The notes beneath the pieces were generated by a model that was given only the letters and a program-made list of their open reading frames with translations, was not told where the DNA came from and did no database searches. Shown one piece after another: positions 1 to 64,000 of a stretch of DNA of 64,000 nucleotides (position 1 is its first letter; each line of letters begins with the position of its first letter). The DNA lies in assembly GCA_020630915.1 (NCBI GenBank), contig JAHDIF010000004.1, positions 186,001 to 250,000 of the forward strand. Reading direction: 5' to 3'. The position numbers were made by a program, and so were the translations under genes. This stretch comes from Dokdonia sp. GTDB taxonomy: Bacteria; Bacteroidota; Bacteroidia; Flavobacteriales; Flavobacteriaceae.

Positions 1-56
1 AATTTTGAAAGGTTGCGTCAGGTTTATTTTGTTTCTATTTTGTTGTTGAAAAGTAT

Positions 57-76
57 TACGCTTTCGCGAAAGCGTA
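57..76. repeat. Family A palindrome, 20-bp perfect copy
   Basis: TACGCTTTCGCGAAAGCGTA is a perfect 20-bp palindrome 64 bases upstream of the recA start. No T tract follows, so it does not look like a terminator. It is the longest form of the dispersed palindrome found throughout this window; the shared 14-bp core is at 60-73. Confidence 0.95.
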
Positions 77-140
77 TCTTGCCCTCCTTTAAAAGAAAGC
101 TTATTTTTACTACTCTATTGTACATTCAAAAAAAAGCATA

Positions 141-1148
141 ATGAGTAAAGAAAAAGATGCCAAATTAAAGGCACTCCAACTTACCCTTGATAAATTAGAT
201 AAGACCTACGGAAAAGGTACGGTAATGAAGATGGGAGACTCTGCCATAGAAGAGGTAGATTCAATCCCTACAGGTTCTTTAGGACTTGATGTTGCCCTAG
301 GCGTAGGAGGATATCCTAGAGGCCGAATTATAGAAATCTATGGTCCAGAATCTTCTGGTAAGACTACACTCACATTGCACGCCATAGCAGAAGCACAGAA
401 AAAAGGAGGAATCGCTGCATTTATTGATGCCGAGCACGCCTTTGATCGTTTCTATGCAGAAAAATTGAATGTAGATATCGAAAACCTTATCATATCACAA
501 CCTGATAATGGAGAGCAAGCTCTCGAGATTGCAGACAATTTAATACGCTCTGGAGCTATTGATATTATTGTCATTGATTCTGTCGCGGCACTTACCCCTA
601 AAAGTGAAATTGAAGGTGAGATGGGAGATTCTAAAATGGGGCTTCACGCGAGATTAATGTCTCAGGCACTACGTAAACTTACGGGCTCCATAAGCAAGAC
701 CAATTGTACGGTGTTTTTTATTAACCAGTTAAGAGAAAAGATCGGGGTAATGTTTGGAAACCCAGAAACCACCACAGGAGGAAATGCGCTAAAATTCTAT
801 GCGTCTGTAAGACTCGATATACGCCGCTCTACTCAAATAAAAGATAGCAATGCCGAGGTGCAAGGAAATAAAACTCGAGTAAAAGTGGTAAAAAACAAAG
901 TGGCACCACCTTTTAGAACAGCGGAGTTTGATATTATGTACGGACAAGGGATCTCTAAAGTAGGTGAGATCATTGATATAGGAGTGAACTACGAAATCAT
1001 CAAAAAAGCAGGCTCTTGGTTCTCTTACCAAGACACAAAACTAGGTCAAGGGCGCGATGCGGTAAAAGCATTGTTATTAGACAATCCAGATCTTATGGAT
1101 GAACTAGAAACCAAAATACACGAAGCTATTAAAATAGCGGCAGAATAA
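141..1148 (+). CDS. recA: RecA recombinase
   Basis: RecA forms ATP-dependent filaments on single-stranded DNA, drives homologous strand exchange and activates the SOS co-protease response in the cytoplasm. The 335-residue product has the normal length. Walker A is GPESSGKT at residues 68-75 and the Walker B strand is around 141-147 (IIVIDS). The loop-2 region includes [17 protein letters not shown], a family signature. The ATG at 141 gives the expected N-terminus; no Shine-Dalgarno sequence is visible, as is usual in Bacteroidetes. It appears monocistronic, ending in a strong hairpin terminator. I could not recognise an SOS operator upstream. Confidence 0.98.
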
Positions 1149-1150
1149 TT

Positions 1151-1178
1151 AAAAACCTCCCACCACTGGGAGGTTTTT
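1151..1178 (+). terminator. Intrinsic terminator of recA
   Basis: A 12-bp perfect stem (AAAAACCTCCCA / TGGGAGGTTTTT) with loop CCAC begins 2 bases after the recA stop and ends in a T run. Confidence 0.95.
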
Positions 1179-1237
1179 CCTTTTAGAACGCAACCTTTGG
1201 AGATATTACGCATCTATGGAATAGATTATCCCCCTAG

Positions 1238-1654
1238 ATGATGAAAAATATTGTAAAATTTCTATTGATTTTAGTGTGTGTGTCCAGCTGTAGTACTGAT
1301 GATGCTCCTAATTTCTTCTTTGACTTTGTTGCTGTAGAGAGTGTTTCTGACATACCTGAAGCTTTTGTGGTAAATCAGTCGGAAACCATTGAAGTGACCT
1401 ATTTGAGGCCTTCTACCTGCCACGGTTTTGATGGTTTTGATATTGAGAAAAATGGCGATATTAGAGAAATCACTATAATTAATAAAGTTGTAGAAGAAAA
1501 TAACGGGTGTTCTAATTTAGAGAATGATTTACGTACTGCTCCTTTAACCTTTAATCCAGAAGAAGCTGGCACAGTAACTCTCAAATTTTACTCGGGTAAT
1601 AACGAGGCAGGAGAACCAACATTTTTAACATTTGACGTGCCTATTGTAGAATAA
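1238..1654 (+). CDS. Putative lipoprotein of unknown function
   Basis: The 138-residue product starts with a lipoprotein signal peptide: a hydrophobic stretch ending in VSSC, with the likely lipidated cysteine near residue 18, followed by STDDAP. The rest is a small beta-rich secreted domain with two further cysteines (around residues 61 and 91) that could form a disulfide. I do not recognise a named family. It lies 21 bases upstream of the sigma factor gene and could be co-transcribed with the sigma/anti-sigma pair. Two consecutive ATG codons (1238 and 1241) are equally possible starts. Confidence 0.75.
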   Translation: MMKNIVKFLLILVCVSSCSTDDAPNFFFDFVAVESVSDIPEAFVVNQSETIEVTYLRPSTCHGFDGFDIEKNGDIREITIINKVVEENNGCSNLENDLRTAPLTFNPEEAGTVTLKFYSGNNEAGEPTFLTFDVPIVE

Positions 1655-1675
1655 ATACTAACCAATAAAGCCAAT

Positions 1676-2224
1676 TTGAGTCTAGACCAACTCATAAATG
1701 ATTGCAAAGAAAAGCATCTAAAAGCACAGGAAGAATTATATAAGCGATATGCTACGAGTCTTTTTTCTGTTTGTTTAAAATATGCTTCTAGCTATGCAGA
1801 TGCAGAAGATATTTTGCAAGATTCATTTATGATTATTTTTGATAAAATAGCGCAGTACAAAAATAAAGGTTCGTTTGAAGGTTGGTTAAAACGTATTGCT
1901 ATAAACACTGCCTTGCAACGGTATAGAAAACCAGGCGTGTTTAACATAATTAATGAAGAAAATATACCAGAAGTACTAGTTGAGGTAGATGAAGAAAGTA
2001 TAAATCTTGACTTCTTACTAGGTATTATTCAAGAATTACCTGATAGGTATAGAATGGTTTTTAACCTTTATGTTCTAGATGGGTATTCACATAAGGAGAT
2101 TTCTAAATTGTTGGAAATTTCTGACGGCACTTCTAAGTCTAACTTAGCACGTGCAAGACAAATTTTAAAAGATAAAATTGAGGTTACACAAAATAACCCC
2201 TTACGTAAATCTCAAACCAAGTAG
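1676..2224 (+). CDS. ECF-type RNA polymerase sigma factor
   Basis: This is a sigma-70 family factor of the extracytoplasmic-function type. The 182-residue product has a region 2 at about residues 18-85, including DAEDILQDSFMIIF and the WLKRIAINTALQRYRK segment that contacts the -10 element. Region 4 is at about 120-170 (GYSHKEISKLLEISDGTSKSNLARARQIL, a helix-turn-helix). The start is TTG at 1676; no ATG gives a complete region 2. The stop codon directly abuts the ATG of the next gene, so the two are almost certainly translationally coupled. The downstream gene looks like its membrane regulator. The genes it controls are not visible here. Confidence 0.93.
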   Translation: MSLDQLINDCKEKHLKAQEELYKRYATSLFSVCLKYASSYADAEDILQDSFMIIFDKIAQYKNKGSFEGWLKRIAINTALQRYRKPGVFNIINEENIPEVLVEVDEESINLDFLLGIIQELPDRYRMVFNLYVLDGYSHKEISKLLEISDGTSKSNLARARQILKDKIEVTQNNPLRKSQTK

Positions 2225-3733
2225 ATGAAGGAAGAAAAAAATTTAGACCGACTGTTTCAAGAGAAATTTAAAGATTTCGAACAGCGTCCAAGTGATGCCG
2301 TTTGGAAACGAATTGCCGCTGCACAGCAGGAAGAAAAAGAAGATCGCAAGATGATTCCTTTCTGGTGGAGGCTAGGTGGCGCTGCAGCTGTAATTGCATT
2401 ACTGTTTACCACGGGCATTTTATTATTCACTACTCCGTCCGATGGGACAACAGAAAACTCTATTGTTTCTACTGATTCAAATGAAGAGGTAAGTACCACC
2501 AACTCTCAAGAACAAAATGATTTAACAAACCGCGAAGACAATGATGGGATTATTGTGGTTCAAAGCAACCCCGCGAATAACCAAAATATCAATAGCATAT
2601 CATCCCTAAATTCAAGCAAGCCCCTTGCTAATAAGGTCCCAACAAATCTCTCAGGAGTCCAAATAGCTCAAAAAGGATCTGGAAATACTGTTGTTAACCC
2701 TCAACAACTAAACTACGTTGATAAAAACAAGAGCAAGCAGGAGGAAGCATCTAATGCCATCGCCCAAAATAAGGTTCAAGAGGATACACAAAATGAGAGG
2801 TTTGACAAAACAAGTATTGACAAATCACTAGAAAATCAAAGAAAACCCACTACGACTATTGCACAAACCACCCAAGAAAATACTTCTGAGGATGAGGTTA
2901 AAAATGACACCAAAAAACTGTCTCTTGTAGAAGAAGCACAGCGCATTAAAGATGATAAAAAAGAAAGTGAAGCTGTAGCATTATTGGATGAAAATCCTAA
3001 TTCAAAACGTTGGGGTGTAGGTGCTATTGCAGCTCCCGTGTATTATGGTGATTTTGGAGGAAGCGGCCTAGATCCAGCTTTTAGTGATAACACAAAATCG
3101 GGAGATGTAAACTTTAGTTATGGGGTGCAAGTTAGCTATGCCGTAAGTCCAAAACTTAAAGTGCGCACAGGTGTGAGTAATGTAGATCTAAGCTATAATA
3201 CTGATGGTATTTCATTTACCCCTAATACAAATGCTAGACGCATTCCAGGAATCACGTATTCTGAAAATGCCCGCGTGCTTAATATTACAGATAATTCCAG
3301 TAATTCACTGAGCGATGCCTCTGCCATTAGAGATGGCCTTATTGAAAACACAGCCATAACACAAGCCGTAAGCGGGTCATTGCAACAGCGTATAGGTTTT
3401 ATAGAAGTTCCTGTAGAGGCTGTTTATGTAGTATCAGACAACCGTTTAGGTGTGCAGGTGATAGGAGGTGTGAGCACGTTACTCTTAAATAACAATGAAG
3501 TATTGCTTAATACGCAAGACGGGCTGCAGAGTAATTTAGGTACTGCAAACGGTCTAAATGATGTAAGTTTTACAACAAACATCGGGCTGGGGCTTAATTA
3601 TAAAATGACAGAAAAATTAAATCTTAACGTAGAGCCATCACTTAAATATCAACTCAATGCTTTTGATGAAAGCGTGGGTAATTTTAAGCCATACTACGTA
3701 GGGTTATATACAGGGGTGAGTTATCGCTTCTAG
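2225..3733 (+). CDS. Putative membrane anti-sigma factor fused to an outer-membrane beta-barrel domain
   Basis: The 502-residue product has three parts. Residues 1-45 are charged and probably cytoplasmic, with a short N-terminal segment (LFQEKFKDFEQRPSDAVW) typical of Bacteroidetes anti-sigma-like proteins. One transmembrane helix lies at about 46-69. A long Asn/Gln/Thr/Lys-rich disordered linker runs from about 70 to 255. From about 258 to the end is an outer-membrane beta-barrel-like domain (porin-family type, with alternating strands) ending in the aromatic SYRF. It follows the sigma gene with no spacing, so regulation of that sigma factor is a reasonable inference from position. The topology implies a protein reaching from inner to outer membrane. 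Anti-sigma function is not proven by any motif. Confidence 0.8.
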   Translation: MKEEKNLDRLFQEKFKDFEQRPSDAVWKRIAAAQQEEKEDRKMIPFWWRLGGAAAVIALLFTTGILLFTTPSDGTTENSIVSTDSNEEVSTTNSQEQNDLTNREDNDGIIVVQSNPANNQNINSISSLNSSKPLANKVPTNLSGVQIAQKGSGNTVVNPQQLNYVDKNKSKQEEASNAIAQNKVQEDTQNERFDKTSIDKSLENQRKPTTTIAQTTQENTSEDEVKNDTKKLSLVEEAQRIKDDKKESEAVALLDENPNSKRWGVGAIAAPVYYGDFGGSGLDPAFSDNTKSGDVNFSYGVQVSYAVSPKLKVRTGVSNVDLSYNTDGISFTPNTNARRIPGITYSENARVLNITDNSSNSLSDASAIRDGLIENTAITQAVSGSLQQRIGFIEVPVEAVYVVSDNRLGVQVIGGVSTLLLNNNEVLLNTQDGLQSNLGTANGLNDVSFTTNIGLGLNYKMTEKLNLNVEPSLKYQLNAFDESVGNFKPYYVGLYTGVSYRF

Positions 3734-3800
3734 ACAATACTTACCGTTAGGTTAGTTTTTTAGTTGGTTAGGTTAATTATTGCAACTTGCAATGATGACA

Positions 3801-3835
3801 GAAAGGCTCCGCTGGTTACGGAGCCTTTCATTTTT
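3801..3835 (+). terminator. Intrinsic terminator after the sigma/anti-sigma operon
   Basis: An 11-bp stem (GAAAGGCTCCG / CGGAGCCTTTC) with a 7-base loop is followed by ATTTTT. It lies 67 bases after the stop of the beta-barrel gene. Confidence 0.9.
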
Positions 3836-3862
3836 ACTCCTGCGAGGGCAGGATTCTCATTA
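3836..3862 (+). repeat. Family B dispersed repeat, copy 1
   Basis: A 27-bp element contains a small hairpin (TCCTGC / GCAGGA, loop GAGG) followed by TTCTCATTA. It matches 21 of 27 positions of the reverse complement of 35861-35887. It sits in an intergenic region between a terminator and a family A palindrome. Confidence 0.7.
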
Positions 3863-3910
3863 CTATAAAGCCTTAGTATTACTAAATAAATTAAGTTGCT
3901 GTTTGTTTAC

Positions 3911-3924
3911 GCTTTCGCGAAAGC
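3911..3924. repeat. Family A palindrome
   Basis: A perfect GCTTTCGCGAAAGC core lies 5 bases beyond the stop codon of the minus-strand plsC gene, in the convergent intergenic region. Confidence 0.95.
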
Positions 3925-3928
3925 GCCC

Positions 3929-4687
3929 TTACCTCAAATCACTTTCTAACTCTCCAAGAATAATCTCTCTTGTTTTCTCTCTCAACTCTTTTTTATCATC
4001 TTGAGTCATTCCTTTTGTAGGAATAAATGTATGTACTTTTGCTCGCATTCTTCCTGGACTTCCTTTAAAAAAGAGATATGGAAAGCGTTTTTTAGTATCA
4101 TAAAATGTCATAGGCGCTATAGGAATCTGGTGATCTATAGCGAGCCTAAAAGCACCATCTTTAAAACTGTCTAATACAATACTCATATCTTCAGGCACAC
4201 CTCCTTCTGGAAAAATACAGATACCCATACCTTGGCCTAACCTGCGTTGTGCTTCATCAAAAACGGCCTTTCTGCTTCGAGGATTACCTCTATCTACCAG
4301 TATACAGGTGCGCTTATAGAAAAAACCGAATAAAGGGATTTTTGCTAGCTCTGCTTTCCCTACAAATACAAAAGGGTTTTTAGAGATATGTAGCATTAAC
4401 ATAATATCCATCATAGAGGTATGATTAGAGACTAGCATATAACTCTTGCCTTTCTCAAAACGCTCTTCTCGTTGCACTTTAGGGTAGAGTCCCATACAGT
4501 ACATAATGGTACGCGCCCATACACGCGCAAGCTTAAAAAACATAGGATACCACGTCTCTTTAAGGATACTTATAATTAATAATGGAAAAAGCGCAAGTAT
4601 GATTACAAGAATAAGGATGTAAAACCATATTCTCCATAATGCGATTCCTATTTTATAAAAGAGACTCATCAGGTCAAAAATAGTCAA
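3929..4687 (-). CDS. plsC: 1-acyl-sn-glycerol-3-phosphate acyltransferase (PlsC family)
   Basis: This enzyme acylates lysophosphatidic acid at the sn-2 position to make phosphatidic acid, at the inner membrane. The 252-residue product has an N-terminal hydrophobic helix (about residues 20-42). The catalytic HX4D motif is NHTSMMD with H89 and D94, and the substrate-binding FPEGG motif is at 159-163. Length and motif spacing are normal for the family. It is transcribed divergently from trpS, with 55 bases between the two start codons. Acyltransferases of this fold can have related substrates, so the exact acceptor is inferred. Confidence 0.9.
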   Translation of the reverse strand: MTIFDLMSLFYKIGIALWRIWFYILILVIILALFPLLIISILKETWYPMFFKLARVWARTIMYCMGLYPKVQREERFEKGKSYMLVSNHTSMMDIMLMLHISKNPFVFVGKAELAKIPLFGFFYKRTCILVDRGNPRSRKAVFDEAQRRLGQGMGICIFPEGGVPEDMSIVLDSFKDGAFRLAIDHQIPIAPMTFYDTKKRFPYLFFKGSPGRMRAKVHTFIPTKGMTQDDKKELREKTREIILGELESDLR

Positions 4688-4715
4688 ATACTCTTATCCT
4701 ATGCCTAGAAAAAAG

Positions 4716-4723
4716 TAACTTTG
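4716..4723 (+). promoter_or_regulatory. Probable -7 promoter box of trpS
   Basis: TAACTTTG fits the Bacteroidetes TAnnTTTG -7 consensus and lies 19 bases before the trpS ATG. No clear TTG -33 box is visible at the usual spacing. Confidence 0.5.
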
Positions 4724-4742
4724 TATTTTTAGATACAACCTT

Positions 4743-5714
4743 ATGCCTAGAATATTAACGGGAGTCCAGAGTACAGGAACTCCTCACTTAGGAAACCTAT
4801 TAGGAGCTATTATTCCTGCCATAGAAATGGCCAACGCTCCAGGTAACGAGTCCTTTCTTTTTATTGCAGATATGCACTCGCTTACGCAAATAAAAGATGG
4901 CGCTCAATTGAGACAGAACACATACAGTACAGCCGCAACTTGGCTTGCTTTTGGACTAGATATAGAAAAGACTGTCTTTTATAGACAGAGTGATATAGCC
5001 CAAGTAACAGAACTCTCCTGGTATTTAAGTTGCTTTTTTCCATATCAACGACTAACGCTGGCACATAGTTTTAAGGATAAAGCAGACAGGCTCGAAGATG
5101 TAAACGCTGGATTGTTTAACTATCCTATGCTTATGGCGGCAGATATCTTATTATATGATGCAGAGATTGTCCCTGTTGGAAAAGATCAGGCCCAGCATAT
5201 TGAGATGACCAGAGATGTCGCGAGCCGTTTTCATGCTACTACAGGTAAAGACGTTTTTGTACTACCAGAAGCGAGTCACAATGAAAATACGATGTATGTG
5301 CCTGGCACAGACGGAGCAAAAATGTCCAAGTCTAAAGGAAATATCATTGATATTTTCCAGCCAGACAAAAAATTACGCAAGCAAATCATGGGAATACAAA
5401 CAGACAGTACTCCTATGGAAGAACCTATGCAAACCGAAGGTTGCAATGTCTTTAACCTTTATAAGTTGCTTGCCACGCCAGAGCAAGTTGCCGCGCTTAG
5501 TGAAAGTTATAAACGCCCAGATTTTGGATATGGCCATGCAAAGCAAACCTTGTTTGAACTTATAAGAGATACCTATAGCGAGCAACGAGAACGTTATAGT
5601 CACTATATGGCACACCCTAAAGAAATAGAAGATGCACTTTATATAGGCGCTCAAAAAGCTGCTGAGGTGGCTAACAAAACACTTATTAGAGTAAGAAAAG
5701 TAGTGGGATATTAA
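4743..5714 (+). CDS. trpS: Tryptophanyl-tRNA synthetase
   Basis: A class I aminoacyl-tRNA synthetase charging tRNA-Trp. The 323-residue product has the class I HIGH-like motif TPHLGN at residues 13-18 and the KMSKS motif at 193-197, followed by KGN. FPYQRLTLAH and the GKDQAQHIEMTRD segment are typical of TrpRS. Length is normal. It heads a possible plus-strand run that continues with a tiny membrane peptide gene 15 bases downstream, then queD, lpxH and a hydrolase. Confidence 0.97.
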   Translation: MPRILTGVQSTGTPHLGNLLGAIIPAIEMANAPGNESFLFIADMHSLTQIKDGAQLRQNTYSTAATWLAFGLDIEKTVFYRQSDIAQVTELSWYLSCFFPYQRLTLAHSFKDKADRLEDVNAGLFNYPMLMAADILLYDAEIVPVGKDQAQHIEMTRDVASRFHATTGKDVFVLPEASHNENTMYVPGTDGAKMSKSKGNIIDIFQPDKKLRKQIMGIQTDSTPMEEPMQTEGCNVFNLYKLLATPEQVAALSESYKRPDFGYGHAKQTLFELIRDTYSEQRERYSHYMAHPKEIEDALYIGAQKAAEVANKTLIRVRKVVGY

Positions 5715-5729
5715 TTAAAAATAGCAATT

Positions 5730-5834
5730 ATGGACTTCATGAATTTTTTAAGCGGTAATGGGTTATTCTTAATCTTAGCACTTGTGCTTATTATCGTATT
5801 TTTATACAATAAAACGAGAAATAGAAAAAGATAA
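5730..5834 (+). CDS. Small single-pass membrane peptide (34 residues)
   Basis: An ATG at 5730 opens a 34-codon frame. The product begins MDFMNFLSGNG, has one strongly hydrophobic helix (about residues 12-26) and ends in a basic tail, YNKTRNRKR. That N-out/K-in charge pattern is typical of real small membrane proteins. It lies 15 bases after trpS and 42 bases before queD, on the same strand. I do not recognise a family, and a chance frame cannot be excluded at this length. Confidence 0.5.
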   Translation: MDFMNFLSGNGLFLILALVLIIVFLYNKTRNRKR

Positions 5835-5836
5835 TA

Positions 5837-5870
5837 GCTTTCCTGCCTACCGGCAGGCAGGCGCGAAAGC
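5837..5870. repeat. Family A palindrome interrupted by a second palindrome (family C)
   Basis: The family A core is split as GCTTTC (5837-5842) and GCGAAAGC (5863-5870). Between them is a 20-bp insert, CTGCCTACCGGCAGGCAGGC (5843-5862), itself an imperfect inverted repeat (CTGCCT / AGGCAG around ACCGGC). Removing the insert restores the exact 14-bp core. It lies just upstream of queD. Confidence 0.85.
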
Positions 5871-5876
5871 GGTTTT

Positions 5877-6329
5877 ATGGCAAACATTCGGATTACAAAA
5901 CAATTTACATTTGAAACGGGTCACGCCCTTTACGGATATGATGGTAAATGTAAAAATGTACACGGCCACAGTTATAAGTTGAGTGTAACAGTAATCGGGA
6001 CACCTATCTCAGATTCTAGTCATGTAAAATACGGGATGGTTATAGACTTTGGTGACCTCAAAAAAATTGTAAATAGAGAGATAGTAGATGTATTTGATCA
6101 CGCTACCGTTTTTAATAAAAATACGCCTCACGTAGATCTAGCCAAAGAACTGGCAAACCGTGGCCATAATGTATTATTAGTCGACTATCAACCCACTAGT
6201 GAGATGATGGTTATAGACTTTGCAGCAAAAATAAAGGCCTTATTACCAGAAACTATAAAACTTCATTCCCTAAGACTGTCTGAAACAGCTACGAGCTATG
6301 CAGAATGGCACGCGGCAGATCAAGAATAA
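5877..6329 (+). CDS. queD: 6-carboxy-5,6,7,8-tetrahydropterin synthase (QueD)
   Basis: QueD converts 7,8-dihydroneopterin triphosphate to 6-carboxytetrahydropterin, an early step in the queuosine/7-deazaguanine pathway. The 150-residue product has the family zinc ligands: H16 in ETGHALYG, and H29 and H31 in VHGHSY. The catalytic cysteine is C25, and the C-terminal LSETATSYAEW fits the substrate-binding end. The stop codon directly abuts the lpxH ATG, so the two are co-translated. A PTPS-type activity is the alternative, but other pterin-pathway context is absent. Confidence 0.88.
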   Translation: MANIRITKQFTFETGHALYGYDGKCKNVHGHSYKLSVTVIGTPISDSSHVKYGMVIDFGDLKKIVNREIVDVFDHATVFNKNTPHVDLAKELANRGHNVLLVDYQPTSEMMVIDFAAKIKALLPETIKLHSLRLSETATSYAEWHAADQE

Positions 6330-7103
6330 ATGAATATAACCCTCCCAAAAGGCAAAAAAATATACTTCTCTAGTGACAATCACTTGGGGGCTCCTACTAT
6401 GGAAGAAAGTAGACCTCGAGAAAAAATATTCTTGAACTGGCTTAACCAGATTAAAGAAGATGCACACGCCGTTTTCTTAATGGGTGATCTTTTTGATTTT
6501 TGGTTTGAGTATCGAACGGTAGTCCCTAAGGGGTTCGTAAGAACCCTTGGAAAACTAGCAGAATTGAGAGATAATGGTATTGAAATTTACTTTTTTGTTG
6601 GAAATCACGACCTCTGGATGAATGGGTATTTTGAAGACGAACTAGGCATCCCTGTATATCACGACCCTCAAGTATTTTCGATCAATGACAAGAAATTCTT
6701 TTTAGGTCATGGAGATGGTTTAGGCCCCGGAGACAAAGGATATAAGCGAATGAAAAAAGTCTTTAAAGGACGGTTTTTTCAATGGCTTTTTCGATGGGGG
6801 CATCCCGATATTGGGATGAAAATTGCCCAGTACTTCTCCGTAAAAAATAAAATGATCTCCGGAAATGATGATCACATCTTCTTAGGCGAAGAAAACGAGT
6901 GGCTTGCGGCCTATGCAAAACGTAAGTTAGAAACAGCTCATTATGATTATTTTATATTTGGACACAGGCACTTACCTATGGAAATAAGCGTAGGAAAAAA
7001 CAGTATCTATTTCAATCTGGGAGACTGGATAACTCATTATACCTACGGAGTATATGATGGCAATACTTTTGTTTTGAAAGATTTTAAAACGAACAACGAC
7101 TAA
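6330..7103 (+). CDS. lpxH: UDP-2,3-diacylglucosamine diphosphatase (LpxH-type)
   Basis: This peripheral membrane metallophosphatase hydrolyses UDP-2,3-diacylglucosamine to lipid X in lipid A synthesis. The 257-residue product carries the calcineurin-like metal motifs in order: SDNHLG (D16, H18), GDLFDFW (D53), GNHD (92-94), LGHGDGLG and GHRHLP. The GHGD plus lipid-substrate loop (GPGDKGYKRMKK) fits LpxH homologues of Bacteroidetes. It begins immediately at the queD stop and is followed 9 bases later by a lipoprotein hydrolase gene. Confidence 0.88.
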   Translation: MNITLPKGKKIYFSSDNHLGAPTMEESRPREKIFLNWLNQIKEDAHAVFLMGDLFDFWFEYRTVVPKGFVRTLGKLAELRDNGIEIYFFVGNHDLWMNGYFEDELGIPVYHDPQVFSINDKKFFLGHGDGLGPGDKGYKRMKKVFKGRFFQWLFRWGHPDIGMKIAQYFSVKNKMISGNDDHIFLGEENEWLAAYAKRKLETAHYDYFIFGHRHLPMEISVGKNSIYFNLGDWITHYTYGVYDGNTFVLKDFKTNND

Positions 7104-7112
7104 AGTAACATT

Positions 7113-8042
7113 ATGCGTGCACTACTAATCTTCTTATGCCTTCTATTACTAGGAGCGTGTAAGCCCTATCAATCTACCACAATGAGACCGGATCAATTGA
7201 GTTATGATCGCTTTCGCGAAAGCCAGAAAAAGTTCTCCTCCTCAGAAGGAACCATTGCCTATATAGATAAAGGTCAAGGCCCAGTGATTATGCTTCTCCA
7301 TGGAGTACCTACCTCTGGCTGGCTGTATAGAAAGATGATAGATCCTCTTGTAGATGCAGGATATAGAGTAATTGCACCAGATATGCTAGGCTTTGGAAGC
7401 AGTGATTCCCCAAAAGGATATGAAATTTATTCTGAAGAGTTGCACGCACAGCGATTACTAGAATTGATGGCGCACCTCAATATTAATTCTTGGACCCACG
7501 TTATGCACGACGCGGGCGGCTTATGGACTTGGGAACTCCTTGAACAAGATCCTAAAAAAATAGATAATCTCGTTATTCTCAATAGTATTATTTACGAAGA
7601 AGGTTTTGACCCACCTATACGATTTGAGCCAGGTTTTATGGCACGCACAGCCATGTGGAGTTACAGAAATGGAATTACCACAAATATGATGCTCAAAGGA
7701 TTATTTAAGTCTGGAATGCAGGAAAATACTCTCAACAAAGATGATATAGCTGGCTATAAAACGCCTTTGAAAGAAGGTAAAACAAGGGCGATGTACTACT
7801 TTTTTACACAAACTTGTAATGCACTGCCTGAGTACCAGCCTATGATTCAAAAAATAGATATTCCTACGACAGTTATTTGGGGCAAGAATGATTCATTTTT
7901 AAAACTATCTCCACAACAAGAAGCGCTAGCAAATGACCTCAATATTAAAGAAGAAAATATCCATTTATTAGATGCCAAGCATTTTATCCAGGAGGAAAAA
8001 CCCCAAGAAATAGTTGATCTAATTACCTCTTTTTTACGATAA
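7113..8042 (+). CDS. Alpha/beta-hydrolase lipoprotein with aspartate nucleophile
   Basis: The 309-residue product has a lipoprotein signal (LLLGAC, lipidated C16) and an alpha/beta-hydrolase domain. The oxyanion region is LLHGVPTSGW (H63). The nucleophile elbow reads MHDAGG, placing aspartate D133 where esterases have serine. D260 (WGKNDSF) and H290 (DAKHFIQEE) fit the acid and the histidine. Aspartate nucleophiles and the HFIQEE ending are typical of haloalkane dehalogenases and epoxide hydrolases, but the tryptophan that usually follows the nucleophile in dehalogenases is alanine here, so the substrate is open. A family A palindrome encodes residues 33-37 (RFRES), between the lipid anchor and the enzyme domain. 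It converges with the next gene, the stop codons being back to back. Confidence 0.85.
   Translation: MRALLIFLCLLLLGACKPYQSTTMRPDQLSYDRFRESQKKFSSSEGTIAYIDKGQGPVIMLLHGVPTSGWLYRKMIDPLVDAGYRVIAPDMLGFGSSDSPKGYEIYSEELHAQRLLELMAHLNINSWTHVMHDAGGLWTWELLEQDPKKIDNLVILNSIIYEEGFDPPIRFEPGFMARTAMWSYRNGITTNMMLKGLFKSGMQENTLNKDDIAGYKTPLKEGKTRAMYYFFTQTCNALPEYQPMIQKIDIPTTVIWGKNDSFLKLSPQQEALANDLNIKEENIHLLDAKHFIQEEKPQEIVDLITSFLR
7210..7223. repeat. Family A palindrome inside the hydrolase gene
   Basis: A perfect 14-bp core, read in the frame encoding RFRES, in the linker between lipoprotein signal and catalytic domain. Confidence 0.95.
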
Positions 8043-8240
8043 CTACATATTTAAAAACTCCCTAAACTTATCTGTCGTGAGGACTTTATAAATAGCGAGT
8101 AAAGCAATTACAGTTTTTATTGCCGTAGAGATGGTTAACAATTCTGGCCCATAGGGCCAATGCATGATTTTAAATAAAGCTCCTAATATCATAAGGACAA
8201 AGGCAAAAAGGTAGATGGCTATAAGATGTTTTACTTTCAT
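8043..8240 (-). CDS. GldL-like small membrane protein
   Basis: The 65-residue product is almost entirely two transmembrane helices (about residues 5-24 and 35-54). The first ends in GALFKIMHWPYGPELL, which closely resembles the N-terminal membrane region of the gliding-motility/type IX secretion motor protein GldL. It lacks the long cytoplasmic domain of true GldL. It lies 7 bases downstream of recJ on the same strand, with no gldK, gldM or gldN nearby. A motor role is therefore not supported by context; it belongs to a shorter GldL-N-like family of unknown function. Confidence 0.82.
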   Translation of the reverse strand: MKVKHLIAIYLFAFVLMILGALFKIMHWPYGPELLTISTAIKTVIALLAIYKVLTTDKFREFLNM

Positions 8241-8247
8241 AAGAGTG

Positions 8248-9939
8248 TTATTTAATATCTTTTAATCGCAACTGTAAACTCACTTCATTATTCCACTCGT
8301 TTTCGTCTAGTGAGTAGGCTGCCATAAACGGCTTTTGATTCGTGATTAACTCATGCTTATCTCCTAAGTTAAATCCTATCCCGCCTATTCTTGATTCTTT
8401 TCCATGTTGTGCAACAGTGACTTTAAGGTGCGTTTCTTCTGCCCCTACTTTTTTACCATATCCTGTGTCTACGAGATTTTTAGTCATAAAGGTAGGACGC
8501 ATATTCCCAGGCCCAAAGGGTGCAAATTGTTTCAAAATTCGATAAAATTTAGGCGTAATCTGGTCTAGATTTATTTCTGTATCAATTCTTATCTCTGGGA
8601 CTAGTAATCGTTCATCACAAGTTTGAGAAACTACTTCTTCAAATCGTGCTTTAAACTTAGGGTAGTCCTCCTCTCTAAGTGTAAGACCAGCAGCATACTT
8701 GTGTCCCCCAAACTGCTCTATAAATTCATCGCAGGCGTGTAGCGCATTATATACATCAAACCCTTTTACTGATCTCGCTGAAGCTGCAAGTTTATCTCCA
8801 CTTTTAGTAAAAACTAAGGTCGGGCGGTAATAGGTCTCTGTAAGTCGTGAGGCTACGATACCTATAACGCCCTTGTGCCAATCTTCTTGATAAACAACCG
8901 TAGTTTTCTTGTCTTCTTCTTTATATGCTTTAATTTGGGCTAGTGCCTCTTCAGTTATTTGCTTATCAGCTTCTTTTCGGTCTGTATTATACTGTTCAAT
9001 TTCTATGGCATACTGGCAGGCCGCATCATAATCTGTCTCTGTGAGCAGGGTTACTGCGTGATTCCCGTGTTTCATTCTTCCGGCCGCATTGATTCTAGGA
9101 GCAATAATAAAAACCACATCGGTAATGGTGAGTGTTTGCTTTTTTACTTGTTTTATGATCGCTTCAAACCCTGGACGAGGTGCTTCATTAATCACTTGTA
9201 ACCCATAATATGCAAGGATTCTGTTTTCACCTGTTATAGGTACAATATCTGCACCTATGGCTGTGGCTACAAGATCTAGATAGGGATGGAGTTCTTGTAA
9301 ATTTTGCTTTCGCGAAAGCGCAATACCACTGATGAGTTTAAATCCGACTCCACAACCGCATAACTCGTCATATGGATAGTGACAGTCCTCTCTTTTTGGG
9401 TCTAGAATTGCAACAGCAGCTGGTAATTGATCTCCTGGTCTGTGATGGTCACAAATGATAAAATCTACTCCCTTTTCTTTGGCGTAAGCTACTTTATCAA
9501 TCGCTTTTACTCCACAATCGAGTGCAATGATAAGTGTTATATCATTATCTGCTGCATAGTCTATACCAGCATAAGACACGCCGTAACCTTCTGCGTAGCG
9601 ATCTGGGATATATGTAGCCACTTGAGGTGTTATAGTTTTAAGATACGAGCTTACTAGAGCCACACTCGTTGTTCCGTCTACATCGTAATCCCCAAAAACA
9701 AGTATGTTTTCTCCTTGCTCAATTGCAAGCAGGATTCGAGTCACTGCTTTGTCCATATCTCGCATTAAGAATGGATCGTGTAGCTCCTCTAAAGAGGGTC
9801 TAAAAAAAGATTTTGCCTTATCGTAGGTATCTATGCTGCGCTGTAAAAGTAAACTTGCTATTGAGAGATCTACTTGCAGCTTTGTGGCAAGTTTTTGAAC
9901 ATCCTCTTGAGAAGGCTTAGGTTGTAAAGTCCAACGCAT
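8248..9939 (-). CDS. recJ: Single-stranded-DNA-specific exonuclease RecJ
   Basis: RecJ degrades single-stranded DNA 5' to 3' in recombinational and mismatch repair. The 563-residue product has the DHH-family motifs: GDYDVDGTTS (D84, D86, D88), CDHHRPG (D164-H166) and the DHHA1 region with the conserved GGHKYAAGL. Length is normal. The gene directly abuts the upstream SPOR-domain gene, with 0 bases between stop and start. A family A palindrome encodes LSRK in a variable loop near residue 208 (IALSRKQNLQEL). Bacteroidetes RecJ normally lacks a special extension here, so the copy looks tolerated rather than functional for the enzyme. Confidence 0.96.
   Translation of the reverse strand: MRWTLQPKPSQEDVQKLATKLQVDLSIASLLLQRSIDTYDKAKSFFRPSLEELHDPFLMRDMDKAVTRILLAIEQGENILVFGDYDVDGTTSVALVSSYLKTITPQVATYIPDRYAEGYGVSYAGIDYAADNDITLIIALDCGVKAIDKVAYAKEKGVDFIICDHHRPGDQLPAAVAILDPKREDCHYPYDELCGCGVGFKLISGIALSRKQNLQELHPYLDLVATAIGADIVPITGENRILAYYGLQVINEAPRPGFEAIIKQVKKQTLTITDVVFIIAPRINAAGRMKHGNHAVTLLTETDYDAACQYAIEIEQYNTDRKEADKQITEEALAQIKAYKEEDKKTTVVYQEDWHKGVIGIVASRLTETYYRPTLVFTKSGDKLAASARSVKGFDVYNALHACDEFIEQFGGHKYAAGLTLREEDYPKFKARFEEVVSQTCDERLLVPEIRIDTEINLDQITPKFYRILKQFAPFGPGNMRPTFMTKNLVDTGYGKKVGAEETHLKVTVAQHGKESRIGGIGFNLGDKHELITNQKPFMAAYSLDENEWNNEVSLQLRLKDIK
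9306..9319. repeat. Family A palindrome inside recJ
   Basis: A perfect 14-bp core read on the minus strand in the frame encoding LSRK, in a variable loop of RecJ. Confidence 0.95.
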
Positions 9940-11487
9940 TTACATATTTATTTTTAGTATCCACGACTTTTCAAGATCTTTATCTTCTCTTATCCTTTTA
10001 AGGATTTCATACATAATAAGCGGGTCTGTATTGCTACCTAAAGAAACATAATAAAGATTATTATCTGGTCTCAAAAAAGTGTATGATGTCAGATCCTTAG
10101 TCGCAAGTATTTTCTCCCATTTCTGGGCATTTTCTAAACTAGAAAATACATTTGAGATAATATAAAAACCGCTATGCATTCCCAGAATATTGGCAGATGG
10201 TTTGTCTACAATTTCGACCAGGGTTTCCGTAAATATTGGAGTATTTGTGTTGTTTAAATCTTCGTTGCTAATTATCTCATTCTCAAATGTAACTTCCTCT
10301 AGAGTTTCTACGACGGCTTCCTTCATTGATTCTTGATCTTCTTTAACTTCTTCAGCAATCATTACTTCATTAGGAAGTTGTTCTCGTGCGTAAAACTCTT
10401 CACTTATGGTAGTCTGAAAAGCGACAAAAAACAAAAAGTAGTGATCTCCTCTAGTCTTAAATAGCATCTTAACTCCTTGCGGACTATCTGCCAGAATCGT
10501 ATTGAGCTCATCGTCTATCTTCACCTTTGCAATATCAAAACCAAGGGTATTCTCGCTTTTAGGATTTCTGTTTAAAACAACCTCTTCTCCAACAGTAATA
10601 GAACTATTAAAAAAATTATTTGGAGGTCTTACTCTATTCCCAAAAGGAAGATACAAATCACTTTTAGGATTATACAATCGTACCTGATCTTTATCTAGCG
10701 TACTATCTCCTTCAAGTGCCCCTATAGTAACGTAGGTAGAGAGCTCTCCATTCTCCGAAGACTTAAAGCTTCCAAAATCAATCTCTACCAATTCCTTCTT
10801 TACAGATTCTAATCCGTAGTATGTTGTGATGTATTGATAAGGTTCTTTCTCGTTTTCATATACTAAATATAATAACCATCCTGCAGAGCTTCCACCATTC
10901 ATTTTTCCTTGAGTTGCTGCAATATTTGCTACAGTTATATCTCCTTGATAATACCCCTCAAGTAATTCGGTTACATCAGAAGTGTATGCATATGGCGCTC
11001 TAGATTTGACCGTTCTGTTTTTTGCATTTTCTCCGTCATAAATAAGAGTGCCCTCTACATCTTGATAGACGCTATTTGCCACTTTTAATTTAATACTTTG
11101 CGGGCTGTGTGCTCGTTCTTCTAATTTTTTATAAAAAATTACATTATCATCTATGCGCTCTCCACTGCGCTCTCCTTGATATGTTGCCGTCCAATATAAT
11201 CCCGCAAAGACAATTTTTGAATCTTCTGGAATAGAAAAGTGCGCGCTGCTGCTACTCCAGGTGCTTGCATCATTGTCTATATCTATATAGCGCATTTTAA
11301 GCTCATCATTGATCTTATCTTTTTTATGAAATGGTTTTGAGCCGCTCTTGCCTAAAATAGTATTCCCTATAACGGCTGTATTTCCTTTGAGGTAAAATTC
11401 TTTACCTCTTGTAAACTCAGCATTATCCTGCCCAAAAGCTGATAGCGCAGTTATCAAAAAACCGAAAACAATAGAAGTAAACCTCAT
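9940..11487 (-). CDS. Secreted protein with large beta-rich N-terminal domain and C-terminal SPOR-like domain
   Basis: The 515-residue product has a signal peptide (about residues 1-19, ending in SAFGQ). A large domain at about 20-360 contains YLKGNTAVIGNTILG, TWSSSSAHFSIPEDSKIVFAGLYW and GSSAGWLLYLVYE. I recognise this sequence style from N-terminal regions of big flavobacterial surface proteins, but I cannot name the family with certainty. An acidic linker (about 365-425) follows. The last 80 residues (GFYIISNVFSSLENAQKWEK...YYVSLGS) look like a SPOR fold, which usually binds denuded peptidoglycan. No T9SS sorting tail is visible. It abuts recJ downstream and lies 5 bases from the OsmC gene upstream, so the three form one transcription unit. 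Confidence 0.75.
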   Translation of the reverse strand: MRFTSIVFGFLITALSAFGQDNAEFTRGKEFYLKGNTAVIGNTILGKSGSKPFHKKDKINDELKMRYIDIDNDASTWSSSSAHFSIPEDSKIVFAGLYWTATYQGERSGERIDDNVIFYKKLEERAHSPQSIKLKVANSVYQDVEGTLIYDGENAKNRTVKSRAPYAYTSDVTELLEGYYQGDITVANIAATQGKMNGGSSAGWLLYLVYENEKEPYQYITTYYGLESVKKELVEIDFGSFKSSENGELSTYVTIGALEGDSTLDKDQVRLYNPKSDLYLPFGNRVRPPNNFFNSSITVGEEVVLNRNPKSENTLGFDIAKVKIDDELNTILADSPQGVKMLFKTRGDHYFLFFVAFQTTISEEFYAREQLPNEVMIAEEVKEDQESMKEAVVETLEEVTFENEIISNEDLNNTNTPIFTETLVEIVDKPSANILGMHSGFYIISNVFSSLENAQKWEKILATKDLTSYTFLRPDNNLYYVSLGSNTDPLIMYEILKRIREDKDLEKSWILKINM

Positions 11488-11492
11488 AGATC

Positions 11493-11924
11493 TTATCCTT
11501 TAGAGGAATGGAAATGAACTCCTATTTCTAAGACAGCAAATTGTCTAAACATTTCCATAACACCACAATATTGTTCTTCCGAGAGTTTAATTGCTTTGTT
11601 AATTTTGGTTTGATCCAAATGCGCTCCGTAAAAGTGATAGTCTAGCCATACTTTGTGGTATGTCCTAGGATGTTCTTCTGTAAGTTCTCCCTTTACGGTC
11701 ATTTCGAAATGAGGTACTTCTACTCGCATTTTATTTAACACAAAAACAATGTCTAGGCCTGTACAACCTGCCAATGCACTTAACATCATTGCTTTGGGTC
11801 CTAACCCGTCATTATTTCCTCCATTTTCCGGAGAAGTGTCAATAAATGTCTTGTATCCTGTAGGGCTATCTGTCTCAAATTGCATGCCCTGTTTATAGGA
11901 TATATGAACTTCATGTACAGCCAT
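11493..11924 (-). CDS. OsmC family protein
   Basis: OsmC/Ohr proteins are cytoplasmic peroxiredoxin-like thiol peroxidases that reduce organic hydroperoxides. The 143-residue product keeps both conserved cysteines: C54 in SALAGCTGLD and C120 in EEQYCGVM. It also has the long central helix between them, and the length is typical. It is the first gene of the minus-strand group OsmC, SPOR protein, recJ, GldL-like. Whether it acts on hydroperoxides or belongs to the YhfA-like branch cannot be decided from sequence alone. Confidence 0.88.
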   Translation of the reverse strand: MAVHEVHISYKQGMQFETDSPTGYKTFIDTSPENGGNNDGLGPKAMMLSALAGCTGLDIVFVLNKMRVEVPHFEMTVKGELTEEHPRTYHKVWLDYHFYGAHLDQTKINKAIKLSEEQYCGVMEMFRQFAVLEIGVHFHSSKG

Positions 11925-11963
11925 ATGTTCTTAAGATTTCAATTAAAAATGAAGGTACAAAAA

Positions 11964-11988
11964 AACCACCCTAATGTTTAGGGTGGTT
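11964..11988 (-). terminator. Intrinsic terminator of the S8 peptidase gene
   Basis: Read on the minus strand, an 11-bp stem (AACCACCCTAA / TTAGGGTGGTT) with a 3-base loop runs straight into a seven-T tract. It lies 24 bases after the subtilase stop codon. Confidence 0.93.
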
Positions 11989-12011
11989 ATAATTTTTATG
12001 CTGTTCTAATA

Positions 12012-13283
12012 TTAGTGTACTATAATTGCATCTGGGTTTCCATCTGGATCACCATTTACAGTTCCATCAGTACTAGCATTCCCTAATAGTAATACTCCTG
12101 CAGCATGAGGAGTTGCCATAGATGTTCCGCTAATAGTATTGTATCCTCCATTCTTCCAAGTAGACTTAATAGCCGAACCTGGAGCACAGTAATCTACAGG
12201 TGGATTTCCAAAGTTTGAAAAACCTGACCAGTTGTCACCTTGAGCCATAGACGATATTGTATAAATATTTGCGCCATTTACTCTCGCCGGAGAAACATTA
12301 TTTGCATTTTGTGACTCATTTCCAGCGGCTAACATAAAGTTTATCCCGCCTTGAGCTGCTGAGCTAATTGCATTTTCTAATGCTACAGAAATAGGGCCTC
12401 CTAAACTCATATTTGCAACATCTCCATTACTACCATTTGCAGCAACGTGATCTACCCCAGCAATAACTCCAGAATAAGAACCACTACCTCTACTATCTAA
12501 TACTTTAACTGGCACCACAGTTGCTCCTGCTGCAACTCCAATAACACCTGTTGTATTATCTTTTGCCGCAATAGTTCCAGCTACGTGTGTTCCGTGACCA
12601 TTAAGATCATCCATAGACTTTCCGTCTCTACCACTTGTAAACGCATTATATCCATTAGAAGCATCCACATTAAGATCTGGGTGATCTAAATCTACTCCAG
12701 AATCTAAGATCCAAGCAACATTAGATCCTGTATAAGCTACTCCTCCATTTACACGGGTTATACCCCATGGTGTTTCTTGAGAAGAGTCTCCTCCTCCATC
12801 ACCACCGCCGCCTCCATCTCCTGGATCACAAGGCCCGCCATTTGGTGTACCACAAGGAGGTGCAAACTGTACAATTCTATCTTGCTCAATAAAAGCAACA
12901 CGACGGTCTGAGTTTAACTGCGCTATTTGATCTAATGAAAGCTCTAACGCCACACCGTTAATAGACTTACTATATACGTTTTTAATCTCTAATTGATTTG
13001 CAGCTCTATTAGCTCCAAGTATGTTATAAGTAAGATCTATTACAGATTCTTTAGACGTTGCAAGATCTTGCGATCTTCCAAAATCTGTGTTATATACAAC
13101 AATATACTGTCCAGGAATTGCTTCGTAAGACCCTACCTCATCACTTAGAACACTTGTCGTTTCTTGTTGTACCGTCAAATCTGCCCCTTCTAAATCTAGT
13201 GTTTCTGTTGCCTCTTCAGAACAAGAAGCAAGTAATGCGATCATTGCAGAAAATGCCGCAACTTTTCTTAATTGTTTATTCAT
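12012..13283 (-). CDS. Subtilisin-like serine peptidase, lipoprotein (S8 family)
   Basis: A cell-envelope or extracellular endopeptidase. The 423-residue product has a lipoprotein signal with lipobox LLASC (C21) and an inhibitor I9-type prodomain at about residues 58-140 (GQYIVVYN...FIEQDRIVQF). A cysteine/glycine/aspartate-rich linker lies at about 143-168. The catalytic domain has D194 (ILDSGVDLDHPD), H230 (NGHGTHVAG), oxyanion N322 (AAGNES) and S388 (SGTSMATPH). It resembles proteinase-K/thermitase-like subtilases. It ends soon after the catalytic Ser helix with no T9SS sorting domain. It stands alone on its strand with its own terminator. Confidence 0.92.
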   Translation of the reverse strand: MNKQLRKVAAFSAMIALLASCSEEATETLDLEGADLTVQQETTSVLSDEVGSYEAIPGQYIVVYNTDFGRSQDLATSKESVIDLTYNILGANRAANQLEIKNVYSKSINGVALELSLDQIAQLNSDRRVAFIEQDRIVQFAPPCGTPNGGPCDPGDGGGGGDGGGDSSQETPWGITRVNGGVAYTGSNVAWILDSGVDLDHPDLNVDASNGYNAFTSGRDGKSMDDLNGHGTHVAGTIAAKDNTTGVIGVAAGATVVPVKVLDSRGSGSYSGVIAGVDHVAANGSNGDVANMSLGGPISVALENAISSAAQGGINFMLAAGNESQNANNVSPARVNGANIYTISSMAQGDNWSGFSNFGNPPVDYCAPGSAIKSTWKNGGYNTISGTSMATPHAAGVLLLGNASTDGTVNGDPDGNPDAIIVH

Positions 13284-13502
13284 TTTAAGAATTTTAAGTT
13301 AATAATGATGAAATATATAAACAATTGTCTTTTTTTTAACAAAAATTTTAGATTTTTCGATGAAATACACTAAAGTAATTTATAACTTTCTGACTGTCTT
13401 TTACTTAGGTTTTTGCTATAAAACACCAACTATCTAAGAGGATTATAATTTGTACTTTGGTCAAGGTCTAAAAAAACCTTTAATACTTTAAAATCATCCC
13501 TT

Positions 13503-14093
13503 ATGCCACTTGTAACACCTCTCTCTGCCGAACATGATCCAGCAACTAGAGAACTTGCTGAGTTTTTTAATGAGACCCTAGGGTTTTGCCCTAACTCCGT
13601 ACTTACTATGCAACGCCGTCCAGACATCTCGCGTGCGTTTATAAACCTCAACAAAGCCGTTATGGCAAATCACGGTCGCGTAACCTCTGCCTTAAAACGT
13701 ATGATTGCTTGGGTTTCTAGTAATGCTACAGGCTGTCGTTATTGCCAAGCGCACGCCATAAGAGCAGCAGAGCGTTACGGGGCAGAACAAGAACAACTAG
13801 ACAACATCTGGGAGTATCGTACACACCCAGCATTTTCTGATGCAGAGCGTGCTGCACTCGATTTTTCGCTAGCAGCGTCTCAAGTACCTAATGCCGTAGA
13901 TGCAAAAATTAAAGAAGAACTCTACAAGCATTGGGATGAAGGTGAGATTGTAGAGATGCTAGGAGTAATCTCTCTTTTTGGATACTTAAATAGATGGAAC
14001 GACTCTATGGGAACTACTTTAGAGGGCGATGCTATCGATAGCGGAAACCAATACCTAGGGAAGCATGGATTTGAAGTTGGGAAGCACTTGTAA
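13503..14093 (+). CDS. Carboxymuconolactone decarboxylase / AhpD-like peroxidase-related protein
   Basis: The 196-residue all-helical product has the AhpD-type active site CRYCQAH (C78, C81, H84), preceded by the helix RMIAWVSSNATG. This CxxC-His motif performs thiol-disulfide chemistry in alkylhydroperoxidase-like proteins. The conserved helix after it (FSDAERAALDFSLAAS) fits the peroxidase-related CMD subfamily. The partner reductase is not in the window. The ATG at 13503 gives the expected start (MPLVTPLS). Confidence 0.85.
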   Translation: MPLVTPLSAEHDPATRELAEFFNETLGFCPNSVLTMQRRPDISRAFINLNKAVMANHGRVTSALKRMIAWVSSNATGCRYCQAHAIRAAERYGAEQEQLDNIWEYRTHPAFSDAERAALDFSLAASQVPNAVDAKIKEELYKHWDEGEIVEMLGVISLFGYLNRWNDSMGTTLEGDAIDSGNQYLGKHGFEVGKHL

Positions 14094-14114
14094 ATTTAAT
14101 AATGTATATAAAAA

Positions 14115-14762
14115 ATGAGTAGATTATATATCTTCTTTCTTGTTTTTACTTCTGCTATTGTAGTAGGGCAAGAAACTGAATCTAAAAAAATGTCTTTCGG
14201 TATTAAAGCAGGAACGAACCTCTCAAAATATCAATGGGAATTTGAGATGCCAGATGATCAAAGTAATCTGTATAAATTCAAAAATACAATTGGTGTTTAT
14301 GTTGGAGGATTTGCAGAAATAACGGTGTCTGAATATCTCGAGTTTAGACCAGAAGTACTTTTTAGTTTACAAGGAAGCTCAATAGATATTCGATTCTCTA
14401 GACTTAATATTTTTGATGAAGGAGATACTTTATTTCTACAGGATATTCAAGGCGAAAGCTTGAGAGAAACGTCACTTTTGGTGCCGCTTACTTTAAAATG
14501 GAACGCTTCAGAATTATTTTACCTCAAAGCTGGCCCTCAAATAAGTTATAGGTTAGATCTCGATAGCAATTTTTTAAATGAGCCGAATGACTCCTTTACA
14601 AGATTCCCTAATAATGACAAATTTGGAGTCCAGATTAATGTAGGGGCAGGATATAATCTAACAGAAATGTTAGCCATTGAAGCAGGTTATTTCTTTGGGC
14701 TAAACTATCAAGACAACTTGAAAATATCCGTATTTCAACTTGGTATTGCTTACAGACTATAA
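14115..14762 (+). CDS. Outer-membrane beta-barrel protein (porin family)
   Basis: The 215-residue product has a signal peptide (about residues 1-18, ending in VVGQ) and then a beta-barrel domain beginning FGIKAGTNLSKY. This opening, the alternating aromatic strands (EYLEFRPEVLFSLQG, GAGYNLTEMLAIEAGYFFGL) and the ending LGIAYRL are typical of the small Bacteroidetes outer-membrane barrels with the porin-like fold. The ligand is unknown. It lies 21 bases after the AhpD-like gene and about 95 bases before ileS. Confidence 0.85.
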   Translation: MSRLYIFFLVFTSAIVVGQETESKKMSFGIKAGTNLSKYQWEFEMPDDQSNLYKFKNTIGVYVGGFAEITVSEYLEFRPEVLFSLQGSSIDIRFSRLNIFDEGDTLFLQDIQGESLRETSLLVPLTLKWNASELFYLKAGPQISYRLDLDSNFLNEPNDSFTRFPNNDKFGVQINVGAGYNLTEMLAIEAGYFFGLNYQDNLKISVFQLGIAYRL

Positions 14763-14857
14763 GTTTTTAGAAGGAAGATTAAAGAACCCTTTTTTTGAGC
14801 ACTTCTTTTTCCCCTAAAAATCACGTAAATTCGCGGTTTTATATAAAAGACCCACAA

Positions 14858-17800
14858 ATGAGCGCTAAGTTCACTGAATATAAAGGATTAAACCTTCCGC
14901 AAGTAGCAAATGATGTACTTGAATTCTGGAAGAAAAATAAGGTGTTTGAAAAAAGTGTATCAGAGCGCGAAGGTGCAACACCCTACATCTTTTTTGAAGG
15001 ACCACCTAGTGCAAATGGACTTCCTGGTGTGCATCACGTGCTAGCACGCGCTATAAAAGACATCTTCCCACGCTATAAAACCATGAAAGGGTTTCAAGTA
15101 AAACGTAAGGCCGGGTGGGATACACACGGTCTTCCCGTAGAACTTGGTGTAGAAAAAGAACTGGGGATAACTAAAGAAGATATTGGTAAGAAAATCACCG
15201 TAGAAGAGTATAACGAAGCTTGTAAAAAAGCAGTCATGCGTTATACAGATATCTGGAACGACCTTACTGAAAAAATGGGCTATTGGGTAGATATGGATGA
15301 TCCCTACATCACCTACAAATCCAAGTATATGGAGACCGTATGGTGGTTGCTCAAAAACATATACAACAAAGATTTACTGTATAAAGGCTACACCATACAA
15401 CCATATTCTCCTAAAGCAGGAACAGGCTTAAGCTCGCACGAACTCAATCAGCCAGGTTGCTATAGAGATGTTACAGATACTACGGTTGTAGCGCAGTTTA
15501 AAATTACTAATCAGGGTAATAACCCACTTGCTCAGGAACTAGCAGATGGACAAACCTATTTCTTAGCTTGGACGACCACACCTTGGACCTTGCCTTCTAA
15601 CACGGCACTTACCGTTGGTAAGAAAATAGACTACGTGCTGGTGGAGACCTATAACCAGTATACTTTTGAGCCTGTAAAAGTGATTCTTGCCAAAGCACTA
15701 GTTTCTAAACAGTTTGATAAAAAGTTTGTTTCCGCTTCCGCGAAAGAAGAATTAGACACCTACACAGCGGGTGATAAAAAGATCCCTTATTTCGTTGTAG
15801 GAGAATTTAAAGGTGCCGACCTTCTAGAATTGCGTTACGAGCAGTTGTTTGACTTTGTGCAACCTAATGACAATCCTCAAGATGCATTTAGAGTAATTGC
15901 AGGAGACTTTGTCACTACAGAAGACGGTACAGGTATCGTGCACACGGCACCTACTTTTGGGGCAGATGATGCCTTGGTAGCCAAGCAAGCTTCTCCAGAA
16001 ATTCCGCCATTGCTCATTAAAGATGAGAACGGAAACTTAGTGCCGCTTGTAGATCTTCAAGGTAAATTTCGCCCCGAGCTCAAAGAATTTGGTAACAAGT
16101 ACATCAAAAACGAATATTACAACGAAGGTGAAGCACCAGACAAGTCTATGGACGTAGAGCTTGCCATACGTTTAAAAGAAGAAAATAAAGCCTTTAAGGT
16201 AGAGAAGTATGTGCACAGCTATCCTCACTGCTGGCGTACGGACAAGCCTGTATTGTATTATCCGTTAGACTCTTGGTTTATTAAAGTGACAGACTTTAAA
16301 GACCGTATGCACGAGCTTAATCTAGGTATTAACTGGAAGCCTAAAGCCACAGGAGAAGGCCGTTTTGGGAACTGGCTGGCAAATGCAAATGACTGGAACC
16401 TGTCTCGTAGCCGTTTCTGGGGGATTCCATTACCTATCTGGCGTACAGAAGATGGAAAAGAAGAAGTCCTTATAGGCTCTATAGCAGAGCTTAAAGCCGA
16501 AATCCAAAAAGCCATAGACAAAGGTGTGATGGATAGTGATCCTTTTGAAGGATTTAAAGTAGGCGATATGAGCGAGGCAAATTACCAGCTCGTAGACCTT
16601 CATAAAAACGTGGTAGATCGTATTACGCTTGTTTCAGAGAGTGGACAGCCTATGAAGCGTGAGGCAGACCTTATAGATGTATGGTTTGACTCAGGATCTA
16701 TGCCATATGCACAATGGCACTACCCTTTTGAAAATAAAGAACTCGTAGAAAACACTTGGCGCAAGGCAGATTTTATTGCAGAAGGTGTAGACCAGACTCG
16801 TGGTTGGTTTTATACACTGCACGCTATTGGTACTATAACCTTTGACGATGTGGCATACAAAAACGTCGTTTCTAACGGACTTGTCCTGGACAAAAACGGC
16901 CAGAAAATGTCCAAGCGACTTGGCAATGCAGTAGACCCGTTTGAGACCTTATCTACCTATGGAGCAGATGCCACGCGCTGGTATATGATAAGCAACGCAA
17001 ACCCTTGGGATAACCTCAAGTTTGACCTAGAGGGAATAGAAGAGGTAAAACGCAAGTTCTTCGGGACATTATATAATACCTATGGTTTCTTTGCGCTGTA
17101 TGCAAATCTGGATAATTTCGCTTTCGCGGAAGCGGACATACCCTTAGAAAAACGTCCAGAAATAGACAGATGGATCTTATCAGAACTACACTCGCTTATT
17201 GCTAAAGTAGATCGTTTCTATGCTGAATATGAGCCTACAAAAGCAACTCGAGCGATTGATAAATTTGTACAGGAAAACCTCTCTAACTGGTTTGTGCGTC
17301 TCTCTAGAAGACGTTTCTGGAAAGGCAGCTATGGAGAAGACAAGATAAGCGCTTACCAAACACTCTATACGTGTTTAGTAACCGTTGCAAAACTAGGAGC
17401 GCCTGTAGCGCCATTTTTTATGGAGCGTTTGTATAAAGATCTGAATGCAGTTTCTGGAAAAGAAGATTTTGATAGTGTACATCTGTCACATTTTCCAAAA
17501 AGTGATACTAATTACATAGATACGGCGTTAGAGCACAAGATGCAAAAGGCACAAACGGTGAGTTCATTAACGTTATCACTAAGAGCAAAAGAAAAGATAA
17601 AAGTGCGCCAGCCATTGCAACGTATTATGATACCGGTGCTTAATGATGCAGATAAAGAAGAAATTCTTGCCGTTTCTGACCTCATAAAATCTGAGGTTAA
17701 TGTAAAGGAGATTGAGCTTATAAGTGACGATTCTGGTATTTTGGTAAAACAAATAAAGCCTAACTTTAAGGTGCTGGGACCACGCTTTGGGAAGAATATG

Positions 17801-18265
17801 AAAATGGTAGCTGGTGCGATTCAAGGTTTTGGAGCAGATGAGATTGCAACTATAGAAAAGAAAGGGCAAATCGTGATTGACATTAATGGTGAGAAAACAA
17901 CCTTAGAGTCTAGAGATGTAGAGATAAGCTCTCAAGATATAGACGGCTGGCTGGTGGCGAGTCAATCTGGAGTGACGGTTGCACTAGACGTAACTATCTC
18001 AGAAGAATTGAAAAAAGAAGGTGTGGCACGAGAATTGGTAAATCGTATTCAGAACCTGCGTAAAGACTCTGGTTTTGAAGTTACCGATCGAATTAATATC
18101 TTATTGCAAGAAGATACATTGGTATCTCAAACAATACAGGATAACGCAGAGTATATTAAAACCGAAACGCTGGCAGATACGCTGGTAGTTTCTGAAAAAG
18201 TAACAGACGGGTTAGAAATAACCTTTGACAACGTAACAACTTATTTATCCATATCAAAAATCTAA
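14858..18265 (+). CDS. ileS: Isoleucyl-tRNA synthetase
   Basis: Charges tRNA-Ile and edits misactivated valine. From the ATG at 14858 the product is 1135 residues. An in-frame TTG at 14795 would add 21 non-conserved residues and is unlikely. The HIGH motif is GVHH at 57-60 within PPSANGLPGVHH, and KMSKR is near residue 686. The editing domain includes TWTTTPWTLPSNTAL-type sequence. Its length, KMSKR instead of KMSKS, and the WSPKAGT/LSSHE style suggest the eukaryote-like (mupirocin-tolerant) IleRS class, which is an inference. Two degenerate family A palindromes fall in the gene, encoding SASAKEE and AFAEA. The DksA-like gene follows after 4 bases. Confidence 0.96.
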   Translation: MSAKFTEYKGLNLPQVANDVLEFWKKNKVFEKSVSEREGATPYIFFEGPPSANGLPGVHHVLARAIKDIFPRYKTMKGFQVKRKAGWDTHGLPVELGVEKELGITKEDIGKKITVEEYNEACKKAVMRYTDIWNDLTEKMGYWVDMDDPYITYKSKYMETVWWLLKNIYNKDLLYKGYTIQPYSPKAGTGLSSHELNQPGCYRDVTDTTVVAQFKITNQGNNPLAQELADGQTYFLAWTTTPWTLPSNTALTVGKKIDYVLVETYNQYTFEPVKVILAKALVSKQFDKKFVSASAKEELDTYTAGDKKIPYFVVGEFKGADLLELRYEQLFDFVQPNDNPQDAFRVIAGDFVTTEDGTGIVHTAPTFGADDALVAKQASPEIPPLLIKDENGNLVPLVDLQGKFRPELKEFGNKYIKNEYYNEGEAPDKSMDVELAIRLKEENKAFKVEKYVHSYPHCWRTDKPVLYYPLDSWFIKVTDFKDRMHELNLGINWKPKATGEGRFGNWLANANDWNLSRSRFWGIPLPIWRTEDGKEEVLIGSIAELKAEIQKAIDKGVMDSDPFEGFKVGDMSEANYQLVDLHKNVVDRITLVSESGQPMKREADLIDVWFDSGSMPYAQWHYPFENKELVENTWRKADFIAEGVDQTRGWFYTLHAIGTITFDDVAYKNVVSNGLVLDKNGQKMSKRLGNAVDPFETLSTYGADATRWYMISNANPWDNLKFDLEGIEEVKRKFFGTLYNTYGFFALYANLDNFAFAEADIPLEKRPEIDRWILSELHSLIAKVDRFYAEYEPTKATRAIDKFVQENLSNWFVRLSRRRFWKGSYGEDKISAYQTLYTCLVTVAKLGAPVAPFFMERLYKDLNAVSGKEDFDSVHLSHFPKSDTNYIDTALEHKMQKAQTVSSLTLSLRAKEKIKVRQPLQRIMIPVLNDADKEEILAVSDLIKSEVNVKEIELISDDSGILVKQIKPNFKVLGPRFGKNMKMVAGAIQGFGADEIATIEKKGQIVIDINGEKTTLESRDVEISSQDIDGWLVASQSGVTVALDVTISEELKKEGVARELVNRIQNLRKDSGFEVTDRINILLQEDTLVSQTIQDNAEYIKTETLADTLVVSEKVTDGLEITFDNVTTYLSISKI
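15734..15747. repeat. Degenerate family A palindrome in ileS
   Basis: GCTTCCGCGAAAGA matches 12 of 14 positions of the core. It is read in the frame encoding ASAKE. Confidence 0.5.
17120..17133. repeat. Near-perfect family A palindrome in ileS
   Basis: GCTTTCGCGGAAGC matches 13 of 14 positions (A to G at 17129). It is read in the AFAKA frame but encodes AFAEA. Confidence 0.8.
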
Positions 18266-18269
18266 AGTT

Positions 18270-18650
18270 ATGGCAACGACTAAAGAAAGATACAGCGATG
18301 CAGAATTAGAAAGCTTTCGCGAAATTATTCAATCAAAGATTGACAAAGCACAACACGATTTAGAGCTTATAAAGAGTGCGTATCTTAATGATGGCACAAA
18401 CGGTACTGATGACACCTCTCCTACTTTTAAGTCTTTTGAAGAAGGTAGCGCTACGATGAGCAAGGAAGCAAATAGCGCACTTGCTATACGACAAGAAAAG
18501 TTTATTCGTGATCTTAAAAATGCTCTTGTACGTATTAACAATAAAACCTATGGAATTTGTCGTGTAACTGGGAAGCTTATTAATCCCGAGCGATTAAAGT
18601 TAGTTCCTCACGCTACACTAAGTATTGAGGCAAAAAATATGCAGAGTTAA
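18270..18650 (+). CDS. TraR/DksA family protein with degenerate zinc finger
   Basis: DksA-type proteins bind the RNA polymerase secondary channel through a coiled coil and modulate transcription, often with ppGpp. The 126-residue product has the long coiled-coil N-terminus (about residues 8-80, KERYSDAELESFREIIQSKIDKAQ...). The C-terminal signature is YGICRVTGKLINPERLKLVPHAT. Only one cysteine of the usual C4 zinc site remains, so zinc binding is unlikely. It lies 4 bases after ileS and before lspA, an order I know from other flavobacteria. A terminator follows. A degenerate palindrome encodes ESFRE. Confidence 0.88.
   Translation: MATTKERYSDAELESFREIIQSKIDKAQHDLELIKSAYLNDGTNGTDDTSPTFKSFEEGSATMSKEANSALAIRQEKFIRDLKNALVRINNKTYGICRVTGKLINPERLKLVPHATLSIEAKNMQS
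18313..18326. repeat. Degenerate family A palindrome in the dksA-like gene
   Basis: GCTTTCGCGAAATT matches 12 of 14 positions. It is read in the RFRES frame (SFREI). Confidence 0.5.
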
Positions 18651-18661
18651 CACAACTCACT

Positions 18662-18686
18662 AAAGCGCTCAAAGGAGCGCTTTTTT
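18662..18686 (+). terminator. Intrinsic terminator after ileS and the DksA-like gene
   Basis: A 9-bp stem (AAAGCGCTC / GAGCGCTTT) with loop AAAG, followed by TTT. It lies between the DksA-like stop and the next ATG. Confidence 0.9.
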
Positions 18687-18696
18687 ATTCTTTTAA

Positions 18697-19314
18697 ATGA
18701 AATACGTCTTTCTTTTAATACTTATACCTATTGGTCTTTTTGCTCAAAAAAAGGTAGAACAAACTTTTGATATTGAAGGTCTCAAAGCGATTGTAATTGA
18801 TAGTGATCTCATTTTTAAAATTACGATGCATACACAACCTGTAACATTTATCCAACTCAATACGGTTGTAGATGGAGAGACCTACGCCAGCACCCTTGTA
18901 AATACAAAAGTGGTGGATGACCGTCTAGAAATACGTACAGGTCGCACTCCAGATTTTACCCCTTTTAACGATAAGTTATCTGCTCACAAAGTACTCTCTA
19001 TAGAACTCGAGATGATCATTCCAGAAAATATGAATGTCGATATAAGGTCTACCCTAGCAGAAGTCAATCTAAACGGGCTGTATGGAAAGTTACAAATTGA
19101 TTTGGGCAGAGGAGGGTTGATAGGTAGAGGTGTACGCTTTCGCGAAAGCGTAATTAACACCATGTCTGGCAATATTACAATAGCCCTTACAGAAGCAAAT
19201 GTTACTGCTCTTTCTAGAAATGGCTCGAGAAATGTCGCTACTGTTTTTAACGAAGGTCCTCCTTGTATTATTCAAACTATACATGGGGATATTGATGTGC
19301 TCCAAGTAAAGTAA
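18697..19314 (+). CDS. Secreted DUF4097-like beta-helix/adhesin-like protein
   Basis: The 205-residue product has a short signal peptide (about residues 1-16, ending in GLFAQ). The domain is a run of beta strands of the kind found in DUF4097/DUF2807 proteins (VNLNGLYGKLQIDLGRGGL, VINTMSGNITIALTEANV, IQTIHGDIDVLQVK). These form right-handed beta-solenoids of unknown function. It is 31 bases upstream of lspA. The palindrome at 19133-19152 encodes VRFRESV in one of the turns, lengthening a turn by a few residues. Confidence 0.75.
   Translation: MKYVFLLILIPIGLFAQKKVEQTFDIEGLKAIVIDSDLIFKITMHTQPVTFIQLNTVVDGETYASTLVNTKVVDDRLEIRTGRTPDFTPFNDKLSAHKVLSIELEMIIPENMNVDIRSTLAEVNLNGLYGKLQIDLGRGGLIGRGVRFRESVINTMSGNITIALTEANVTALSRNGSRNVATVFNEGPPCIIQTIHGDIDVLQVK
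19133..19152. repeat. Family A palindrome, 20-bp perfect copy inside a gene
   Basis: TACGCTTTCGCGAAAGCGTA is identical over all 20 bp to the copy upstream of recA. It is read in the RFRES frame. Confidence 0.95.
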
Positions 19315-19345
19315 AAAGTTTATTTTTACGCCTTAAATTGCTCCT

Positions 19346-19963
19346 ATGTCACTTAAAAAAGCGTTTGCCATTGTATTCTTGATATTATTGATAGATCAGT
19401 GTGTGAAAGTCTATATAAAAACACATTTCTACCTCGGAGAATCTATACAGGTTTTTGGCTGGGAATGGTTCCAGATTTATTTCGTCGAAAACGAAGGAGC
19501 CGCTTGGGGAGCGCAGTTGCCAGGTGAATATGGTAAACTTGCTTTATCTCTCTTTAGACTGATTATTGCTCCTTTAATAGGGTATTGGTTGGTTAAATCT
19601 GTAAAAGAAAATGCCCCCAAACTTCTTGTAATTGCCGTTTCGCTTATTCTGGCAGGAGCCATAGGCAATATTATAGATTCACTTATATACGGAGTAATCT
19701 TTGACAATAGTACTACTTCTCAAGTGGCTTCTTTTATGCCAGAAGCTGGAGGCTACGCCAGTCCATTATATGGTAATGTGGTAGATATGCTGTACTTTCC
19801 GTTTATTAAAAATGCTACTTGGCCAGAATGGTTGCCTTGGATAGGGGGTAAAACATTTACGTTTTTTAATGCTATTTTCAATATAGCAGATATGGCAATA
19901 AGTACGGGAGTAGGGATTTTACTTGTTTTTAACAAAAAGGTGTTCCCAAAGACAGAGGGCTAG
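19346..19963 (+). CDS. lspA: Lipoprotein signal peptidase (signal peptidase II)
   Basis: LspA cleaves prolipoproteins upstream of the lipidated cysteine in the inner membrane. The 205-residue product has four transmembrane helices. The catalytic aspartates are in GNVVDMLYFP and FNIADMAIS, and the conserved N-terminal DQCVKVYI and ENEGAAWG are present. It is longer than the usual 160-170 residues because of extra sequence between helix 3 and the catalytic region (about residues 115-155), including FDNSTTSQVASFMPEAGG. This extension is common in Bacteroidetes. The many lipoproteins in this window are its expected substrates. Its end overlaps the convergent response regulator gene by 4 bases. 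Confidence 0.96.
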   Translation: MSLKKAFAIVFLILLIDQCVKVYIKTHFYLGESIQVFGWEWFQIYFVENEGAAWGAQLPGEYGKLALSLFRLIIAPLIGYWLVKSVKENAPKLLVIAVSLILAGAIGNIIDSLIYGVIFDNSTTSQVASFMPEAGGYASPLYGNVVDMLYFPFIKNATWPEWLPWIGGKTFTFFNAIFNIADMAISTGVGILLVFNKKVFPKTEG

Positions 19964-20382
19964 GCGCTCGTTTTCCCTTCTTCTAAGAATACTCTTTCTA
20001 ATTGTTCAAAATTCACAGGCTTTATTAAAAAGTCACTCACAAGTTCTATAGCCTTAGACCTTTCTAAATCTGCAGGGTTTATAGAAGAGCTTACTATGTA
20101 AATAGTTGTGTCCTTGAGGTTAGGAAAGTGATGTTTTGCCAGTTCTGTAAGAAATTGCCATCCGTCCATTACAGGCATGTTTAAATCCAAAAGAATTACT
20201 TTAGGGATTCCTTGGTTTTTGATATTTTCTAGCGCCGCTATAAAATAATCCAGCGCTTCTTTACCATTACTAAAGATTAATAGGTTTTTTGAGAGCTTTT
20301 TTGCATCAATAATTCTGGTGATGAGATTAATATACATGTCATCGTCATCAATAATGCAAGCAAGTTCTATTGGGTATTTCAT
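19960..20382 (-). CDS. Single-domain response regulator
   Basis: The 140-residue product is a receiver domain only. The acidic pocket is IDDDD near residue 11. The phospho-acceptor aspartate is in LLDLNMPVMDGW (about residue 66), and the switch lysine is in FLIKPVNFEQ. There is no output domain, so it signals by protein contact or phosphorelay. It lies 16 bases downstream of the PAS histidine kinase gene, which is its likely partner. Confidence 0.92.
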   Translation of the reverse strand: MKYPIELACIIDDDDMYINLITRIIDAKKLSKNLLIFSNGKEALDYFIAALENIKNQGIPKVILLDLNMPVMDGWQFLTELAKHHFPNLKDTTIYIVSSSINPADLERSKAIELVSDFLIKPVNFEQLERVFLEEGKTSA

Positions 20383-20398
20383 TATTTTATGAATATCA

Positions 20399-21553
20399 TC
20401 ATGGAGTTAGCTGTATTGTAAATTTAGTGAATTTCCCTAATTTACTTTCTACACTAATTTTACCCCCTAAGGATTCTACCTGACTTTTTACTAGAAAAAG
20501 TCCAAGTCCTTGAGCATCTTTATTATGATGAAATGTTTTATACATTTTAAAAATCTGATCTCCATACTTTTCAAGATCTATTCCCAAGCCGTTATCTTTT
20601 ACAGCAAGGAATGCCTTCCCTTCTTCTTCATAAGTAAAAATACTAATTTCCGGATCTCTATCTGGGTGTTTATATTTAATAGAATTTGTAATAAGATTTA
20701 ACAGTACGCTCTCTAAGTAAGCATCTAAATAGTCTATTTCTTCTACCTCAGAGAATTCTGTATAAATAACTGTTTTACTTTGTAAAACAATTTGTTTTAT
20801 GGAAGATTTTACTGTGTTATATACTCTATCAAACCTCACCGTTTTCAGGTCTTTGTTTGTAGCAGATTGTATAGTAACAATCTCATTTAAGTGTTTAAGT
20901 GTGATATCTAAATTTTGGCCTATTTCCTTAAAATTAGAAAATAAGTCCATTTGATCATTATCCAAGTTTTCTGTATCAAAAAGAGCAGTGCTAAGTTGTA
21001 AATTACTTACGTGAGATCGTAAGTTATGAGATACTATATGAGCAAAATTATACAGTCGCCTATTGTGCCCTTCTATAATATTTAGGGACTGTCTTAACTT
21101 TTTTTCTCTATCCTTTTCAGCTTCTATGTTTTGAAAAACACCTCTTACTCCAATTATTTCATTTTTATCATTGAGCAATGGCTTGCCGTGGGCTTTAGCC
21201 CAAAAAATCTTATTTGTAAATGTCACCATCTTAATCTCCTCGTGAAAAGACTTACCTTGGGCACACTCATAAAAAAGTTTGGTAGCTAGTTCCAAGTGTT
21301 CTTTAGCATAAAATCTATATCCTTCTTTAAGAGAGGGTTCAAAATCTTGAGGAACTTCTAAAATTCGTCTAGCCTGTATGTCAAAAAAACTTGTTCGGTT
21401 TTGAAAATCAACACTCCATCCCCCAGCCCCTGTAAGGTTTGCGATTTCTTGATAGTAGAAATCATCCATTTTAAAAGGATCTCGAGTGGGCAAGTTTAAA
21501 GGCTTGTTTATTGAGTTTCTGCGCTTTTTGCGAAACGTTATTAAATCCATCAA
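20399..21553 (-). CDS. PAS-domain sensor histidine kinase
   Basis: The 384-residue product has no transmembrane helix, so it is probably cytoplasmic. A PAS/PAC domain occupies about residues 35-150. The dimerisation helix contains FAHIVSHNLRSHVSNL, with the phospho-accepting histidine in the SHNLRS motif. The ATPase domain has N-box LITNSIKYKH, G1 DNGLGID and G2 QGLGLFLVK. The H box has HV in place of the usual P after RS. It is paired with the single-domain response regulator downstream. The signal sensed is unknown. Confidence 0.9.
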   Translation of the reverse strand: MMDLITFRKKRRNSINKPLNLPTRDPFKMDDFYYQEIANLTGAGGWSVDFQNRTSFFDIQARRILEVPQDFEPSLKEGYRFYAKEHLELATKLFYECAQGKSFHEEIKMVTFTNKIFWAKAHGKPLLNDKNEIIGVRGVFQNIEAEKDREKKLRQSLNIIEGHNRRLYNFAHIVSHNLRSHVSNLQLSTALFDTENLDNDQMDLFSNFKEIGQNLDITLKHLNEIVTIQSATNKDLKTVRFDRVYNTVKSSIKQIVLQSKTVIYTEFSEVEEIDYLDAYLESVLLNLITNSIKYKHPDRDPEISIFTYEEEGKAFLAVKDNGLGIDLEKYGDQIFKMYKTFHHNKDAQGLGLFLVKSQVESLGGKISVESKLGKFTKFTIQLTP

Positions 21554-21587
21554 CTATAATTTGGGATCGAAATATAGTCAAAACACT

Positions 21588-22163
21588 TTAATATCTGTTA
21601 AAAAAATAAGTTTTTTTTGCTGAAATACAGTAATTCATCGATATGTCTGTGTTTTTTATCGATAAAATTTGATCTTCTGGCTCAAAATAAGAAAGTCCAA
21701 CCTTCACTACATTAGTTGAGCATTTTGCAAGAAATCTGTCGTAAAACCCCTTTCCATACCCTATTCTATTTCCAAGAGTGTCGTAGGCAAGTAAAGGCAT
21801 AAAAACGACTTCTATTTTATCATTTGAAATTTCAATACCGCCATCTGGCTCAGGTATTCCGTAACTATTCACTAGGATCTTAGTAGTATCTGTAAGTAAA
21901 TAGTTAGTCATTTCGTTAGTTTCAAAATTACTCTTAGACAAAACCACATGTTTATCTAAACCTTGAAGTATGCTAAGTAAATACTCTGTATTTATTTCTA
22001 GCTGTCTTTCGATAGGAAGAAAAATATGGTAGTAATCATACTTCCAGATGTCCAATTTTAGTGCATTATTTGCTATATCTAGACTATAACTGTCCCTCTG
22101 TTGTAATGACAAAGATTTTCTAAGTGCTTTATGCTTCTTCCTCAGCGCTTGCTTGTTGTCCAC
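21588..22163 (-). CDS. 5-formyltetrahydrofolate cyclo-ligase
   Basis: Converts 5-formyl-THF to 5,10-methenyl-THF using ATP, in folate recycling. The C-terminal motif NRIGYGKGFYDRFL is the family signature. I place the start at GTG 22163, which gives 191 residues and the usual opening (DNKQALRKKHKALRKSLS). ATG codons at 22226 and 22199 would add sequence with no family match. The gene overlaps the upstream aspartoacylase-like gene by 35 bases in another frame, implying translational coupling. Confidence 0.88.
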   Translation of the reverse strand: MDNKQALRKKHKALRKSLSLQQRDSYSLDIANNALKLDIWKYDYYHIFLPIERQLEINTEYLLSILQGLDKHVVLSKSNFETNEMTNYLLTDTTKILVNSYGIPEPDGGIEISNDKIEVVFMPLLAYDTLGNRIGYGKGFYDRFLAKCSTNVVKVGLSYFEPEDQILSIKNTDISMNYCISAKKTYFFNRY

Positions 22164-23139
22164 GTGTTGTTTTTTCTGCCGAAATATTAAAAATTGCATC
22201 TCCTTGATACACGAGCGATGCCTCATTTACATTAATTACATACCCATCTCTTGGAGCTTTTACTGGATGTCTAAAACGTCCATACGGATCTGTAATTCGA
22301 GCTATTTTCTGTCCCTTTTCTACAAGTTGTCCACAACTTACTTTTGTATGTAATAAACCACTATATCTTGCTCTCAACCACCTAGTTGCTTCAATAAGTA
22401 TAGAGTTTTTTTTAGGAACAGGAACTTCAAAAGAGTCATCTAACATACCTAGATGATCTAATATTCTCATGGCCCCATGTACTCCTTCTCTAGCTATTGC
22501 TCGATCACTTACTTTAGACTTTCCTCCTTCAAAAAGTAAGATAGGTATCCCTAGCCTAGAACAAGTTGATCTGTAAGACTTTGGAATGATCTTAGAATGC
22601 AGTGTAAAGGGTGCGTTAAAAATATCTGCATATTCTCTGGCAACTAAGTCTGAAGGGTCTATTCGTGTTTGAGCCACATTAAACCTGCTCGCTCCTCCTG
22701 TGTGAAAATCCATGCAAAAATCTGCAACTGGAAGTATTTTTTTTACAAACTGATATGCAAATCTACTTGCAAGAGATCCTCTAGGGTTTCCAGGAAAAAC
22801 ACGATTTAAATCTCTTCCATCTGGAAAAGCTCTTTTCATATCAATAAAACCAAAAATATTAAGCACAGGGATACAAATTATGGTTCCTATTTTAGGTTTA
22901 TTAATTTTTTTGGCAATAATTTGTCTTACGATTTCTACCCCATTAATTTCGTCACCATGTATTCCAGAAGTCATTAATACTACAGGTCCTTTTTCTTTTG
23001 CTCTTTCTATGATTATAGGAACCTCCACAGAGGAAGTCGTATATAACTTAGCTAGGTTAAAATTTATCGTAGCACTAGCTCCAGGTTTTATTTTTTCACC
23101 TAAGAGCGTAAGTATATTATTATCATCTACTACTGCCAT
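22129..23139 (-). CDS. Succinylglutamate desuccinylase/aspartoacylase family zinc hydrolase
   Basis: The 336-residue product has the M14-like zinc site: SGIHGDEINGVE (His and Glu ligands) and DFHTGG for the third ligand. A C-terminal beta-barrel/biotinyl-like domain (YSGLLHTKVSCGQLVEKGQ...GRFRHPVKAPRDG) is typical of the subgroup found next to rimK genes. It begins 1 base after the RimK-like stop. Known enzymes of the family remove N-acyl groups from amino acids. Here the neighbour suggests it acts on, or opposes, RimK-made glutamate linkages; this is inference. Confidence 0.85.
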   Translation of the reverse strand: MAVVDDNNILTLLGEKIKPGASATINFNLAKLYTTSSVEVPIIIERAKEKGPVVLMTSGIHGDEINGVEIVRQIIAKKINKPKIGTIICIPVLNIFGFIDMKRAFPDGRDLNRVFPGNPRGSLASRFAYQFVKKILPVADFCMDFHTGGASRFNVAQTRIDPSDLVAREYADIFNAPFTLHSKIIPKSYRSTCSRLGIPILLFEGGKSKVSDRAIAREGVHGAMRILDHLGMLDDSFEVPVPKKNSILIEATRWLRARYSGLLHTKVSCGQLVEKGQKIARITDPYGRFRHPVKAPRDGYVINVNEASLVYQGDAIFNISAEKTTRGQQASAEEEA

Positions 23140-23140
23140 T

Positions 23141-24016
23141 CTAGTTATTGTTGCGTTCTATATAGGATATTATTTCACTTGCGATATCCGTTCCGGTTGC
23201 TCTTTCTATACCTTCTAGCCCTGGTGAAGAGTTTACTTCAAGAATTAATGGTCCTCTCGAACTTTGAAGCATATCCACCCCAGCCACACCTAATTTCATT
23301 ACTTCTGCTGCTTTTATAGCAGCTTGCTCTTCTTCCTGAGTTAGGTTTATAATTCTAGCTGTACCTCCTCTATGTAGATTAGACCTAAACTCTCCTTCTT
23401 GTGCTTGTCTTTTCATAGCACCCACTATCTTACCATCTACTACAAAAGCTCTTAGGTCTGCCCCCTTTGCTTCTTTAATAAATTCTTGTACAATTACTCT
23501 CGCCTCCAGACCATTAAAAGCCTCTATTACAGATTCTGCAGCATTTTCTGTTTCGGCAAGTACAACTCCCAGTCCTTGTGTCCCTTCTAATAACTTGATG
23601 ACAAGAGGTACTCCTCCTACACTTTTAATAACGCCCTTTACATCTCTAGAATAGTTTGTAAAAATAGTCTTAGGCAGACCCAAATCTGCTTTAGATAATA
23701 TTTGAAGACTTCTTAACTTATCTCTGCTGCGAATAAGTGCTTGAGAACTCGTTGTGGTAAAAGCTCCCATCATCTCAAACTGTCTAACTACGGCTGTCCC
23801 ATAATATGTAATGGAAGCCCCTATACGAGGAATTATAGCGTCTGTTGTATCTAGAAATCTCCCTTTATAATTAACTGTGGGATGTTTTTTTTCGATAATA
23901 AGATCACATCTCAAAGGGTCTATTACCTCAACACTATGGCCTTTTTTAAGACCCGCCTCTACTAATCTTTTAGTAGAATATAGATGAGAATTTCGGGAAA
24001 GTATTTTTAGATTCAT
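23141..24016 (-). CDS. rimK: RimK-like ATP-grasp ligase
   Basis: RimK enzymes add glutamate residues to the C-terminus of ribosomal protein S6 or make related peptides. The 291-residue product has the ATP-grasp core: [15 protein letters not shown] (P-loop-like glycine stretch), [27 protein letters not shown] and the metal site [15 protein letters not shown]. The N-terminal preATP-grasp domain is present. Length matches RimK. It heads the minus-strand unit rimK, aspartoacylase-like, 5-FCL, and is divergent from uvrC. Whether S6 is the substrate is not visible from sequence. Confidence 0.87.
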
Positions 24017-24102
24017 AATATCATAAACGTCAAAAACTTGCGACTACCGCAATTTACATATTTCCCAACATTGTCTAGGGTAAGAGGAGTGGTATTTTTT
24101 AC

Positions 24103-24116
24103 GCTTTCGCGAAAGC
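24103..24116. repeat. Family A palindrome between rimK and uvrC
   Basis: A perfect 14-bp core (extended ACGCTTTCGCGAAAGCGC) in the divergent intergenic region, 29 bases upstream of the uvrC ATG. Confidence 0.95.
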
Positions 24117-24145
24117 GCACTCCACAAGAATATATATCTTTGAGT

Positions 24146-25936
24146 ATGCCCGTTGCACCTCTAGACATACAAATTAAAACGCTTCCTACGAGCCCCGGTA
24201 TTTATCAATACTATGATAAAGACGAAAAACTATTATATGTAGGAAAGGCAAAAAACCTCAAAAAGCGCGTGCAATCTTACTTTAATAAAGTTCAAGATAA
24301 TGGTCGCATACGCACTCTGGTAAAAAAAATAGCTCAGATCCAGCACATCGTAGTAGACACAGAAACCGATGCTCTCCTTCTGGAAAACAACTTGATTAAA
24401 AAGTACCAACCCAGATACAATGTGATGCTCAAGGACGATAAGAGCTACCCTTGGATTTGTATTAAAAATGAGCGTTTCCCTAGAGTGTTTCCTACCAGAA
24501 GATTGATCAAAGATGGAAGCGAGTATTATGGTCCATACACCAGTATGAAAACTGTAAAAACCCTATTAGACCTTATAAAGAGCCTCTATAAATTGCGCAC
24601 TTGCAATTATGATCTCTCTAAGGAAAAGATTGATGCTGGAAAATTTAAAGTATGTCTAGAATATCATTTAGGCAATTGTGAGGGTCCCTGCGAAGACAAA
24701 CAGTCTGAGGCTTCTTATCATAAGCACGTAGAACATATACGACAGATTGTAAAAGGAGATTTTAAAAGCTCTCTAGATCAATTTAGAGTGCAAATGAAGC
24801 AGCATGCAGAGGCTATGGAGTTTGAGGAAGCGCAGCGTATAAAAGAAAAATTAGAAGTGCTAGAGAACTATCAGGCAAAAAGTACTGTTGTAAATCCTAA
24901 AATTACTAATGTAGATGTGTTTTCTATCATTAGTGATGAGGGGTACGGCTATGTAAATTTCTTGCAACTTGCTCACGGTGCCATCATACGCTCTCATACA
25001 CTTGAATTAAAAAAACGCCTAGACGAAACAGACAAAGAGTTGCTAGAGCTAGGCATTATAGAGATACGCCAGCGGTTTAACTCCCAGTCTAAAGAAGTAT
25101 ATATCCCTATGCCATTAGAGCTAGGTGAACATATAAAAGTAACCGTACCAAAACTGGGCGATAAAAAAAGAATTCTAGAACTCTCAGAACGCAACGCCAA
25201 GTACTTTAGAATGGAGCGTTTTAAGCAAACTAAAATCGTAGATCCTGACAGACACATAAATCGTGTGATGGCTCAGATGAAGGTAGATCTTAGACTCTCG
25301 CAAGAGCCTAGACATATTGAGTGCTTTGATAATTCTAATATACAAGGAACAAATCCTGTTGCCGCTTGCGTTGTTTTTAAAAACGGAAAGCCTAGTAAAA
25401 AAGACTACAGAAAATTTAATATTAAAACGGTAGAAGGGCCAGACGACTTTGCCAGTATGGAAGAGGTCGTTTTTAGAAGATATAAACGTCTATTAAATGA
25501 AAATGAACCATTACCTCAACTTATTATTGTAGACGGTGGAAAAGGCCAGCTTTCCAGTGGTGTAAAAGCTCTAGAGGCTCTGGGTCTTAGAGGTAAGATT
25601 GCTATCGTAGGAATTGCAAAAAGACTAGAAGAAATCTACTATCCTGGTGATAGTATACCGCTTTATCTTGATAAGAAAAGTGAGTCTCTTAAAATTATAC
25701 AACAATTACGCAACGAGGCGCACCGTTTTGGTATTACCTTTCATAGAAATAAACGAAGCAGTGCAGCCTTAGGGACTGAACTTTCTACAATTAATGGAAT
25801 AGGAGAAAAAACAAGTGTTGAACTTCTCAAACATTTTAGATCAATTTCTAAAATAAAAGATGCAAGTAAAAAGAGTCTTGCAGAGGTAATAGGCAACGCA
25901 AAGGCTCAAATCATTTATAATCATTACCACAGTTAA
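24146..25936 (+). CDS. uvrC: UvrABC excinuclease subunit C
   Basis: UvrC makes both incisions in nucleotide excision repair. From the ATG at 24146 the product is 596 residues, beginning MPVAPLDIQIKTLPTSPGIY, the usual opening. A TTG at 24038 would add 36 residues encoded by the palindrome region. Domains in order are GIY-YIG nuclease (about 12-95, GIYQYYDKDEKLLYVGKAKNLKKR), cysteine-rich segment (about residues 165-185), UVR motif (about 205-240), RNase H-like endonuclease (about 385-545, with ECFDNSNIQGTNPVA and IVDGGKGQLS), and C-terminal helix-hairpin-helix. The stop is 3 bases before the GTG of the patatin gene. Confidence 0.97.
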   Translation: MPVAPLDIQIKTLPTSPGIYQYYDKDEKLLYVGKAKNLKKRVQSYFNKVQDNGRIRTLVKKIAQIQHIVVDTETDALLLENNLIKKYQPRYNVMLKDDKSYPWICIKNERFPRVFPTRRLIKDGSEYYGPYTSMKTVKTLLDLIKSLYKLRTCNYDLSKEKIDAGKFKVCLEYHLGNCEGPCEDKQSEASYHKHVEHIRQIVKGDFKSSLDQFRVQMKQHAEAMEFEEAQRIKEKLEVLENYQAKSTVVNPKITNVDVFSIISDEGYGYVNFLQLAHGAIIRSHTLELKKRLDETDKELLELGIIEIRQRFNSQSKEVYIPMPLELGEHIKVTVPKLGDKKRILELSERNAKYFRMERFKQTKIVDPDRHINRVMAQMKVDLRLSQEPRHIECFDNSNIQGTNPVAACVVFKNGKPSKKDYRKFNIKTVEGPDDFASMEEVVFRRYKRLLNENEPLPQLIIVDGGKGQLSSGVKALEALGLRGKIAIVGIAKRLEEIYYPGDSIPLYLDKKSESLKIIQQLRNEAHRFGITFHRNKRSSAALGTELSTINGIGEKTSVELLKHFRSISKIKDASKKSLAEVIGNAKAQIIYNHYHS

Positions 25937-25939
25937 TTA

Positions 25940-28177
25940 GTGAAACAATTTATTGTAATAGTATGTCTATTTGTTTCTGGATCGTTGTTTTCTCAAACGA
26001 TCCCAGACGAGGAGGATATTAAAGTGGGCCTTGTATTAAGTGGTGGTGGTGCAAAAGGTCTAGCCCACATAGGGGCTTTAAAAGTAATTGAACAGGCTGG
26101 TATAAGGGTAGACTATATTGCTGGGACAAGTATGGGGGCTATTATAGGTGGTCTCTATGCATCTGGATACAATGCTAAGCAACTGGACTCTATCGTGAGC
26201 TTAGTAGATTTTGATAAGATCATACAAGATGACTTACCACGAAATGTAAAGACTTTTTACGAAAAAGAAGACGCCGAAAGGTATGCCATTACACTACCTT
26301 TTGACAACTTTAAACTATCCTTCCCACAATCCTTATCAAAGGGTCAAAATACCTACAATCTTCTGGCTCAAACACTAGATCACGTGAGTACTATTACAGA
26401 GTTTGATAAACTTCCTATTCCTTTTTTCTGTATTGCCACAGATGTAGAAAAAGGGCAGCAAGTACTTTTAGAAAATGGCTATTTACCAGAAGCAATAAGT
26501 GCCAGTGGTGCCCTGCCAAGCCTTTTTAGTCCCGTAATATTAGGTGACAAAATACTGGTTGACGGAGGTGTGGTAAATAATTACCCAGTCTCAGAACTTA
26601 AAGCTAAAGGAATGGATATCATTATAGGCGTAGACGTGCAGGACGATCTTAGAAAAAGAGATGAGCTCAAGTCTGCACCAGACATCCTTCTCCAGATTAG
26701 TAATTATCGCACCATAAAAGCGATGCAGTCAAAAAAAGATAGTACAGATATTTATATTCGTCCAAACATTAAAAAATATACCTTAGTAAGTTTTGATGAC
26801 AGACAACAAATCATTGCGCAAGGCGATAGTGCTGCGGCGCAACAGTTTGACGCCTTAAAAAAGATAGGGTTTAGACAGAGTACGCTTTCGCAAAAGCGCA
26901 CTTTTCCAAAACCAAAGCCTCAAGATAGTCTCCATATAAACGCAGTAACGATTTCTGGAAACAAGAATTACACACGGTCCTACATACTAGGAAAACTAAA
27001 ATTAGAACCGCCAGTGACTTTGAGTTACTCAGATTTTGGAAATAGAATTAACAACCTCGCGGCCACAGAAAACTTTGAACGCATAGGACATAGATTTCAT
27101 AATGTTAAAGATGGAAAAGTTCTTTCAATGGATCTACAAGAATCTAATAACAGGCAATTTATAAGATTAGGGCTACATTACGATGACCTTTTTAGATCTG
27201 CGGCACTTGTAAATTTTACACGTAAACGAGTTCTTTTTGATAATGATATTGCTTCTTTTGACTTCATCTTGGGGGATAACTTGAGGTACGAATTTAATTA
27301 CTATGTAGATAAGGGATATTACTGGAGTGTGGGTATGCGCTCCTCTTATGATGCGTTTGAAAAAGGAGTAAGTACCACCTTGGTGGAGCAAACTAGTATA
27401 CTTGATTTTACAAACATTAGTAGAGTAACGCTGGACTACCAGACTTTTACAAATCAGGTGTATTTACAAACGCTTTTTATGAAAGAATTCTCTCTAGATC
27501 TAGGCTTACAGCACAAATTTGTTGATATCGAAACTCTTACGGTGGAGGATGACAATCTGAGTCAGCCAGGATTTATATTTGAACAGAGTAATTTTTATGG
27601 CGCTTATGGACAGGTCAAATTTGATACCTTAGATGACATGTATTTTCCCTCGTCTGGATTTTATTTTGATGGTGACTTTGATCTCTTTTTATATTCATCT
27701 GACTTTAATAACAATTTTTCAGAGTTTTCTATTGCAAATGCTAGCTTTCTGTATGCCCAAACCTTACTTCCTAAATTTACTATGAATATAGGAGTTGATG
27801 GAGGTTTTAAAATAGGAGGGTCTGATGTACGTTCTTTAGATTTTTTCTTAGGAGGCTATGGAAGCAGTAAAGTAAATAATCTCGTGCCTTTTTATGGATA
27901 TGATTTTATAGGCATTACCGGAGATGGCTATGTAAAGGTAAGTGCGCTTTTTGACTATGAAATTTTTAAAAATAATCATATTAATTTAGGTGCAAACTTT
28001 GCAAATGCCGGCAATTCTATTTTTACAAATGAAGAGTTCTTATCCTCACCCTCATATTCTGGATATACTTTAGGATATGGATTAGAAAGTGTTCTTGGAC
28101 CTCTTGAACTTAAATATTCCTTTAGTCCAGAGACTAAAAGAAACGAATATTATATAAGTCTAGGATTTAGATTTTAA
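25940..28177 (+). CDS. Patatin-like phospholipase with POTRA and outer-membrane barrel (type Vd autotransporter)
   Basis: The 745-residue product starts at GTG 25940, directly after uvrC, with a signal peptide (about 1-19, ending in SLFSQ). The patatin domain (about 28-225) has the glycine-rich oxyanion loop GGGAKGLAHIG, nucleophile S64 in GTSMG and D208 in VDGGVVNNYP. A POTRA domain (about 330-400, NAVTISGNKNYTRSYIL) and a BamA/TamA-like 16-strand barrel to the end (YYISLGFRF) follow. This layout matches PlpD-type two-in-one phospholipases. In Bacteroidetes the passenger may stay periplasmic. A one-mismatch palindrome encodes TLSQKR in the linker between patatin and POTRA domains (about residues 313-320). 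Confidence 0.93.
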   Translation: MKQFIVIVCLFVSGSLFSQTIPDEEDIKVGLVLSGGGAKGLAHIGALKVIEQAGIRVDYIAGTSMGAIIGGLYASGYNAKQLDSIVSLVDFDKIIQDDLPRNVKTFYEKEDAERYAITLPFDNFKLSFPQSLSKGQNTYNLLAQTLDHVSTITEFDKLPIPFFCIATDVEKGQQVLLENGYLPEAISASGALPSLFSPVILGDKILVDGGVVNNYPVSELKAKGMDIIIGVDVQDDLRKRDELKSAPDILLQISNYRTIKAMQSKKDSTDIYIRPNIKKYTLVSFDDRQQIIAQGDSAAAQQFDALKKIGFRQSTLSQKRTFPKPKPQDSLHINAVTISGNKNYTRSYILGKLKLEPPVTLSYSDFGNRINNLAATENFERIGHRFHNVKDGKVLSMDLQESNNRQFIRLGLHYDDLFRSAALVNFTRKRVLFDNDIASFDFILGDNLRYEFNYYVDKGYYWSVGMRSSYDAFEKGVSTTLVEQTSILDFTNISRVTLDYQTFTNQVYLQTLFMKEFSLDLGLQHKFVDIETLTVEDDNLSQPGFIFEQSNFYGAYGQVKFDTLDDMYFPSSGFYFDGDFDLFLYSSDFNNNFSEFSIANASFLYAQTLLPKFTMNIGVDGGFKIGGSDVRSLDFFLGGYGSSKVNNLVPFYGYDFIGITGDGYVKVSALFDYEIFKNNHINLGANFANAGNSIFTNEEFLSSPSYSGYTLGYGLESVLGPLELKYSFSPETKRNEYYISLGFRF
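26884..26897. repeat. Near-perfect family A palindrome in the patatin gene
   Basis: GCTTTCGCAAAAGC matches 13 of 14 positions. It encodes LSQK in the linker between domains. Confidence 0.8.
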
Positions 28178-28290
28178 TATATTTTATGTTAATTTTATGA
28201 TTATATTTTAATAAATTAACATTTATAATGATAATAATAAATATAAAATGCTGTTTTGACTATATACTTTAACTCAAAACCCATTTTATT

Positions 28291-29088
28291 ATGAAATTAC
28301 TGACTTCCTTTTTTGTCTTTGTCCTTCTCTTTGCTGTTAGTTGTACTTCATCATCTAATAAGGAAACATCACTGAACGATATAACTGTCCCACAAGCTAC
28401 ATCAAAGACCTCTCCTGCCTACAGCGAGGCTGTAAACAAGAAAGAAGACACTCCCTTATCTCAATTTTATATAACCGCAGGAAGTGGGTTGTCTTTGAGA
28501 GAAGCATCTAACCTTAATTCCAAAAAAATTCTTACCATTCCTTATGGTGGTGAAGTAAGCCTCCTAAGTACGCCAGAGCACACTTCTATGACAGTAGATG
28601 GCATTACTGGCAATATGGTTGAGGTCTCCTACCAAGGAGCAAAAGGATTTGTTTTTTCTGGTTACCTCAGTACTCTGTCACCTCCTTTAGACAGCGAAAC
28701 GGTTCAAGAGTATGCAAAGCGTTTGTCTACTCCTGAGAGACCTATTACAGTGTCTAAAATTAAAAATGCAAAAGGAGACGAATTCGGGCTCACAACCTCT
28801 ATTGAACTTCCTGCAAAGTCTTGGGGAGAAGCCTTTTCTATAGCCAGAAGTCTTTTTGATGTACCAAAGGGTATTCAAGTAGATCTTACAAATACTACCA
28901 AGTCACTAGTGATTAACAAAAATAAAAGAGACAAAACAAAAACAGATGAGGTCACAGTTACAAGAAATGACCAAAACCTATTGCAAAAGATCACATACTC
29001 CTATGTTATGAGAGGTTATAATAGAACCGTTACAATCACTAAAGAAGACGCCCTTTTTAGTATCTCAGAAGTTGAGGTTTCTCAATAG
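28291..29088 (+). CDS. Lipoprotein with SH3-like domain
   Basis: The 265-residue product has a lipoprotein signal (FAVSCTS, lipidated C18) and a low-complexity Ser/Thr linker. A bacterial SH3-like domain follows at about residues 65-130 (AGSGLSLREASNLNSKKILTIPYG...GAKGFVFSGYL). The C-terminal half is a beta-rich domain with no family I recognise. Bacterial SH3 domains often bind peptidoglycan. An AT-rich 113-base gap without hairpins precedes it, so it probably has its own promoter. Confidence 0.78.
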   Translation: MKLLTSFFVFVLLFAVSCTSSSNKETSLNDITVPQATSKTSPAYSEAVNKKEDTPLSQFYITAGSGLSLREASNLNSKKILTIPYGGEVSLLSTPEHTSMTVDGITGNMVEVSYQGAKGFVFSGYLSTLSPPLDSETVQEYAKRLSTPERPITVSKIKNAKGDEFGLTTSIELPAKSWGEAFSIARSLFDVPKGIQVDLTNTTKSLVINKNKRDKTKTDEVTVTRNDQNLLQKITYSYVMRGYNRTVTITKEDALFSISEVEVSQ

Positions 29089-29115
29089 CTATCCTCTCAA
29101 TGTGGTCATTAAATT

Positions 29116-29146
29116 ACAAAAGCACCCAATCGGGTGCTTTTGTTTT
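29116..29146 (+). terminator. Intrinsic terminator of the SH3 lipoprotein gene
   Basis: A 12-bp stem (ACAAAAGCACCC / GGGTGCTTTTGT) with loop AATC, then TTT. It overlaps the pyk stop end by 2 bases and serves the plus-strand gene. Confidence 0.9.
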
Positions 29147-30572
29147 ATACTTCGGACACCCTTAGGGTGTTTACCATACCCTTATCTATAATGGGCATTG
29201 CTGCCAGATTGATAAGCATGTCACCCTTTTTCACAAAACCTTTTTCTAATGCTATTTTATTAACATCTTCTACAGTCTCGTCCGTACTTACATATTTATC
29301 ATAATATAATGCCTTTACTCCCCACAACAAGTTAAGTTGTGTAAGGATACGTTTGTTTGAAGTAAACACAAGTATGTGCGACTTCGGTCTCCAAGCCGAA
29401 ATCTGGAAAGCTGTATAGCCACTATTTGTAAGTGTCGAAATTGCATTTGCATTGATCTCATTTGCCATATGAGCTGCGTGATAACAAATGGCTTTAGTAA
29501 TGTATCTTTTGGTTCTAATATGCGGAGGGTCCTGAGGTACTTGAATCAATTCTGAATCTTCCACATTTCTGCATATCGCAGCCATTTTCTCTATCACTTG
29601 TACCGGATATTTTCCTACAGATGTCTCACCACTTAACATTACTGCATCTGCTCCATCCATTACAGAGTTTGCTACATCATTTACCTCTGCCCTTGTAGGG
29701 GTAAGACTAGTAATCATAGTTTCCATCATTTGAGTCGCTATAATTACAGGTATTCTAGCCGTTTTTGCACGTAGTACCAGCTTTTTTTGAATAAGTGGCA
29801 CTTCTTCTGCAGGGATCTCAACGCCTAGATCTCCTCGTGCCACCATCAACCCGTCACAATAAGCAATAATCTTATCTATGTTTGCCACCGCTTCTGGCTT
29901 TTCAATTTTTGCTACAATCGGTATCTTATGGTCACTATGCTCACTAATAATAGCCTGCAACTCCTTTAAATCTTCTGCGTGTCGTACAAAAGATAGTGCG
30001 ATCCAATCTACTTGTTGACTTATCGCAAAAATTGCATCCTTAACATCCTTCTCAGTAAGGGCAGGTAACGAAATATTAGTATTAGGTAAGTTTACCCCTT
30101 TGCGTGATTTAAGTGGTCCTCCTTGTATAACTTTTGCCTCAACCTCACTTTTTTTATCTGTTTTAACTACTTCAAACATAAGTTTACCGTCGTCTAACAG
30201 AATACGCTCGCCTTTTTTTACATCCTTTGGAAACTGCTTATAATTCATATACACACGTTCCTTTGTCCCCTCAAATTCTTCTTGAGTAGAGAACGTGATC
30301 TTATCTCCTGGCTGCACCACAACCTCTTCTTTCATTCTACCTACACGCAATTTAGGGCCTTGGAGGTCTGCCAAGATTGAAGTGTTAAAGCTATACTTTT
30401 CACTTAGTTCTCTTATCATCTGAACACGTTCTTTAACGTCTTCATAATCTGCGTGAGAGAAGTTTATTCTAAATACGTCTACTCCAGCTTGCATCATCTT
30501 AAGCAGCGTTTCTTTTTGGGCCGTTGCCGGTCCTAATGTTGCTACTATTTTGGTTTTCTTTCTATTTGGCAT
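29145..30572 (-). CDS. pyk: Pyruvate kinase
   Basis: Transfers phosphate from phosphoenolpyruvate to ADP in glycolysis. The 475-residue product has the N-terminal KIVATLGPAT and the metal/phosphate site with IVAKIEKPEAV and MVARGDLGVEIPAEEV. TSVGKYPVQVIEKM leads into the allosteric C-terminal domain. Its ATG overlaps the stop codon of the IPExxxVDY gene by 1 base (TAATG), so the two are coupled. It is the last gene of the minus-strand acpP-to-pyk series. Confidence 0.97.
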   Translation of the reverse strand: MPNRKKTKIVATLGPATAQKETLLKMMQAGVDVFRINFSHADYEDVKERVQMIRELSEKYSFNTSILADLQGPKLRVGRMKEEVVVQPGDKITFSTQEEFEGTKERVYMNYKQFPKDVKKGERILLDDGKLMFEVVKTDKKSEVEAKVIQGGPLKSRKGVNLPNTNISLPALTEKDVKDAIFAISQQVDWIALSFVRHAEDLKELQAIISEHSDHKIPIVAKIEKPEAVANIDKIIAYCDGLMVARGDLGVEIPAEEVPLIQKKLVLRAKTARIPVIIATQMMETMITSLTPTRAEVNDVANSVMDGADAVMLSGETSVGKYPVQVIEKMAAICRNVEDSELIQVPQDPPHIRTKRYITKAICYHAAHMANEINANAISTLTNSGYTAFQISAWRPKSHILVFTSNKRILTQLNLLWGVKALYYDKYVSTDETVEDVNKIALEKGFVKKGDMLINLAAMPIIDKGMVNTLRVSEV

Positions 30573-31054
30573 TATTCAAATATTAAGTTTTGTTTTGTTT
30601 TTAGTTGTTCGATGTTTACGCTATATGCGGTAACTATCTGTGGTATTTGGTTAATTTCTTTTAGGATTTTTGCTTTCGCGAAAGCGCAACCGTCATCATA
30701 AATTTTAAGTAAGTAGTCTACTTTAGGTAGGTCATTTATAAAAAATTCACTGATTACATCATTACTCTGCTTATCAAATAGTCCTAGAGAGGCGTATTTA
30801 AGCTTGGACTTTGTTTTGTTATTGAAAAAATAATACGTTGCATATTGTTGCAAATCTTCATATTCGAATAGTGCAAAATTTGCCGTATATCCATCTTTAC
30901 TAAGCACCAAGTCTTTTTTGGTTCTTGATAATTTTAATTTAAGATTTTTGTTGAGTAAATAAGCTATGTGATAGGCCTCTAAGGAGGTGTGAATAGCTAT
31001 TAATGTAAAGTCATAGCCTAAGTCATCATCTAATAAGAGCTTATAGGTCCCCAT
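30572..31054 (-). CDS. IPExxxVDY family protein
   Basis: The 160-residue product has no signal peptide or membrane helix. The hallmark region is FFINDLPKVDYLLKI (about residues 104-118), a variant of the motif naming the family, which is known only from Bacteroidetes. Its function is unknown. It commonly sits between rnc and pyk, as here, and its stop overlaps the pyk start. A family A palindrome encodes CAFAKAK just after the motif. A LacI-type operator-like palindrome lies 68 bases upstream of its ATG. Confidence 0.83.
   Translation of the reverse strand: MGTYKLLLDDDLGYDFTLIAIHTSLEAYHIAYLLNKNLKLKLSRTKKDLVLSKDGYTANFALFEYEDLQQYATYYFFNNKTKSKLKYASLGLFDKQSNDVISEFFINDLPKVDYLLKIYDDGCAFAKAKILKEINQIPQIVTAYSVNIEQLKTKQNLIFE
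30672..30685. repeat. Family A palindrome inside the IPExxxVDY gene
   Basis: A perfect 14-bp core read on the minus strand in the AFAKA frame. Confidence 0.95.
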
Positions 31055-31121
31055 AACGTTTTTACCAGATTGAAAGATACGTAAAGTGACTTAGAACTAA
31101 GGTATTAGTATTCAATTCTAA

Positions 31122-31135
31122 CGCAAACGTTTGCG
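31122..31135. promoter_or_regulatory. LacI/PurR-type operator-like palindrome
   Basis: CGCAAACGTTTGCG is a perfect 14-bp palindrome with a central ACGT and matches the classic LacI/GalR-family operator form (as in PurR boxes). It lies 68 bases upstream of the IPExxxVDY-pyk start on the minus strand and 12 bases after the histidine kinase stop. It is unrelated in sequence to family A. Regulation of pyk by a LacI-family protein is inferred. Confidence 0.5.
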
Positions 31136-31146
31136 CCTAATTTATT

Positions 31147-32784
31147 TTAAGAATCAAGTGGGAGTGTAAAGCTGGCTATGGTTCCCTTCTCTATCTGACT
31201 TTCAAGGTGAAGTTTGCCTCCGTGCATTTCTATAAATTGCTTACATAGTACCAGCCCTAACCCAGACCCTCTTTCATTACCCGTTCCTAGCTGTGTGGTA
31301 ATCTCTGTAACATCAAAAAGTTTATCTATATGTTTTGGCGGGATTCCTACCCCAGTATCCTCTACACTAAAGGATGCGTACTGGCCTTGTTTAGAAATGT
31401 CAACCACTATGACGCTGTTGTTATAAGAAAATTTTATGGCGTTTGATAGTAGGTTTCTTATCACATTTGCGATGAGATTTTTATCCCCTTTTAATTTGCT
31501 ATTAAAACTACATTCAACATCAATTCGCAATTTCTTTTGATTTGCAGTATGTTTTTGGACTTTTATTTGATCTAGTGCAATTTTTGCCAAATCGATATCT
31601 TTTGGATCGTACGTAATATTGCCTGTTTGTACTTTAGACCATTTAAGAAGGTTGTCTAAAAGGGTTAAGCTGTTTTTACTAGAGTCTCCTAGCGCCTCAA
31701 CTATTTTTTTATTGGTAGTGGTGTCCGAGCCTTCTGATCGTAAAATATCTAAGAAATTAACGACGGAAGATAATGGGCTTCTCAAATCATGAGCTATAAT
31801 AGAAAAAAACTTGTTTTTTGTTGCCACAAGCTCTGTGAGTTGTTGCTTTTGTGCCGCAATCGTTTTATTCTTACGTTTATAAATATAAAATCTTGAAAGA
31901 AGGAAAAGCATAAACCCTAATAAAGCAAAATACCACAACAAGGAAGTAATAAACACCCAAGGACTACAGGTGTATGGCTCTTTAAAAGCGGTCCCTACAA
32001 TAAAATTATTATTATAAAACGGAACCTCTGCATATACATACTCTTTGTCTGAAACATCAAAATTCTTAAAATACTCTGGATCTTCCTGAGTAGTATATAT
32101 TTTTTGTTTATTGTAGGATCTGGTTCGATCAAAATAATTGCCGTTTCCACTTTGAAAGCTCAGCACAAAATTATCCTTGTCTACTATTTGATAAACTCTA
32201 TCCACAATAGGTGCAAATAATGCAACGCTGGTAATATATCCCTTAGAGTTTCCTTTATCATCTAAAATACCGAAACCTAAAGGTAAGCCCACCTCTCCTT
32301 CTAATAAATTCGTGGGATTAGATGCATAAAAGCCTTCCTTTCTCATTAAAGAGTCCATTCTCCTAACCCCTATAGTTCCTATTATGGACTTCATCGCAGT
32401 CCCATTAAGATAAACTTCCTCGACATCTTTAAACACAAAATCATAAACTATAACATGGTTCGTGTCTACATATGTCACACTAAAAGGAGGGTCCATCTCT
32501 AAATCACTTAACTGGTAATTTAAAAATTCTTTTAAGGTCTCTTTGTGATTCACCTGGCCTTCTATCTCAATATAGCTCCTAATACCCGATAGAAGAGTTG
32601 CGTATGTGTTTAGCGCCTCTCTTAACTCAGTGGCAGCTATTCTATTTGCTCGTTCCAGCTGTAGATCTCTTGACTTCTTCTCTTCTGCAATAATTCTTGA
32701 AGAAGCATAATAAACGACAACCCCACTAGCGATTGCCAATACAAGGAAAATTACGTAGTAAAGTTTTGGTCTTTTATGAGTCAT
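31147..32784 (-). CDS. Membrane sensor histidine kinase with extracytoplasmic CHASE-like domain
   Basis: The 545-residue product has a transmembrane helix at about 9-28. An extracytoplasmic sensor of about 240 residues follows (LRSYIEIEGQVNHKETLKEFLNYQL is CHASE-like). A second helix lies at about 276-298, then a kinase core. The H box is SIIAHDLRSPLSSVVNF, N box LLSNAIKFSYN, G1 DTGVGIPP and G2 GSGLGLVLCKQ. All catalytic motifs are intact. No response regulator is adjacent, so it is an orphan. It lies between rnc and the IPExxxVDY gene. Confidence 0.9.
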   Translation of the reverse strand: MTHKRPKLYYVIFLVLAIASGVVVYYASSRIIAEEKKSRDLQLERANRIAATELREALNTYATLLSGIRSYIEIEGQVNHKETLKEFLNYQLSDLEMDPPFSVTYVDTNHVIVYDFVFKDVEEVYLNGTAMKSIIGTIGVRRMDSLMRKEGFYASNPTNLLEGEVGLPLGFGILDDKGNSKGYITSVALFAPIVDRVYQIVDKDNFVLSFQSGNGNYFDRTRSYNKQKIYTTQEDPEYFKNFDVSDKEYVYAEVPFYNNNFIVGTAFKEPYTCSPWVFITSLLWYFALLGFMLFLLSRFYIYKRKNKTIAAQKQQLTELVATKNKFFSIIAHDLRSPLSSVVNFLDILRSEGSDTTTNKKIVEALGDSSKNSLTLLDNLLKWSKVQTGNITYDPKDIDLAKIALDQIKVQKHTANQKKLRIDVECSFNSKLKGDKNLIANVIRNLLSNAIKFSYNNSVIVVDISKQGQYASFSVEDTGVGIPPKHIDKLFDVTEITTQLGTGNERGSGLGLVLCKQFIEMHGGKLHLESQIEKGTIASFTLPLDS

Positions 32785-32857
32785 ATAAAGGCTAGTGGAT
32801 CTTAGAATTGTGAATCACAATCAATTTCAAAAGTAGTAATTATACAGAAAATTCAGG

Positions 32858-33595
32858 CTACACTTTCTCAATGTCGTGCTGAAAAGCATAAAAGGCTCGT
32901 TTAGCGGCGATTTCTTCTGCTTTTTTCTTAGATGTTGCGCGGGCTTTAGCAACAATTTTTCCGTCTATGTGTAGTTTTACCCCAAAATGTTTTATAGTAT
33001 CTTGACCTGTATCTTCGTACACATCAAATTTAAAAACCTTTTTTTCTTTTTGACACCACTCTATAAGCACACTTTTATAGCTTATAATCCTGCCTTCTAA
33101 TTTTTCTATATCTACATAAGGTTCTATTACTCGTTTATTAATAAACTTTCTACAATAAACATATCCTCTATCTAAATATATAGCCCCTACCAGTGCTTCG
33201 AATAAATTTCCATGAATATTTACCCCAAAATGTTCTTTGGGTATGGATGCTCTAACATATCTAAGTAGGTTGAGTTCTCTTCCCAGTTCATTTAAATGCT
33301 TCCTGCTTACTACTTTTGATCTCATCTTTGTCAAGTAGCCTTCATTTCCTCCCTGTACTTCGTTAAAAAGATGGGCTGCTATTACCGCTCCAAGCATAGC
33401 GTCTCCAAGAAATTCTAAACGTTCATAATTAAAAGGATTACCATCTTCTTTTTTCAAACCCAACGATCTGTGTGTAAAGGCTTTTTCGTAGTGCACGATG
33501 TCCTTAGGTTTAAAACCTAAAATACTCCGCATACGCATAAAAAAAATCCCGTCCTTATCAGAACGGGATTTGAATATTTTTTTGAAAGCGCTCAT
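32858..33595 (-). CDS. rnc: Ribonuclease III
   Basis: RNase III cleaves double-stranded RNA in rRNA and mRNA processing. The 245-residue product has the signature ERLEFLGDAML at residues 58-68, with catalytic Glu/Asp residues there and in the second helix (NLFEALVGAIYLDRG). A C-terminal double-stranded-RNA-binding domain runs from about 170 to 240 (KSVLIEWCQKEKK...KARATSKKKAEEIAAKRAF). It lies 7 bases downstream of fabF. Confidence 0.97.
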   Translation of the reverse strand: MSAFKKIFKSRSDKDGIFFMRMRSILGFKPKDIVHYEKAFTHRSLGLKKEDGNPFNYERLEFLGDAMLGAVIAAHLFNEVQGGNEGYLTKMRSKVVSRKHLNELGRELNLLRYVRASIPKEHFGVNIHGNLFEALVGAIYLDRGYVYCRKFINKRVIEPYVDIEKLEGRIISYKSVLIEWCQKEKKVFKFDVYEDTGQDTIKHFGVKLHIDGKIVAKARATSKKKAEEIAAKRAFYAFQHDIEKV

Positions 33596-33602
33596 TATAA
33601 AA

Positions 33603-34856
33603 TTACGCTTCTAATTTTTTAAATAATACACACGCATTATGCCCTCCAAAACCAAAAGTATTGCTCATAGCCACCTTTATTTCTTTAGGCTGCGCTTTGT
33701 TGAGTGTTAGGTTAAATGCAGGATCTATGTTTTCATCTACTACACTATGATTTATTGTAGGGGGTACCAGGCTATTTTCCATCGCTAGAATAGATGCGAT
33801 TGCTTCTATTGCTCCAGCAGCTCCTAACAAATGACCAGTCATGGACTTCGTAGAGTTAATATTTATGTTATGTGCATGCTCTCCAAATACTTTAGAGATT
33901 GCCTTTAACTCTGCAACATCACCTAACGGTGTAGAAGTTCCGTGGGTGTTAATATGGTCTACATCTTCTGGATTTAGACCTGCATCTCTAAGACAGTTAA
34001 GCATCACGCGTTCTACTCCTATTCCATCTGGATGAGGAGCCGTCATGTGATAAGCATCACTAGACATTCCTCCTCCTACAACTTCTGCATAAATTTTAGC
34101 ACCACGTGCTTTTGCGTGTTCGTATTCTTCAAGGACTAGCGCACCAGCCCCTTCACCTAATACAAAACCGTCACGAGTCGCATCAAAAGGTCTTGAGGCA
34201 GATAGAGGATCTTCATTTCTTGTTGATAAGGCATGCATCGCATTAAAACCTCCCATTCCAGCTTGCGTTACAGCTGCTTCACTCCCTCCAGTAACAATAA
34301 TATCACAATGTCCTAAACGTATGTAGTTAAGAGCATCTATTGTTGCATTTGCGCTCGATGCACAAGCAGATACTGTGGTGTAGTTAGGCCCCATAAACCC
34401 GTGTTTAATAGAAATATTACCTGGGGCAATATCTGCTATCATTTTAGGAATAAAGAAAGGATTAAATCTAGGTGTACCATTGCCTTGTGCAAAGTTGATT
34501 ACTTCATTCTGAAAAGTTTCTAAACCACCTATACCGGCACCCCAGATAACTCCAACTCTGAACTTATCTACCTTCTCAAGGTCTATCCCGGCATCATTGA
34601 TGGCCTCATCAGAAGCCACCAATGCATACTGGGCAAATCTATCAAGCTTTCGAGCTTCTTTTCTGTCAAAAAAGTCTCCAGCATTAAAATTCTTAAGCTC
34701 ACAAGCAAACTTTGTTTTAAACAGCTCCGTATCAAAATACGTTATAGGTGCGCACCCACTTTTACCCTTAGATAAACCATCCCAGTATTCCTGAATATTG
34801 TTTCCTATGGGTGTGAGAGCACCTAGACCTGTAACTACAACTCGCTTAAGCTCCAT
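33603..34856 (-). CDS. fabF: 3-oxoacyl-[ACP] synthase II
   Basis: FabF condenses malonyl-ACP with acyl-ACP in fatty acid elongation. The 417-residue product has nucleophile C165 in VSACASSAN, His in NTHGTSTPLGD and the second His in KSMTGHLLGAAG. The C-terminal SNTFGFGGHNA is also typical. Length is normal. It follows acpP by 10 bases in the same operon. Confidence 0.97.
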   Translation of the reverse strand: MELKRVVVTGLGALTPIGNNIQEYWDGLSKGKSGCAPITYFDTELFKTKFACELKNFNAGDFFDRKEARKLDRFAQYALVASDEAINDAGIDLEKVDKFRVGVIWGAGIGGLETFQNEVINFAQGNGTPRFNPFFIPKMIADIAPGNISIKHGFMGPNYTTVSACASSANATIDALNYIRLGHCDIIVTGGSEAAVTQAGMGGFNAMHALSTRNEDPLSASRPFDATRDGFVLGEGAGALVLEEYEHAKARGAKIYAEVVGGGMSSDAYHMTAPHPDGIGVERVMLNCLRDAGLNPEDVDHINTHGTSTPLGDVAELKAISKVFGEHAHNININSTKSMTGHLLGAAGAIEAIASILAMENSLVPPTINHSVVDENIDPAFNLTLNKAQPKEIKVAMSNTFGFGGHNACVLFKKLEA

Positions 34857-34866
34857 TTACAAAAAC

Positions 34867-35100
34867 TTATTTTGCTTCTTCTATATATGAGATCGCTTGA
34901 CCTACAGTAGCAATGTTCTCTGCTTGGTCGTCTGGTATTTGAATATCAAATTCTTTTTCAAATTCCATAATAAGCTCAACAGTGTCTAGGGAATCAGCGC
35001 CTAAGTCGTTTGTGAAGCTAGCTTCTGTTACAACTTCATTCTCGTCTACTCCTAATTTGTCTACGATTATCGCTTTTACTCTTGATGCAATGTCTGACAT
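34867..35100 (-). CDS. acpP: Acyl carrier protein
   Basis: Carries growing acyl chains on a 4'-phosphopantetheine arm. The 77-residue acidic product has the attachment site S37 in [11 protein letters not shown]. It is the first gene of the operon with fabF and rnc and has a clear Bacteroidetes-type promoter 31 bases upstream. Confidence 0.98.
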
Positions 35101-35130
35101 AATTTCTAAATTTAATTTTTAATTAAGTGG

Positions 35131-35159
35131 CAAAAATAACAAACTTTACGGTTTGACAA
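35131..35159 (-). promoter_or_regulatory. Promoter of the acpP-fabF-rnc operon
   Basis: On the minus strand a TTG (35159-35157) is separated by 18 bases from TATTTTTG (35138-35131). This is a full match to the Bacteroidetes TTG-N17-19-TAnnTTTG consensus. The -7 box ends 30 bases before the acpP ATG. Confidence 0.75.
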
Positions 35160-35274
35160 TAATACCACTCAAAAATGTGAAGGTAATTTACGTATTTATA
35201 AAATAAGTTTATGATAAAATCACCTCATTTGTTACTAATAATTGTTTGTTTTGCACACACAACTGCAACTTGCT

Positions 35275-35859
35275 ATGAAACGAATTGTGATTTTTGCCTC
35301 AGGTAACGGTACAAATGCCCAGCGTATTATAGATCATTTTAAGGGTCGTACGGATGCTCAAGTCGTGCAAGTGCTCAGTAACAACAAGAGTGCCAAAGTT
35401 CTGGAACGTGCCAGCAATAGTAAGATAAGCGCCATATCGTTTAATAGAACTGCCTTTTATAAAACAGACCATATCCTAAATTTACTCAAGACTACACGGC
35501 CAGACCTCATTGTCTTGGCGGGCTTTTTATGGTTGTTCCCAGAAGATATCATTCGGGCATTTCCAGATAATGTTATTAATATTCATCCAGCCCTATTGCC
35601 AGATTTTGGAGGTAAAGGAATGTATGGCAAGTATGTGCATGAGGCAGTTTACGCTTTCGCGAAAGCGCACCCAAAACAAAAAACACATACTGGAATCACC
35701 ATTCATAAAGTAACCCCAGAGTACGATAAAGGCGAATTTTTATTTCAAGCCAAAGTAGAAGTAACAAGAGATGACACTCCAGAAAGTATTGCTGAGAAAG
35801 TACATAAGCTTGAGTATAAACATTTTCCTGAGGTGATTGAGAAAATCCTGATCACATAA
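35275..35859 (+). CDS. purN: Phosphoribosylglycinamide formyltransferase
   Basis: PurN transfers a formyl group from 10-formyl-THF to GAR in purine synthesis. From the ATG at 35275 the product is 194 residues starting MKRIVIFASGNGTN, the usual opening. A start at 35242 would add 11 unrelated residues. The catalytic set is N102, H104 (INIHPALLP) and D151 (PEYDKGEF). A family A palindrome encodes AFAKA at 127-131, in the variable loop before the THTGITIH strand. It is divergent from acpP. Confidence 0.96.
   Translation: MKRIVIFASGNGTNAQRIIDHFKGRTDAQVVQVLSNNKSAKVLERASNSKISAISFNRTAFYKTDHILNLLKTTRPDLIVLAGFLWLFPEDIIRAFPDNVINIHPALLPDFGGKGMYGKYVHEAVYAFAKAHPKQKTHTGITIHKVTPEYDKGEFLFQAKVEVTRDDTPESIAEKVHKLEYKHFPEVIEKILIT
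35653..35666. repeat. Family A palindrome inside purN
   Basis: A perfect 14-bp core (extended TTACGCTTTCGCGAAAGCGC) read in the AFAKA frame, in a loop that varies in length among PurN proteins. Confidence 0.95.
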
Positions 35860-35860
35860 T

Positions 35861-35887
35861 TAATGAGATTCCCGCCTACGCTGGAAT
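35861..35887 (-). repeat. Family B dispersed repeat, copy 2 (inverted)
   Basis: The reverse complement of this stretch matches 3836-3862 at 21 of 27 positions, including the shared TCTCATTA end. It fills almost the whole 37-base gap between purN and the RNase H gene. Confidence 0.7.
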
Positions 35888-35896
35888 GACTATAAT

Positions 35897-36535
35897 ATGT
35901 CTAAAAAGAAAGAAAAGTTTTACGTTGTTTGGGAAGGCAAAAAACCTGGCATCTACCTTACATGGGCAGATTGCAAGGCTATGATTACTGGATATGCTGG
36001 GGCAAAGTATAAAAGCTTTGACAACTTTACTACGGCAAAAAAAGCCTATAACGGAGACTATAATGACTTTAAGGGCTCTTCTAAAAAGAAAAAAGCACTT
36101 ACTCCAGAAGAAAAAGAAAAATTCGGTCTCCCAAACCTGTACTCTATCGCTGTAGATGCAGCAAGCTCTGGAAATCCAGGCGTAATGGAATATAGAGGTG
36201 TAGATACCCAGACTGAGAAACAACTCTTTCATCAAGGTCCTTTTAAACAAGGAACTAATAATATAGGAGAGTTTCTGGCCTTAGTTCACGGGCTAGCCTA
36301 CCTCAAAAAAAACAATAGTGATCGCATAATTTATTCAGACTCTCGTATTGCTATAGGCTGGGTAAAAAAGAAAAAGTGCAACACGAAATTACAGCCCAAT
36401 TCAAAAAATAAAGATGTTATAGACCTTATTAAGAGAGCTGAGAGTTGGTTAAAAACTAACACCTATACCACCACAGTAGTAAAGTGGGAGACAAAAGCTT
36501 GGGGAGAAATCCCAGCAGACTTTGGTAGAAAATAA
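35897..36535 (+). CDS. Ribonuclease H with viroplasmin-type N-terminal domain
   Basis: RNase HI degrades the RNA of RNA-DNA hybrids. The 212-residue product has an N-terminal hybrid-binding (caulimovirus viroplasmin-like) domain at about residues 7-52 (FYVVWEGKKPGIYLTWADCKAMITG). A basic linker leads to an RNase H domain at about 80-210. The acidic catalytic residues fit VDAASSGNPG, NIGEFLALVHG and YSDSRIAIGW. The final Asp is likely in the C-terminal GEIPADFGRK. This arrangement is common in Bacteroidetes. Confidence 0.92.
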   Translation: MSKKKEKFYVVWEGKKPGIYLTWADCKAMITGYAGAKYKSFDNFTTAKKAYNGDYNDFKGSSKKKKALTPEEKEKFGLPNLYSIAVDAASSGNPGVMEYRGVDTQTEKQLFHQGPFKQGTNNIGEFLALVHGLAYLKKNNSDRIIYSDSRIAIGWVKKKKCNTKLQPNSKNKDVIDLIKRAESWLKTNTYTTTVVKWETKAWGEIPADFGRK

Positions 36536-36607
36536 AACCCTAAGAATTCTTTGAGGATGTTTATTTTACGGCGCTCTAGACTAATTAGAGTTTAAATCCT
36601 ACGCATT

Positions 36608-37210
36608 ATGTTTAAAAATCTTCTTTGCCTATTTCTTTTTATAAGTGTAAGTTCTTTTGCACAAGAAAAATTAATTGTCCTTTCTTTAGATAATGACACC
36701 TATATAGGTGTAAAAAAATACGAATTACTTCAGTTTGGAATGAATATTAAACCTGTTGTGGGCAGACCACAACATATAAAGTATGAAAATATTAAAGAAC
36801 TTAGAGTCCAGGGAGTAAGTGAAGAAAAAGATGGTATTTACCACTACATACCTTTTGGAGAGCCTAAGGAAATCATTTTGCCTAATGGTCAAAAAAGACG
36901 CGGAAAAAAAGAAAGCCGTTCCGGATCTCTTATGAAACTTCTATACGACGGTCAAGTAAAACTTTATGAAGACACAAAAATAACACCCATAAAAAAAGAT
37001 GGTGTTGTTACTTCAAAAACAAAAACTGAGATCAGTAAATATATAAAAGTAGGTAACGAAGATCCTTTTACCATAAAAGGGAAAAGACAAGCGCTGGATT
37101 TTTTCAATAAATGTCCTGAAGTGGCGAAGAAAATAGACGCTCGGTTCCGTCTTAATGAAATTGAAACCTATCTAGAGATTTATAATAAGTATTGTGTTAA
37201 AGAAGAATAA
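36608..37210 (+). CDS. Secreted protein of unknown function
   Basis: The 200-residue product has a signal peptide (about residues 1-18, ending in SSFAQ) and a basic, mainly beta-rich body with two cysteines near the C-terminus (around residues 163 and 195). I do not recognise a domain. It lies 72 bases after the RNase H gene and about 99 bases before the PfkB gene, all on the plus strand. The frame is long, has a good signal peptide and codon use like its neighbours, so the gene is real. Confidence 0.75.
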   Translation: MFKNLLCLFLFISVSSFAQEKLIVLSLDNDTYIGVKKYELLQFGMNIKPVVGRPQHIKYENIKELRVQGVSEEKDGIYHYIPFGEPKEIILPNGQKRRGKKESRSGSLMKLLYDGQVKLYEDTKITPIKKDGVVTSKTKTEISKYIKVGNEDPFTIKGKRQALDFFNKCPEVAKKIDARFRLNEIETYLEIYNKYCVKEE

Positions 37211-37266
37211 GCAGGAATACTTCTTAAGTGGGAGTTTCTATCATCTTTAGTAAGAAACATTATGTA

Positions 37267-37280
37267 GCTTTCGCCAAAGC
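37267..37280. repeat. Near-perfect family A palindrome upstream of the pfkB-like gene
   Basis: GCTTTCGCCAAAGC matches 13 of 14 positions. It ends 7 bases before a putative -7 promoter box. Confidence 0.8.
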
Positions 37281-37287
37281 AAAACCG

Positions 37288-37295
37288 TATATTTG
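37288..37295 (+). promoter_or_regulatory. Probable -7 box of the pfkB-like gene
   Basis: TATATTTG matches the TAnnTTTG consensus 14 bases before the ATG. The region of the expected -33 element is occupied by the near-perfect palindrome. Confidence 0.5.
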
Positions 37296-37309
37296 CAAAA
37301 AAAATCTTA

Positions 37310-38236
37310 ATGAGTAAACTCGTTATTGTGGGGTCTTGTGCTTTTGACGCCATTGAAACACCTTTTGGAAAGACAGATAAGATTATAGGAGGTGCTTCTC
37401 CTTATATAGGCCTTGCTGCTTCTCATTTTAAAAATGTTAGCCCCGCTATTGTAACAGTAGTAGGTGAAGATTTTCCTCAAGAATACTTAGATTTTCTTTC
37501 TGAGCGAGGAATAAATACAGAGGGTATTGAGATTGTAAAAGGTGGCAAAACCTTTTTCTGGAGTGGCAAGTATCACAATGATATGAATTCTAGAGACACG
37601 CTCGCCACAGAGCTTAATGTGCTTGCAGATTTTTCTCCTGTTGTTCCAACAAACTATAAAGATGCAGAGATTGTGATGCTGGGCAACCTGCAACCATCTG
37701 TTCAACTCAATGTTATAGAACAAATGAATAATCCTAAACTAGTTATTCTTGATACGATGAATTTCTGGATGGATATCGCACTAGAAGAATTAAAAACAAC
37801 CCTTAAAAAGGTGAATGTCATTACGATCAATGATGAAGAAGCTCGTCAACTTAGCGGAGAATATTCCTTAGTGACAGCGGCACAAAAAATACACGAGATG
37901 GGACCACAATATGTGGTGATCAAAAAAGGAGAGCACGGCGCACTACTATTTCATAATGATGAGATGTTCTATGCCCCCGCACTTCCTCTTGCAGAGGTTT
38001 TTGATCCGACAGGGGCCGGAGACACCTTTGCCGGTGGCTTTGCAGGATTTCTTGCAAAATCCGGAAACATCTCTTTTGAGAATATGAAAAATGCGCTTAT
38101 TTATGGTTCCTGCCTTGCCTCTTTTACTGTGGAAAAATTTGGAACAGAGCGACTAGCAGAACTTACAGGTGATCAAGTAAAACAACGCCTGCATCAGTTT
38201 AAACAGTTAACACAATTTGATATAGAACTTAATTAA
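37310..38236 (+). CDS. PfkB family carbohydrate kinase
   Basis: A ribokinase-fold kinase that phosphorylates a sugar or nucleoside. The 308-residue product has the N-terminal glycine pair region (KIIGGASPYIGLAA) and the PfkB signature DPTGAGDTFAGGFAGFL, whose aspartate is the catalytic base. The substrate is not deducible. A terminator follows, then the PurF-like gene 39 bases downstream of its stop. A nucleoside or ribose-type substrate would fit that neighbour, but this is inference. Confidence 0.9.
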   Translation: MSKLVIVGSCAFDAIETPFGKTDKIIGGASPYIGLAASHFKNVSPAIVTVVGEDFPQEYLDFLSERGINTEGIEIVKGGKTFFWSGKYHNDMNSRDTLATELNVLADFSPVVPTNYKDAEIVMLGNLQPSVQLNVIEQMNNPKLVILDTMNFWMDIALEELKTTLKKVNVITINDEEARQLSGEYSLVTAAQKIHEMGPQYVVIKKGEHGALLFHNDEMFYAPALPLAEVFDPTGAGDTFAGGFAGFLAKSGNISFENMKNALIYGSCLASFTVEKFGTERLAELTGDQVKQRLHQFKQLTQFDIELN

Positions 38237-38243
38237 TACTAAC

Positions 38244-38271
38244 GCGCTCCTTTATGGAGCGCTTTTGTTTT
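38244..38271 (+). terminator. Intrinsic terminator after the pfkB-like gene
   Basis: A 7-bp stem (GCGCTCC / GGAGCGC) with loop TTTAT, followed by TTTTGTTTT. It lies just before the PurF-like gene, so read-through or a promoter inside the hairpin region must supply that gene. Confidence 0.85.
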
Positions 38272-38275
38272 ACCT

Positions 38276-40174
38276 ATGAGTGATGCAATAAAACACGAAT
38301 GCGGGATTGCCCTAATCCGCCTAAAGAAGCCTTTAGAATTCTATAAGGAAAAATATGGGACTGCCTTTTACGGCGTAAACAAGATGTATCTAATGATGGA
38401 AAAACAGCATAACCGTGGACAAGACGGTGCTGGTTTTGCAAGCATTAAGCTAGACATGGATCCAGGAGAGCGTTATATCTCTAGGCAGAGATCTGTGGCA
38501 CAGCAACCTATTCAAGATATATTTGCTCAAATAAATGGCCGCATTAACGATCTGATGGCAGAAAATTCAGATAAAAAAGATGATGTCGCTTGGCAAAAAA
38601 AGAACGTGCCATACATAGGAGAACTCCTTATGGGTCATGTACGGTATGGCACCTTTGGCAAAAACAGTGTAGAAAGTGTACACCCTTTCTTAAGGCAAAA
38701 CAACTGGATGCATCGTAACCTTATCGTAGCGGGTAACTTTAATATGACTAATGTAAGTACGCTTTTTAAAAAGCTAGTGTCATTAGGACAACATCCCAAA
38801 GAGCAGGCAGACACTATTACAGTAATGGAAAAAATAGGCCATTTTCTGGATGATGAAGTTGCTAAGCTGTATAAAAAACTAAAAAAAGAAGGATTTAATA
38901 AGCAGCAGGCCTCTCCTCAAATAGCAGAGCGTCTTAAGGTGGAGAAAATACTTAAAAGAGCTTCGAAAGACTGGGATGGTGGCTATGCCATGGCTGGTTT
39001 ACTAGGTCATGGAGATGCTTTTGTATTAAGAGATCCGGCAGGTATAAGGCCCGCATATTATTTTGAAAATGACGAGATCGCAGTAGTTGCGAGTGAGCGC
39101 CCTGTAATACAAACAGCTTTTGATGTGGCCTTTAACGATGTTCAAGAGCTAGAGCCTGGATGTGCCCTCATTGTAAAGAAAAGTGGCAAGCTCTCTATAA
39201 AAAGAGTTTTAAAACCGCTTACGCGAAAAGCGTGCTCCTTCGAGCGCATTTACTTCTCACGAGGTAGTGATGCCGAAATTTATGAAGAGCGTAAACAATT
39301 GGGGCGACTATTAATGCCAGAAGTCCTTAAGAGTATTAATCACGATACGAAGAACACTGTTTTTAGTTTTATTCCTAATACGGCAGAGACCTCATTTTAT
39401 GGGATGGTAGAGGCGGCACAAGACGAACTCAACAAACAAAAGAAAAATGAGATTCTCGCTTCTAAGGAAACATTAGATGATGAAGCTCTTAATGCTATAC
39501 TTTCGCGTAAGCTACGTACAGAAAAAATTGCTATTAAAGACGCAAAGCTTAGAACCTTTATAACAGAAGATAGTAGTCGTGATGATCTCGTTGCACATGT
39601 ATATGATGTAACTTACGGAGTTGTAAAACCAGAAGATACCCTTGTTATTATAGATGATAGTATTGTTAGAGGAACAACGCTTAAGAAAAGTATCATTAAG
39701 ATGATGGCTCGTCTAGATCCAAAAAAGATTGTCGTTGTCTCTTCGGCACCACAAATACGCTATCCTGATTGTTATGGTATAGATATGGCAAGGTTAGAAG
39801 ACTTCATAGCCTTTAGAGCAGCCATTTCCTTATTACAAGACAGAGGATTAAGTGATACCGTTCAAGACGTCTATAAAAAATGTAAAGCGCAGGTAGACCT
39901 TAAGGATAAGGATGTGAAGAATTTTGTCAAGGAAATCTATGCTCCATTTACAGATGTGGAGATTTCATCAAAAATAGCAGAACTCCTTAGTGACGATACA
40001 GTACAGCCAGAGGTAGAAATTATCTATCAAACGGTAGACAACTTACATAAGGCTTGCCCTAAAAACCTTGGAGACTGGTACTTTACGGGTAACTACCCTA
40101 CAGATGGTGGACATCGCGTAGTAAATAGAGCGTTCATAAATTATGTAGAAGGTAATAGTGAGAGGGCTTACTAA
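38276..40174 (+). CDS. Amidophosphoribosyltransferase-like protein (long PurF homologue)
   Basis: PurF makes 5-phosphoribosylamine from PRPP and glutamine. The 632-residue product is about 130 residues longer than ordinary PurF. The nucleophile is probably C9 in KHECGIALIRL, exposed after removal of an 8-residue propeptide. The Ntn domain continues with NRGQDGAGFAS and GHVRYGTFG. The PRPP motif is LVIIDDSIVRGTTLKKS in the C-terminal phosphoribosyltransferase domain. Extra segments include a helical insert at about 200-235. I recall this long form being common in Bacteroidetes besides a shorter PurF, so the exact role is uncertain. Confidence 0.87.
   Translation: MSDAIKHECGIALIRLKKPLEFYKEKYGTAFYGVNKMYLMMEKQHNRGQDGAGFASIKLDMDPGERYISRQRSVAQQPIQDIFAQINGRINDLMAENSDKKDDVAWQKKNVPYIGELLMGHVRYGTFGKNSVESVHPFLRQNNWMHRNLIVAGNFNMTNVSTLFKKLVSLGQHPKEQADTITVMEKIGHFLDDEVAKLYKKLKKEGFNKQQASPQIAERLKVEKILKRASKDWDGGYAMAGLLGHGDAFVLRDPAGIRPAYYFENDEIAVVASERPVIQTAFDVAFNDVQELEPGCALIVKKSGKLSIKRVLKPLTRKACSFERIYFSRGSDAEIYEERKQLGRLLMPEVLKSINHDTKNTVFSFIPNTAETSFYGMVEAAQDELNKQKKNEILASKETLDDEALNAILSRKLRTEKIAIKDAKLRTFITEDSSRDDLVAHVYDVTYGVVKPEDTLVIIDDSIVRGTTLKKSIIKMMARLDPKKIVVVSSAPQIRYPDCYGIDMARLEDFIAFRAAISLLQDRGLSDTVQDVYKKCKAQVDLKDKDVKNFVKEIYAPFTDVEISSKIAELLSDDTVQPEVEIIYQTVDNLHKACPKNLGDWYFTGNYPTDGGHRVVNRAFINYVEGNSERAY
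39499..39512. repeat. Degenerate family A palindrome in the long purF-like gene
   Basis: ACTTTCGCGTAAGC matches 12 of 14 positions, read in the LSRK frame. A second degenerate copy with one extra base is at 39217-39231 (GCTTACGCGAAAAGC). Confidence 0.45.
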
Positions 40175-40210
40175 GTAACGATCTTAAATATATCCCAAAT
40201 TACTAACCAA

Positions 40211-40250
40211 TTGTGTATTTGGTCTAAAAATTGTGTTGTTGGTCTAAAAA
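40211..40250. repeat. Tandem 20-bp direct repeat
   Basis: Two adjacent 20-bp units, 40211-40230 and 40231-40250, are identical at 18 of 20 positions. Both end in GGTCTAAAAA. It lies 36 bases after the long purF-like gene. Confidence 0.85.
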
Positions 40251-40329
40251 CTGTCGCACGGTATAAAATCAATGCTATATTAGCATAGCCATAAGCATAA
40301 GTAGGTTAAGTTCATGGTAGATTTGGGGC

Positions 40330-40359
40330 AAAAAAAGGTGGATCTTTCCGCCTTTTTTT
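40330..40359 (+). terminator. Probable terminator downstream of the long purF-like gene
   Basis: A 13-bp stem with one G-T wobble (AAAAAAAGGTGGA / TCCGCCTTTTTTT) and loop TCTT. It lies 155 bases after the purF-like stop. Confidence 0.75.
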
Positions 40360-40539
40360 ATGCGCCAAATTCTCGGGGGCGATGAACGCATTGAAATCGA
40401 AACTGAAATCGAACACTCCCAAAAATAACCGAACACCCTAAGCAAAACTTCTCTTTCTTCATCCAGATCTTTCTGTCTGCTATATTTCAAATTCATCAGT
40501 ACCTCCATCTCAAAAGGTTGTTATAAAACACCCAATAAA

Positions 40540-40563
40540 AAAGGGCTGCCGAAGCAACCCTTT
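40540..40563 (-). terminator. Intrinsic terminator of the superoxide dismutase gene
   Basis: On the minus strand, AAAGGGTTGC-TTCG-GCAGCCCTTT forms a 10-bp stem with one G-U pair and a UUCG tetraloop, followed by TTT. It lies 23 bases after the sod stop. Confidence 0.9.
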
Positions 40564-40586
40564 ACACTATCTAAATATCTAAAAGA

Positions 40587-41195
40587 TTATTTGTTCTGAG
40601 CATACTTTGCAGAAGCAGCCTCCCAATTAATCACATTAAAGAATGCATTTATATAATCTGGACGTCTATTCTGATAATTCAAATAATAGGCGTGTTCCCA
40701 AACATCCAGTCCTAAAATTGGTGTTCCTCCACAAGTAACTCCTGGCATAAGGGGGTTATCTTGATTAGGTGTGCTACATACTTCTACCTTTCCTCCCTTG
40801 TGAACGCATAACCAAGCCCATCCAGAACCGAACTGAGTGGCAGCAGCTTTAGAAAAAGCATCTTTAAACGCATCATAGTTTCCGTAAGCATCATTTATAG
40901 CGGCAGCAAGATCTCCTGTAGGCTCTCCTCCTCCATCTGGAGATAGAATTTCCCAGAAAAGACGGTGGTTGTAAAATCCTCCTCCGTTGTTACGCACAGC
41001 ACCGTTAGATAAATCCAGGTTAGCAAGGATATTTTCTATGTTCTTTCCTTCTAGATCTGTTCCCTCTACAGCTGCATTAAGCTTAGAAGTATATCCGTTG
41101 TGGTGCTTGCTATGGTGTATCTCCATAGTACGTGCATCTATATGTGGTTCTAACGCGTCGTAAGCGTAGTTTAATTTTGGTAATTCAAATGACAT
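40587..41195 (-). CDS. Superoxide dismutase (Fe/Mn family, Mn-type features)
   Basis: Disproportionates superoxide in the cytoplasm. The 202-residue product has the four metal ligands H27 (EIHHSKHH), H77 (FYNHRLFWE), D164 and H168 ([10 protein letters not shown]). The segment TPNQDNPLM carries a glutamine in the position typical of manganese enzymes rather than iron enzymes, so Mn or cambialistic use is inferred. It is a single gene with a -7 promoter box upstream and a UUCG terminator. Confidence 0.95.
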
Positions 41196-41233
41196 AATTG
41201 TAAAATGTTTTAGATTAATACCTTATTTCTAAA

Positions 41234-41241
41234 CAAAAATA
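41234..41241 (-). promoter_or_regulatory. Probable -7 box of the superoxide dismutase gene
   Basis: TATTTTTG on the minus strand matches TAnnTTTG, 38 bases before the sod ATG. No clear -33 TTG is visible at standard spacing. Confidence 0.55.
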
Positions 41242-41329
41242 CAAATTACCTAAGTGAATCTGAATAAGATACTTGAGAGTTTTTCTATATCCTTATAAAT
41301 GAGATTGATGGTGTGGAGTATCTTATTAC

Positions 41330-41343
41330 GCTTTCGCGAAAGC
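41330..41343. repeat. Family A palindrome between sod and addA-like genes
   Basis: A perfect 14-bp core, extended on the left as TTACGC, in the divergent intergenic region. Confidence 0.95.
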
Positions 41344-41460
41344 ATAAAAACCAATTAAAAACGCAACCTTTTAGGAAACAGGCCGTCTTATCAATAATTA
41401 ATGATACCATATAGGGGTATTTGCGATCATTAATTTGCTATAAGGTTAGTTTAAGTTTAG

Positions 41461-41490
41461 AAAAGCTGTTCGTTTGTGGGCAGCTTTTTT
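41461..41490 (+). terminator. Terminator-like hairpin in the addA leader
   Basis: An 8-bp stem (AAAAGCTG / CAGCTTTT) with a 12-base loop and trailing TT. It sits directly upstream of the addA-like start, so it would end a short leader transcript or act as an attenuator. Confidence 0.6.
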
Positions 41491-41501
41491 ATCTTAGTAC
41501 A

Positions 41502-44500
41502 ATGGCTATGCACTCTTCTATTTCTATATACAACGCATCTGCGGGCTCTGGCAAAACATATAGCCTTGTGAAGGACTATATTAAAGCCTTGTTGATGAGT
41601 AACACAAAAAACAAGCACCGTCACCTATTAGCTATTACTTTTACCAATAAAGCTGTTGCAGAGATGAAAGAGCGGGTTCTCTCGACTCTAGAAAACTTTG
41701 CTTCTTACCAAGATAAAGAAGAAAAGGTCCCCACAATGCTTGTTGATATTGCCTCAGATACTGGCATGAGTCATAAAAAAATAGCTTCAAAGGCTTCTCT
41801 AATTATTACAGAAATTCTGCACAACTATGCCTCCTTTGATATCGTTACCATAGACACCCTTACTCATAGAATATTGCGAACTTTTTCTAAAGATTTGGAT
41901 CTTTCTGGAAATTTTGAAGTTTCGCTGGATTCCAAGTCATTGTTATCTAAGGCCGTAGACAGAGTGATAGACAAAACAGGAACAGATAAAAAAATTACGG
42001 CAGTACTAGTAAATTATGCTCTTCAAAAAGCAGATGATGACAAAGACTGGAATATCGCACGCGACTTAAATGACATCGCCGCACTTCTCGATCGAGAAAA
42101 TGATGCCGTGGCAATGGCTACAATGAATGCAAAAACTCTAGGCGACTTTGAAAAACTCTCTATCAAATTATCTGAAAATAAAACAACCTTAATAACCCAA
42201 ATAAAAGAAAAAGCACAAACCTTACTAGACACATTTCTTTCTCAAGGCATAGAGGCATCTCATTTTAGCCGAAAGACTTTTTACAATCACGTTTCCAAGC
42301 TAGCACAAGACCCGCTTGCTGTAAAATTTGAACCAAAAAGTACATGGAAAAATGATATTGAAAACTATAGTTTTTATAACAAAACTACTGACGAGAATGC
42401 AAAGGCTCTAATTGATTCATCAAGAGATCGTCTTATTGCCTTTTTTAATGAAACAAAATCGTTGTTTTATCAAATTAAAAAAGTTGTTGAGTTTCAGAAA
42501 AAACTGGTTCCCCTCTCTACACTTCAACTAATAGGTGCAGAATTGCAAGCCATTAAAGCAGAAGAGAATATTTTGCTCATTTCAGACTTTAATAGCATTA
42601 TACATAGGTCTTTAAAAGAACAACCTGCTGCTTTTATATACGAAAGACTTGGGGAGCGCTATACGAATTACTTTATTGACGAATTTCAGGACACCTCTGT
42701 GCTTCAATGGGAAAATCTTATTTCTCTTATAGAAAACGCTCTTGTTTCTGAAAGTAAAGATACTGTTCCCAATAGTTTATTAATAGTAGGTGATCCCAAA
42801 CAAGCTATTTACAGATGGCGCGGTGGTAAGGCGGAGCAGTTTATAGCTTTAGCTCAAAAGAAACTGCCATTTCACTCACAAGAGGCCTCTATTATACAAC
42901 TGGCAACAAACTATAGGAGTCATAAAGAAGTAATTGCATTTAACAATTCCTTCTTTACGCATATCGCACAGTATTTTGATTCTGACATACACAGGGATAT
43001 TTATTTACAGGACAATAACCAGGGATACAACAGCAGGCTTGACGGTTTTGTCTCTATAGATTTTATTGAGGCTCAGACCACCCTTGAAGCAGATGAAATA
43101 TATCCAGAAAAAGTATTGGATATCATTAATAGTGTATCTCAAGAAGGCTTTGAGAGGAGTGATATTTGTATCCTTGTTAGAAATAATAAGAATGGGGCAC
43201 ATATGGCACAGTTTCTAGCAGAGAAAAAAGTACCTGTCGTATCCTCAGATAGCCTATTGCTTAAAAAATCTGCAACCGTTCTCTTTATTCACGATATTTT
43301 ACAATTACAACAACATCCTGACACTATCGCCATAGCCATTAGGGTTTTGATGTTCTTAGCGCAAACTCACAATGTAGAGGACACGCACGTATTTCTCAAC
43401 AACTGGCTTACCGACGATAGTGTAAGTTTACAATCCTATCTCGAAGAATTAAATATTTATTTTTCTTCTAAAGTTTTTGCCTCATTGCCACTATATGAAG
43501 GCGTAGAATACATTATTCGATCCTTTAATCTCATAGATCAAGCAGATGCTTATGTTAACGGATATTTAGAAGCTGTTTTTAGTTACACAAATTCTAAAAA
43601 TCTAGGTCTTATTGGGTTCTTACAACATTGGGAGGAGAAAAAAGACGTTTTAAGTATAGACGCCCCATTGCAAAAGGGTGCTGTACAGATTATGACAATT
43701 CACAAATCTAAAGGTCTAGAGTTCCCTATTGTCATTTTTCCATATGCAGACGCAAATATTTACCGCACAAACAATGAACATCACTGGTATAGTGTTCCAG
43801 AAGAAGATTTTGCCGGCTTCTCAAAACTCATGGTAGGCCATTCATCTAGTCTTCAAAATTACAGCACGCAAGGAGAGTCACTTTACCTCTCAAGGAGAAG
43901 AGAGCAACAGTTTGACGCAATAAATGTTTTGTACGTTGCACTCACAAGAGCTATAGAGCGATTGTATGTTTTATCACGCTTTCGCGAAAGCGTACCTCTT
44001 GAAAACTACGGCGACCTTTTTATAGACTTTCTAAAAACCACCGGAAAATGGCAAGAAGGACAACTCCACTACACCTTTGGAAGAGAAACAAGGGCGCAAG
44101 AATATAAAAAGGGTGTGCAGGAAACGGTGAGTATTCCTTTTACCTCTTCAGAGAAAGAGAAGCATAATATTAAAATAATAACTCGCAAAGGACTTGTACT
44201 AGACCAAAATAGAGCAGATGCTATTTCTTATGGAAATTTGCTTCATGAGATGCTGGCACTGGTTAAAACGCCTGAAGACATCGATAAGGCTCTTGCCTAT
44301 TTTGTTTCTGACGGACAGGTCTTACAGTCAGAAACAACTCCTTTTAGGATAACCTTAGAGATGGTTACAAATCACCCAGAGCTTAAAAATGCTTTTAGTA
44401 AAGAGGTGACAGTTTATAATGAAAAAGCTATTCTCACGAAAGAAGGATCAGTATTTATTCCTGATAGGATAGTGCTTTTTCCAGATGATACTGTTATTAT

Positions 44501-44645
44501 TATGGACTATAAAACAGGTGTCCCGAAAGAAGAGCATAGTTATCAACTAGATCATTATGAGAAGCTACTCTCTGAAATGAATCTAAAAGTTTCTAAAAAA
44601 ATTCTGGTATATATTGACAATGAGATAAAAGTACTAACTGTTTAA
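41502..44645 (+). CDS. UvrD/RecB-type helicase-nuclease (AddA-like)
   Basis: The AddA-type subunit of a double-strand-break resection enzyme. From the ATG at 41502 the product is 1047 residues; an upstream start would translate through the leader hairpin. Walker A is NASAGSGKT (11-19). Other superfamily 1 motifs are AITFTNKAVAEM, FIDEFQDTSVLQW, GDPKQAIYRWRGG, IMTIHKSKGLEFP and VALTRAIERLYVLS. The C-terminus has a PD-(D/E)XK-type nuclease (GNLLHEML, IPDRIVL, IIMDYKTG). A palindrome encodes SRFRES directly after the final helicase motif. The partner addB-like gene is 2.8 kb downstream, after kbl and ompA. Confidence 0.93.
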   Translation: MAMHSSISIYNASAGSGKTYSLVKDYIKALLMSNTKNKHRHLLAITFTNKAVAEMKERVLSTLENFASYQDKEEKVPTMLVDIASDTGMSHKKIASKASLIITEILHNYASFDIVTIDTLTHRILRTFSKDLDLSGNFEVSLDSKSLLSKAVDRVIDKTGTDKKITAVLVNYALQKADDDKDWNIARDLNDIAALLDRENDAVAMATMNAKTLGDFEKLSIKLSENKTTLITQIKEKAQTLLDTFLSQGIEASHFSRKTFYNHVSKLAQDPLAVKFEPKSTWKNDIENYSFYNKTTDENAKALIDSSRDRLIAFFNETKSLFYQIKKVVEFQKKLVPLSTLQLIGAELQAIKAEENILLISDFNSIIHRSLKEQPAAFIYERLGERYTNYFIDEFQDTSVLQWENLISLIENALVSESKDTVPNSLLIVGDPKQAIYRWRGGKAEQFIALAQKKLPFHSQEASIIQLATNYRSHKEVIAFNNSFFTHIAQYFDSDIHRDIYLQDNNQGYNSRLDGFVSIDFIEAQTTLEADEIYPEKVLDIINSVSQEGFERSDICILVRNNKNGAHMAQFLAEKKVPVVSSDSLLLKKSATVLFIHDILQLQQHPDTIAIAIRVLMFLAQTHNVEDTHVFLNNWLTDDSVSLQSYLEELNIYFSSKVFASLPLYEGVEYIIRSFNLIDQADAYVNGYLEAVFSYTNSKNLGLIGFLQHWEEKKDVLSIDAPLQKGAVQIMTIHKSKGLEFPIVIFPYADANIYRTNNEHHWYSVPEEDFAGFSKLMVGHSSSLQNYSTQGESLYLSRRREQQFDAINVLYVALTRAIERLYVLSRFRESVPLENYGDLFIDFLKTTGKWQEGQLHYTFGRETRAQEYKKGVQETVSIPFTSSEKEKHNIKIITRKGLVLDQNRADAISYGNLLHEMLALVKTPEDIDKALAYFVSDGQVLQSETTPFRITLEMVTNHPELKNAFSKEVTVYNEKAILTKEGSVFIPDRIVLFPDDTVIIMDYKTGVPKEEHSYQLDHYEKLLSEMNLKVSKKILVYIDNEIKVLTV
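43978..43991. repeat. Family A palindrome inside the addA-like gene
   Basis: A perfect 14-bp core (extended ACGCTTTCGCGAAAGCGTA) read in the RFRES frame, at the junction between helicase and nuclease regions. Confidence 0.95.
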
Positions 44646-44649
44646 TCTC

Positions 44650-44657
44650 TAAATTTG
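44650..44657 (+). promoter_or_regulatory. Possible -7 box of kbl
   Basis: TAAATTTG matches TAnnTTTG in the 29-base gap between addA-like and kbl, 17 bases before the ATG. It suggests an internal promoter. Confidence 0.4.
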
Positions 44658-44674
44658 TTTAAAAACGATAACCC

Positions 44675-45880
44675 ATGTACGGAAATATACAACAGCATCT
44701 ACAAACAGAACTCCAGGAAATAAAAGAAGCTGGACTCTACAAGAAAGAAAGAATAATTACAACCCCGCAAGATGCCGTTATTAAAGTGTCTACAGGAGAA
44801 GAGGTGATTAATTTTTGCGCAAACAATTATTTAGGCCTATCATCCAACAAAGAAGTCATCCAGGCTGCTAAGGATGCTATGGATACTCATGGCTTTGGGA
44901 TGAGTTCTGTTCGTTTTATATGTGGCACGCAAGACATACACAAAGAGCTAGAGGCTAAGATCGCTTCTTTTTATGGTACTGAAGACACCATTCTTTACGC
45001 AGCAGCTTTTGACGCAAATGGCGGTGTGTTTGAGCCTCTGTTAGGTAAAGAGGACGCAATAATTTCTGACTCTTTAAATCACGCATCTATTATTGATGGG
45101 GTGCGGTTGTGTAAAGCTGCCCGTTACCGATATCAGAATAACGATATGATGGATCTCGAGTTGCAGCTTCAAAAAGCAAATGAAGCAGGATCAAGATTTA
45201 AACTTATTGTTACAGATGGTGTGTTCTCTATGGATGGCCTCGTTGCCCCTCTCGATAAAATATGTGATCTAGCAGATAAATATGACGCCCTAGTTATGAT
45301 AGACGAATGCCACGCAACAGGGTTTATAGGAGATACAGGTCGCGGCACTCTTGAGGCTAAAGGTGTTTTGGGGCGTATAGATATTATTACCGGAACTTTA
45401 GGAAAAGCCTTGGGTGGTGCTATGGGAGGATACACAACAGCAAAAAAAGAAGTAATAGAGATTTTAAGACAACGTAGTAGGCCTTACTTATTTTCCAACT
45501 CTCTTGCGCCAGCTATAGTAGGGGCCTCTATTAAAGTGTTTGAAATGTTGGATAAAGACACAACCTTGCGAGATAAACTAGATTGGAACACCTCATATTT
45601 CAAAAAAGGCATGAAAGATGCGGGCTTTGATATTATAGATGGAGACTCTGCTATTGTCCCGGTAATGCTATATGATGCAAAGCTTTCACAAAAAATGGCT
45701 GACGCTTTATTAGATGAAGGAATCTATGTTATTGGTTTCTTTTATCCTGTTGTTCCCAAGGAGAAAGCTAGGATTAGAGTTCAATTAAGTGCCGCTCATA
45801 CAAAAGAACATTTAGACAAAGCAATAGGCGCTTTTACAAAAACAGGGATAAACTTAGGGGTGATAGAGCCTAAAGAATAA
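44675..45880 (+). CDS. kbl: Glycine C-acetyltransferase (2-amino-3-ketobutyrate CoA ligase)
   Basis: A PLP enzyme converting 2-amino-3-ketobutyrate plus CoA to glycine and acetyl-CoA in threonine breakdown. The 401-residue product belongs to the alpha-oxoamine synthase family. Its features are [11 protein letters not shown] near the N-terminus, [12 protein letters not shown] for the PLP-binding aspartate/histidine, and the PLP lysine in [15 protein letters not shown] (about residue 244). Length and motifs fit KBL best among this family, but serine palmitoyltransferase-like relatives share them. Threonine dehydrogenase is not in the window. Confidence 0.92.
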
Positions 45881-45917
45881 AACTAAAACTGGTGGATTAT
45901 TAAAATTTTAGTACTTT

Positions 45918-45925
45918 TATCTTTG
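45918..45925 (+). promoter_or_regulatory. Probable -7 box of the ompA-like gene
   Basis: TATCTTTG matches TAnnTTTG and gives a 5' leader of about 50-60 bases before the ATG at 45986. The leader is AT-rich. Confidence 0.55.
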
Positions 45926-45985
45926 TTGATTAATTTTAACAACTTACTTTTGCTTTTAATTAACACTTAAAATTAAGAATAAACA

Positions 45986-47398
45986 ATGAAACATCTTAGC
46001 AGATTTTTAGTCGCTTCGCTTCTGATATTATTCGTCGGATCAGTGAATGCACAAGACGCAAACAATCCTTGGGCAATTTCTGTCGGAGCCAATGCTGTTG
46101 ACTTTTATCCAGTAGGAGACGAAACTTCACTTGCAGGAATTGGAGGAGAAAGCGACAAGCTTTTTGACGAATACTTTAACGTAGAAGACCACTGGAATAT
46201 GGTGCCTTCTGTTTCTTATATTAACGTATCTCGTTATATAGGTGACGGATTTGTTGCTGGAATTTCTGGTTCGTTAAACAGAATTGATCAGATTGGTGAC
46301 CGTTCTCCAAGAAATGATTTACAGTACTATGCCGTAGACGGTGATGTGCAATACAGCCTTAAAAATCTTTTAAATTCAGGATGGCTTGATCCTTACATTA
46401 CTGTAGGAGCTGGTTACACTTGGTTAGAAAGTGAAACAACTGGAGGAAACTTAGGCTTTGGAACTGCAAATGGAGGACTTGGTGTACGTTTCTGGTTTAG
46501 CGATAACTTTAATTTAGGCCTTAAGTCTGGATATAAGCACGCTTTTGAAGACGACGGAAGAAAACTCTTTCAACACGCTGCCTCTGTAGGTATTGCTTTT
46601 GGAGGTAAAGATACTGATGGTGATGGCATCTTTGACAAAGATGATGCGTGTCCAGAAGTTGCTGGATTAGAAGTTTTTAATGGTTGTCCAGATTCTGACG
46701 GCGATGGTATTGAAGATTCTAAAGATGCGTGTCCTAATGTAGCTGGTGTTCCGGAATTTGACGGATGTGCTGATTCTGATGGTGATGGTATACCTGATCC
46801 TAAAGATGCTTGTCCTACTGTGGCTGGTGTTGCTGCCTTAGGTGGTTGTCCAGATGCTGACGGTGACGGCATAAAAGATGCTGATGATAACTGTCCTAAT
46901 GAGGCTGGACCACGTGCTAACAATGGTTGTCCTTACCAAGACAAAGATGGTGATGGTGTTTTAGATAAAGATGACAACTGTCCTGATGAAGTTGGTACTG
47001 TTGCTAACAACGGATGTCCAGAAGTTCCTGAAGTGTCTGTAGAAGTATTAAACGAATTAAACGTTCAATTCAAATCAGTACTTTTTGATTACAATAAAGC
47101 TTCTATTAGAACAGAATCTTACGCTACTTTAGATAATGTAGCTGCAATTATGAATGAGTATACAAATACTTCATTCTTAATTGAAGGTCATACAGATTCA
47201 AGAGGTCGTGATGCTTATAACCTTAATCTTTCTAATGAAAGAGCTGCTTCTGTAAGAGCTTATTTAATAGGAAAAGGTATTAGTTCTGACAGATTAAAAT
47301 CTCAAGGATTTGGTGAAACGAGACCAGTTGCTTCTAACAATACAGCTGCAGGACGTCAAGAAAACAGACGTGTAGAGCTTTCTATCTTAGATCAATAA
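45986..47398 (+). CDS. OmpA family outer-membrane protein with thrombospondin type 3 repeats
   Basis: The 470-residue product has a signal peptide (about 1-22, ending in VNAQ) and an N-terminal 8-strand barrel (about 30-205). Five calcium-binding thrombospondin type 3 repeats (about 209-345) lead to a C-terminal OmpA peptidoglycan-binding domain (about 355-470, with LIEGHTDSRGRDAYN and NLSNERAASVRAYL). It anchors the outer membrane to the cell wall. It is probably abundant, having its own promoter and a strong terminator. Confidence 0.95.
   Translation: MKHLSRFLVASLLILFVGSVNAQDANNPWAISVGANAVDFYPVGDETSLAGIGGESDKLFDEYFNVEDHWNMVPSVSYINVSRYIGDGFVAGISGSLNRIDQIGDRSPRNDLQYYAVDGDVQYSLKNLLNSGWLDPYITVGAGYTWLESETTGGNLGFGTANGGLGVRFWFSDNFNLGLKSGYKHAFEDDGRKLFQHAASVGIAFGGKDTDGDGIFDKDDACPEVAGLEVFNGCPDSDGDGIEDSKDACPNVAGVPEFDGCADSDGDGIPDPKDACPTVAGVAALGGCPDADGDGIKDADDNCPNEAGPRANNGCPYQDKDGDGVLDKDDNCPDEVGTVANNGCPEVPEVSVEVLNELNVQFKSVLFDYNKASIRTESYATLDNVAAIMNEYTNTSFLIEGHTDSRGRDAYNLNLSNERAASVRAYLIGKGISSDRLKSQGFGETRPVASNNTAAGRQENRRVELSILDQ
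46610..47020 (+). repeat. Five tandem thrombospondin type 3 repeats in the ompA-like gene
   Basis: Four 81-bp units and one 87-bp unit encode repeats of the form DxDGDGIxDxxDxCP...GC. The last unit starts YQDKDGDG. The aspartates ligate calcium and the paired cysteines probably form disulfides. Confidence 0.9.
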
Positions 47399-47419
47399 GA
47401 GAATTTTAAATTAATATTT

Positions 47420-47455
47420 AAAACGCCTCGCTTCTTAGCGAGGCGTTTTCTATTT
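47420..47455 (+). terminator. Intrinsic terminator of the ompA-like gene
   Basis: A perfect 12-bp stem (AAAACGCCTCGC / GCGAGGCGTTTT) with a 6-base loop and trailing CTATTTT. Confidence 0.95.
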
Positions 47456-47462
47456 TAGACCT

Positions 47463-50180
47463 ATGTCTACTTTTATACAAAACGTGGTTCAGGATCTCAA
47501 AGCCAAGGGTTGCGACTTTTCTAATTTAATCTTTATCCTACCGAGTAAAAGAGCTGGTGTTTTTCTTCAAAAGACCATTTCACTTGAGCTTACGCAAACT
47601 ATATTCTCCCCGACTATTTATAGTATAGAAGAGTTTGTACAATACCTTTCAGGACTTAAGATTGTTAATCCTGTTGAGCTTCTATTTAAATTTTATAAAA
47701 TTTATCTTGAGCTTACATCTCCAAAAGACCAAGAAACATTTCAAACATTTCTTTCTTGGGCTCAAACCTTACTAGATGATATAAATGAGATTGATCGCCA
47801 TTTATTAGACCATTCCTCCATATTCTCACATCTAAAGGATATCCAAGAACTAAACCATTGGTCTCAGACGGCACCAACAGAAATAATAAAGAAATACTTA
47901 ATCTTCTGGAAACAACTTCCCTTATACTATGAATCTCTCAATCAAATCCTATCTTCCACAAGTGAAGGTCATCAAGGCCTCCTATATAGAAAAGCTGCAG
48001 AAGAAATAGAATTCTACATACAGAACGACAACTCTAAACATCACGTATTTCTTGGGTTTAACGCTTTAAATACATCTGAAGAGACAATTATTCAAGCGAT
48101 CTTAGAAAGTCTTCCGTCAAGTATCTACTGGGATGCAGACAACCATTTTATGCAGTTTGCAAATCACGATTCCTCCATGTTTTTAACAAAGCACAAGGCT
48201 AACTGGAAACACTTTTTAACTAATGATTTTAACTGGATATCTAGCAATTACTCCCGGGGGAAAAACATCACAGAAACCGCTGTGCCTCAGGACATAGATC
48301 AAGTCAAATTTGTCTCCCAGATTCTCAAATCATTAGACCAGGAGGCGCTTAACAAAACGGCCCTTGTTCTAGGTGATGAAAGTATAATAATACCACTGCT
48401 AAACTCCCTTCCCCCTAATGTAAAGGATGTAAATGTTACAATGGGGATTCCGTTAAGTCAAACGCCAATAGCCTCTTTTTTTGAGAGCTTATTTACATTA
48501 CAACTTACAGTCTCAGACAAAGGATACTATTATAAAAATATTTTTGCAGTAATTACCCACCCCTTAGCTCCATATTTGTGTCCTGCCGCATACATAGATT
48601 CATTATCGCGCTCTATTGTTACCAATAATACTGTTTATCTTGAAGCTAATACGCTCATAGCGCATTCTGAGTCTAACATTAAGGTAATTGAAAGTCTATT
48701 TTCACCTTGGGAAAACGATATTAACACCGCATTACAGAATTCTCTTGAACTGATAAATTACTTATTAGACCTCTCTTCTTACACAACAGATAGACTTTTG
48801 GTTGAATATCTGTTAGGCTTTAGGAAAGTTTATACTCAATTAGCAACCTTATGCTTATCATACTCTTATATAGAAGATATACCTACATTGTACAACTTCT
48901 ATAAAGATACTGTAGCCAAAGAAACAGTAGACGTAAAAGGAAATCCCCACGGTGGTTTACAAATTATGGGAATGCTTGAATCTCGACTATTAGACTTTAC
49001 AAACGTTATTATAACATCTGTAAATGAGGGAATATTACCCTCTGGAAAATCCTCAAATTCTTTCTTGCCCTATGACATAAAATTACATTACGGTTTACCA
49101 ACTTATGCAGAAAAAGACGCCGTCTACACATATCACTTTTATAGGCTTCTTCATCGGGCTGAAAATGTCAATCTTATTTATAAGACAACAACCTCTGGCC
49201 TTGGTGCTACAGAAAAAAGCAGATTGCTTCTTCAGCTAGAAATAGAAGGAATCCACAAAATCAAGCATCAGATTGCTGCTCCTGAGATACTCCCTTCTTC
49301 TTCAAAAGAAGTAATAATACACAAAACACCTTCTGTACAAGCAAAAATCAAAAGCTTCTTACAATCAGGTATTTCTCCTTCGTCCATAGGAACCTACTTG
49401 CGTAATCCTCTGGACTTTTATTATCAATATATTCTTGGTATCCCACAGCAGAATGCGTTAGAAGAAACCATTGCTGCCAATACGATGGGAACTATTATTC
49501 ACAACGTACTCGAAGAGCTCTACACTCCTTATATAAACAAAGAGGTTATAAAAAGTGACTTAGACAAGATGGTAAAAACATTTACACAGCTCGTAAACGT
49601 TGAGTTTCAATCTTCAAAAATTAAAGAATTTACTACTGGCAAAAATCGAATTATATACGAAGTAATCACCCGTTTCATAGAGAACTTCATAAAAAGAGAA
49701 ATAAAAGACCTCGACAGCGGAGCGTCACTATCTATTAAATCTCTTGAAAACAAGCTTAAGACAACTCTTAACGTTTCCACCCTCCCTTATTCGGTAATTC
49801 TTAAAGGAACGGTAGACAGGGTAGACTATTATAACAGTCAATTACGTATCATTGATTACAAAACAGGAACCGTAAGTCCTGGAGATCTAAAAATTAAAGA
49901 GTGGCAAGATTTACTTCAAGCCGAAGGCAAGTATGAAAAAGCCTTTCAAGTATTACTCTACACCTACATGATTACTAGGGCCCAAAATACTGCATTTCCT
50001 GTACAAGCCGGGATCATATCAACTAAAAAAATTAAAAATGGCTTTATGCCCTTCACTTTTATAAAAGATCAACTCATCACCCAAGACACACTGGATAGTT
50101 TTGAAACTATTTTAATTCAACTACTTCAAGAAATAATAAATCCAAAGATCCCTTTTCGAGATTCTGGATTTACATACTAG
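47463..50180 (+). CDS. PD-(D/E)XK nuclease, AddB-like subunit
   Basis: The 905-residue product has a degenerate helicase-like N-terminus (LIFILPSKRAGVFL, FSPTIYSIEEFVQY). A C-terminal RecB-family nuclease domain has GTIIHNVLEELY, GTVDRVDYYNSQLRIIDYKTG (Asp and the DYK motif) and a Gln-containing FQVLLYTYM. The canonical ATP-binding motifs are lost, as in AddB. It is the likely partner of the AddA-like protein for processing DNA ends. No iron-sulfur cysteine set is visible, unlike Firmicutes AddB. Confidence 0.85.
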   Translation: MSTFIQNVVQDLKAKGCDFSNLIFILPSKRAGVFLQKTISLELTQTIFSPTIYSIEEFVQYLSGLKIVNPVELLFKFYKIYLELTSPKDQETFQTFLSWAQTLLDDINEIDRHLLDHSSIFSHLKDIQELNHWSQTAPTEIIKKYLIFWKQLPLYYESLNQILSSTSEGHQGLLYRKAAEEIEFYIQNDNSKHHVFLGFNALNTSEETIIQAILESLPSSIYWDADNHFMQFANHDSSMFLTKHKANWKHFLTNDFNWISSNYSRGKNITETAVPQDIDQVKFVSQILKSLDQEALNKTALVLGDESIIIPLLNSLPPNVKDVNVTMGIPLSQTPIASFFESLFTLQLTVSDKGYYYKNIFAVITHPLAPYLCPAAYIDSLSRSIVTNNTVYLEANTLIAHSESNIKVIESLFSPWENDINTALQNSLELINYLLDLSSYTTDRLLVEYLLGFRKVYTQLATLCLSYSYIEDIPTLYNFYKDTVAKETVDVKGNPHGGLQIMGMLESRLLDFTNVIITSVNEGILPSGKSSNSFLPYDIKLHYGLPTYAEKDAVYTYHFYRLLHRAENVNLIYKTTTSGLGATEKSRLLLQLEIEGIHKIKHQIAAPEILPSSSKEVIIHKTPSVQAKIKSFLQSGISPSSIGTYLRNPLDFYYQYILGIPQQNALEETIAANTMGTIIHNVLEELYTPYINKEVIKSDLDKMVKTFTQLVNVEFQSSKIKEFTTGKNRIIYEVITRFIENFIKREIKDLDSGASLSIKSLENKLKTTLNVSTLPYSVILKGTVDRVDYYNSQLRIIDYKTGTVSPGDLKIKEWQDLLQAEGKYEKAFQVLLYTYMITRAQNTAFPVQAGIISTKKIKNGFMPFTFIKDQLITQDTLDSFETILIQLLQEIINPKIPFRDSGFTY

Positions 50181-50191
50181 TTGTATTCTTG

Positions 50192-50265
50192 TGGAGAAGA
50201 TGGGATTCGAACCCACGACCTCTTGACTGCCAGTCAAGCGCTCTAGCCAACTGAGCTACATCCCC
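50192..50265 (-). tRNA. tRNA-Ala, anticodon GGC
   Basis: The 74-base gene reads GGGGATGTAGCTCAG... on the minus strand. The D arm is GCTC/GAGC, the anticodon stem CTTGA/TCAAG with loop CTGGCAG (anticodon GGC) and the T arm contains GGTTCGAATCC. The G3-U70 wobble that marks alanine tRNAs is present. CCA is not encoded. The family A palindrome lies 8 bases upstream of its 5' end. Confidence 0.96.
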
Positions 50266-50273
50266 TTTTTAAC

Positions 50274-50287
50274 GCTTTCGCGAAAGC
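50274..50287. repeat. Family A palindrome between usp and the tRNA-Ala gene
   Basis: A perfect 14-bp core located between the usp stop and the 5' end of the tRNA gene. Confidence 0.95.
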
Positions 50288-50296
50288 ATAACACAC

Positions 50297-51094
50297 CTAC
50301 TCTTCCTGCACTCCTAAAATAAGAAGTGGCTTCGTCGTATAAAATTCTTTTTTAAGTACAGCTCCCTTTTCCCACAGTTTTTTGAAAAATCCTCTCTTCC
50401 TGCGCACTACACAGATCATATCTGGATTTGCTGCCTTATAATTTTCCAATACTCCTTGATATGTTGTCGCATTCATACTTGTCGTGTAACTACTACTTAA
50501 CTTCTCAAGTTTAACGCTCAGCCGTTTCATCTCCTCCGTGGTGTTAGGAGTATGTACGTGAAGTAAGTCCAGCCTTGTATTAAATACCTTAAGCATCGCA
50601 CGCATTGGGTCTAGCATACTCTTTTTTGGAAATACCCCATTCTTAAAGGCCATTAATATACTTTTAGGCTTTTCAAAACGAGTTCCGTCAGGAATTATTA
50701 AAACAGGAATGTTTGTTTCTTTAACAAGAGCGCCAGTTGTTTTACCAAGATACTCTTCCTCACTTACCGAGTTGCTTCGCTGCGCCAAGATCATTAAATC
50801 TACAGGTACGTGCTTATTAAAACGTTGTACTCCCTCAATAACGCCGCCCTTAATAGGGTGTGCAATCACAGAAACATCTTTTCTGTCTACCTTCTCTAAA
50901 GCATCATCTATTCTGTTTTCTGACTCTTCTTTAAGCAAGGTGTTTACTTTTGCCATTCCAGCAACCTTAGAAAACTCTTGAAAAATTGAAATCACATACA
51001 CATTTGCATCTATTTCTTGTGCAAAGTCTATCGCATATTGAAGCGTATCTGTAGATGAAGAAGACGTTCCTAAAGGTACAAGTATGTTTTTCAT
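50297..51094 (-). CDS. Universal stress protein, tandem-domain type
   Basis: The 265-residue product begins MKNILVPLGTSSSSTDTLQYA and consists of two UspA-like domains (about 1-140 and 145-265). The first includes GALVKETNIPVLII; the second begins SILMAFKNG. I start it at 51094. The longer frame to 51157 adds sequence overlapping the divergent gene's promoter and start. Function is general stress survival; ligand binding (ATP) is uncertain because the second domain lacks a clear GxxGS motif. Confidence 0.88.
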   Translation of the reverse strand: MKNILVPLGTSSSSTDTLQYAIDFAQEIDANVYVISIFQEFSKVAGMAKVNTLLKEESENRIDDALEKVDRKDVSVIAHPIKGGVIEGVQRFNKHVPVDLMILAQRSNSVSEEEYLGKTTGALVKETNIPVLIIPDGTRFEKPKSILMAFKNGVFPKKSMLDPMRAMLKVFNTRLDLLHVHTPNTTEEMKRLSVKLEKLSSSYTTSMNATTYQGVLENYKAANPDMICVVRRKRGFFKKLWEKGAVLKKEFYTTKPLLILGVQEE

Positions 51095-51103
51095 AGAATA
51101 GGT

Positions 51104-51132
51104 GTATTTTTGTTTGTACCCAGCAAAAATAC
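51104..51132. promoter_or_regulatory. Face-to-face divergent promoters of usp and the GNAT gene
   Basis: GTATTTTTG (51104-51112) and CAAAAATAC (51124-51132) form a perfect 9-bp inverted repeat with an 11-base spacer. Each half holds a TAnnTTTG -7 box. The plus-strand box would serve the GNAT gene starting at 51142. The minus-strand box would serve usp starting at 51094. The predicted start sites fall inside the spacer. Confidence 0.6.
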
Positions 51133-51141
51133 TTCTATTCT

Positions 51142-51645
51142 GTGATTGAACACGCAAAAATTTCGGAAATACCTGAAATTCTGAGACTCACAAGAGCATG
51201 TGCTCAGGCAATGATCGCAAATGGCATATACCAATGGAATGAGCATTACCCCTCTAAAGGAGCTTTTGAAAACGATATTAAGCGAGAAGAATTATATGTC
51301 CTCAAACAAAACAACCTCATCATAGGGACGATCGTCATTTCTAATTTTATGGATGAAGAGTATGCACCTATTGAGTGGCTTACCCCAAACGAAAACAACT
51401 TTTATATCCATAGGCTATCTGTACATCCAGAGCGTCAAGGAAAAGGCTATGCGCGACAGTTAATGGATTATGCAGAAGCTTTCGCGAAAGCAAAAAAAGC
51501 CACCTCCATACGGCTGGACACCTTTAGCCAAAACCAAAGAAACCAACGTTTTTACGAGGCTCGTGGATATCAAAGATTAGGTAACATCTTTTTTCCGAAA
51601 CAAAGTGAACATCCGTTTTACTGCTACGAACTCGTATGGGAATAG
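51142..51645 (+). CDS. GNAT family N-acetyltransferase
   Basis: The 167-residue product starts at GTG 51142. It has the GNAT acetyl-CoA site IHRLSVHPERQGKGYARQLM (Q-x-x-G-x-A loop at about residues 99-105) and the C-terminal QRFYEARGYQRLG. The substrate is unknown. It overlaps the MATE gene by 10 bases, so the two are coupled. A palindrome encodes EAFAKAK just after the acetyl-CoA helix. Confidence 0.9.
   Translation: MIEHAKISEIPEILRLTRACAQAMIANGIYQWNEHYPSKGAFENDIKREELYVLKQNNLIIGTIVISNFMDEEYAPIEWLTPNENNFYIHRLSVHPERQGKGYARQLMDYAEAFAKAKKATSIRLDTFSQNQRNQRFYEARGYQRLGNIFFPKQSEHPFYCYELVWE
51478..51491. repeat. Family A palindrome inside the GNAT gene
   Basis: A perfect 14-bp core read in the AFAKA frame, at the end of the helix following the acetyl-CoA loop. 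Confidence 0.95.
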
Positions 51646-52970
51646 ACATCTCATTTAAACGCATACAACAACTAGCAATTCCTGCCATTATCGCAGGAAT
51701 AGCCGAACCTATTTTGTCCAGCACAGACGCCGCCGTAGTAGGTAATATGCAGCTTTATAGCACAGAATCTCTTGCAGCTGTAGGAATTGTAGGATCGTTT
51801 TTATCTATGCTCATTTGGATTTTGGGGCAGACAAGAAGTGCGATTGCTACTATTATTGCTCAAAATCTTGGTGCTGGAAAAATAGAAGATATAAGGGTGT
51901 TGCCTGCACAAGCAATCTTCTTTAATATTCTCTTAAGCTTAGTTGTACTAGGAAGCACCTACTTTTTTGTAGAGCAAATCTTTATCTTTTTCAATGCAGA
52001 AGGTCTTGTGCTTGACCTTAGTATAGACTACTACAACATACGTGTGTGGGGATTCCCTCTTACGTTATTCACTTTTGCGGTGTTTGGAATCTTTAGAGGG
52101 CTGCAAAATACTTTCTGGCCTATGCTGGTTGCAGCTTCTGGTGCCATTGTAAACATTGGTCTTGATTTCTTATTAGTATATGGACTCGAAGGGGTCATTC
52201 CCGCTCTAGGAGTAGAAGGCGCTGCTTGGGCAAGTCTTATCTCTCAAGCGATTATGGCAATCATGGCATTGATATTTCTTTTAACAAAGACAACTACTTC
52301 ACTAAAGCTTAGGTTCCCGTTGCATCCAGAAATTAATAGGCTGGTTTCTATGAGTCTTAATCTTTTTGTTCGCTCTTTTTCTCTTAATGTTGCCCTTGTT
52401 CTAGCCGTAAGGGAAGCAACAGCTTTAGGTACAGAGGTAGTCGCAGCACATACAATAGCCGCAAACATCTGGTTATTTACTGCATTTTTTATTGATGGCT
52501 ATGGTGCCGCAGGAAACGTACTTAGTGGGCGATTACTGGGGGCAAAAGATTATCCATCTCTATGGACGCTCACTAAGAGAGTGAATATCTATAATCTAGT
52601 CGTATGTTTTTCCTTAATGATGGTTGCCACTCTTTTTTATAACTACTCAGGCAGGATTTTTAGTAAAGAAGTCGCTGTGCTTGAGGCTTTTTATAGCGTT
52701 TTCTTTATTGTTATTCTTATGCAGCCCCTCAATTCGCTAGCCTTTACTCTAGACGCTATTTTCAAAGGGCTGGGGGAGATGGCTTATTTGCGTAATACGC
52801 TATTAATCGCAACATTTTTAGGGTTTGTTCCCGTTATTTATATAAGTCAGCATCTTAATTGGGGATTGCAAGGGATTTGGCTTGCATTCGTAATCTGGAT
52901 GGTATTACGAGCGCTCATTCTCGTGGTTAAGTATAGAAACAAGTACTATGTGCTAGCAAAGACTAACTAG
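51636..52970 (+). CDS. MATE family multidrug efflux transporter
   Basis: The 444-residue product has about 12 transmembrane helices in two halves (IPAIIAGIAEPILSSTDAAVVG at the start and RSFSLNVALVLAVREATALG in the second half). It is typical of the DinF-like MATE branch, which exports cationic drugs or other compounds using Na+ or H+. The ATG lies inside the end of the GNAT gene. Its stop overlaps the convergent antiporter gene by 8 bases. Confidence 0.93.
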   Translation: MGIDISFKRIQQLAIPAIIAGIAEPILSSTDAAVVGNMQLYSTESLAAVGIVGSFLSMLIWILGQTRSAIATIIAQNLGAGKIEDIRVLPAQAIFFNILLSLVVLGSTYFFVEQIFIFFNAEGLVLDLSIDYYNIRVWGFPLTLFTFAVFGIFRGLQNTFWPMLVAASGAIVNIGLDFLLVYGLEGVIPALGVEGAAWASLISQAIMAIMALIFLLTKTTTSLKLRFPLHPEINRLVSMSLNLFVRSFSLNVALVLAVREATALGTEVVAAHTIAANIWLFTAFFIDGYGAAGNVLSGRLLGAKDYPSLWTLTKRVNIYNLVVCFSLMMVATLFYNYSGRIFSKEVAVLEAFYSVFFIVILMQPLNSLAFTLDAIFKGLGEMAYLRNTLLIATFLGFVPVIYISQHLNWGLQGIWLAFVIWMVLRALILVVKYRNKYYVLAKTN

Positions 52971-54798
52971 CCTCTTCTTGCATAGGTTTTCCTAGGTATA
53001 CTACTTTACAACCTTCAAAAGATTTAAGTTCTAATTGCTGCGTAAAAGACCCTATGATGTCTATAGTACCGTCCTTTTCTTTCACAAATAATGGAACCAT
53101 ATCTACGTCATTCGTTAAAATTTCAGTCACAGCATGATATTCTTCTTCTGTATTAATAGGTACTTCTTGAATAGTGGGGTATTTTCGTGCCACCTGTGTT
53201 AAATTCATAAAGTCGTCTGTGGTTGAGAAGAGTCCTTCTTTTGGAATACTGTCTTCACTCTCAATCTCTGCTTTGTTAATAAGTCTAAAAGAGCCGTTCT
53301 CACCAAACTGTTTTTTAAATCTATTAATAGCATAGTTATTTACTTCTCCGCTTCCTGTAAGCGCCATTAAATAGCCTATGTCACTCAACTCAACATCTGC
53401 TACGAGATCTTCTGAGTAAATATTTCCTTCTATGGCGTTAAGGTCTAATTCTCTTGCTGCTGCAATATTGCTAGGGTTACTATCTACCAACACCACATGA
53501 CGATTATTACGTTGTAAATACCTTGCAATAAGTCTAGAGACATCCGATGCGCCAATAATTAAAATACCCTCAGACTTCGTTAAGAAAACACCTATGGCCT
53601 TTGCAAAAAGGCGCGCAGTAGTTGCATTTAAAAGTACCGTTCCCAGTACAATCATAAAAACAAGCGGCGTAATATACTCTGCCCCAGGCTCTCCTTTAAG
53701 TAGTAACTTTGACCCGAATAAAGACGCAATTCCTGCCGCTACTATACCGCGAGGCCCTACCCAGCTAATAAATATACGTTCATTCATTTTAAGGTCAGAC
53801 CCTTGAGTACTCAACATCACGCCTATGGGTCTCACAATAAAAACTACAACAAGAAATAAAGCTAAAGTCTCCCATCTATATAGTAATTGTAAATCTTCTA
53901 GATTAATATTTGCAGATAACAATATGAATAAAATAGATATGAGAAGGACACTTAATGATTCTTTAAAATATAAAAGTTCTTTGAGATTGGGTAAGTTCAT
54001 ATTACCAAGCACCATTCCCATAACCACTACCGCTAGTAAACCTGATTCGTGTGCAAAAATATCTGACTCCACAAATACGAGTAGTACAACGGAGAGTGAG
54101 ACCACATTAAGAAGGTAATGCGGTATTAACTTCTTTCGTATGGCAAATGCGAGCCCGTGCGCAAACGTAAACCCAAAAGTTGTTCCGAATAATAAAATTT
54201 TCCCAAACTCTATCAATGCAGTTTTTGTATATGCTTGCCCTTCACCTACACTAATAAACTCAAAAACAAGTACGGCTACTAACGCCCCAATAGGATCGAT
54301 TAGAATACCTTCCCACTTCAAAACTGAAGAAACATCTTTCTTAAGAGGTATATTTCTTAAAATTGGAGAGATTACCGTAGGGCCTGTTACAATGATCAAA
54401 GCAGAAAACAGGAATGATAATTTCAAACTCAATCCAAAAATGAAATAGGCCGCACCTCCCGCTAAGAAAAAAGTTACTGCACTTCCTAGTGTTATTATTT
54501 TCGTAATAACAGGCCCTATATTCTTAATTTCTGCTCTTTTGAGCGTGAGACCTCCTTCAAAAAGGATGATGCTTATCGCCAGTGAAACAAAATAGTATAA
54601 CCCTTCTCCAGGAAAAAGACCTTTCTCACCGTTCCAAATAGGTTCGATCCACTTACTACCGTCTTCAGACAACAATGTTGAGAAGGGGCCTACAAAAAGA
54701 CCTATTAAAATAAGAGGCAAAATTGCTGGTAATTTAAGCCTCCATGCTGCCCATTGTGCAATGATTCCTAATATGATAATTCCTGCTAATTCTAACAT
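52963..54798 (-). CDS. Cation/proton antiporter with RCK (TrkA-N) domain
   Basis: The 611-residue product has a CPA-type membrane domain of about 12 helices (about 1-390; ILPLILIGLFVGP, ILFEGGLTLK, LLAVVVMGMVLGN). A cytoplasmic Rossmann domain of the TrkA-N/RCK type follows (about 398-520, EGILIIGASDVSRLIARYL). A C-terminal TrkA-C-like segment completes it. It probably exchanges Na+ or K+ for protons. The nucleotide-binding glycine motif is GASDVS, which departs from the usual GxGxxG, so nucleotide gating is uncertain. Confidence 0.9.
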   Translation of the reverse strand: MLELAGIIILGIIAQWAAWRLKLPAILPLILIGLFVGPFSTLLSEDGSKWIEPIWNGEKGLFPGEGLYYFVSLAISIILFEGGLTLKRAEIKNIGPVITKIITLGSAVTFFLAGGAAYFIFGLSLKLSFLFSALIIVTGPTVISPILRNIPLKKDVSSVLKWEGILIDPIGALVAVLVFEFISVGEGQAYTKTALIEFGKILLFGTTFGFTFAHGLAFAIRKKLIPHYLLNVVSLSVVLLVFVESDIFAHESGLLAVVVMGMVLGNMNLPNLKELLYFKESLSVLLISILFILLSANINLEDLQLLYRWETLALFLVVVFIVRPIGVMLSTQGSDLKMNERIFISWVGPRGIVAAGIASLFGSKLLLKGEPGAEYITPLVFMIVLGTVLLNATTARLFAKAIGVFLTKSEGILIIGASDVSRLIARYLQRNNRHVVLVDSNPSNIAAARELDLNAIEGNIYSEDLVADVELSDIGYLMALTGSGEVNNYAINRFKKQFGENGSFRLINKAEIESEDSIPKEGLFSTTDDFMNLTQVARKYPTIQEVPINTEEEYHAVTEILTNDVDMVPLFVKEKDGTIDIIGSFTQQLELKSFEGCKVVYLGKPMQEEAS

Positions 54799-54937
54799 GT
54801 GATGGCTCGTTTAGTCTTTTGGTTACGTTCTCTAATACCTTGTCCTTTGGGAAGATACAATTCTTTGTTAAAAACTATTGTAATTACAATTCAAAAATAG
54901 TGTTTTTCCTTATTTTGCAGGGATTTTGTGTTAGTAT

Positions 54938-54951
54938 GCTTTCGCGAAAGC
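54938..54951. repeat. Family A palindrome upstream of the MBL hydrolase gene
   Basis: A perfect 14-bp core, 22 bases before the ATG at 54974. The outer flanks AGTA/TACT extend the symmetry apart from one mismatch pair. Confidence 0.95.
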
Positions 54952-54973
54952 GTACTAAAAAAACATTGCCATT

Positions 54974-55834
54974 ATGAACATATATCCTATTGAAGCTGGA
55001 AATTTTAAACTAGACGGAGGAGCTATGTTTGGAGTAGTTCCGAAATCACTATGGACACGCACAAACCCTGCAGACAACAACAATATGATAGACATTGCTG
55101 CCAGATGTATGCTTATTGAGAATGGCGATAGGCTTATTCTCATTGATACAGGTATGGGTAACAAGCAATCCGATAAGTTTTTTGGGTATTACTTTCAATG
55201 GGGAGACCATACGCTAGATGCCTCTCTGGCAAAACACGGTTTTCATAGAGATGATATTACAGATGTGTTTATGACACATCTCCATTTTGACCATTGCGGT
55301 GGCTCTGTACAATGGAATAAGGATCGTACTGGCTACGAGCCTGCTTTTAAAAATGCAACCTATTGGAGTAATAAAGAACACTGGGAATGGGCCACACAAC
55401 CCAACCGTAGAGAGAAAGCTTCTTTTCTCAAAGAAAATATAATCCCTATGCAAGAAAGCGGGCAGCTTAAGTTTATTACAAGAACGGTGAGCCCTTTTCA
55501 AGAAGCTAGCGAACTAGGCTTTGGTATCTTTTTTGCAGATGGACATACAGAAAAACAAATGATCCCTCACATCCAATATCAAGGAAAAACAATAGTGTTT
55601 ATGGCAGACCTCTTGCCTACAGCAGGCCACCTGCCACTTCCTTTTGTTATGGGGTATGATACCAGACCATTGCTCACACTTGACGAAAAAGAACTATTTT
55701 TAAACACTGCTGCAGATAATGAGTATTATCTTTGGCTAGAGCACGATGCTCACAATCCTATTATTACCGTACAACATACAGAAAAAGGCGTACGCCTTAA
55801 AGATATATTTACATTAAACGATTTTTTAAATTAA
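54974..55834 (+). CDS. Metallo-beta-lactamase fold hydrolase
   Basis: The 286-residue product has the zinc motif THLHFDHCGG (H102, H104, D106, H107). Later metal ligands fit FADGHTEKQMI and MADLLPTAGH. It resembles the quorum-quenching lactonase/methyl-parathion hydrolase branch (AiiA-like, cytoplasmic, no signal peptide). The substrate is not decidable. It is followed 8 bases later by a subtilase gene. Confidence 0.9.
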   Translation: MNIYPIEAGNFKLDGGAMFGVVPKSLWTRTNPADNNNMIDIAARCMLIENGDRLILIDTGMGNKQSDKFFGYYFQWGDHTLDASLAKHGFHRDDITDVFMTHLHFDHCGGSVQWNKDRTGYEPAFKNATYWSNKEHWEWATQPNRREKASFLKENIIPMQESGQLKFITRTVSPFQEASELGFGIFFADGHTEKQMIPHIQYQGKTIVFMADLLPTAGHLPLPFVMGYDTRPLLTLDEKELFLNTAADNEYYLWLEHDAHNPIITVQHTEKGVRLKDIFTLNDFLN

Positions 55835-55842
55835 ACAGTCTT

Positions 55843-57513
55843 ATGAATACAACGTTTAAATCTCTTGCGATTGCTGCTTGTGCAGCTACTTTTATAATTG
55901 GGTGTGACAGCCCTTCTCCTCTAGTCTCTGTACCTATCGAAAATGTAGATAGCAATCCTCTTAAAGTGTCTGCACTTACAGATGTTCAAGAAAGGGCATG
56001 GAGTTCTAAAGACTTAAAGTCTGATACCATCCCAGGGATGAGTGTAGAGAAAACATATAGAGAGATTCTTCCTGGTAAAAATGCGACTCCTACGATCGTA
56101 GCCGTTATCGATAGCGGCATAGATATAGAGCACGAAGACCTTAAAAATGTAATCTGGACAAACCCTAAAGAGATTGCAGGTAATGGTAAAGACGATGATA
56201 ATAATGGATATGTAGATGACATTCACGGGTGGAATTTCCTTGGTGATATTGAGGCAGAACAATTAGAGTTTGTTCGTATTATAGATCGTTACGATACAGA
56301 GTTTAAGGGGAAATCTCTTGCAGATATTCCAGCTGCAAAAAAAGCGATGTTCCAGACGTATCAAAAAGCAAAAGAAGAGCATACCCAAAAATCAGGAGAA
56401 GCCGCTCAAGGTAAGCAACGCTACACGCAAATTCTGCAGCAACTCAACACCTCACATAGTGCTGTAAAAGCTAAACTTGGCAAAGAAGATTATACCGCTG
56501 CAGATCTCAAAACGATTAAGGACCCAAGTCCAGAAATGCAAAACCATATCGGGTTTCTTACTCAAATGTTTCAATATGACAGTAATATTCCTGCTTTTAT
56601 AAAGAACATAGAAGACGGTGTAGATTACTTCACAGAACAACTAGGAGCAAACCTGGCTCTAGGTAAAAATTTTAGAAGTGTTCTTGGTGACAACCCTTAT
56701 GACATTAATGATACAAAGTATGGCAACAATAATGTGATTGGCCCAGAAAAAGATGGAGCAAAACATGGGACGCACGTTGCTGGGATTATCGCTGCACAGA
56801 GAGACAATGGTAAAGGAATGAACGGCGTGGCTAATAGTAACATTAAAATTATGGCCCTACGCGCCGTGCCAGATGGTGATGAGTATGATAAAGATATCGC
56901 TCTCGCCATACGCTATGCGGTAGATAATGGGGCAAAGGTGATTAATACAAGCTTTGGAAAGTACTATGCCCAAAACCCGGAATGGGTATACGACGCCATT
57001 AAATATGCAGCAAAAAATGATGTGCTTATTGTTAATGCAGCGGGTAATGAGGGCCTTAATCTAGACGACCCTACAAATACTGTGTATCCTAACGATCAAT
57101 TAGATAACGTATCAGAAATGAGTGACACATTTATGACAGTAGGTGCGCTAGCACCTAAATACGGTGGAGAGATGGTGGCCTCATTCTCAAACTATGGAAA
57201 ATCTAACGTAGATGTATTTGCGCCAGGAGTCCGTATTTATGCAACTACCCCTAATAACACCTACGAGTTCTTACAAGGAACTTCTATGGCCTCTCCCAAT
57301 ACAGCGGGTGTAGCCGCAATGCTTCGTGCCTATTATCCTAAGTTAAAGGCAAGTCAGATAAAAGAGATCATCATGAAAAGTGGTCTTGCCACTGGGACTT
57401 CTGTAATCGTTTCTGGTGATCCAGAAAAAAGAGCAAAATTTAGCGATCTATCTAAATCTGGAGAAATGGTCAATATGTACAACGCCTTTAAACTGGCAGA
57501 ACTTCAAAAATAA
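55843..57513 (+). CDS. Subtilisin-like serine peptidase, lipoprotein with large insert (S8 family)
   Basis: The 556-residue product has a lipobox FIIGC (C21). The catalytic residues are D90 (AVIDSGIDIEHED), H307 (KHGTHVAG), oxyanion N401 (NAAGNEG) and S480 (QGTSMASPN). The Asp-His distance is 217 residues against about 30-60 normally. The extra stretch (about 135-290) is mostly helical. There is no I9-type prodomain or sorting tail. It lies in a group with the MBL hydrolase and M1 peptidase genes, 3 bases from the latter, and likely helps digest external proteins. Confidence 0.93.
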   Translation: MNTTFKSLAIAACAATFIIGCDSPSPLVSVPIENVDSNPLKVSALTDVQERAWSSKDLKSDTIPGMSVEKTYREILPGKNATPTIVAVIDSGIDIEHEDLKNVIWTNPKEIAGNGKDDDNNGYVDDIHGWNFLGDIEAEQLEFVRIIDRYDTEFKGKSLADIPAAKKAMFQTYQKAKEEHTQKSGEAAQGKQRYTQILQQLNTSHSAVKAKLGKEDYTAADLKTIKDPSPEMQNHIGFLTQMFQYDSNIPAFIKNIEDGVDYFTEQLGANLALGKNFRSVLGDNPYDINDTKYGNNNVIGPEKDGAKHGTHVAGIIAAQRDNGKGMNGVANSNIKIMALRAVPDGDEYDKDIALAIRYAVDNGAKVINTSFGKYYAQNPEWVYDAIKYAAKNDVLIVNAAGNEGLNLDDPTNTVYPNDQLDNVSEMSDTFMTVGALAPKYGGEMVASFSNYGKSNVDVFAPGVRIYATTPNNTYEFLQGTSMASPNTAGVAAMLRAYYPKLKASQIKEIIMKSGLATGTSVIVSGDPEKRAKFSDLSKSGEMVNMYNAFKLAELQK

Positions 57514-57516
57514 AAT

Positions 57517-59358
57517 ATGAATAATCTTCTTAAACTTATAGGTTGTGTGGTAATATTCGCTTTCGCGAAAGCGGACTCCTTTGCACAAAACACTTCTTAC
57601 TGGCAACAACATGTCGATTACAAAATGGAAATCGACATGAATGTAAATAACTATCAGTACGATGGAAAACAAGAGCTTGTGTATACCAACAACTCTCCAG
57701 ACACCCTTACTCAGGTTTTCTATCACCTGTACTTTAATGCGTTCCAACCTGGAAGTGAGATGGATGTACGATCACTTACGATCGAAGACGCAGATCGTCG
57801 TGTGGCAGACCGTATCAGTAAGTTAAAAGAAGATGAAATAGGATTTATTAAAGTAAATGCGCTTAAACAGGATGGGAAAAAGCTGGCGTATGAAGTCGCT
57901 GGAACCGTCCTTGAAGTGCAACTAGAAAAACCAATCGCTCCAGGTGAAAAGACCACTTTTAATATGGATTTTAAAGGGCAAGTGCCTGTGCAAATTCGTC
58001 GTAGTGGTCGTAATAATAAAGAAGGTGTGGCATTATCTATGACGCAATGGTATCCTAAAATGGCCGAATATGATTTTGAAGGATGGCACGCAGATCCTTA
58101 TATCGCTCGTGAGTTTCACGGTGTATGGGGAGATTTTGATGTAAAAATCACCATTGATGGAGATTATACCGTAGGAGGTACAGGATATCTTCAAAACGGA
58201 AATGAAGTAGGTCACGGATATCAAGACGCAGGAGTTACACCTGCAAAAACCAAAAAAGGAAAATACACATGGCACTTTAAAGCGCCTAATGTGCACGACT
58301 TTACTTGGGCGGCAGATCCAGAATATGTGCACGACACCCTAGAGGCAGAAAACGGTGTAAAACTGCACTTTTTGTACAAAAATGATCCAGAAATTAAGGA
58401 TAACTGGAAAAAGCTACAGCCTAAGACGGCGGCTATCCTTTCGTACCTCAACAAACACATAGGGCAATATCCATACAAGCAATACTCTGTAATACAAGGA
58501 GGAGATGGTGGTATGGAGTATGCGATGTGTACACTTATTACAGGAAAACGCAACTTTGGGAGTCTTGTAGGTGTGACTGCGCACGAATTTGCCCATACAT
58601 GGTTTCAGTTTTTACTGGCAACTAATGAAGCAAAACATGAGTGGATGGATGAAGGCTTTACCTCTTACATAAGTGCAGCCGCTATGAATGAAGTAATGGA
58701 CTCTAATAAAGAAAACCCTTGGACGGGAAGCTACAGAGGATACTACCGCCTAGCAACTAGCGGTAAAGAACAACCACAAACTACGCATGCAGATCGCTAT
58801 AACCTAAACAGTGTGTATGGAGCAGCAGCTTACAGCAAAGGAGCTGTGTTTATGGCACAATTAAACTATGTGATAGGAAAAGAAAACGTAGCAAAAACAC
58901 TTAAAAAGTATTTTAATGACTTTGCTTTTAAACACCCTACTCCTAACGACATCAAACGTACAGCAGAGAAAGTTTCTGTCATGCAACTAGACTGGTATCT
59001 TACAGACTGGACACAAACCACAAATACGATAGACTACGCCATCGAAAAGGTAGAGGAAAAAGATGGGAAGACACAGGTTACGCTTTCGCGAAAAGGACTC
59101 ATGCCTATGCCTATTGATCTATACGTTACGATGGGTAAAAAACAAGAATCCCATTACATCCCACTGCGTATGATGCGCGCTGAAAAGCCGAACCCCACAC
59201 CTGAAATTCCAAGAACCCAACAGGCAGACTGGCCGTGGACACACCCTACCTATACGTTTACCATAGACGCTCCATTAAAAAAGATAGATGGATTACAGAT
59301 AGATCCTTCTGGGCTTATGGCAGATGTTAACCCAGATGATAATACTTGGAAAAAGTAG
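57517..59358 (+). CDS. M1 family metallopeptidase
   Basis: A secreted zinc aminopeptidase-type enzyme of 613 residues. The zinc site is HEFAH (H356, E357, H360) plus E379 in WMDEGFTSY. The substrate-binding exopeptidase motif is GGMEYAMC (about 331-338). A signal peptide covers about residues 1-24 and ends SFAQ. The family A palindrome encodes AFAKA at residues 15-19, putting a lysine and an aspartate close to the cleavage site. It follows the subtilase gene after 3 bases and has a terminator. Confidence 0.94.
   Translation: MNNLLKLIGCVVIFAFAKADSFAQNTSYWQQHVDYKMEIDMNVNNYQYDGKQELVYTNNSPDTLTQVFYHLYFNAFQPGSEMDVRSLTIEDADRRVADRISKLKEDEIGFIKVNALKQDGKKLAYEVAGTVLEVQLEKPIAPGEKTTFNMDFKGQVPVQIRRSGRNNKEGVALSMTQWYPKMAEYDFEGWHADPYIAREFHGVWGDFDVKITIDGDYTVGGTGYLQNGNEVGHGYQDAGVTPAKTKKGKYTWHFKAPNVHDFTWAADPEYVHDTLEAENGVKLHFLYKNDPEIKDNWKKLQPKTAAILSYLNKHIGQYPYKQYSVIQGGDGGMEYAMCTLITGKRNFGSLVGVTAHEFAHTWFQFLLATNEAKHEWMDEGFTSYISAAAMNEVMDSNKENPWTGSYRGYYRLATSGKEQPQTTHADRYNLNSVYGAAAYSKGAVFMAQLNYVIGKENVAKTLKKYFNDFAFKHPTPNDIKRTAEKVSVMQLDWYLTDWTQTTNTIDYAIEKVEEKDGKTQVTLSRKGLMPMPIDLYVTMGKKQESHYIPLRMMRAEKPNPTPEIPRTQQADWPWTHPTYTFTIDAPLKKIDGLQIDPSGLMADVNPDDNTWKK
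57559..57572. repeat. Family A palindrome inside the M1 peptidase signal peptide
   Basis: A perfect 14-bp core (CGCTTTCGCGAAAGCG extended) in the AFAKA frame, in the C-terminal part of the signal sequence. Confidence 0.95.
59082..59095. repeat. Degenerate family A palindrome in the M1 peptidase gene
   Basis: GCTTTCGCGAAAAG matches 12 of 14 positions. It is read in the LSRK frame (VTLSRKG). Confidence 0.6.
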
Positions 59359-59383
59359 AATTTTAAAGTTTTCACAATACAAG

Positions 59384-59410
59384 TCCCGCCCTTACAAGGC
59401 GGGATTTTTG
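59384..59410 (+). terminator. Intrinsic terminator of the M1 peptidase gene
   Basis: A 7-bp GC-rich stem (TCCCGCC / GGCGGGA) with a 7-base loop followed by TTTTTG. Confidence 0.88.
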
Positions 59411-59453
59411 CTCAATACCCTATCACTTCCCTCCTATTCCCTACATTTACACC

Positions 59454-59837
59454 GTGAAAGACACCTACGGCACTAAAGAAAAACTCAAGTCTAAAAAACT
59501 TATAGACACACTATTTATAGAGGGGCGCTCTATTAAAGCGTTTCCTTTGCGTATGGTATTTCTAGAAGCGCCTCTACCTTATCCAGATATTGCCATACAA
59601 TGTGGGGTTTCTGTTTCTAAACGCAACCACAAGCTTGCCGTCACTCGTAACCGTATAAAAAGGTTGATGCGAGAAGCTTATCGCTTAAATAAAAATAAAA
59701 TTGATACGAAAGGCACAACATTTGCTGTTCTCATCATCTACACATCACGTGATGTGCGCTCCTTTGAAGAAATAAACAAAGCGATGCGTAAACTCTTAAA
59801 ACGATTTCAAGATGAAACAGTTGGTTCTACTACTTAG
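59454..59837 (+). CDS. rnpA: Ribonuclease P protein component
   Basis: The protein cofactor of RNase P, which matures tRNA 5' ends. The 127-residue product starts at GTG 59454 and has the RNR signature region GVSVSKRNHKLAVTRNRIKR with REAYR after it. Length is normal. It overlaps the following lipoprotein gene by 26 bases. rpmH is not adjacent, as is common in Bacteroidetes. Confidence 0.95.
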   Translation: MKDTYGTKEKLKSKKLIDTLFIEGRSIKAFPLRMVFLEAPLPYPDIAIQCGVSVSKRNHKLAVTRNRIKRLMREAYRLNKNKIDTKGTTFAVLIIYTSRDVRSFEEINKAMRKLLKRFQDETVGSTT

Positions 59838-60636
59838 TATATGTGTGTTATTTTCTTGTGAGAATGGCAATAGTGCCTTTACAAAAGATGGAGATATTTC
59901 GATGTCACCTGCTTTTGAGATGGCTGATGACCTAGAAGAAATAGTGTTTGAACAAAATTTTAAAACAGCTCCTTCTAAACAGGTTGAACAAAAAATAATC
60001 AAAACAGGTAACTTGCGTTTTGAAACTCAAGAATTAGAGAAAACAAGAACTAGAATTGTTGCTGCCGTAAAAAAAGCTGGAGGTTATATTCAAAGTGATA
60101 ACAGCGGTAAAAACTACGATTCGCACTATCAGAATTTAACCATACGCGTCCCCTCTCAACAATTTGATACTGTTTTTACAGAAATAGGTGAAGGTGTTGC
60201 TTACTTTGATGAAAAAACCGTCTCACAAAGAGACGTTACAGAAGAGTTTGTAGACATACAAGCACGTCTCAAGGCAAAACGTGCTCTAGAAGAAAGATAT
60301 TTAGCCCTTCTAGTTAAGGCTAAAAATGTACAGGAAATGCTTTCCATAGAACGTGAGTTGGCCAATATTAGAGAAGAAATAGAGAGTAGAGAAGGTAGGT
60401 TAAAGTACCTCCAGAGTCAGGTTTCTGAAAGCACCATACACATTAGCATTTACAAAACAACTGTAGAAACCGGCGTAACCATTTCATACGGTACGAAAAT
60501 CATAAATGCCCTTAAAGGAGGTTGGAATGGCGTGTCTGTTTTCTTCCTTGGTTTGCTGCACCTCTGGCCTTTTCTTATATTAGTAGGCGCAGGCGTTTTT
60601 TTTATGCGCAGATATATTAGAAAAAAGAAAAAATAA
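59812..60636 (+). CDS. DUF4349 membrane lipoprotein
   Basis: The 274-residue product has a lipobox (VLFSC, lipidated C16) and a DUF4349 domain (KIIKTGNLRFETQELEKT, TIRVPSQQFD, TEEFVDIQARLKAKRALEERY). A coiled-coil stretch lies at about 150-205. A C-terminal transmembrane helix with a basic tail follows (about 242-274, RRYIRKKKK). The function is unknown. Its start lies inside rnpA, so expression is probably coupled. Confidence 0.88.
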   Translation: MKQLVLLLSICVLFSCENGNSAFTKDGDISMSPAFEMADDLEEIVFEQNFKTAPSKQVEQKIIKTGNLRFETQELEKTRTRIVAAVKKAGGYIQSDNSGKNYDSHYQNLTIRVPSQQFDTVFTEIGEGVAYFDEKTVSQRDVTEEFVDIQARLKAKRALEERYLALLVKAKNVQEMLSIERELANIREEIESREGRLKYLQSQVSESTIHISIYKTTVETGVTISYGTKIINALKGGWNGVSVFFLGLLHLWPFLILVGAGVFFMRRYIRKKKK

Positions 60637-60650
60637 GCTTTCGCGAAAGC
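60637..60650. repeat. Family A palindrome downstream of the DUF4349 gene
   Basis: A perfect 14-bp core extended to AGCTTTCGCGAAAGCT, beginning at the base after the DUF4349 stop codon. Confidence 0.95.
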
Positions 60651-60679
60651 TAAAAAACAAATGTGAAGATGTGGATGAG

Positions 60680-60699
60680 ATATCCGCCTTCGCGGATAT
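60680..60699. repeat. Hairpin in the S41 protease leader
   Basis: A perfect 8-bp stem (ATATCCGC / GCGGATAT) with a 4-base loop, 9 bases before the S41 ATG. No T tract follows, so it is a leader hairpin or another repeat type. Confidence 0.7.
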
Positions 60700-60708
60700 T
60701 AATTAGAT

Positions 60709-62331
60709 ATGAAAAAAAAGATGTTCATCCCCATACTAGCAGTAGCCACTTTGCTAGGTACCGTAAGTTTTCAAAGTGACTTTTTTGAAATTGCTAAGCA
60801 AATAGAAATATTTACCACGTTGTATAAGGAGGTAAATATGAACTATGTAGACGAGACCAACCCTGCAGAGCTTATGGATAATGCTATAGAAGGCATGCTG
60901 GAGGGTTTAGATCCTTACACAAAATATTGGACTGAGCAGGAGGTAGAAGATGCAAAAATTAACAATAGCGGTGATTATTCTGGAATAGGGGCTACCGTAC
61001 GTCGCAAAGACAAAAAAATGACCATCATAGAGCCTCGTAAAGGATACCCGGCAGATATGGCTGGCCTTAAAGCGGGAGATCAAATCACGAAAATAGGTGA
61101 TATTGTAGTCTCAGAAGTTGAGGGAGATGCGGGTGACCTTCTCAAAGGGGCTCCTGGAAGCAGTGTAGAGATAACCTACTTGCGCCAAGGAAAGAAAAAC
61201 ACGACCACTATAAAACGTAGTGCTGTAGAGATAGATGCTGTACCTTTTTATGAAATGATTGACGAGACTACTGGATACATTGTCCTTTCTAAATTTAATC
61301 GAAAAGCATCTGCGCAAGTTCAAGAAGCCCTAGAGAGTTTAAAAACAGATGGAGCTACATCTATCGTACTCGACTTACGAGGTAATCCAGGAGGCCTTCT
61401 TAATGAGGCTGTGAAAATTTGTGGCATATTTCTTCCTAAAGGATCACTCATCACTACGACAAAATCTGCAGTAAAAAAGTACAATAAGACCTATAAGACT
61501 ACTAATGACCCCATTGACACAGAAATACCTGTAGCTGTTCTAATAAATAGCCGTAGCGCCTCTGCTAGTGAGATTGTTTCAGGTAGTTTACAAGATTATG
61601 ACAGGGCAGTGGTAATAGGAGCCCGCAGCTTTGGTAAAGGACTTGTGCAACGCCCTAAGCCGCTTACGTATGGCACTCAACTTAAAGTGACCATATCAAG
61701 ATACTACACTCCAAGCGGGCGCTGTATACAAGCACTAGATTACTGGAACCGTGATGAGCAAGGAAACGCTGTGCGCACAGATGAAAAAGACTTCAAAGAG
61801 TTTAGAACTAAAAACGGTCGTAAAGTTTTTGATGGTGGAGGTGTTTTTCCAGATATAGAGATATCGTCTGCAAAAACAAGTGCTATTACCAAGGCGCTTT
61901 TAAAGGACAATGCCATTTTTGAATATGCTACAAAGTACTACTACGATCATCAGTACAGTGATCTCAGTGAGTTCTCGTTTTCAGACGCCGATTATGGCGC
62001 GTTTAAAAATTTCCTACAACAGACGGGGTTTACCTATGAGACGGAGACGGAAAGTGCTTTCGCGAAAGCGTTACAGCAGGCGGAAAAAGATGGGCTTGAT
62101 AAAACTATAAGTAGCGCGTATACCAACTTACAAAACACCATTACCCAAGCAAAAAATCAAGAGCTGGACACCCATAAAGACGAGATACAAACAGAACTAA
62201 TAGACGAGATTGTAAAAAGGTATTTTTATCGAGACGGACTCTACGCGTATCACATACAGAATAGTCCCGAAATAGCCGAAGCAAAAGCAGTACTATCTGA
62301 TCAAAAACGTTACACTAAAATTTTAAAATAA
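60709..62331 (+). CDS. S41 family C-terminal processing peptidase
   Basis: A periplasmic tail-specific protease. The 540-residue product has an N-terminal signal/anchor (about 5-20) and a PDZ domain (about 85-160, SGIGATVRRKDKKMTI). The catalytic region has SRSASASEIVSG (serine at 285 or 287) and the lysine K310 in SFGKGLVQ. A C-terminal helical extension of about 150 residues follows. A palindrome encodes SAFAKAL in that extension. Its stop is 4 bases before the apparent start of the OmpA-type gene. Confidence 0.94.
   Translation: MKKKMFIPILAVATLLGTVSFQSDFFEIAKQIEIFTTLYKEVNMNYVDETNPAELMDNAIEGMLEGLDPYTKYWTEQEVEDAKINNSGDYSGIGATVRRKDKKMTIIEPRKGYPADMAGLKAGDQITKIGDIVVSEVEGDAGDLLKGAPGSSVEITYLRQGKKNTTTIKRSAVEIDAVPFYEMIDETTGYIVLSKFNRKASAQVQEALESLKTDGATSIVLDLRGNPGGLLNEAVKICGIFLPKGSLITTTKSAVKKYNKTYKTTNDPIDTEIPVAVLINSRSASASEIVSGSLQDYDRAVVIGARSFGKGLVQRPKPLTYGTQLKVTISRYYTPSGRCIQALDYWNRDEQGNAVRTDEKDFKEFRTKNGRKVFDGGGVFPDIEISSAKTSAITKALLKDNAIFEYATKYYYDHQYSDLSEFSFSDADYGAFKNFLQQTGFTYETETESAFAKALQQAEKDGLDKTISSAYTNLQNTITQAKNQELDTHKDEIQTELIDEIVKRYFYRDGLYAYHIQNSPEIAEAKAVLSDQKRYTKILK
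62056..62069. repeat. Family A palindrome inside the S41 protease gene
   Basis: A perfect 14-bp core read in the AFAKA frame, in the helical C-terminal extension. Confidence 0.95.
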
Positions 62332-62335
62332 CACT

Positions 62336-63217
62336 ATCTACAGGTCACTTCTATATATCCTACTAGCATTCATTTCTTTAAATGCGTATGCTCAAACAGA
62401 TCGAACACACGAAACGTTTTTTGATACTGATAAGCATGACCTTGTTAAAATTGAAGAGGCAAAATTAAAGCGTTTTATTGCAAGCTTGCCTTTAGAAAAA
62501 ATAGAAGATATTGCCATTTACGGCTATTGTGATGATCGTGGGAGTGATGCTTACAACCAAGCACTTTCTCAGCGCCGTGCAGATGCTATAAAAACAGCTT
62601 TTGTAAATAAAGGAGTGTCAGATAGTATTATTACCAATGCAGACGGTAAAGGAGAGCTTTTGCTCACCAGACTAGACGATGTTACGAATGAGATACAGCG
62701 CAAACTTAATCGAAAAGTTGAAATAATAGTTTCTCTAAAAGTGCCTCCAAAACCTGTCGAAACTAAAACAGAAGACCTAGAAGAGGAGATTGTTATGGAA
62801 ATTCCTCCTAGATACAAAACACTTACAGATACCATAGAAAAGGGAGATAAAATTCTTCTGGAAAATATCCTGTTTAAAACAAATTACAGCTACATACACG
62901 GTAAGTCCTATAAAAACTTAAGAACCCTGGCTAAGTACCTTAAAGAAAACCCGCAGTTGATTTTTAAAATTCAAGGGCACGTATGTTGTGTAGATCATGG
63001 TCGTGATGGCGTAGATCTCAAAACAGGAAAGCGCAACTTATCTGTTGCCCGTGCAAAGTTTGTATATGACTATCTCTCTAAAAATGGCGTAGAGAAAAAA
63101 CGTATGCGCTATGAAGGTTTTGGGAGCAGGTATCCGCTAGGTGGTGATACTAAAGAAGATAAACGTGTAGAAATTTTAGTTACATATGTAAAAAAAATAA
63201 AACCTAAGAAGAAATAA
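62336..63217 (+). CDS. OmpA-type periplasmic protein with apparent non-standard start
   Basis: The frame has two OmpA-like segments. The first is at about 50-110 (IYGYCDDRGSDAYNQ, SQRRADAIKTAF). The second is at about 180-285 (FKIQGHVCCVDHGRDG, LSVARAKFVYDYL, YEGFGSRYP). The first usual start codon is TTG at 62486, which would remove the N-terminus. The in-frame codons before it encode a clear signal peptide (YRSLLYILLAFISLNAYAQ). The only plausible initiator is ATC at 62336, 4 bases after the S41 stop; an in-frame stop lies just upstream. I annotate the 293-residue form. A lost start codon or a sequence error are alternatives. The end overlaps the convergent GNAT gene by 14 bases. Confidence 0.75.
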   Translation: MYRSLLYILLAFISLNAYAQTDRTHETFFDTDKHDLVKIEEAKLKRFIASLPLEKIEDIAIYGYCDDRGSDAYNQALSQRRADAIKTAFVNKGVSDSIITNADGKGELLLTRLDDVTNEIQRKLNRKVEIIVSLKVPPKPVETKTEDLEEEIVMEIPPRYKTLTDTIEKGDKILLENILFKTNYSYIHGKSYKNLRTLAKYLKENPQLIFKIQGHVCCVDHGRDGVDLKTGKRNLSVARAKFVYDYLSKNGVEKKRMRYEGFGSRYPLGGDTKEDKRVEILVTYVKKIKPKKK

Positions 63218-63731
63218 CCTTAGTCATCTCATAATACAAAAGCTCTTCTGCATCGTTTTCTAGCTTTATTTTCTTTTTAAAAACCAGTCCTAACTTTTCT
63301 AACAACCCACGAGAAGCCTCATTTTTTTCTATAGTAATCGCGCCTATTGTTTGTAAACCAAAGTCGTTAAAAGCCGCATCCCTTAAACAGCGAGCAGCTT
63401 CGTATCCATAGCCCTTGCGTTCAAAATTAGGTAGATAAGAAAACCCGATGTCTACTCCTTGTAAACCTTCTCTATCATATAAACCACAGCACCCTATCTT
63501 TGTGCCATCAGTTCTTAAGGATACGGTATAGTTTCCATAGCCCAATCGTTCATACTGAGGCAGTACACGATCACTTATATATTTCTGAGCGGCTTCTAGC
63601 GTTTTTACATTTCTGTCCCCTATAAACTCGATCCATTTTGGGGTATTTAATAAAGCCAAAAATAACGGTGCGTCCTCTATTGAAGTGGGTGTGAGTAAAA
63701 GACGGTCTGTTTCTAGTATAGACTTCTTCAT
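63204..63731 (-). CDS. GNAT family N-acetyltransferase (RimJ/RimL type)
   Basis: The 175-residue product opens ILETDRLLLTPTSIEDAPLFL, typical of the RimJ/RimL-like branch. The acetyl-CoA loop is ERKGYGYEAARCL, and the C-terminal NEASRGLLEKLGLVF is also typical. The substrate is unknown. It converges with the OmpA-type gene, and the following plus-strand gene starts 125 bases beyond its ATG. Confidence 0.92.
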   Translation of the reverse strand: MKKSILETDRLLLTPTSIEDAPLFLALLNTPKWIEFIGDRNVKTLEAAQKYISDRVLPQYERLGYGNYTVSLRTDGTKIGCCGLYDREGLQGVDIGFSYLPNFERKGYGYEAARCLRDAAFNDFGLQTIGAITIEKNEASRGLLEKLGLVFKKKIKLENDAEELLYYEMTKVISS

Positions 63732-63856
63732 GACTACGTAAAGGTACTATTCCTTTTTTTAGACTTTTAAGCACGTATGAACTACCTATCAAAAGGTGAT
63801 TATACGATGGTGTCGTGCCTGATATATTTCAAAAAACTTATCTTTAAAATAAAAAT

Positions 63857-64000
63857 ATGGATTCTTTTCTCCATTTCTTTGAGGTGATGCCTATCTGGCA
63901 AAAATTAGTTTGGATTGTTGGCCTACTAGTGATTTTCTGGATACTTGAGGGCACTTACAGCTTTTTAAAAACTCCTTATAATAAGTGGAAACATGCCAAA
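63857..64000 (+). CDS. Start of a membrane protein, possibly sterol desaturase/fatty acid hydroxylase family (partial)
   Basis: The frame opens at ATG 63857 and runs off the window after 48 codons. The visible part has one transmembrane helix (about residues 17-36, with WIVGLLVIFWILEG) followed by a basic segment (TPYNKWKHAK). The pattern with WQKLVW, a membrane helix and KHAK resembles the N-terminus of flavobacterial sterol desaturase-type proteins. The histidine motifs that would confirm it lie outside the window. Confidence 0.55.
   Translation, partial: MDSFLHFFEVMPIWQKLVWIVGLLVIFWILEGTYSFLKTPYNKWKHAK

Follow-up and report, generated by a model that had tools for sequence, protein, structure and literature searches.

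Uptake signals are known from the Pasteurellaceae (USS, as in Haemophilus influenzae) and the Neisseriaceae (DUS); the known ones are asymmetric 9- to 12-mers that coexist with many one-off variants, and to our knowledge none is palindromic. USS in particular are 9-mers with an exact core and weaker, one-sided flanks, and they occur in hundreds to thousands of evenly spaced copies both within and between genes, form dialects and are carried by phages. DUS are conserved in place and show dialects between genera. A second kind of repeat, HIP1 (GCGATCGC) and the alternate HIPs of cyanobacteria, consists of high-copy palindromes of at most 8 bp with GC ends, built by substitution and found about once per kb. 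Chi, the signal associated with RecBCD/AddAB, is short and asymmetric, has a T/G-rich 5' neighbourhood and occurs at a density near 1 per 4-5 kb. The matS, parS, Noc and SlmA sites are palindromes about as long as the sequence described here, but they are regional and number only tens of copies.

The sequence GCTTTCGCGAAAGC is a perfect palindrome of 14 bp with 16 exact copies in the window, by which we mean the whole 64-kb stretch of Dokdonia DNA that was analyzed. A preliminary description of this DNA had listed 16 perfect copies and at least seven degenerate ones, with far fewer than one expected by chance, and a recount recovered every perfect copy at its position along with seven near-misses, three with 1 mismatch and four with 2. 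Allowing up to 2 mismatches, the window thus holds 23 matches against a mean of 0.22 in dinucleotide shuffles. A genome sample of 464 kb that includes the window has 117 exact copies (0.001 expected from a third-order Markov model) and 18 copies with 1 mismatch, and the whole 2.97-Mb genome contains 685 copies, while a reversed control sequence has 0. The preliminary description had named a chance-level genome-wide count, or copies confined to the window, as grounds for giving up the idea; with 685 copies and a count far above the Markov expectation, neither holds. The comparison with related genera that it proposed was also carried out. All 18 genomes searched from the Dokdonia-like genus carry the 14-mer, at 369-905 copies each (570-905 in the twelve that are at least 99% complete), as do two other genera (408-664 copies), and the remaining family members searched have merely 0-19. 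We found no earlier description of this palindrome in the literature.

Individual copies are given in Table 1, together with the number of genomes of the genus that have a copy in the same place ("slot"); 13 genomes were compared, 11 of them over about 60 kb.

Table 1. Exact and near-miss copies of the 14-mer in the window, their surroundings and the occupancy of each slot within the genus.
Copy	Positions	Surroundings	Slot in genomes compared
Exact	60..73	67 bp upstream of recA (141-1148)	6/13; some stretches stop short
Exact	3911..3924	Intergenic	9/13
Exact	7210..7223	Within alpha/beta hydrolase gene (7113-8042)	2/13
Exact	9306..9319	Within recJ (8248-9939, minus strand); in-place codon change	12/13
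2 mismatches	15734..15747		
1 mismatch	17120..17133		
2 mismatches	18313..18326		
Exact	19136..19149	Within ORF 18697-19314 (no Pfam family)	11/11
Exact	24103..24116	5' end of uvrC ORF (24038-25936)	8/11
1 mismatch	26884..26897		Exact at the same slot in five congeners
Exact	30672..30685	Within ORF 30572-31054 (minus strand, no Pfam family)	8/11
Exact	35653..35666	Within formyl transferase gene (35242-35859)	7/11
1 mismatch	37267..37280		
2 mismatches	39499..39512		
Exact	41330..41343	Intergenic, sod (40587-41195) / addA-like gene	6/11
Exact	43978..43991	Within UvrD-family helicase gene, addA-like (41421-44645)	11/11
Exact	50274..50287	Intergenic, adjoins tRNA-Ala (50191-50265)	2/11; 5 further genomes map a copy about 83 bp off, perhaps the same slot
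Exact	51478..51491	Within GNAT acetyltransferase gene (51142-51645)	5/11
Exact	54938..54951	Intergenic	8/11
Exact	57559..57572	Near start of peptidase M1-like ORF (57517-59358)	4/11; some stretches stop short
2 mismatches	59082..59095		
Exact	60637..60650	Abuts stop codon of ORF 59812-60636	Own genome only; few stretches extend there
Exact	62056..62069	Within peptidase S41 gene (60709-62331)	Own genome only; few stretches extend there

Around the 14-mer lies a longer site with two-fold symmetry, about 56 bp in all: the 14-bp core is softly extended to 20 bp, and symmetric arms, whose 5' strand avoids C, reach about 28 bp from the centre. Copies had been said to extend often to TACG...CGTA, and these flanks are indeed common, but they are soft, with TAC and GTA occurring together at 47 of 319 sites taken from this genus. 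Orthologous positions aligned without a gap in 623 of 641 comparisons, and the 14-mer is identical in 484 of these 623, versus 223 of 3,063 controls. The site in recJ was built by codon changes in an alignment without any change of length, and one recJ subclade has its site shifted by 6 bp, again at unchanged length. Where orthologs were compared, the sites are made and kept by point substitution. The many identical palindromic copies, genic and intergenic, might suggest a small mobile element of the REPIN/RAYT kind that was inserted many times. Such an origin is extremely improbable, as nothing is shared beyond the core, a 14-base insertion would disrupt reading frames and the recJ site arose in place; we rejected it on the ungapped orthologous positions and on sequence identity, which is at background beyond about 10 bp from the site centre.

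With ORFs of at least 90 aa called mechanically in the window, six of the 16 exact copies (those at 60, 3911, 41330, 50274, 54938 and 60637) fall outside ORFs. Since the copy at 24103 precedes the first recognisable UvrC domain although it lies inside a TTG-start ORF, the earlier count of seven copies between genes is fair. The preliminary description had put the non-coding share of the window below about a tenth, and the coding fraction is 0.92 in the 464-kb sample. In that sample, 35 of 117 copies are not fully within an ORF, compared with 8% non-coding DNA, a fourfold intergenic enrichment; of the 82 copies within ORFs, 48 share one reading frame. The enrichment, and the ability of the palindrome to fold as a hairpin in single strands, would fit a dispersed regulatory site or a transcription terminator. 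However, most copies lie within ORFs, and the gaps between tandem (19 copies in 20.0 kb), divergent (9 in 7.5 kb) and convergent genes (6 in 5.5 kb) have similar densities. On the top strand, the 5' flank is rich in T and G, the 3' flank in A and C rather than T, which is the opposite of a terminator and sharpens the earlier remark that no T tracts follow the copies. A tRNA was the sole Rfam match in the window at the gathering score. We therefore rejected a terminator or regulatory site, which is very unlikely in view of location and flanks.

In samples of three genomes, the sites are spaced more regularly than random, with few close pairs. The mean gap is 3.9 kb with a CV of 0.62 (113 gaps), against 0.97 for random placement, and two congeners have CVs of 0.61 (G017, 66 gaps) and 0.56 (G011, 32 gaps), with random placement giving 0.93-0.98 across the three samples. 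The 41 near-misses also tend to shun exact sites, at a median distance of 2.4 kb compared with 1.1 kb for random points. In the single-contig chromosome of G017, 20 stretches of 20 kb, spaced evenly, hold 3-9 sites apiece, and no regional trend in density is visible (origin and terminus were not located). On this even sampling of one complete chromosome an origin/terminus system was rejected, and copy number together with the lack of a regional trend sets the 14-mer apart from matS, parS, Noc and SlmA sites. Taken as a whole, the 14-mer looks like an evenly spaced genome-wide signal that is kept while neighboring DNA drifts.

The preliminary description had likened the repeat to HIP1, and the likeness extends to the high copy number, the palindromic form, the GC ends and the construction by substitution. 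HIPs have been linked to matching DNA methyltransferases by Elhai, in a part of PMC4390886, and the 14-mer could by analogy be a by-product or target of methylation, with a resident methyltransferase acting on the inner TCGCGA or CGCG; the CG-rich centre agrees with this. Our search of 15 carriers covered three methyltransferase families and placed C5 over the cut-off in six carriers, N6_N4 in two (two more fell below it) and D12 in nine, while three carriers (G006, G009 and G281) had none of the three over the cut-off. In the window, 16 of the 19 copies of TCGCGA lie inside the 14-mer, which leaves no apparent excess elsewhere. A HIP-type methylation role is unsupported for the families searched and seems very unlikely, and a resemblance to HIP1 in the strict sense is not supported either, as no tested family occurs in 15/15 carriers. 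The motif also differs from HIPs in its 14-bp length, its density of 1 per 4 kb, its soft arms and the lack of a common methyltransferase among the three families.

The earlier mention of uptake or organisation sequences has fared better. Uptake is our leading reading, rated at somewhat short of an even chance: from these comparisons, the 14-mer may be a genome-wide DNA uptake or self-recognition signal acting like those of Haemophilus and Neisseria. The reader would be a DNA-binding receptor with two-fold symmetry, which would most likely sit at the cell surface and belong to the transformation apparatus without pili that is known from Flavobacteriaceae. Uptake and recombination would then favor DNA in which sites recur every few kb, and this would keep existing sites and recreate lost ones nearby. 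A second site close by would bring no gain, so sites would come to be evenly spaced. In favor of the uptake reading we count the high copy number in all 18 genus genomes, the even spacing, the high conservation, the excess of copies outside ORFs and flank dialects that differ between genera (seen at few sites). Copy number, genic and intergenic placement, and an exact core with weaker flanks recall USS, as conservation in place and dialects recall DUS. Even spacing of USS is attributed to Karlin in a passage quoted in PMC1939737. Among relatives, Riemerella columbina is described in part of PMC7965970 as preferring its own DNA, and the portion of PMC8459023 on R. anatipestifer describes transformation machinery without pilus homologues, parts of which are widespread in Flavobacteriaceae.

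Several features nevertheless count against the uptake reading. Known uptake signals are asymmetric, and the putative signal here is palindromic with symmetric arms; the 18 copies with 1 mismatch beside 117 exact ones are likewise unlike the known signals and their many variants. We know of no ComP-type reader for it, such as would parallel DUS, nor of any report that Dokdonia undergoes transformation. Two traits that go with known uptake signals, a pilus ATPase and more divergent surroundings, did not hold up when tested. ATPases of the PilB/GspE/VirB11 family were over the cut-off in just five of 15 carriers, which excludes the known pilus route for most of them and is a difference from USS, and 14-mer copy number does not track the family. 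We dropped its absence as proof against uptake, because Riemerella transforms without pilus homologues, as set out in part of PMC8459023. DNA beside the sites does not diverge more than the remainder of the gene (0.718 versus 0.724, p 0.28, 75 sites), whereas DNA around Neisseria DUS is more divergent according to a passage of PMC2397512, so this too weighs against uptake.

The 14-mer is also present on phages, of which some have transposase or integrase genes, and its presence there was counted for the uptake reading. Five phage sites were compared at a nucleotide identity of 64-68%: two were kept at 14/14, one had 1 mismatch and two were not kept. As a control, phage HP1 has 17 USS 9-mers in 32.4 kb, near host density; phage carriage therefore does not favor a role inside the cell over uptake, and we dropped it as proof of such a role. 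Outside the carriers, copies were traced in seven genomes, where they lie in copper-resistance islands shared between genera; protein families were looked up for nine proteins of two islands, to which the remaining islands are linked by shared proteins. On either reading the 14-mer may also mark DNA that has left the carrier genera, such as the islands in these seven other genomes.

A role inside the cell is possible but distinctly less than an even prospect: a dimeric protein bound every few kb could serve chromosome upkeep, with the sites either bounding loops or supercoil domains or acting as a Chi-like signal, readable from both sides, that makes a DNA-end-processing enzyme stop and place RecA on the 5' arm rich in T and G. 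In its fuller form, a roughly 56-bp two-fold symmetric signal repeated every few kb over the whole chromosome with few close pairs, read inside the cell by a dimeric protein, and also imposed on resident phages and islands, we rate it slightly more doubtful still; such a signal would mark domain boundaries or stop DNA-end processing both ways. The symmetry of core and arms, the even spacing without visible regional trend in G017, the strong per-site conservation, including the recJ site displaced without change of length, and the two phage sites kept intact are consistent with a role inside the cell. The T/G-rich 5' neighborhood and the density are shared with Chi, and RecA has a broad preference for T/G-rich DNA. 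Its preference for TGG repeats, given in part of PMC3763553, also counts for this role. Against this, no reader protein was found among the ParB and AddB candidates examined. Fourteen of 15 carriers have a single ParB and G011 has two, compared with one or two in the 10 non-carriers, and a Noc/ParB paralogue was accordingly rejected as reader. AddB occurs in 26/26 genomes searched and carrier AddBs form no clade, so that AddAB was rejected as the sole explanation; AddB phylogeny does not follow the motif, which unlike Chi is a perfect palindrome. What looked like internal stop codons in two AddB genes proved to be the end codon. Across 12 genomes, site number shows no clear rise with genome size (r = 0.27), which would be odd for an architecture of fixed density, and the HP1 control removes phage carriage as a preference over uptake.

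As an uptake signal, the 14-mer would be the first known to us outside the Pasteurellaceae and Neisseriaceae and the first palindromic one, and it would go with an uptake machine that lacks pili; competence and species barriers in marine Bacteroidota would then become testable. If instead a protein inside the cell reads the 14-mer, it would represent a chromosome-wide array of spaced sites of a kind that, as far as we know, has not been described for bacteria.

All 16 exact copies of the 14-bp palindrome claimed for the window in the preliminary description, together with seven degenerate ones, proved to be in place, the latter differing from the motif at one or two positions. The possibility raised there that the copies might be confined to the window is not borne out, as the genome (2,967,236 bases in 18 contigs, the window's being C13) holds 685 of them, and the reversed pattern, used as a control, has zero matches throughout it. 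Nor is the count close to a Markov expectation: a 464-kb sample of the genome, made up of the window and 20 stretches of 20 kb, contains 117 exact copies, where a third-order model predicts 0.001, along with 18 copies with one mismatch, 23 with two and 44 with three. Every exact copy consists of two overlapping 8-mers GCGAAAGC, one on each strand, and 16 of the 18 occurrences of GCGAAAGC on the top strand of the window fall inside the 14-mer; GCGAAAGC is an unusually stable DNA mini-hairpin.

The coding fraction of the 464-kb sample is 0.92, yet 35 of the 117 copies do not lie wholly within an ORF. Intergenic copies are about equally dense across tandem, divergent and convergent gaps, and 48 of the 82 copies in ORFs are read in the frame GCT TTC GCG AAA GCn. 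The 113 gaps between copies have a mean of 3.9 kb and a coefficient of variation (CV) of 0.62, as compared with 0.97 for random placement, an evenness matched by none of 5,000 simulations and one that stands when the intergenic and coding shares of sites are preserved (lowest CV of 2,000 simulations, 0.73). The smallest gap is 610 bp, and no gaps below 500 bp were seen where 13.5 were expected. The first 230 kb of G017, a genome with a single-contig chromosome, gives 66 gaps with a CV of 0.61 and a minimum of 606 bp; elsewhere in its sampled chromosome there are gaps of 501 and 537 bp, so the short-range exclusion is not sharp. No regional trend is visible along this chromosome, each of twenty 20-kb stretches having 3-9 sites. 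For the high-copy genome G011, 32 gaps yield a CV of 0.56 around a larger mean of 5.9 kb. The distance to exact sites is larger for near-misses (n = 41) than for random points (median 2.4 vs 1.1 kb, p about 1e-6), though with near-misses counted in, the closest pair of sites is 124 bp apart.

Across 275 sites from the window's own Dokdonia-like genus, the 5' side shows preferences for C, A and T at -8, -9 and -10, which extend the core to a soft 20-bp palindrome, TAC-core-GTA. On the 5' strand, positions -11 to about -28 are T/G-rich and poor in C (0.02-0.15 vs about 0.18 farther out). Such arms flank the core on both sides at 116 intergenic sites and, in each of the three reading frames, at 203 genic ones. 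Their composition tracks the presence of the core, with C in the 5' arm at 0.066 where an ortholog retains the core (417 comparisons), 0.06 where the core has 1-3 mismatches (16 comparisons) and 0.141 where it has four or more (92 comparisons). Since ortholog identity beyond 10 bp is at background (0.63-0.80), what characterises the arms is their composition and not a particular sequence.

Conservation was assessed in 13 genomes of the genus, with 60-64 kb compared in eleven and 20 and 13 kb in the other two, by directed comparisons, in which a species pair is counted twice if both carry the site. For genic sites, 681 such ortholog comparisons comprised 623 ungapped, 18 gapped and 40 unaligned ones. 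The site was identical at 14/14 positions in 484 of the 623, as against 223 of 3,063 random control 14-mers from matching genes and frames (50 draws were left out for gaps). The mappable part of the congeners' sites fell onto 25 slots of the window, some common to 11 or 12 genomes, and in four genomes slot 3903 is empty and slot 5857 or 5920 is filled instead. Within recJ, the motif introduces three residues that are rare among 95 sequences from outside the genus, and it is displaced by 6 bp in three genomes of one subclade, the length being unchanged in both cases. These substitution-built, shifted and swapped sites suggest that what seems to be demanded is a site roughly here, the demand being met by substitution.

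As judged from RecJ, which is 79% identical to that of two uncultured Dokdonia MAGs and falls among Dokdonia MAGs in a quick tree, the window genome is probably Dokdonia-like. A first search of 59 genomes found the motif in 20 and no match in 39. All 18 searched genomes of the genus, some of them incomplete, carry 369-905 copies; G027, from another genus, has 578, and G029 has 6, all on a single contig. A family-wide draw of 397 genomes, partly overlapping with the first search, gave 80 with a match, only six of which exceed 19 copies: two of the window's own genus, three of genus g11 (578, 664 and 609) and G230 of genus g210 (408). The other 74 have 1-19 copies each, and the reversed control matched once, in one genome. 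In the RecJ tree, the Dokdonia group has G230 as its sister (support 97), and g11 is on a separate long branch; the motif was thus gained twice, transferred or lost many times. Copies per genome hardly increase with genome size (570-905 across 2.9-5.5 Mb), and density drops with it (r = -0.80, n = 12), a trend confounded by kinship because the four largest genomes (G011, G014, G015 and G016) cluster in the RecJ tree.

Features associated with the motif, with their coordinates or loci (L, sequence stretches; G, compared genomes, viral records included)
Feature	Source	Coordinates or loci	Remarks
D12 adenine methyltransferase gene	464-kb sample	L016:14909-15904	Within a 14.6 kb gap, the longest motif-free one in the sample; neighbour a 249-aa ORF without Pfam match; surroundings household genes
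Copies in or right beside each of recA, recJ, uvrC and an addA-like gene	Window	60-50287	
Copy directly beyond the tRNA that follows addB	Window		
Copper/metal-resistance islands	G029, G118, G127, G141, G254, G376, G386	L119-L123, L265-L274	Flavobacteriaceae outside the high-copy genomes; hold the motif
Viral records	G436-G446	L165, L179, L196, L197, L219 and others	Several copies each; some with Mu-like or integrase genes

In seven low-copy genomes, the stretches around many of the copies were examined. Among nine proteins looked up, those common to the island stretches include a CusA-like pump, an outer-membrane efflux protein, a multicopper oxidase and a metal P-type ATPase, and a pair of sites spaced 933 bp apart was found again in four genomes of the 397-genome search. 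With the G118 island as reference, sites were identical at 14/14 positions in 10 of 14 comparisons for the efflux-protein gene (genes 70-88% identical), 2 of 7 for the pump gene and 2 of 5 for the ATPase gene. The flanks of 34 island copies are nearer to those of 6 g11 sites than to those of Dokdonia sites. On this sequence evidence, the islands apparently evolved in motif-bearing genera and later moved out.

A text search of the open literature did not find the 14-mer, which is weak evidence of absence, with subscription journals mostly outside its scope; occurrences of the inner 10-mer were unrelated, as judged by titles and the starts of abstracts. The matches listed for Dokdonia with palindromes and for Bacteroidetes with over-represented palindromes held nothing on the motif, and those listed for Dokdonia with competence lacked the word Dokdonia, which says little. 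The main text of Elhai 2015, on the cyanobacterial palindrome HIP1, is without the words Bacteroidetes, Flavobacteri- and Dokdonia.

Several protein families were considered as readers of the motif in 15 high-copy genomes. There is no additional ParB paralogue in these, except for a second long protein in G011; C5 and D12 methyltransferases are present in 6 and 9 of the 15, and an N6_N4 methyltransferase and a pilus/secretion ATPase score above the cut-off in 2 and 5. AddB is present in all 26 genomes searched, and its tree does not group the carriers together. The distribution fits none of these as reader.

Of the classes of site known to us, DNA uptake signals are the one whose properties the motif matches best. 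Unlike such signals, the motif is symmetric, its one-off variants are rare, and its surroundings are not more permissive. Two papers describe transformation of Riemerella anatipestifer without a pilus homologue, via proteins widespread in Flavobacteriaceae (PMC8459023), and a preference of R. columbina for its own DNA (PMC7965970), so the missing pilus ATPase is no longer a strong argument against uptake. Because these precedents offset it, we tentatively read the motif as an uptake signal, at a little short of an even chance, and regard an array of sites used inside the cell as a serious, somewhat less likely alternative. DUS, the uptake signals of Neisseriaceae, are reported to be enriched in repair genes; the copies at recA, recJ, uvrC and the addA-like gene may reflect a comparable enrichment, or chance.

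The scan of viral contigs was biased to positives and rests on the matches listed, many of which have different flanks, come from GC-rich contigs and seem to be fortuitous. Fourteen chosen viral records have 1-7 copies each. Nine of them, some closely related, hold 39 sites at an average of 7.1 kb per site, the five records with 1-2 copies being omitted. The gene content of the phages includes an integrase along with Mu-like transposition and portal proteins. Five sites were compared between related phages that are 64-68% identical: two match at 14/14 positions, another has a single mismatch and the remaining two are not kept. Haemophilus phage HP1 holds 17 9-mers of the Haemophilus uptake signal (USS) in 32.4 kb, and its host genome has 1,471 copies according to PMC1939737; a genuine uptake signal thus shows carriage by phages too. 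The motif is a real signal, either selected or driven, which chromosome, phages and islands have in common. The hosts of these phages are probably carriers of the motif, which could serve to match phages with hosts.
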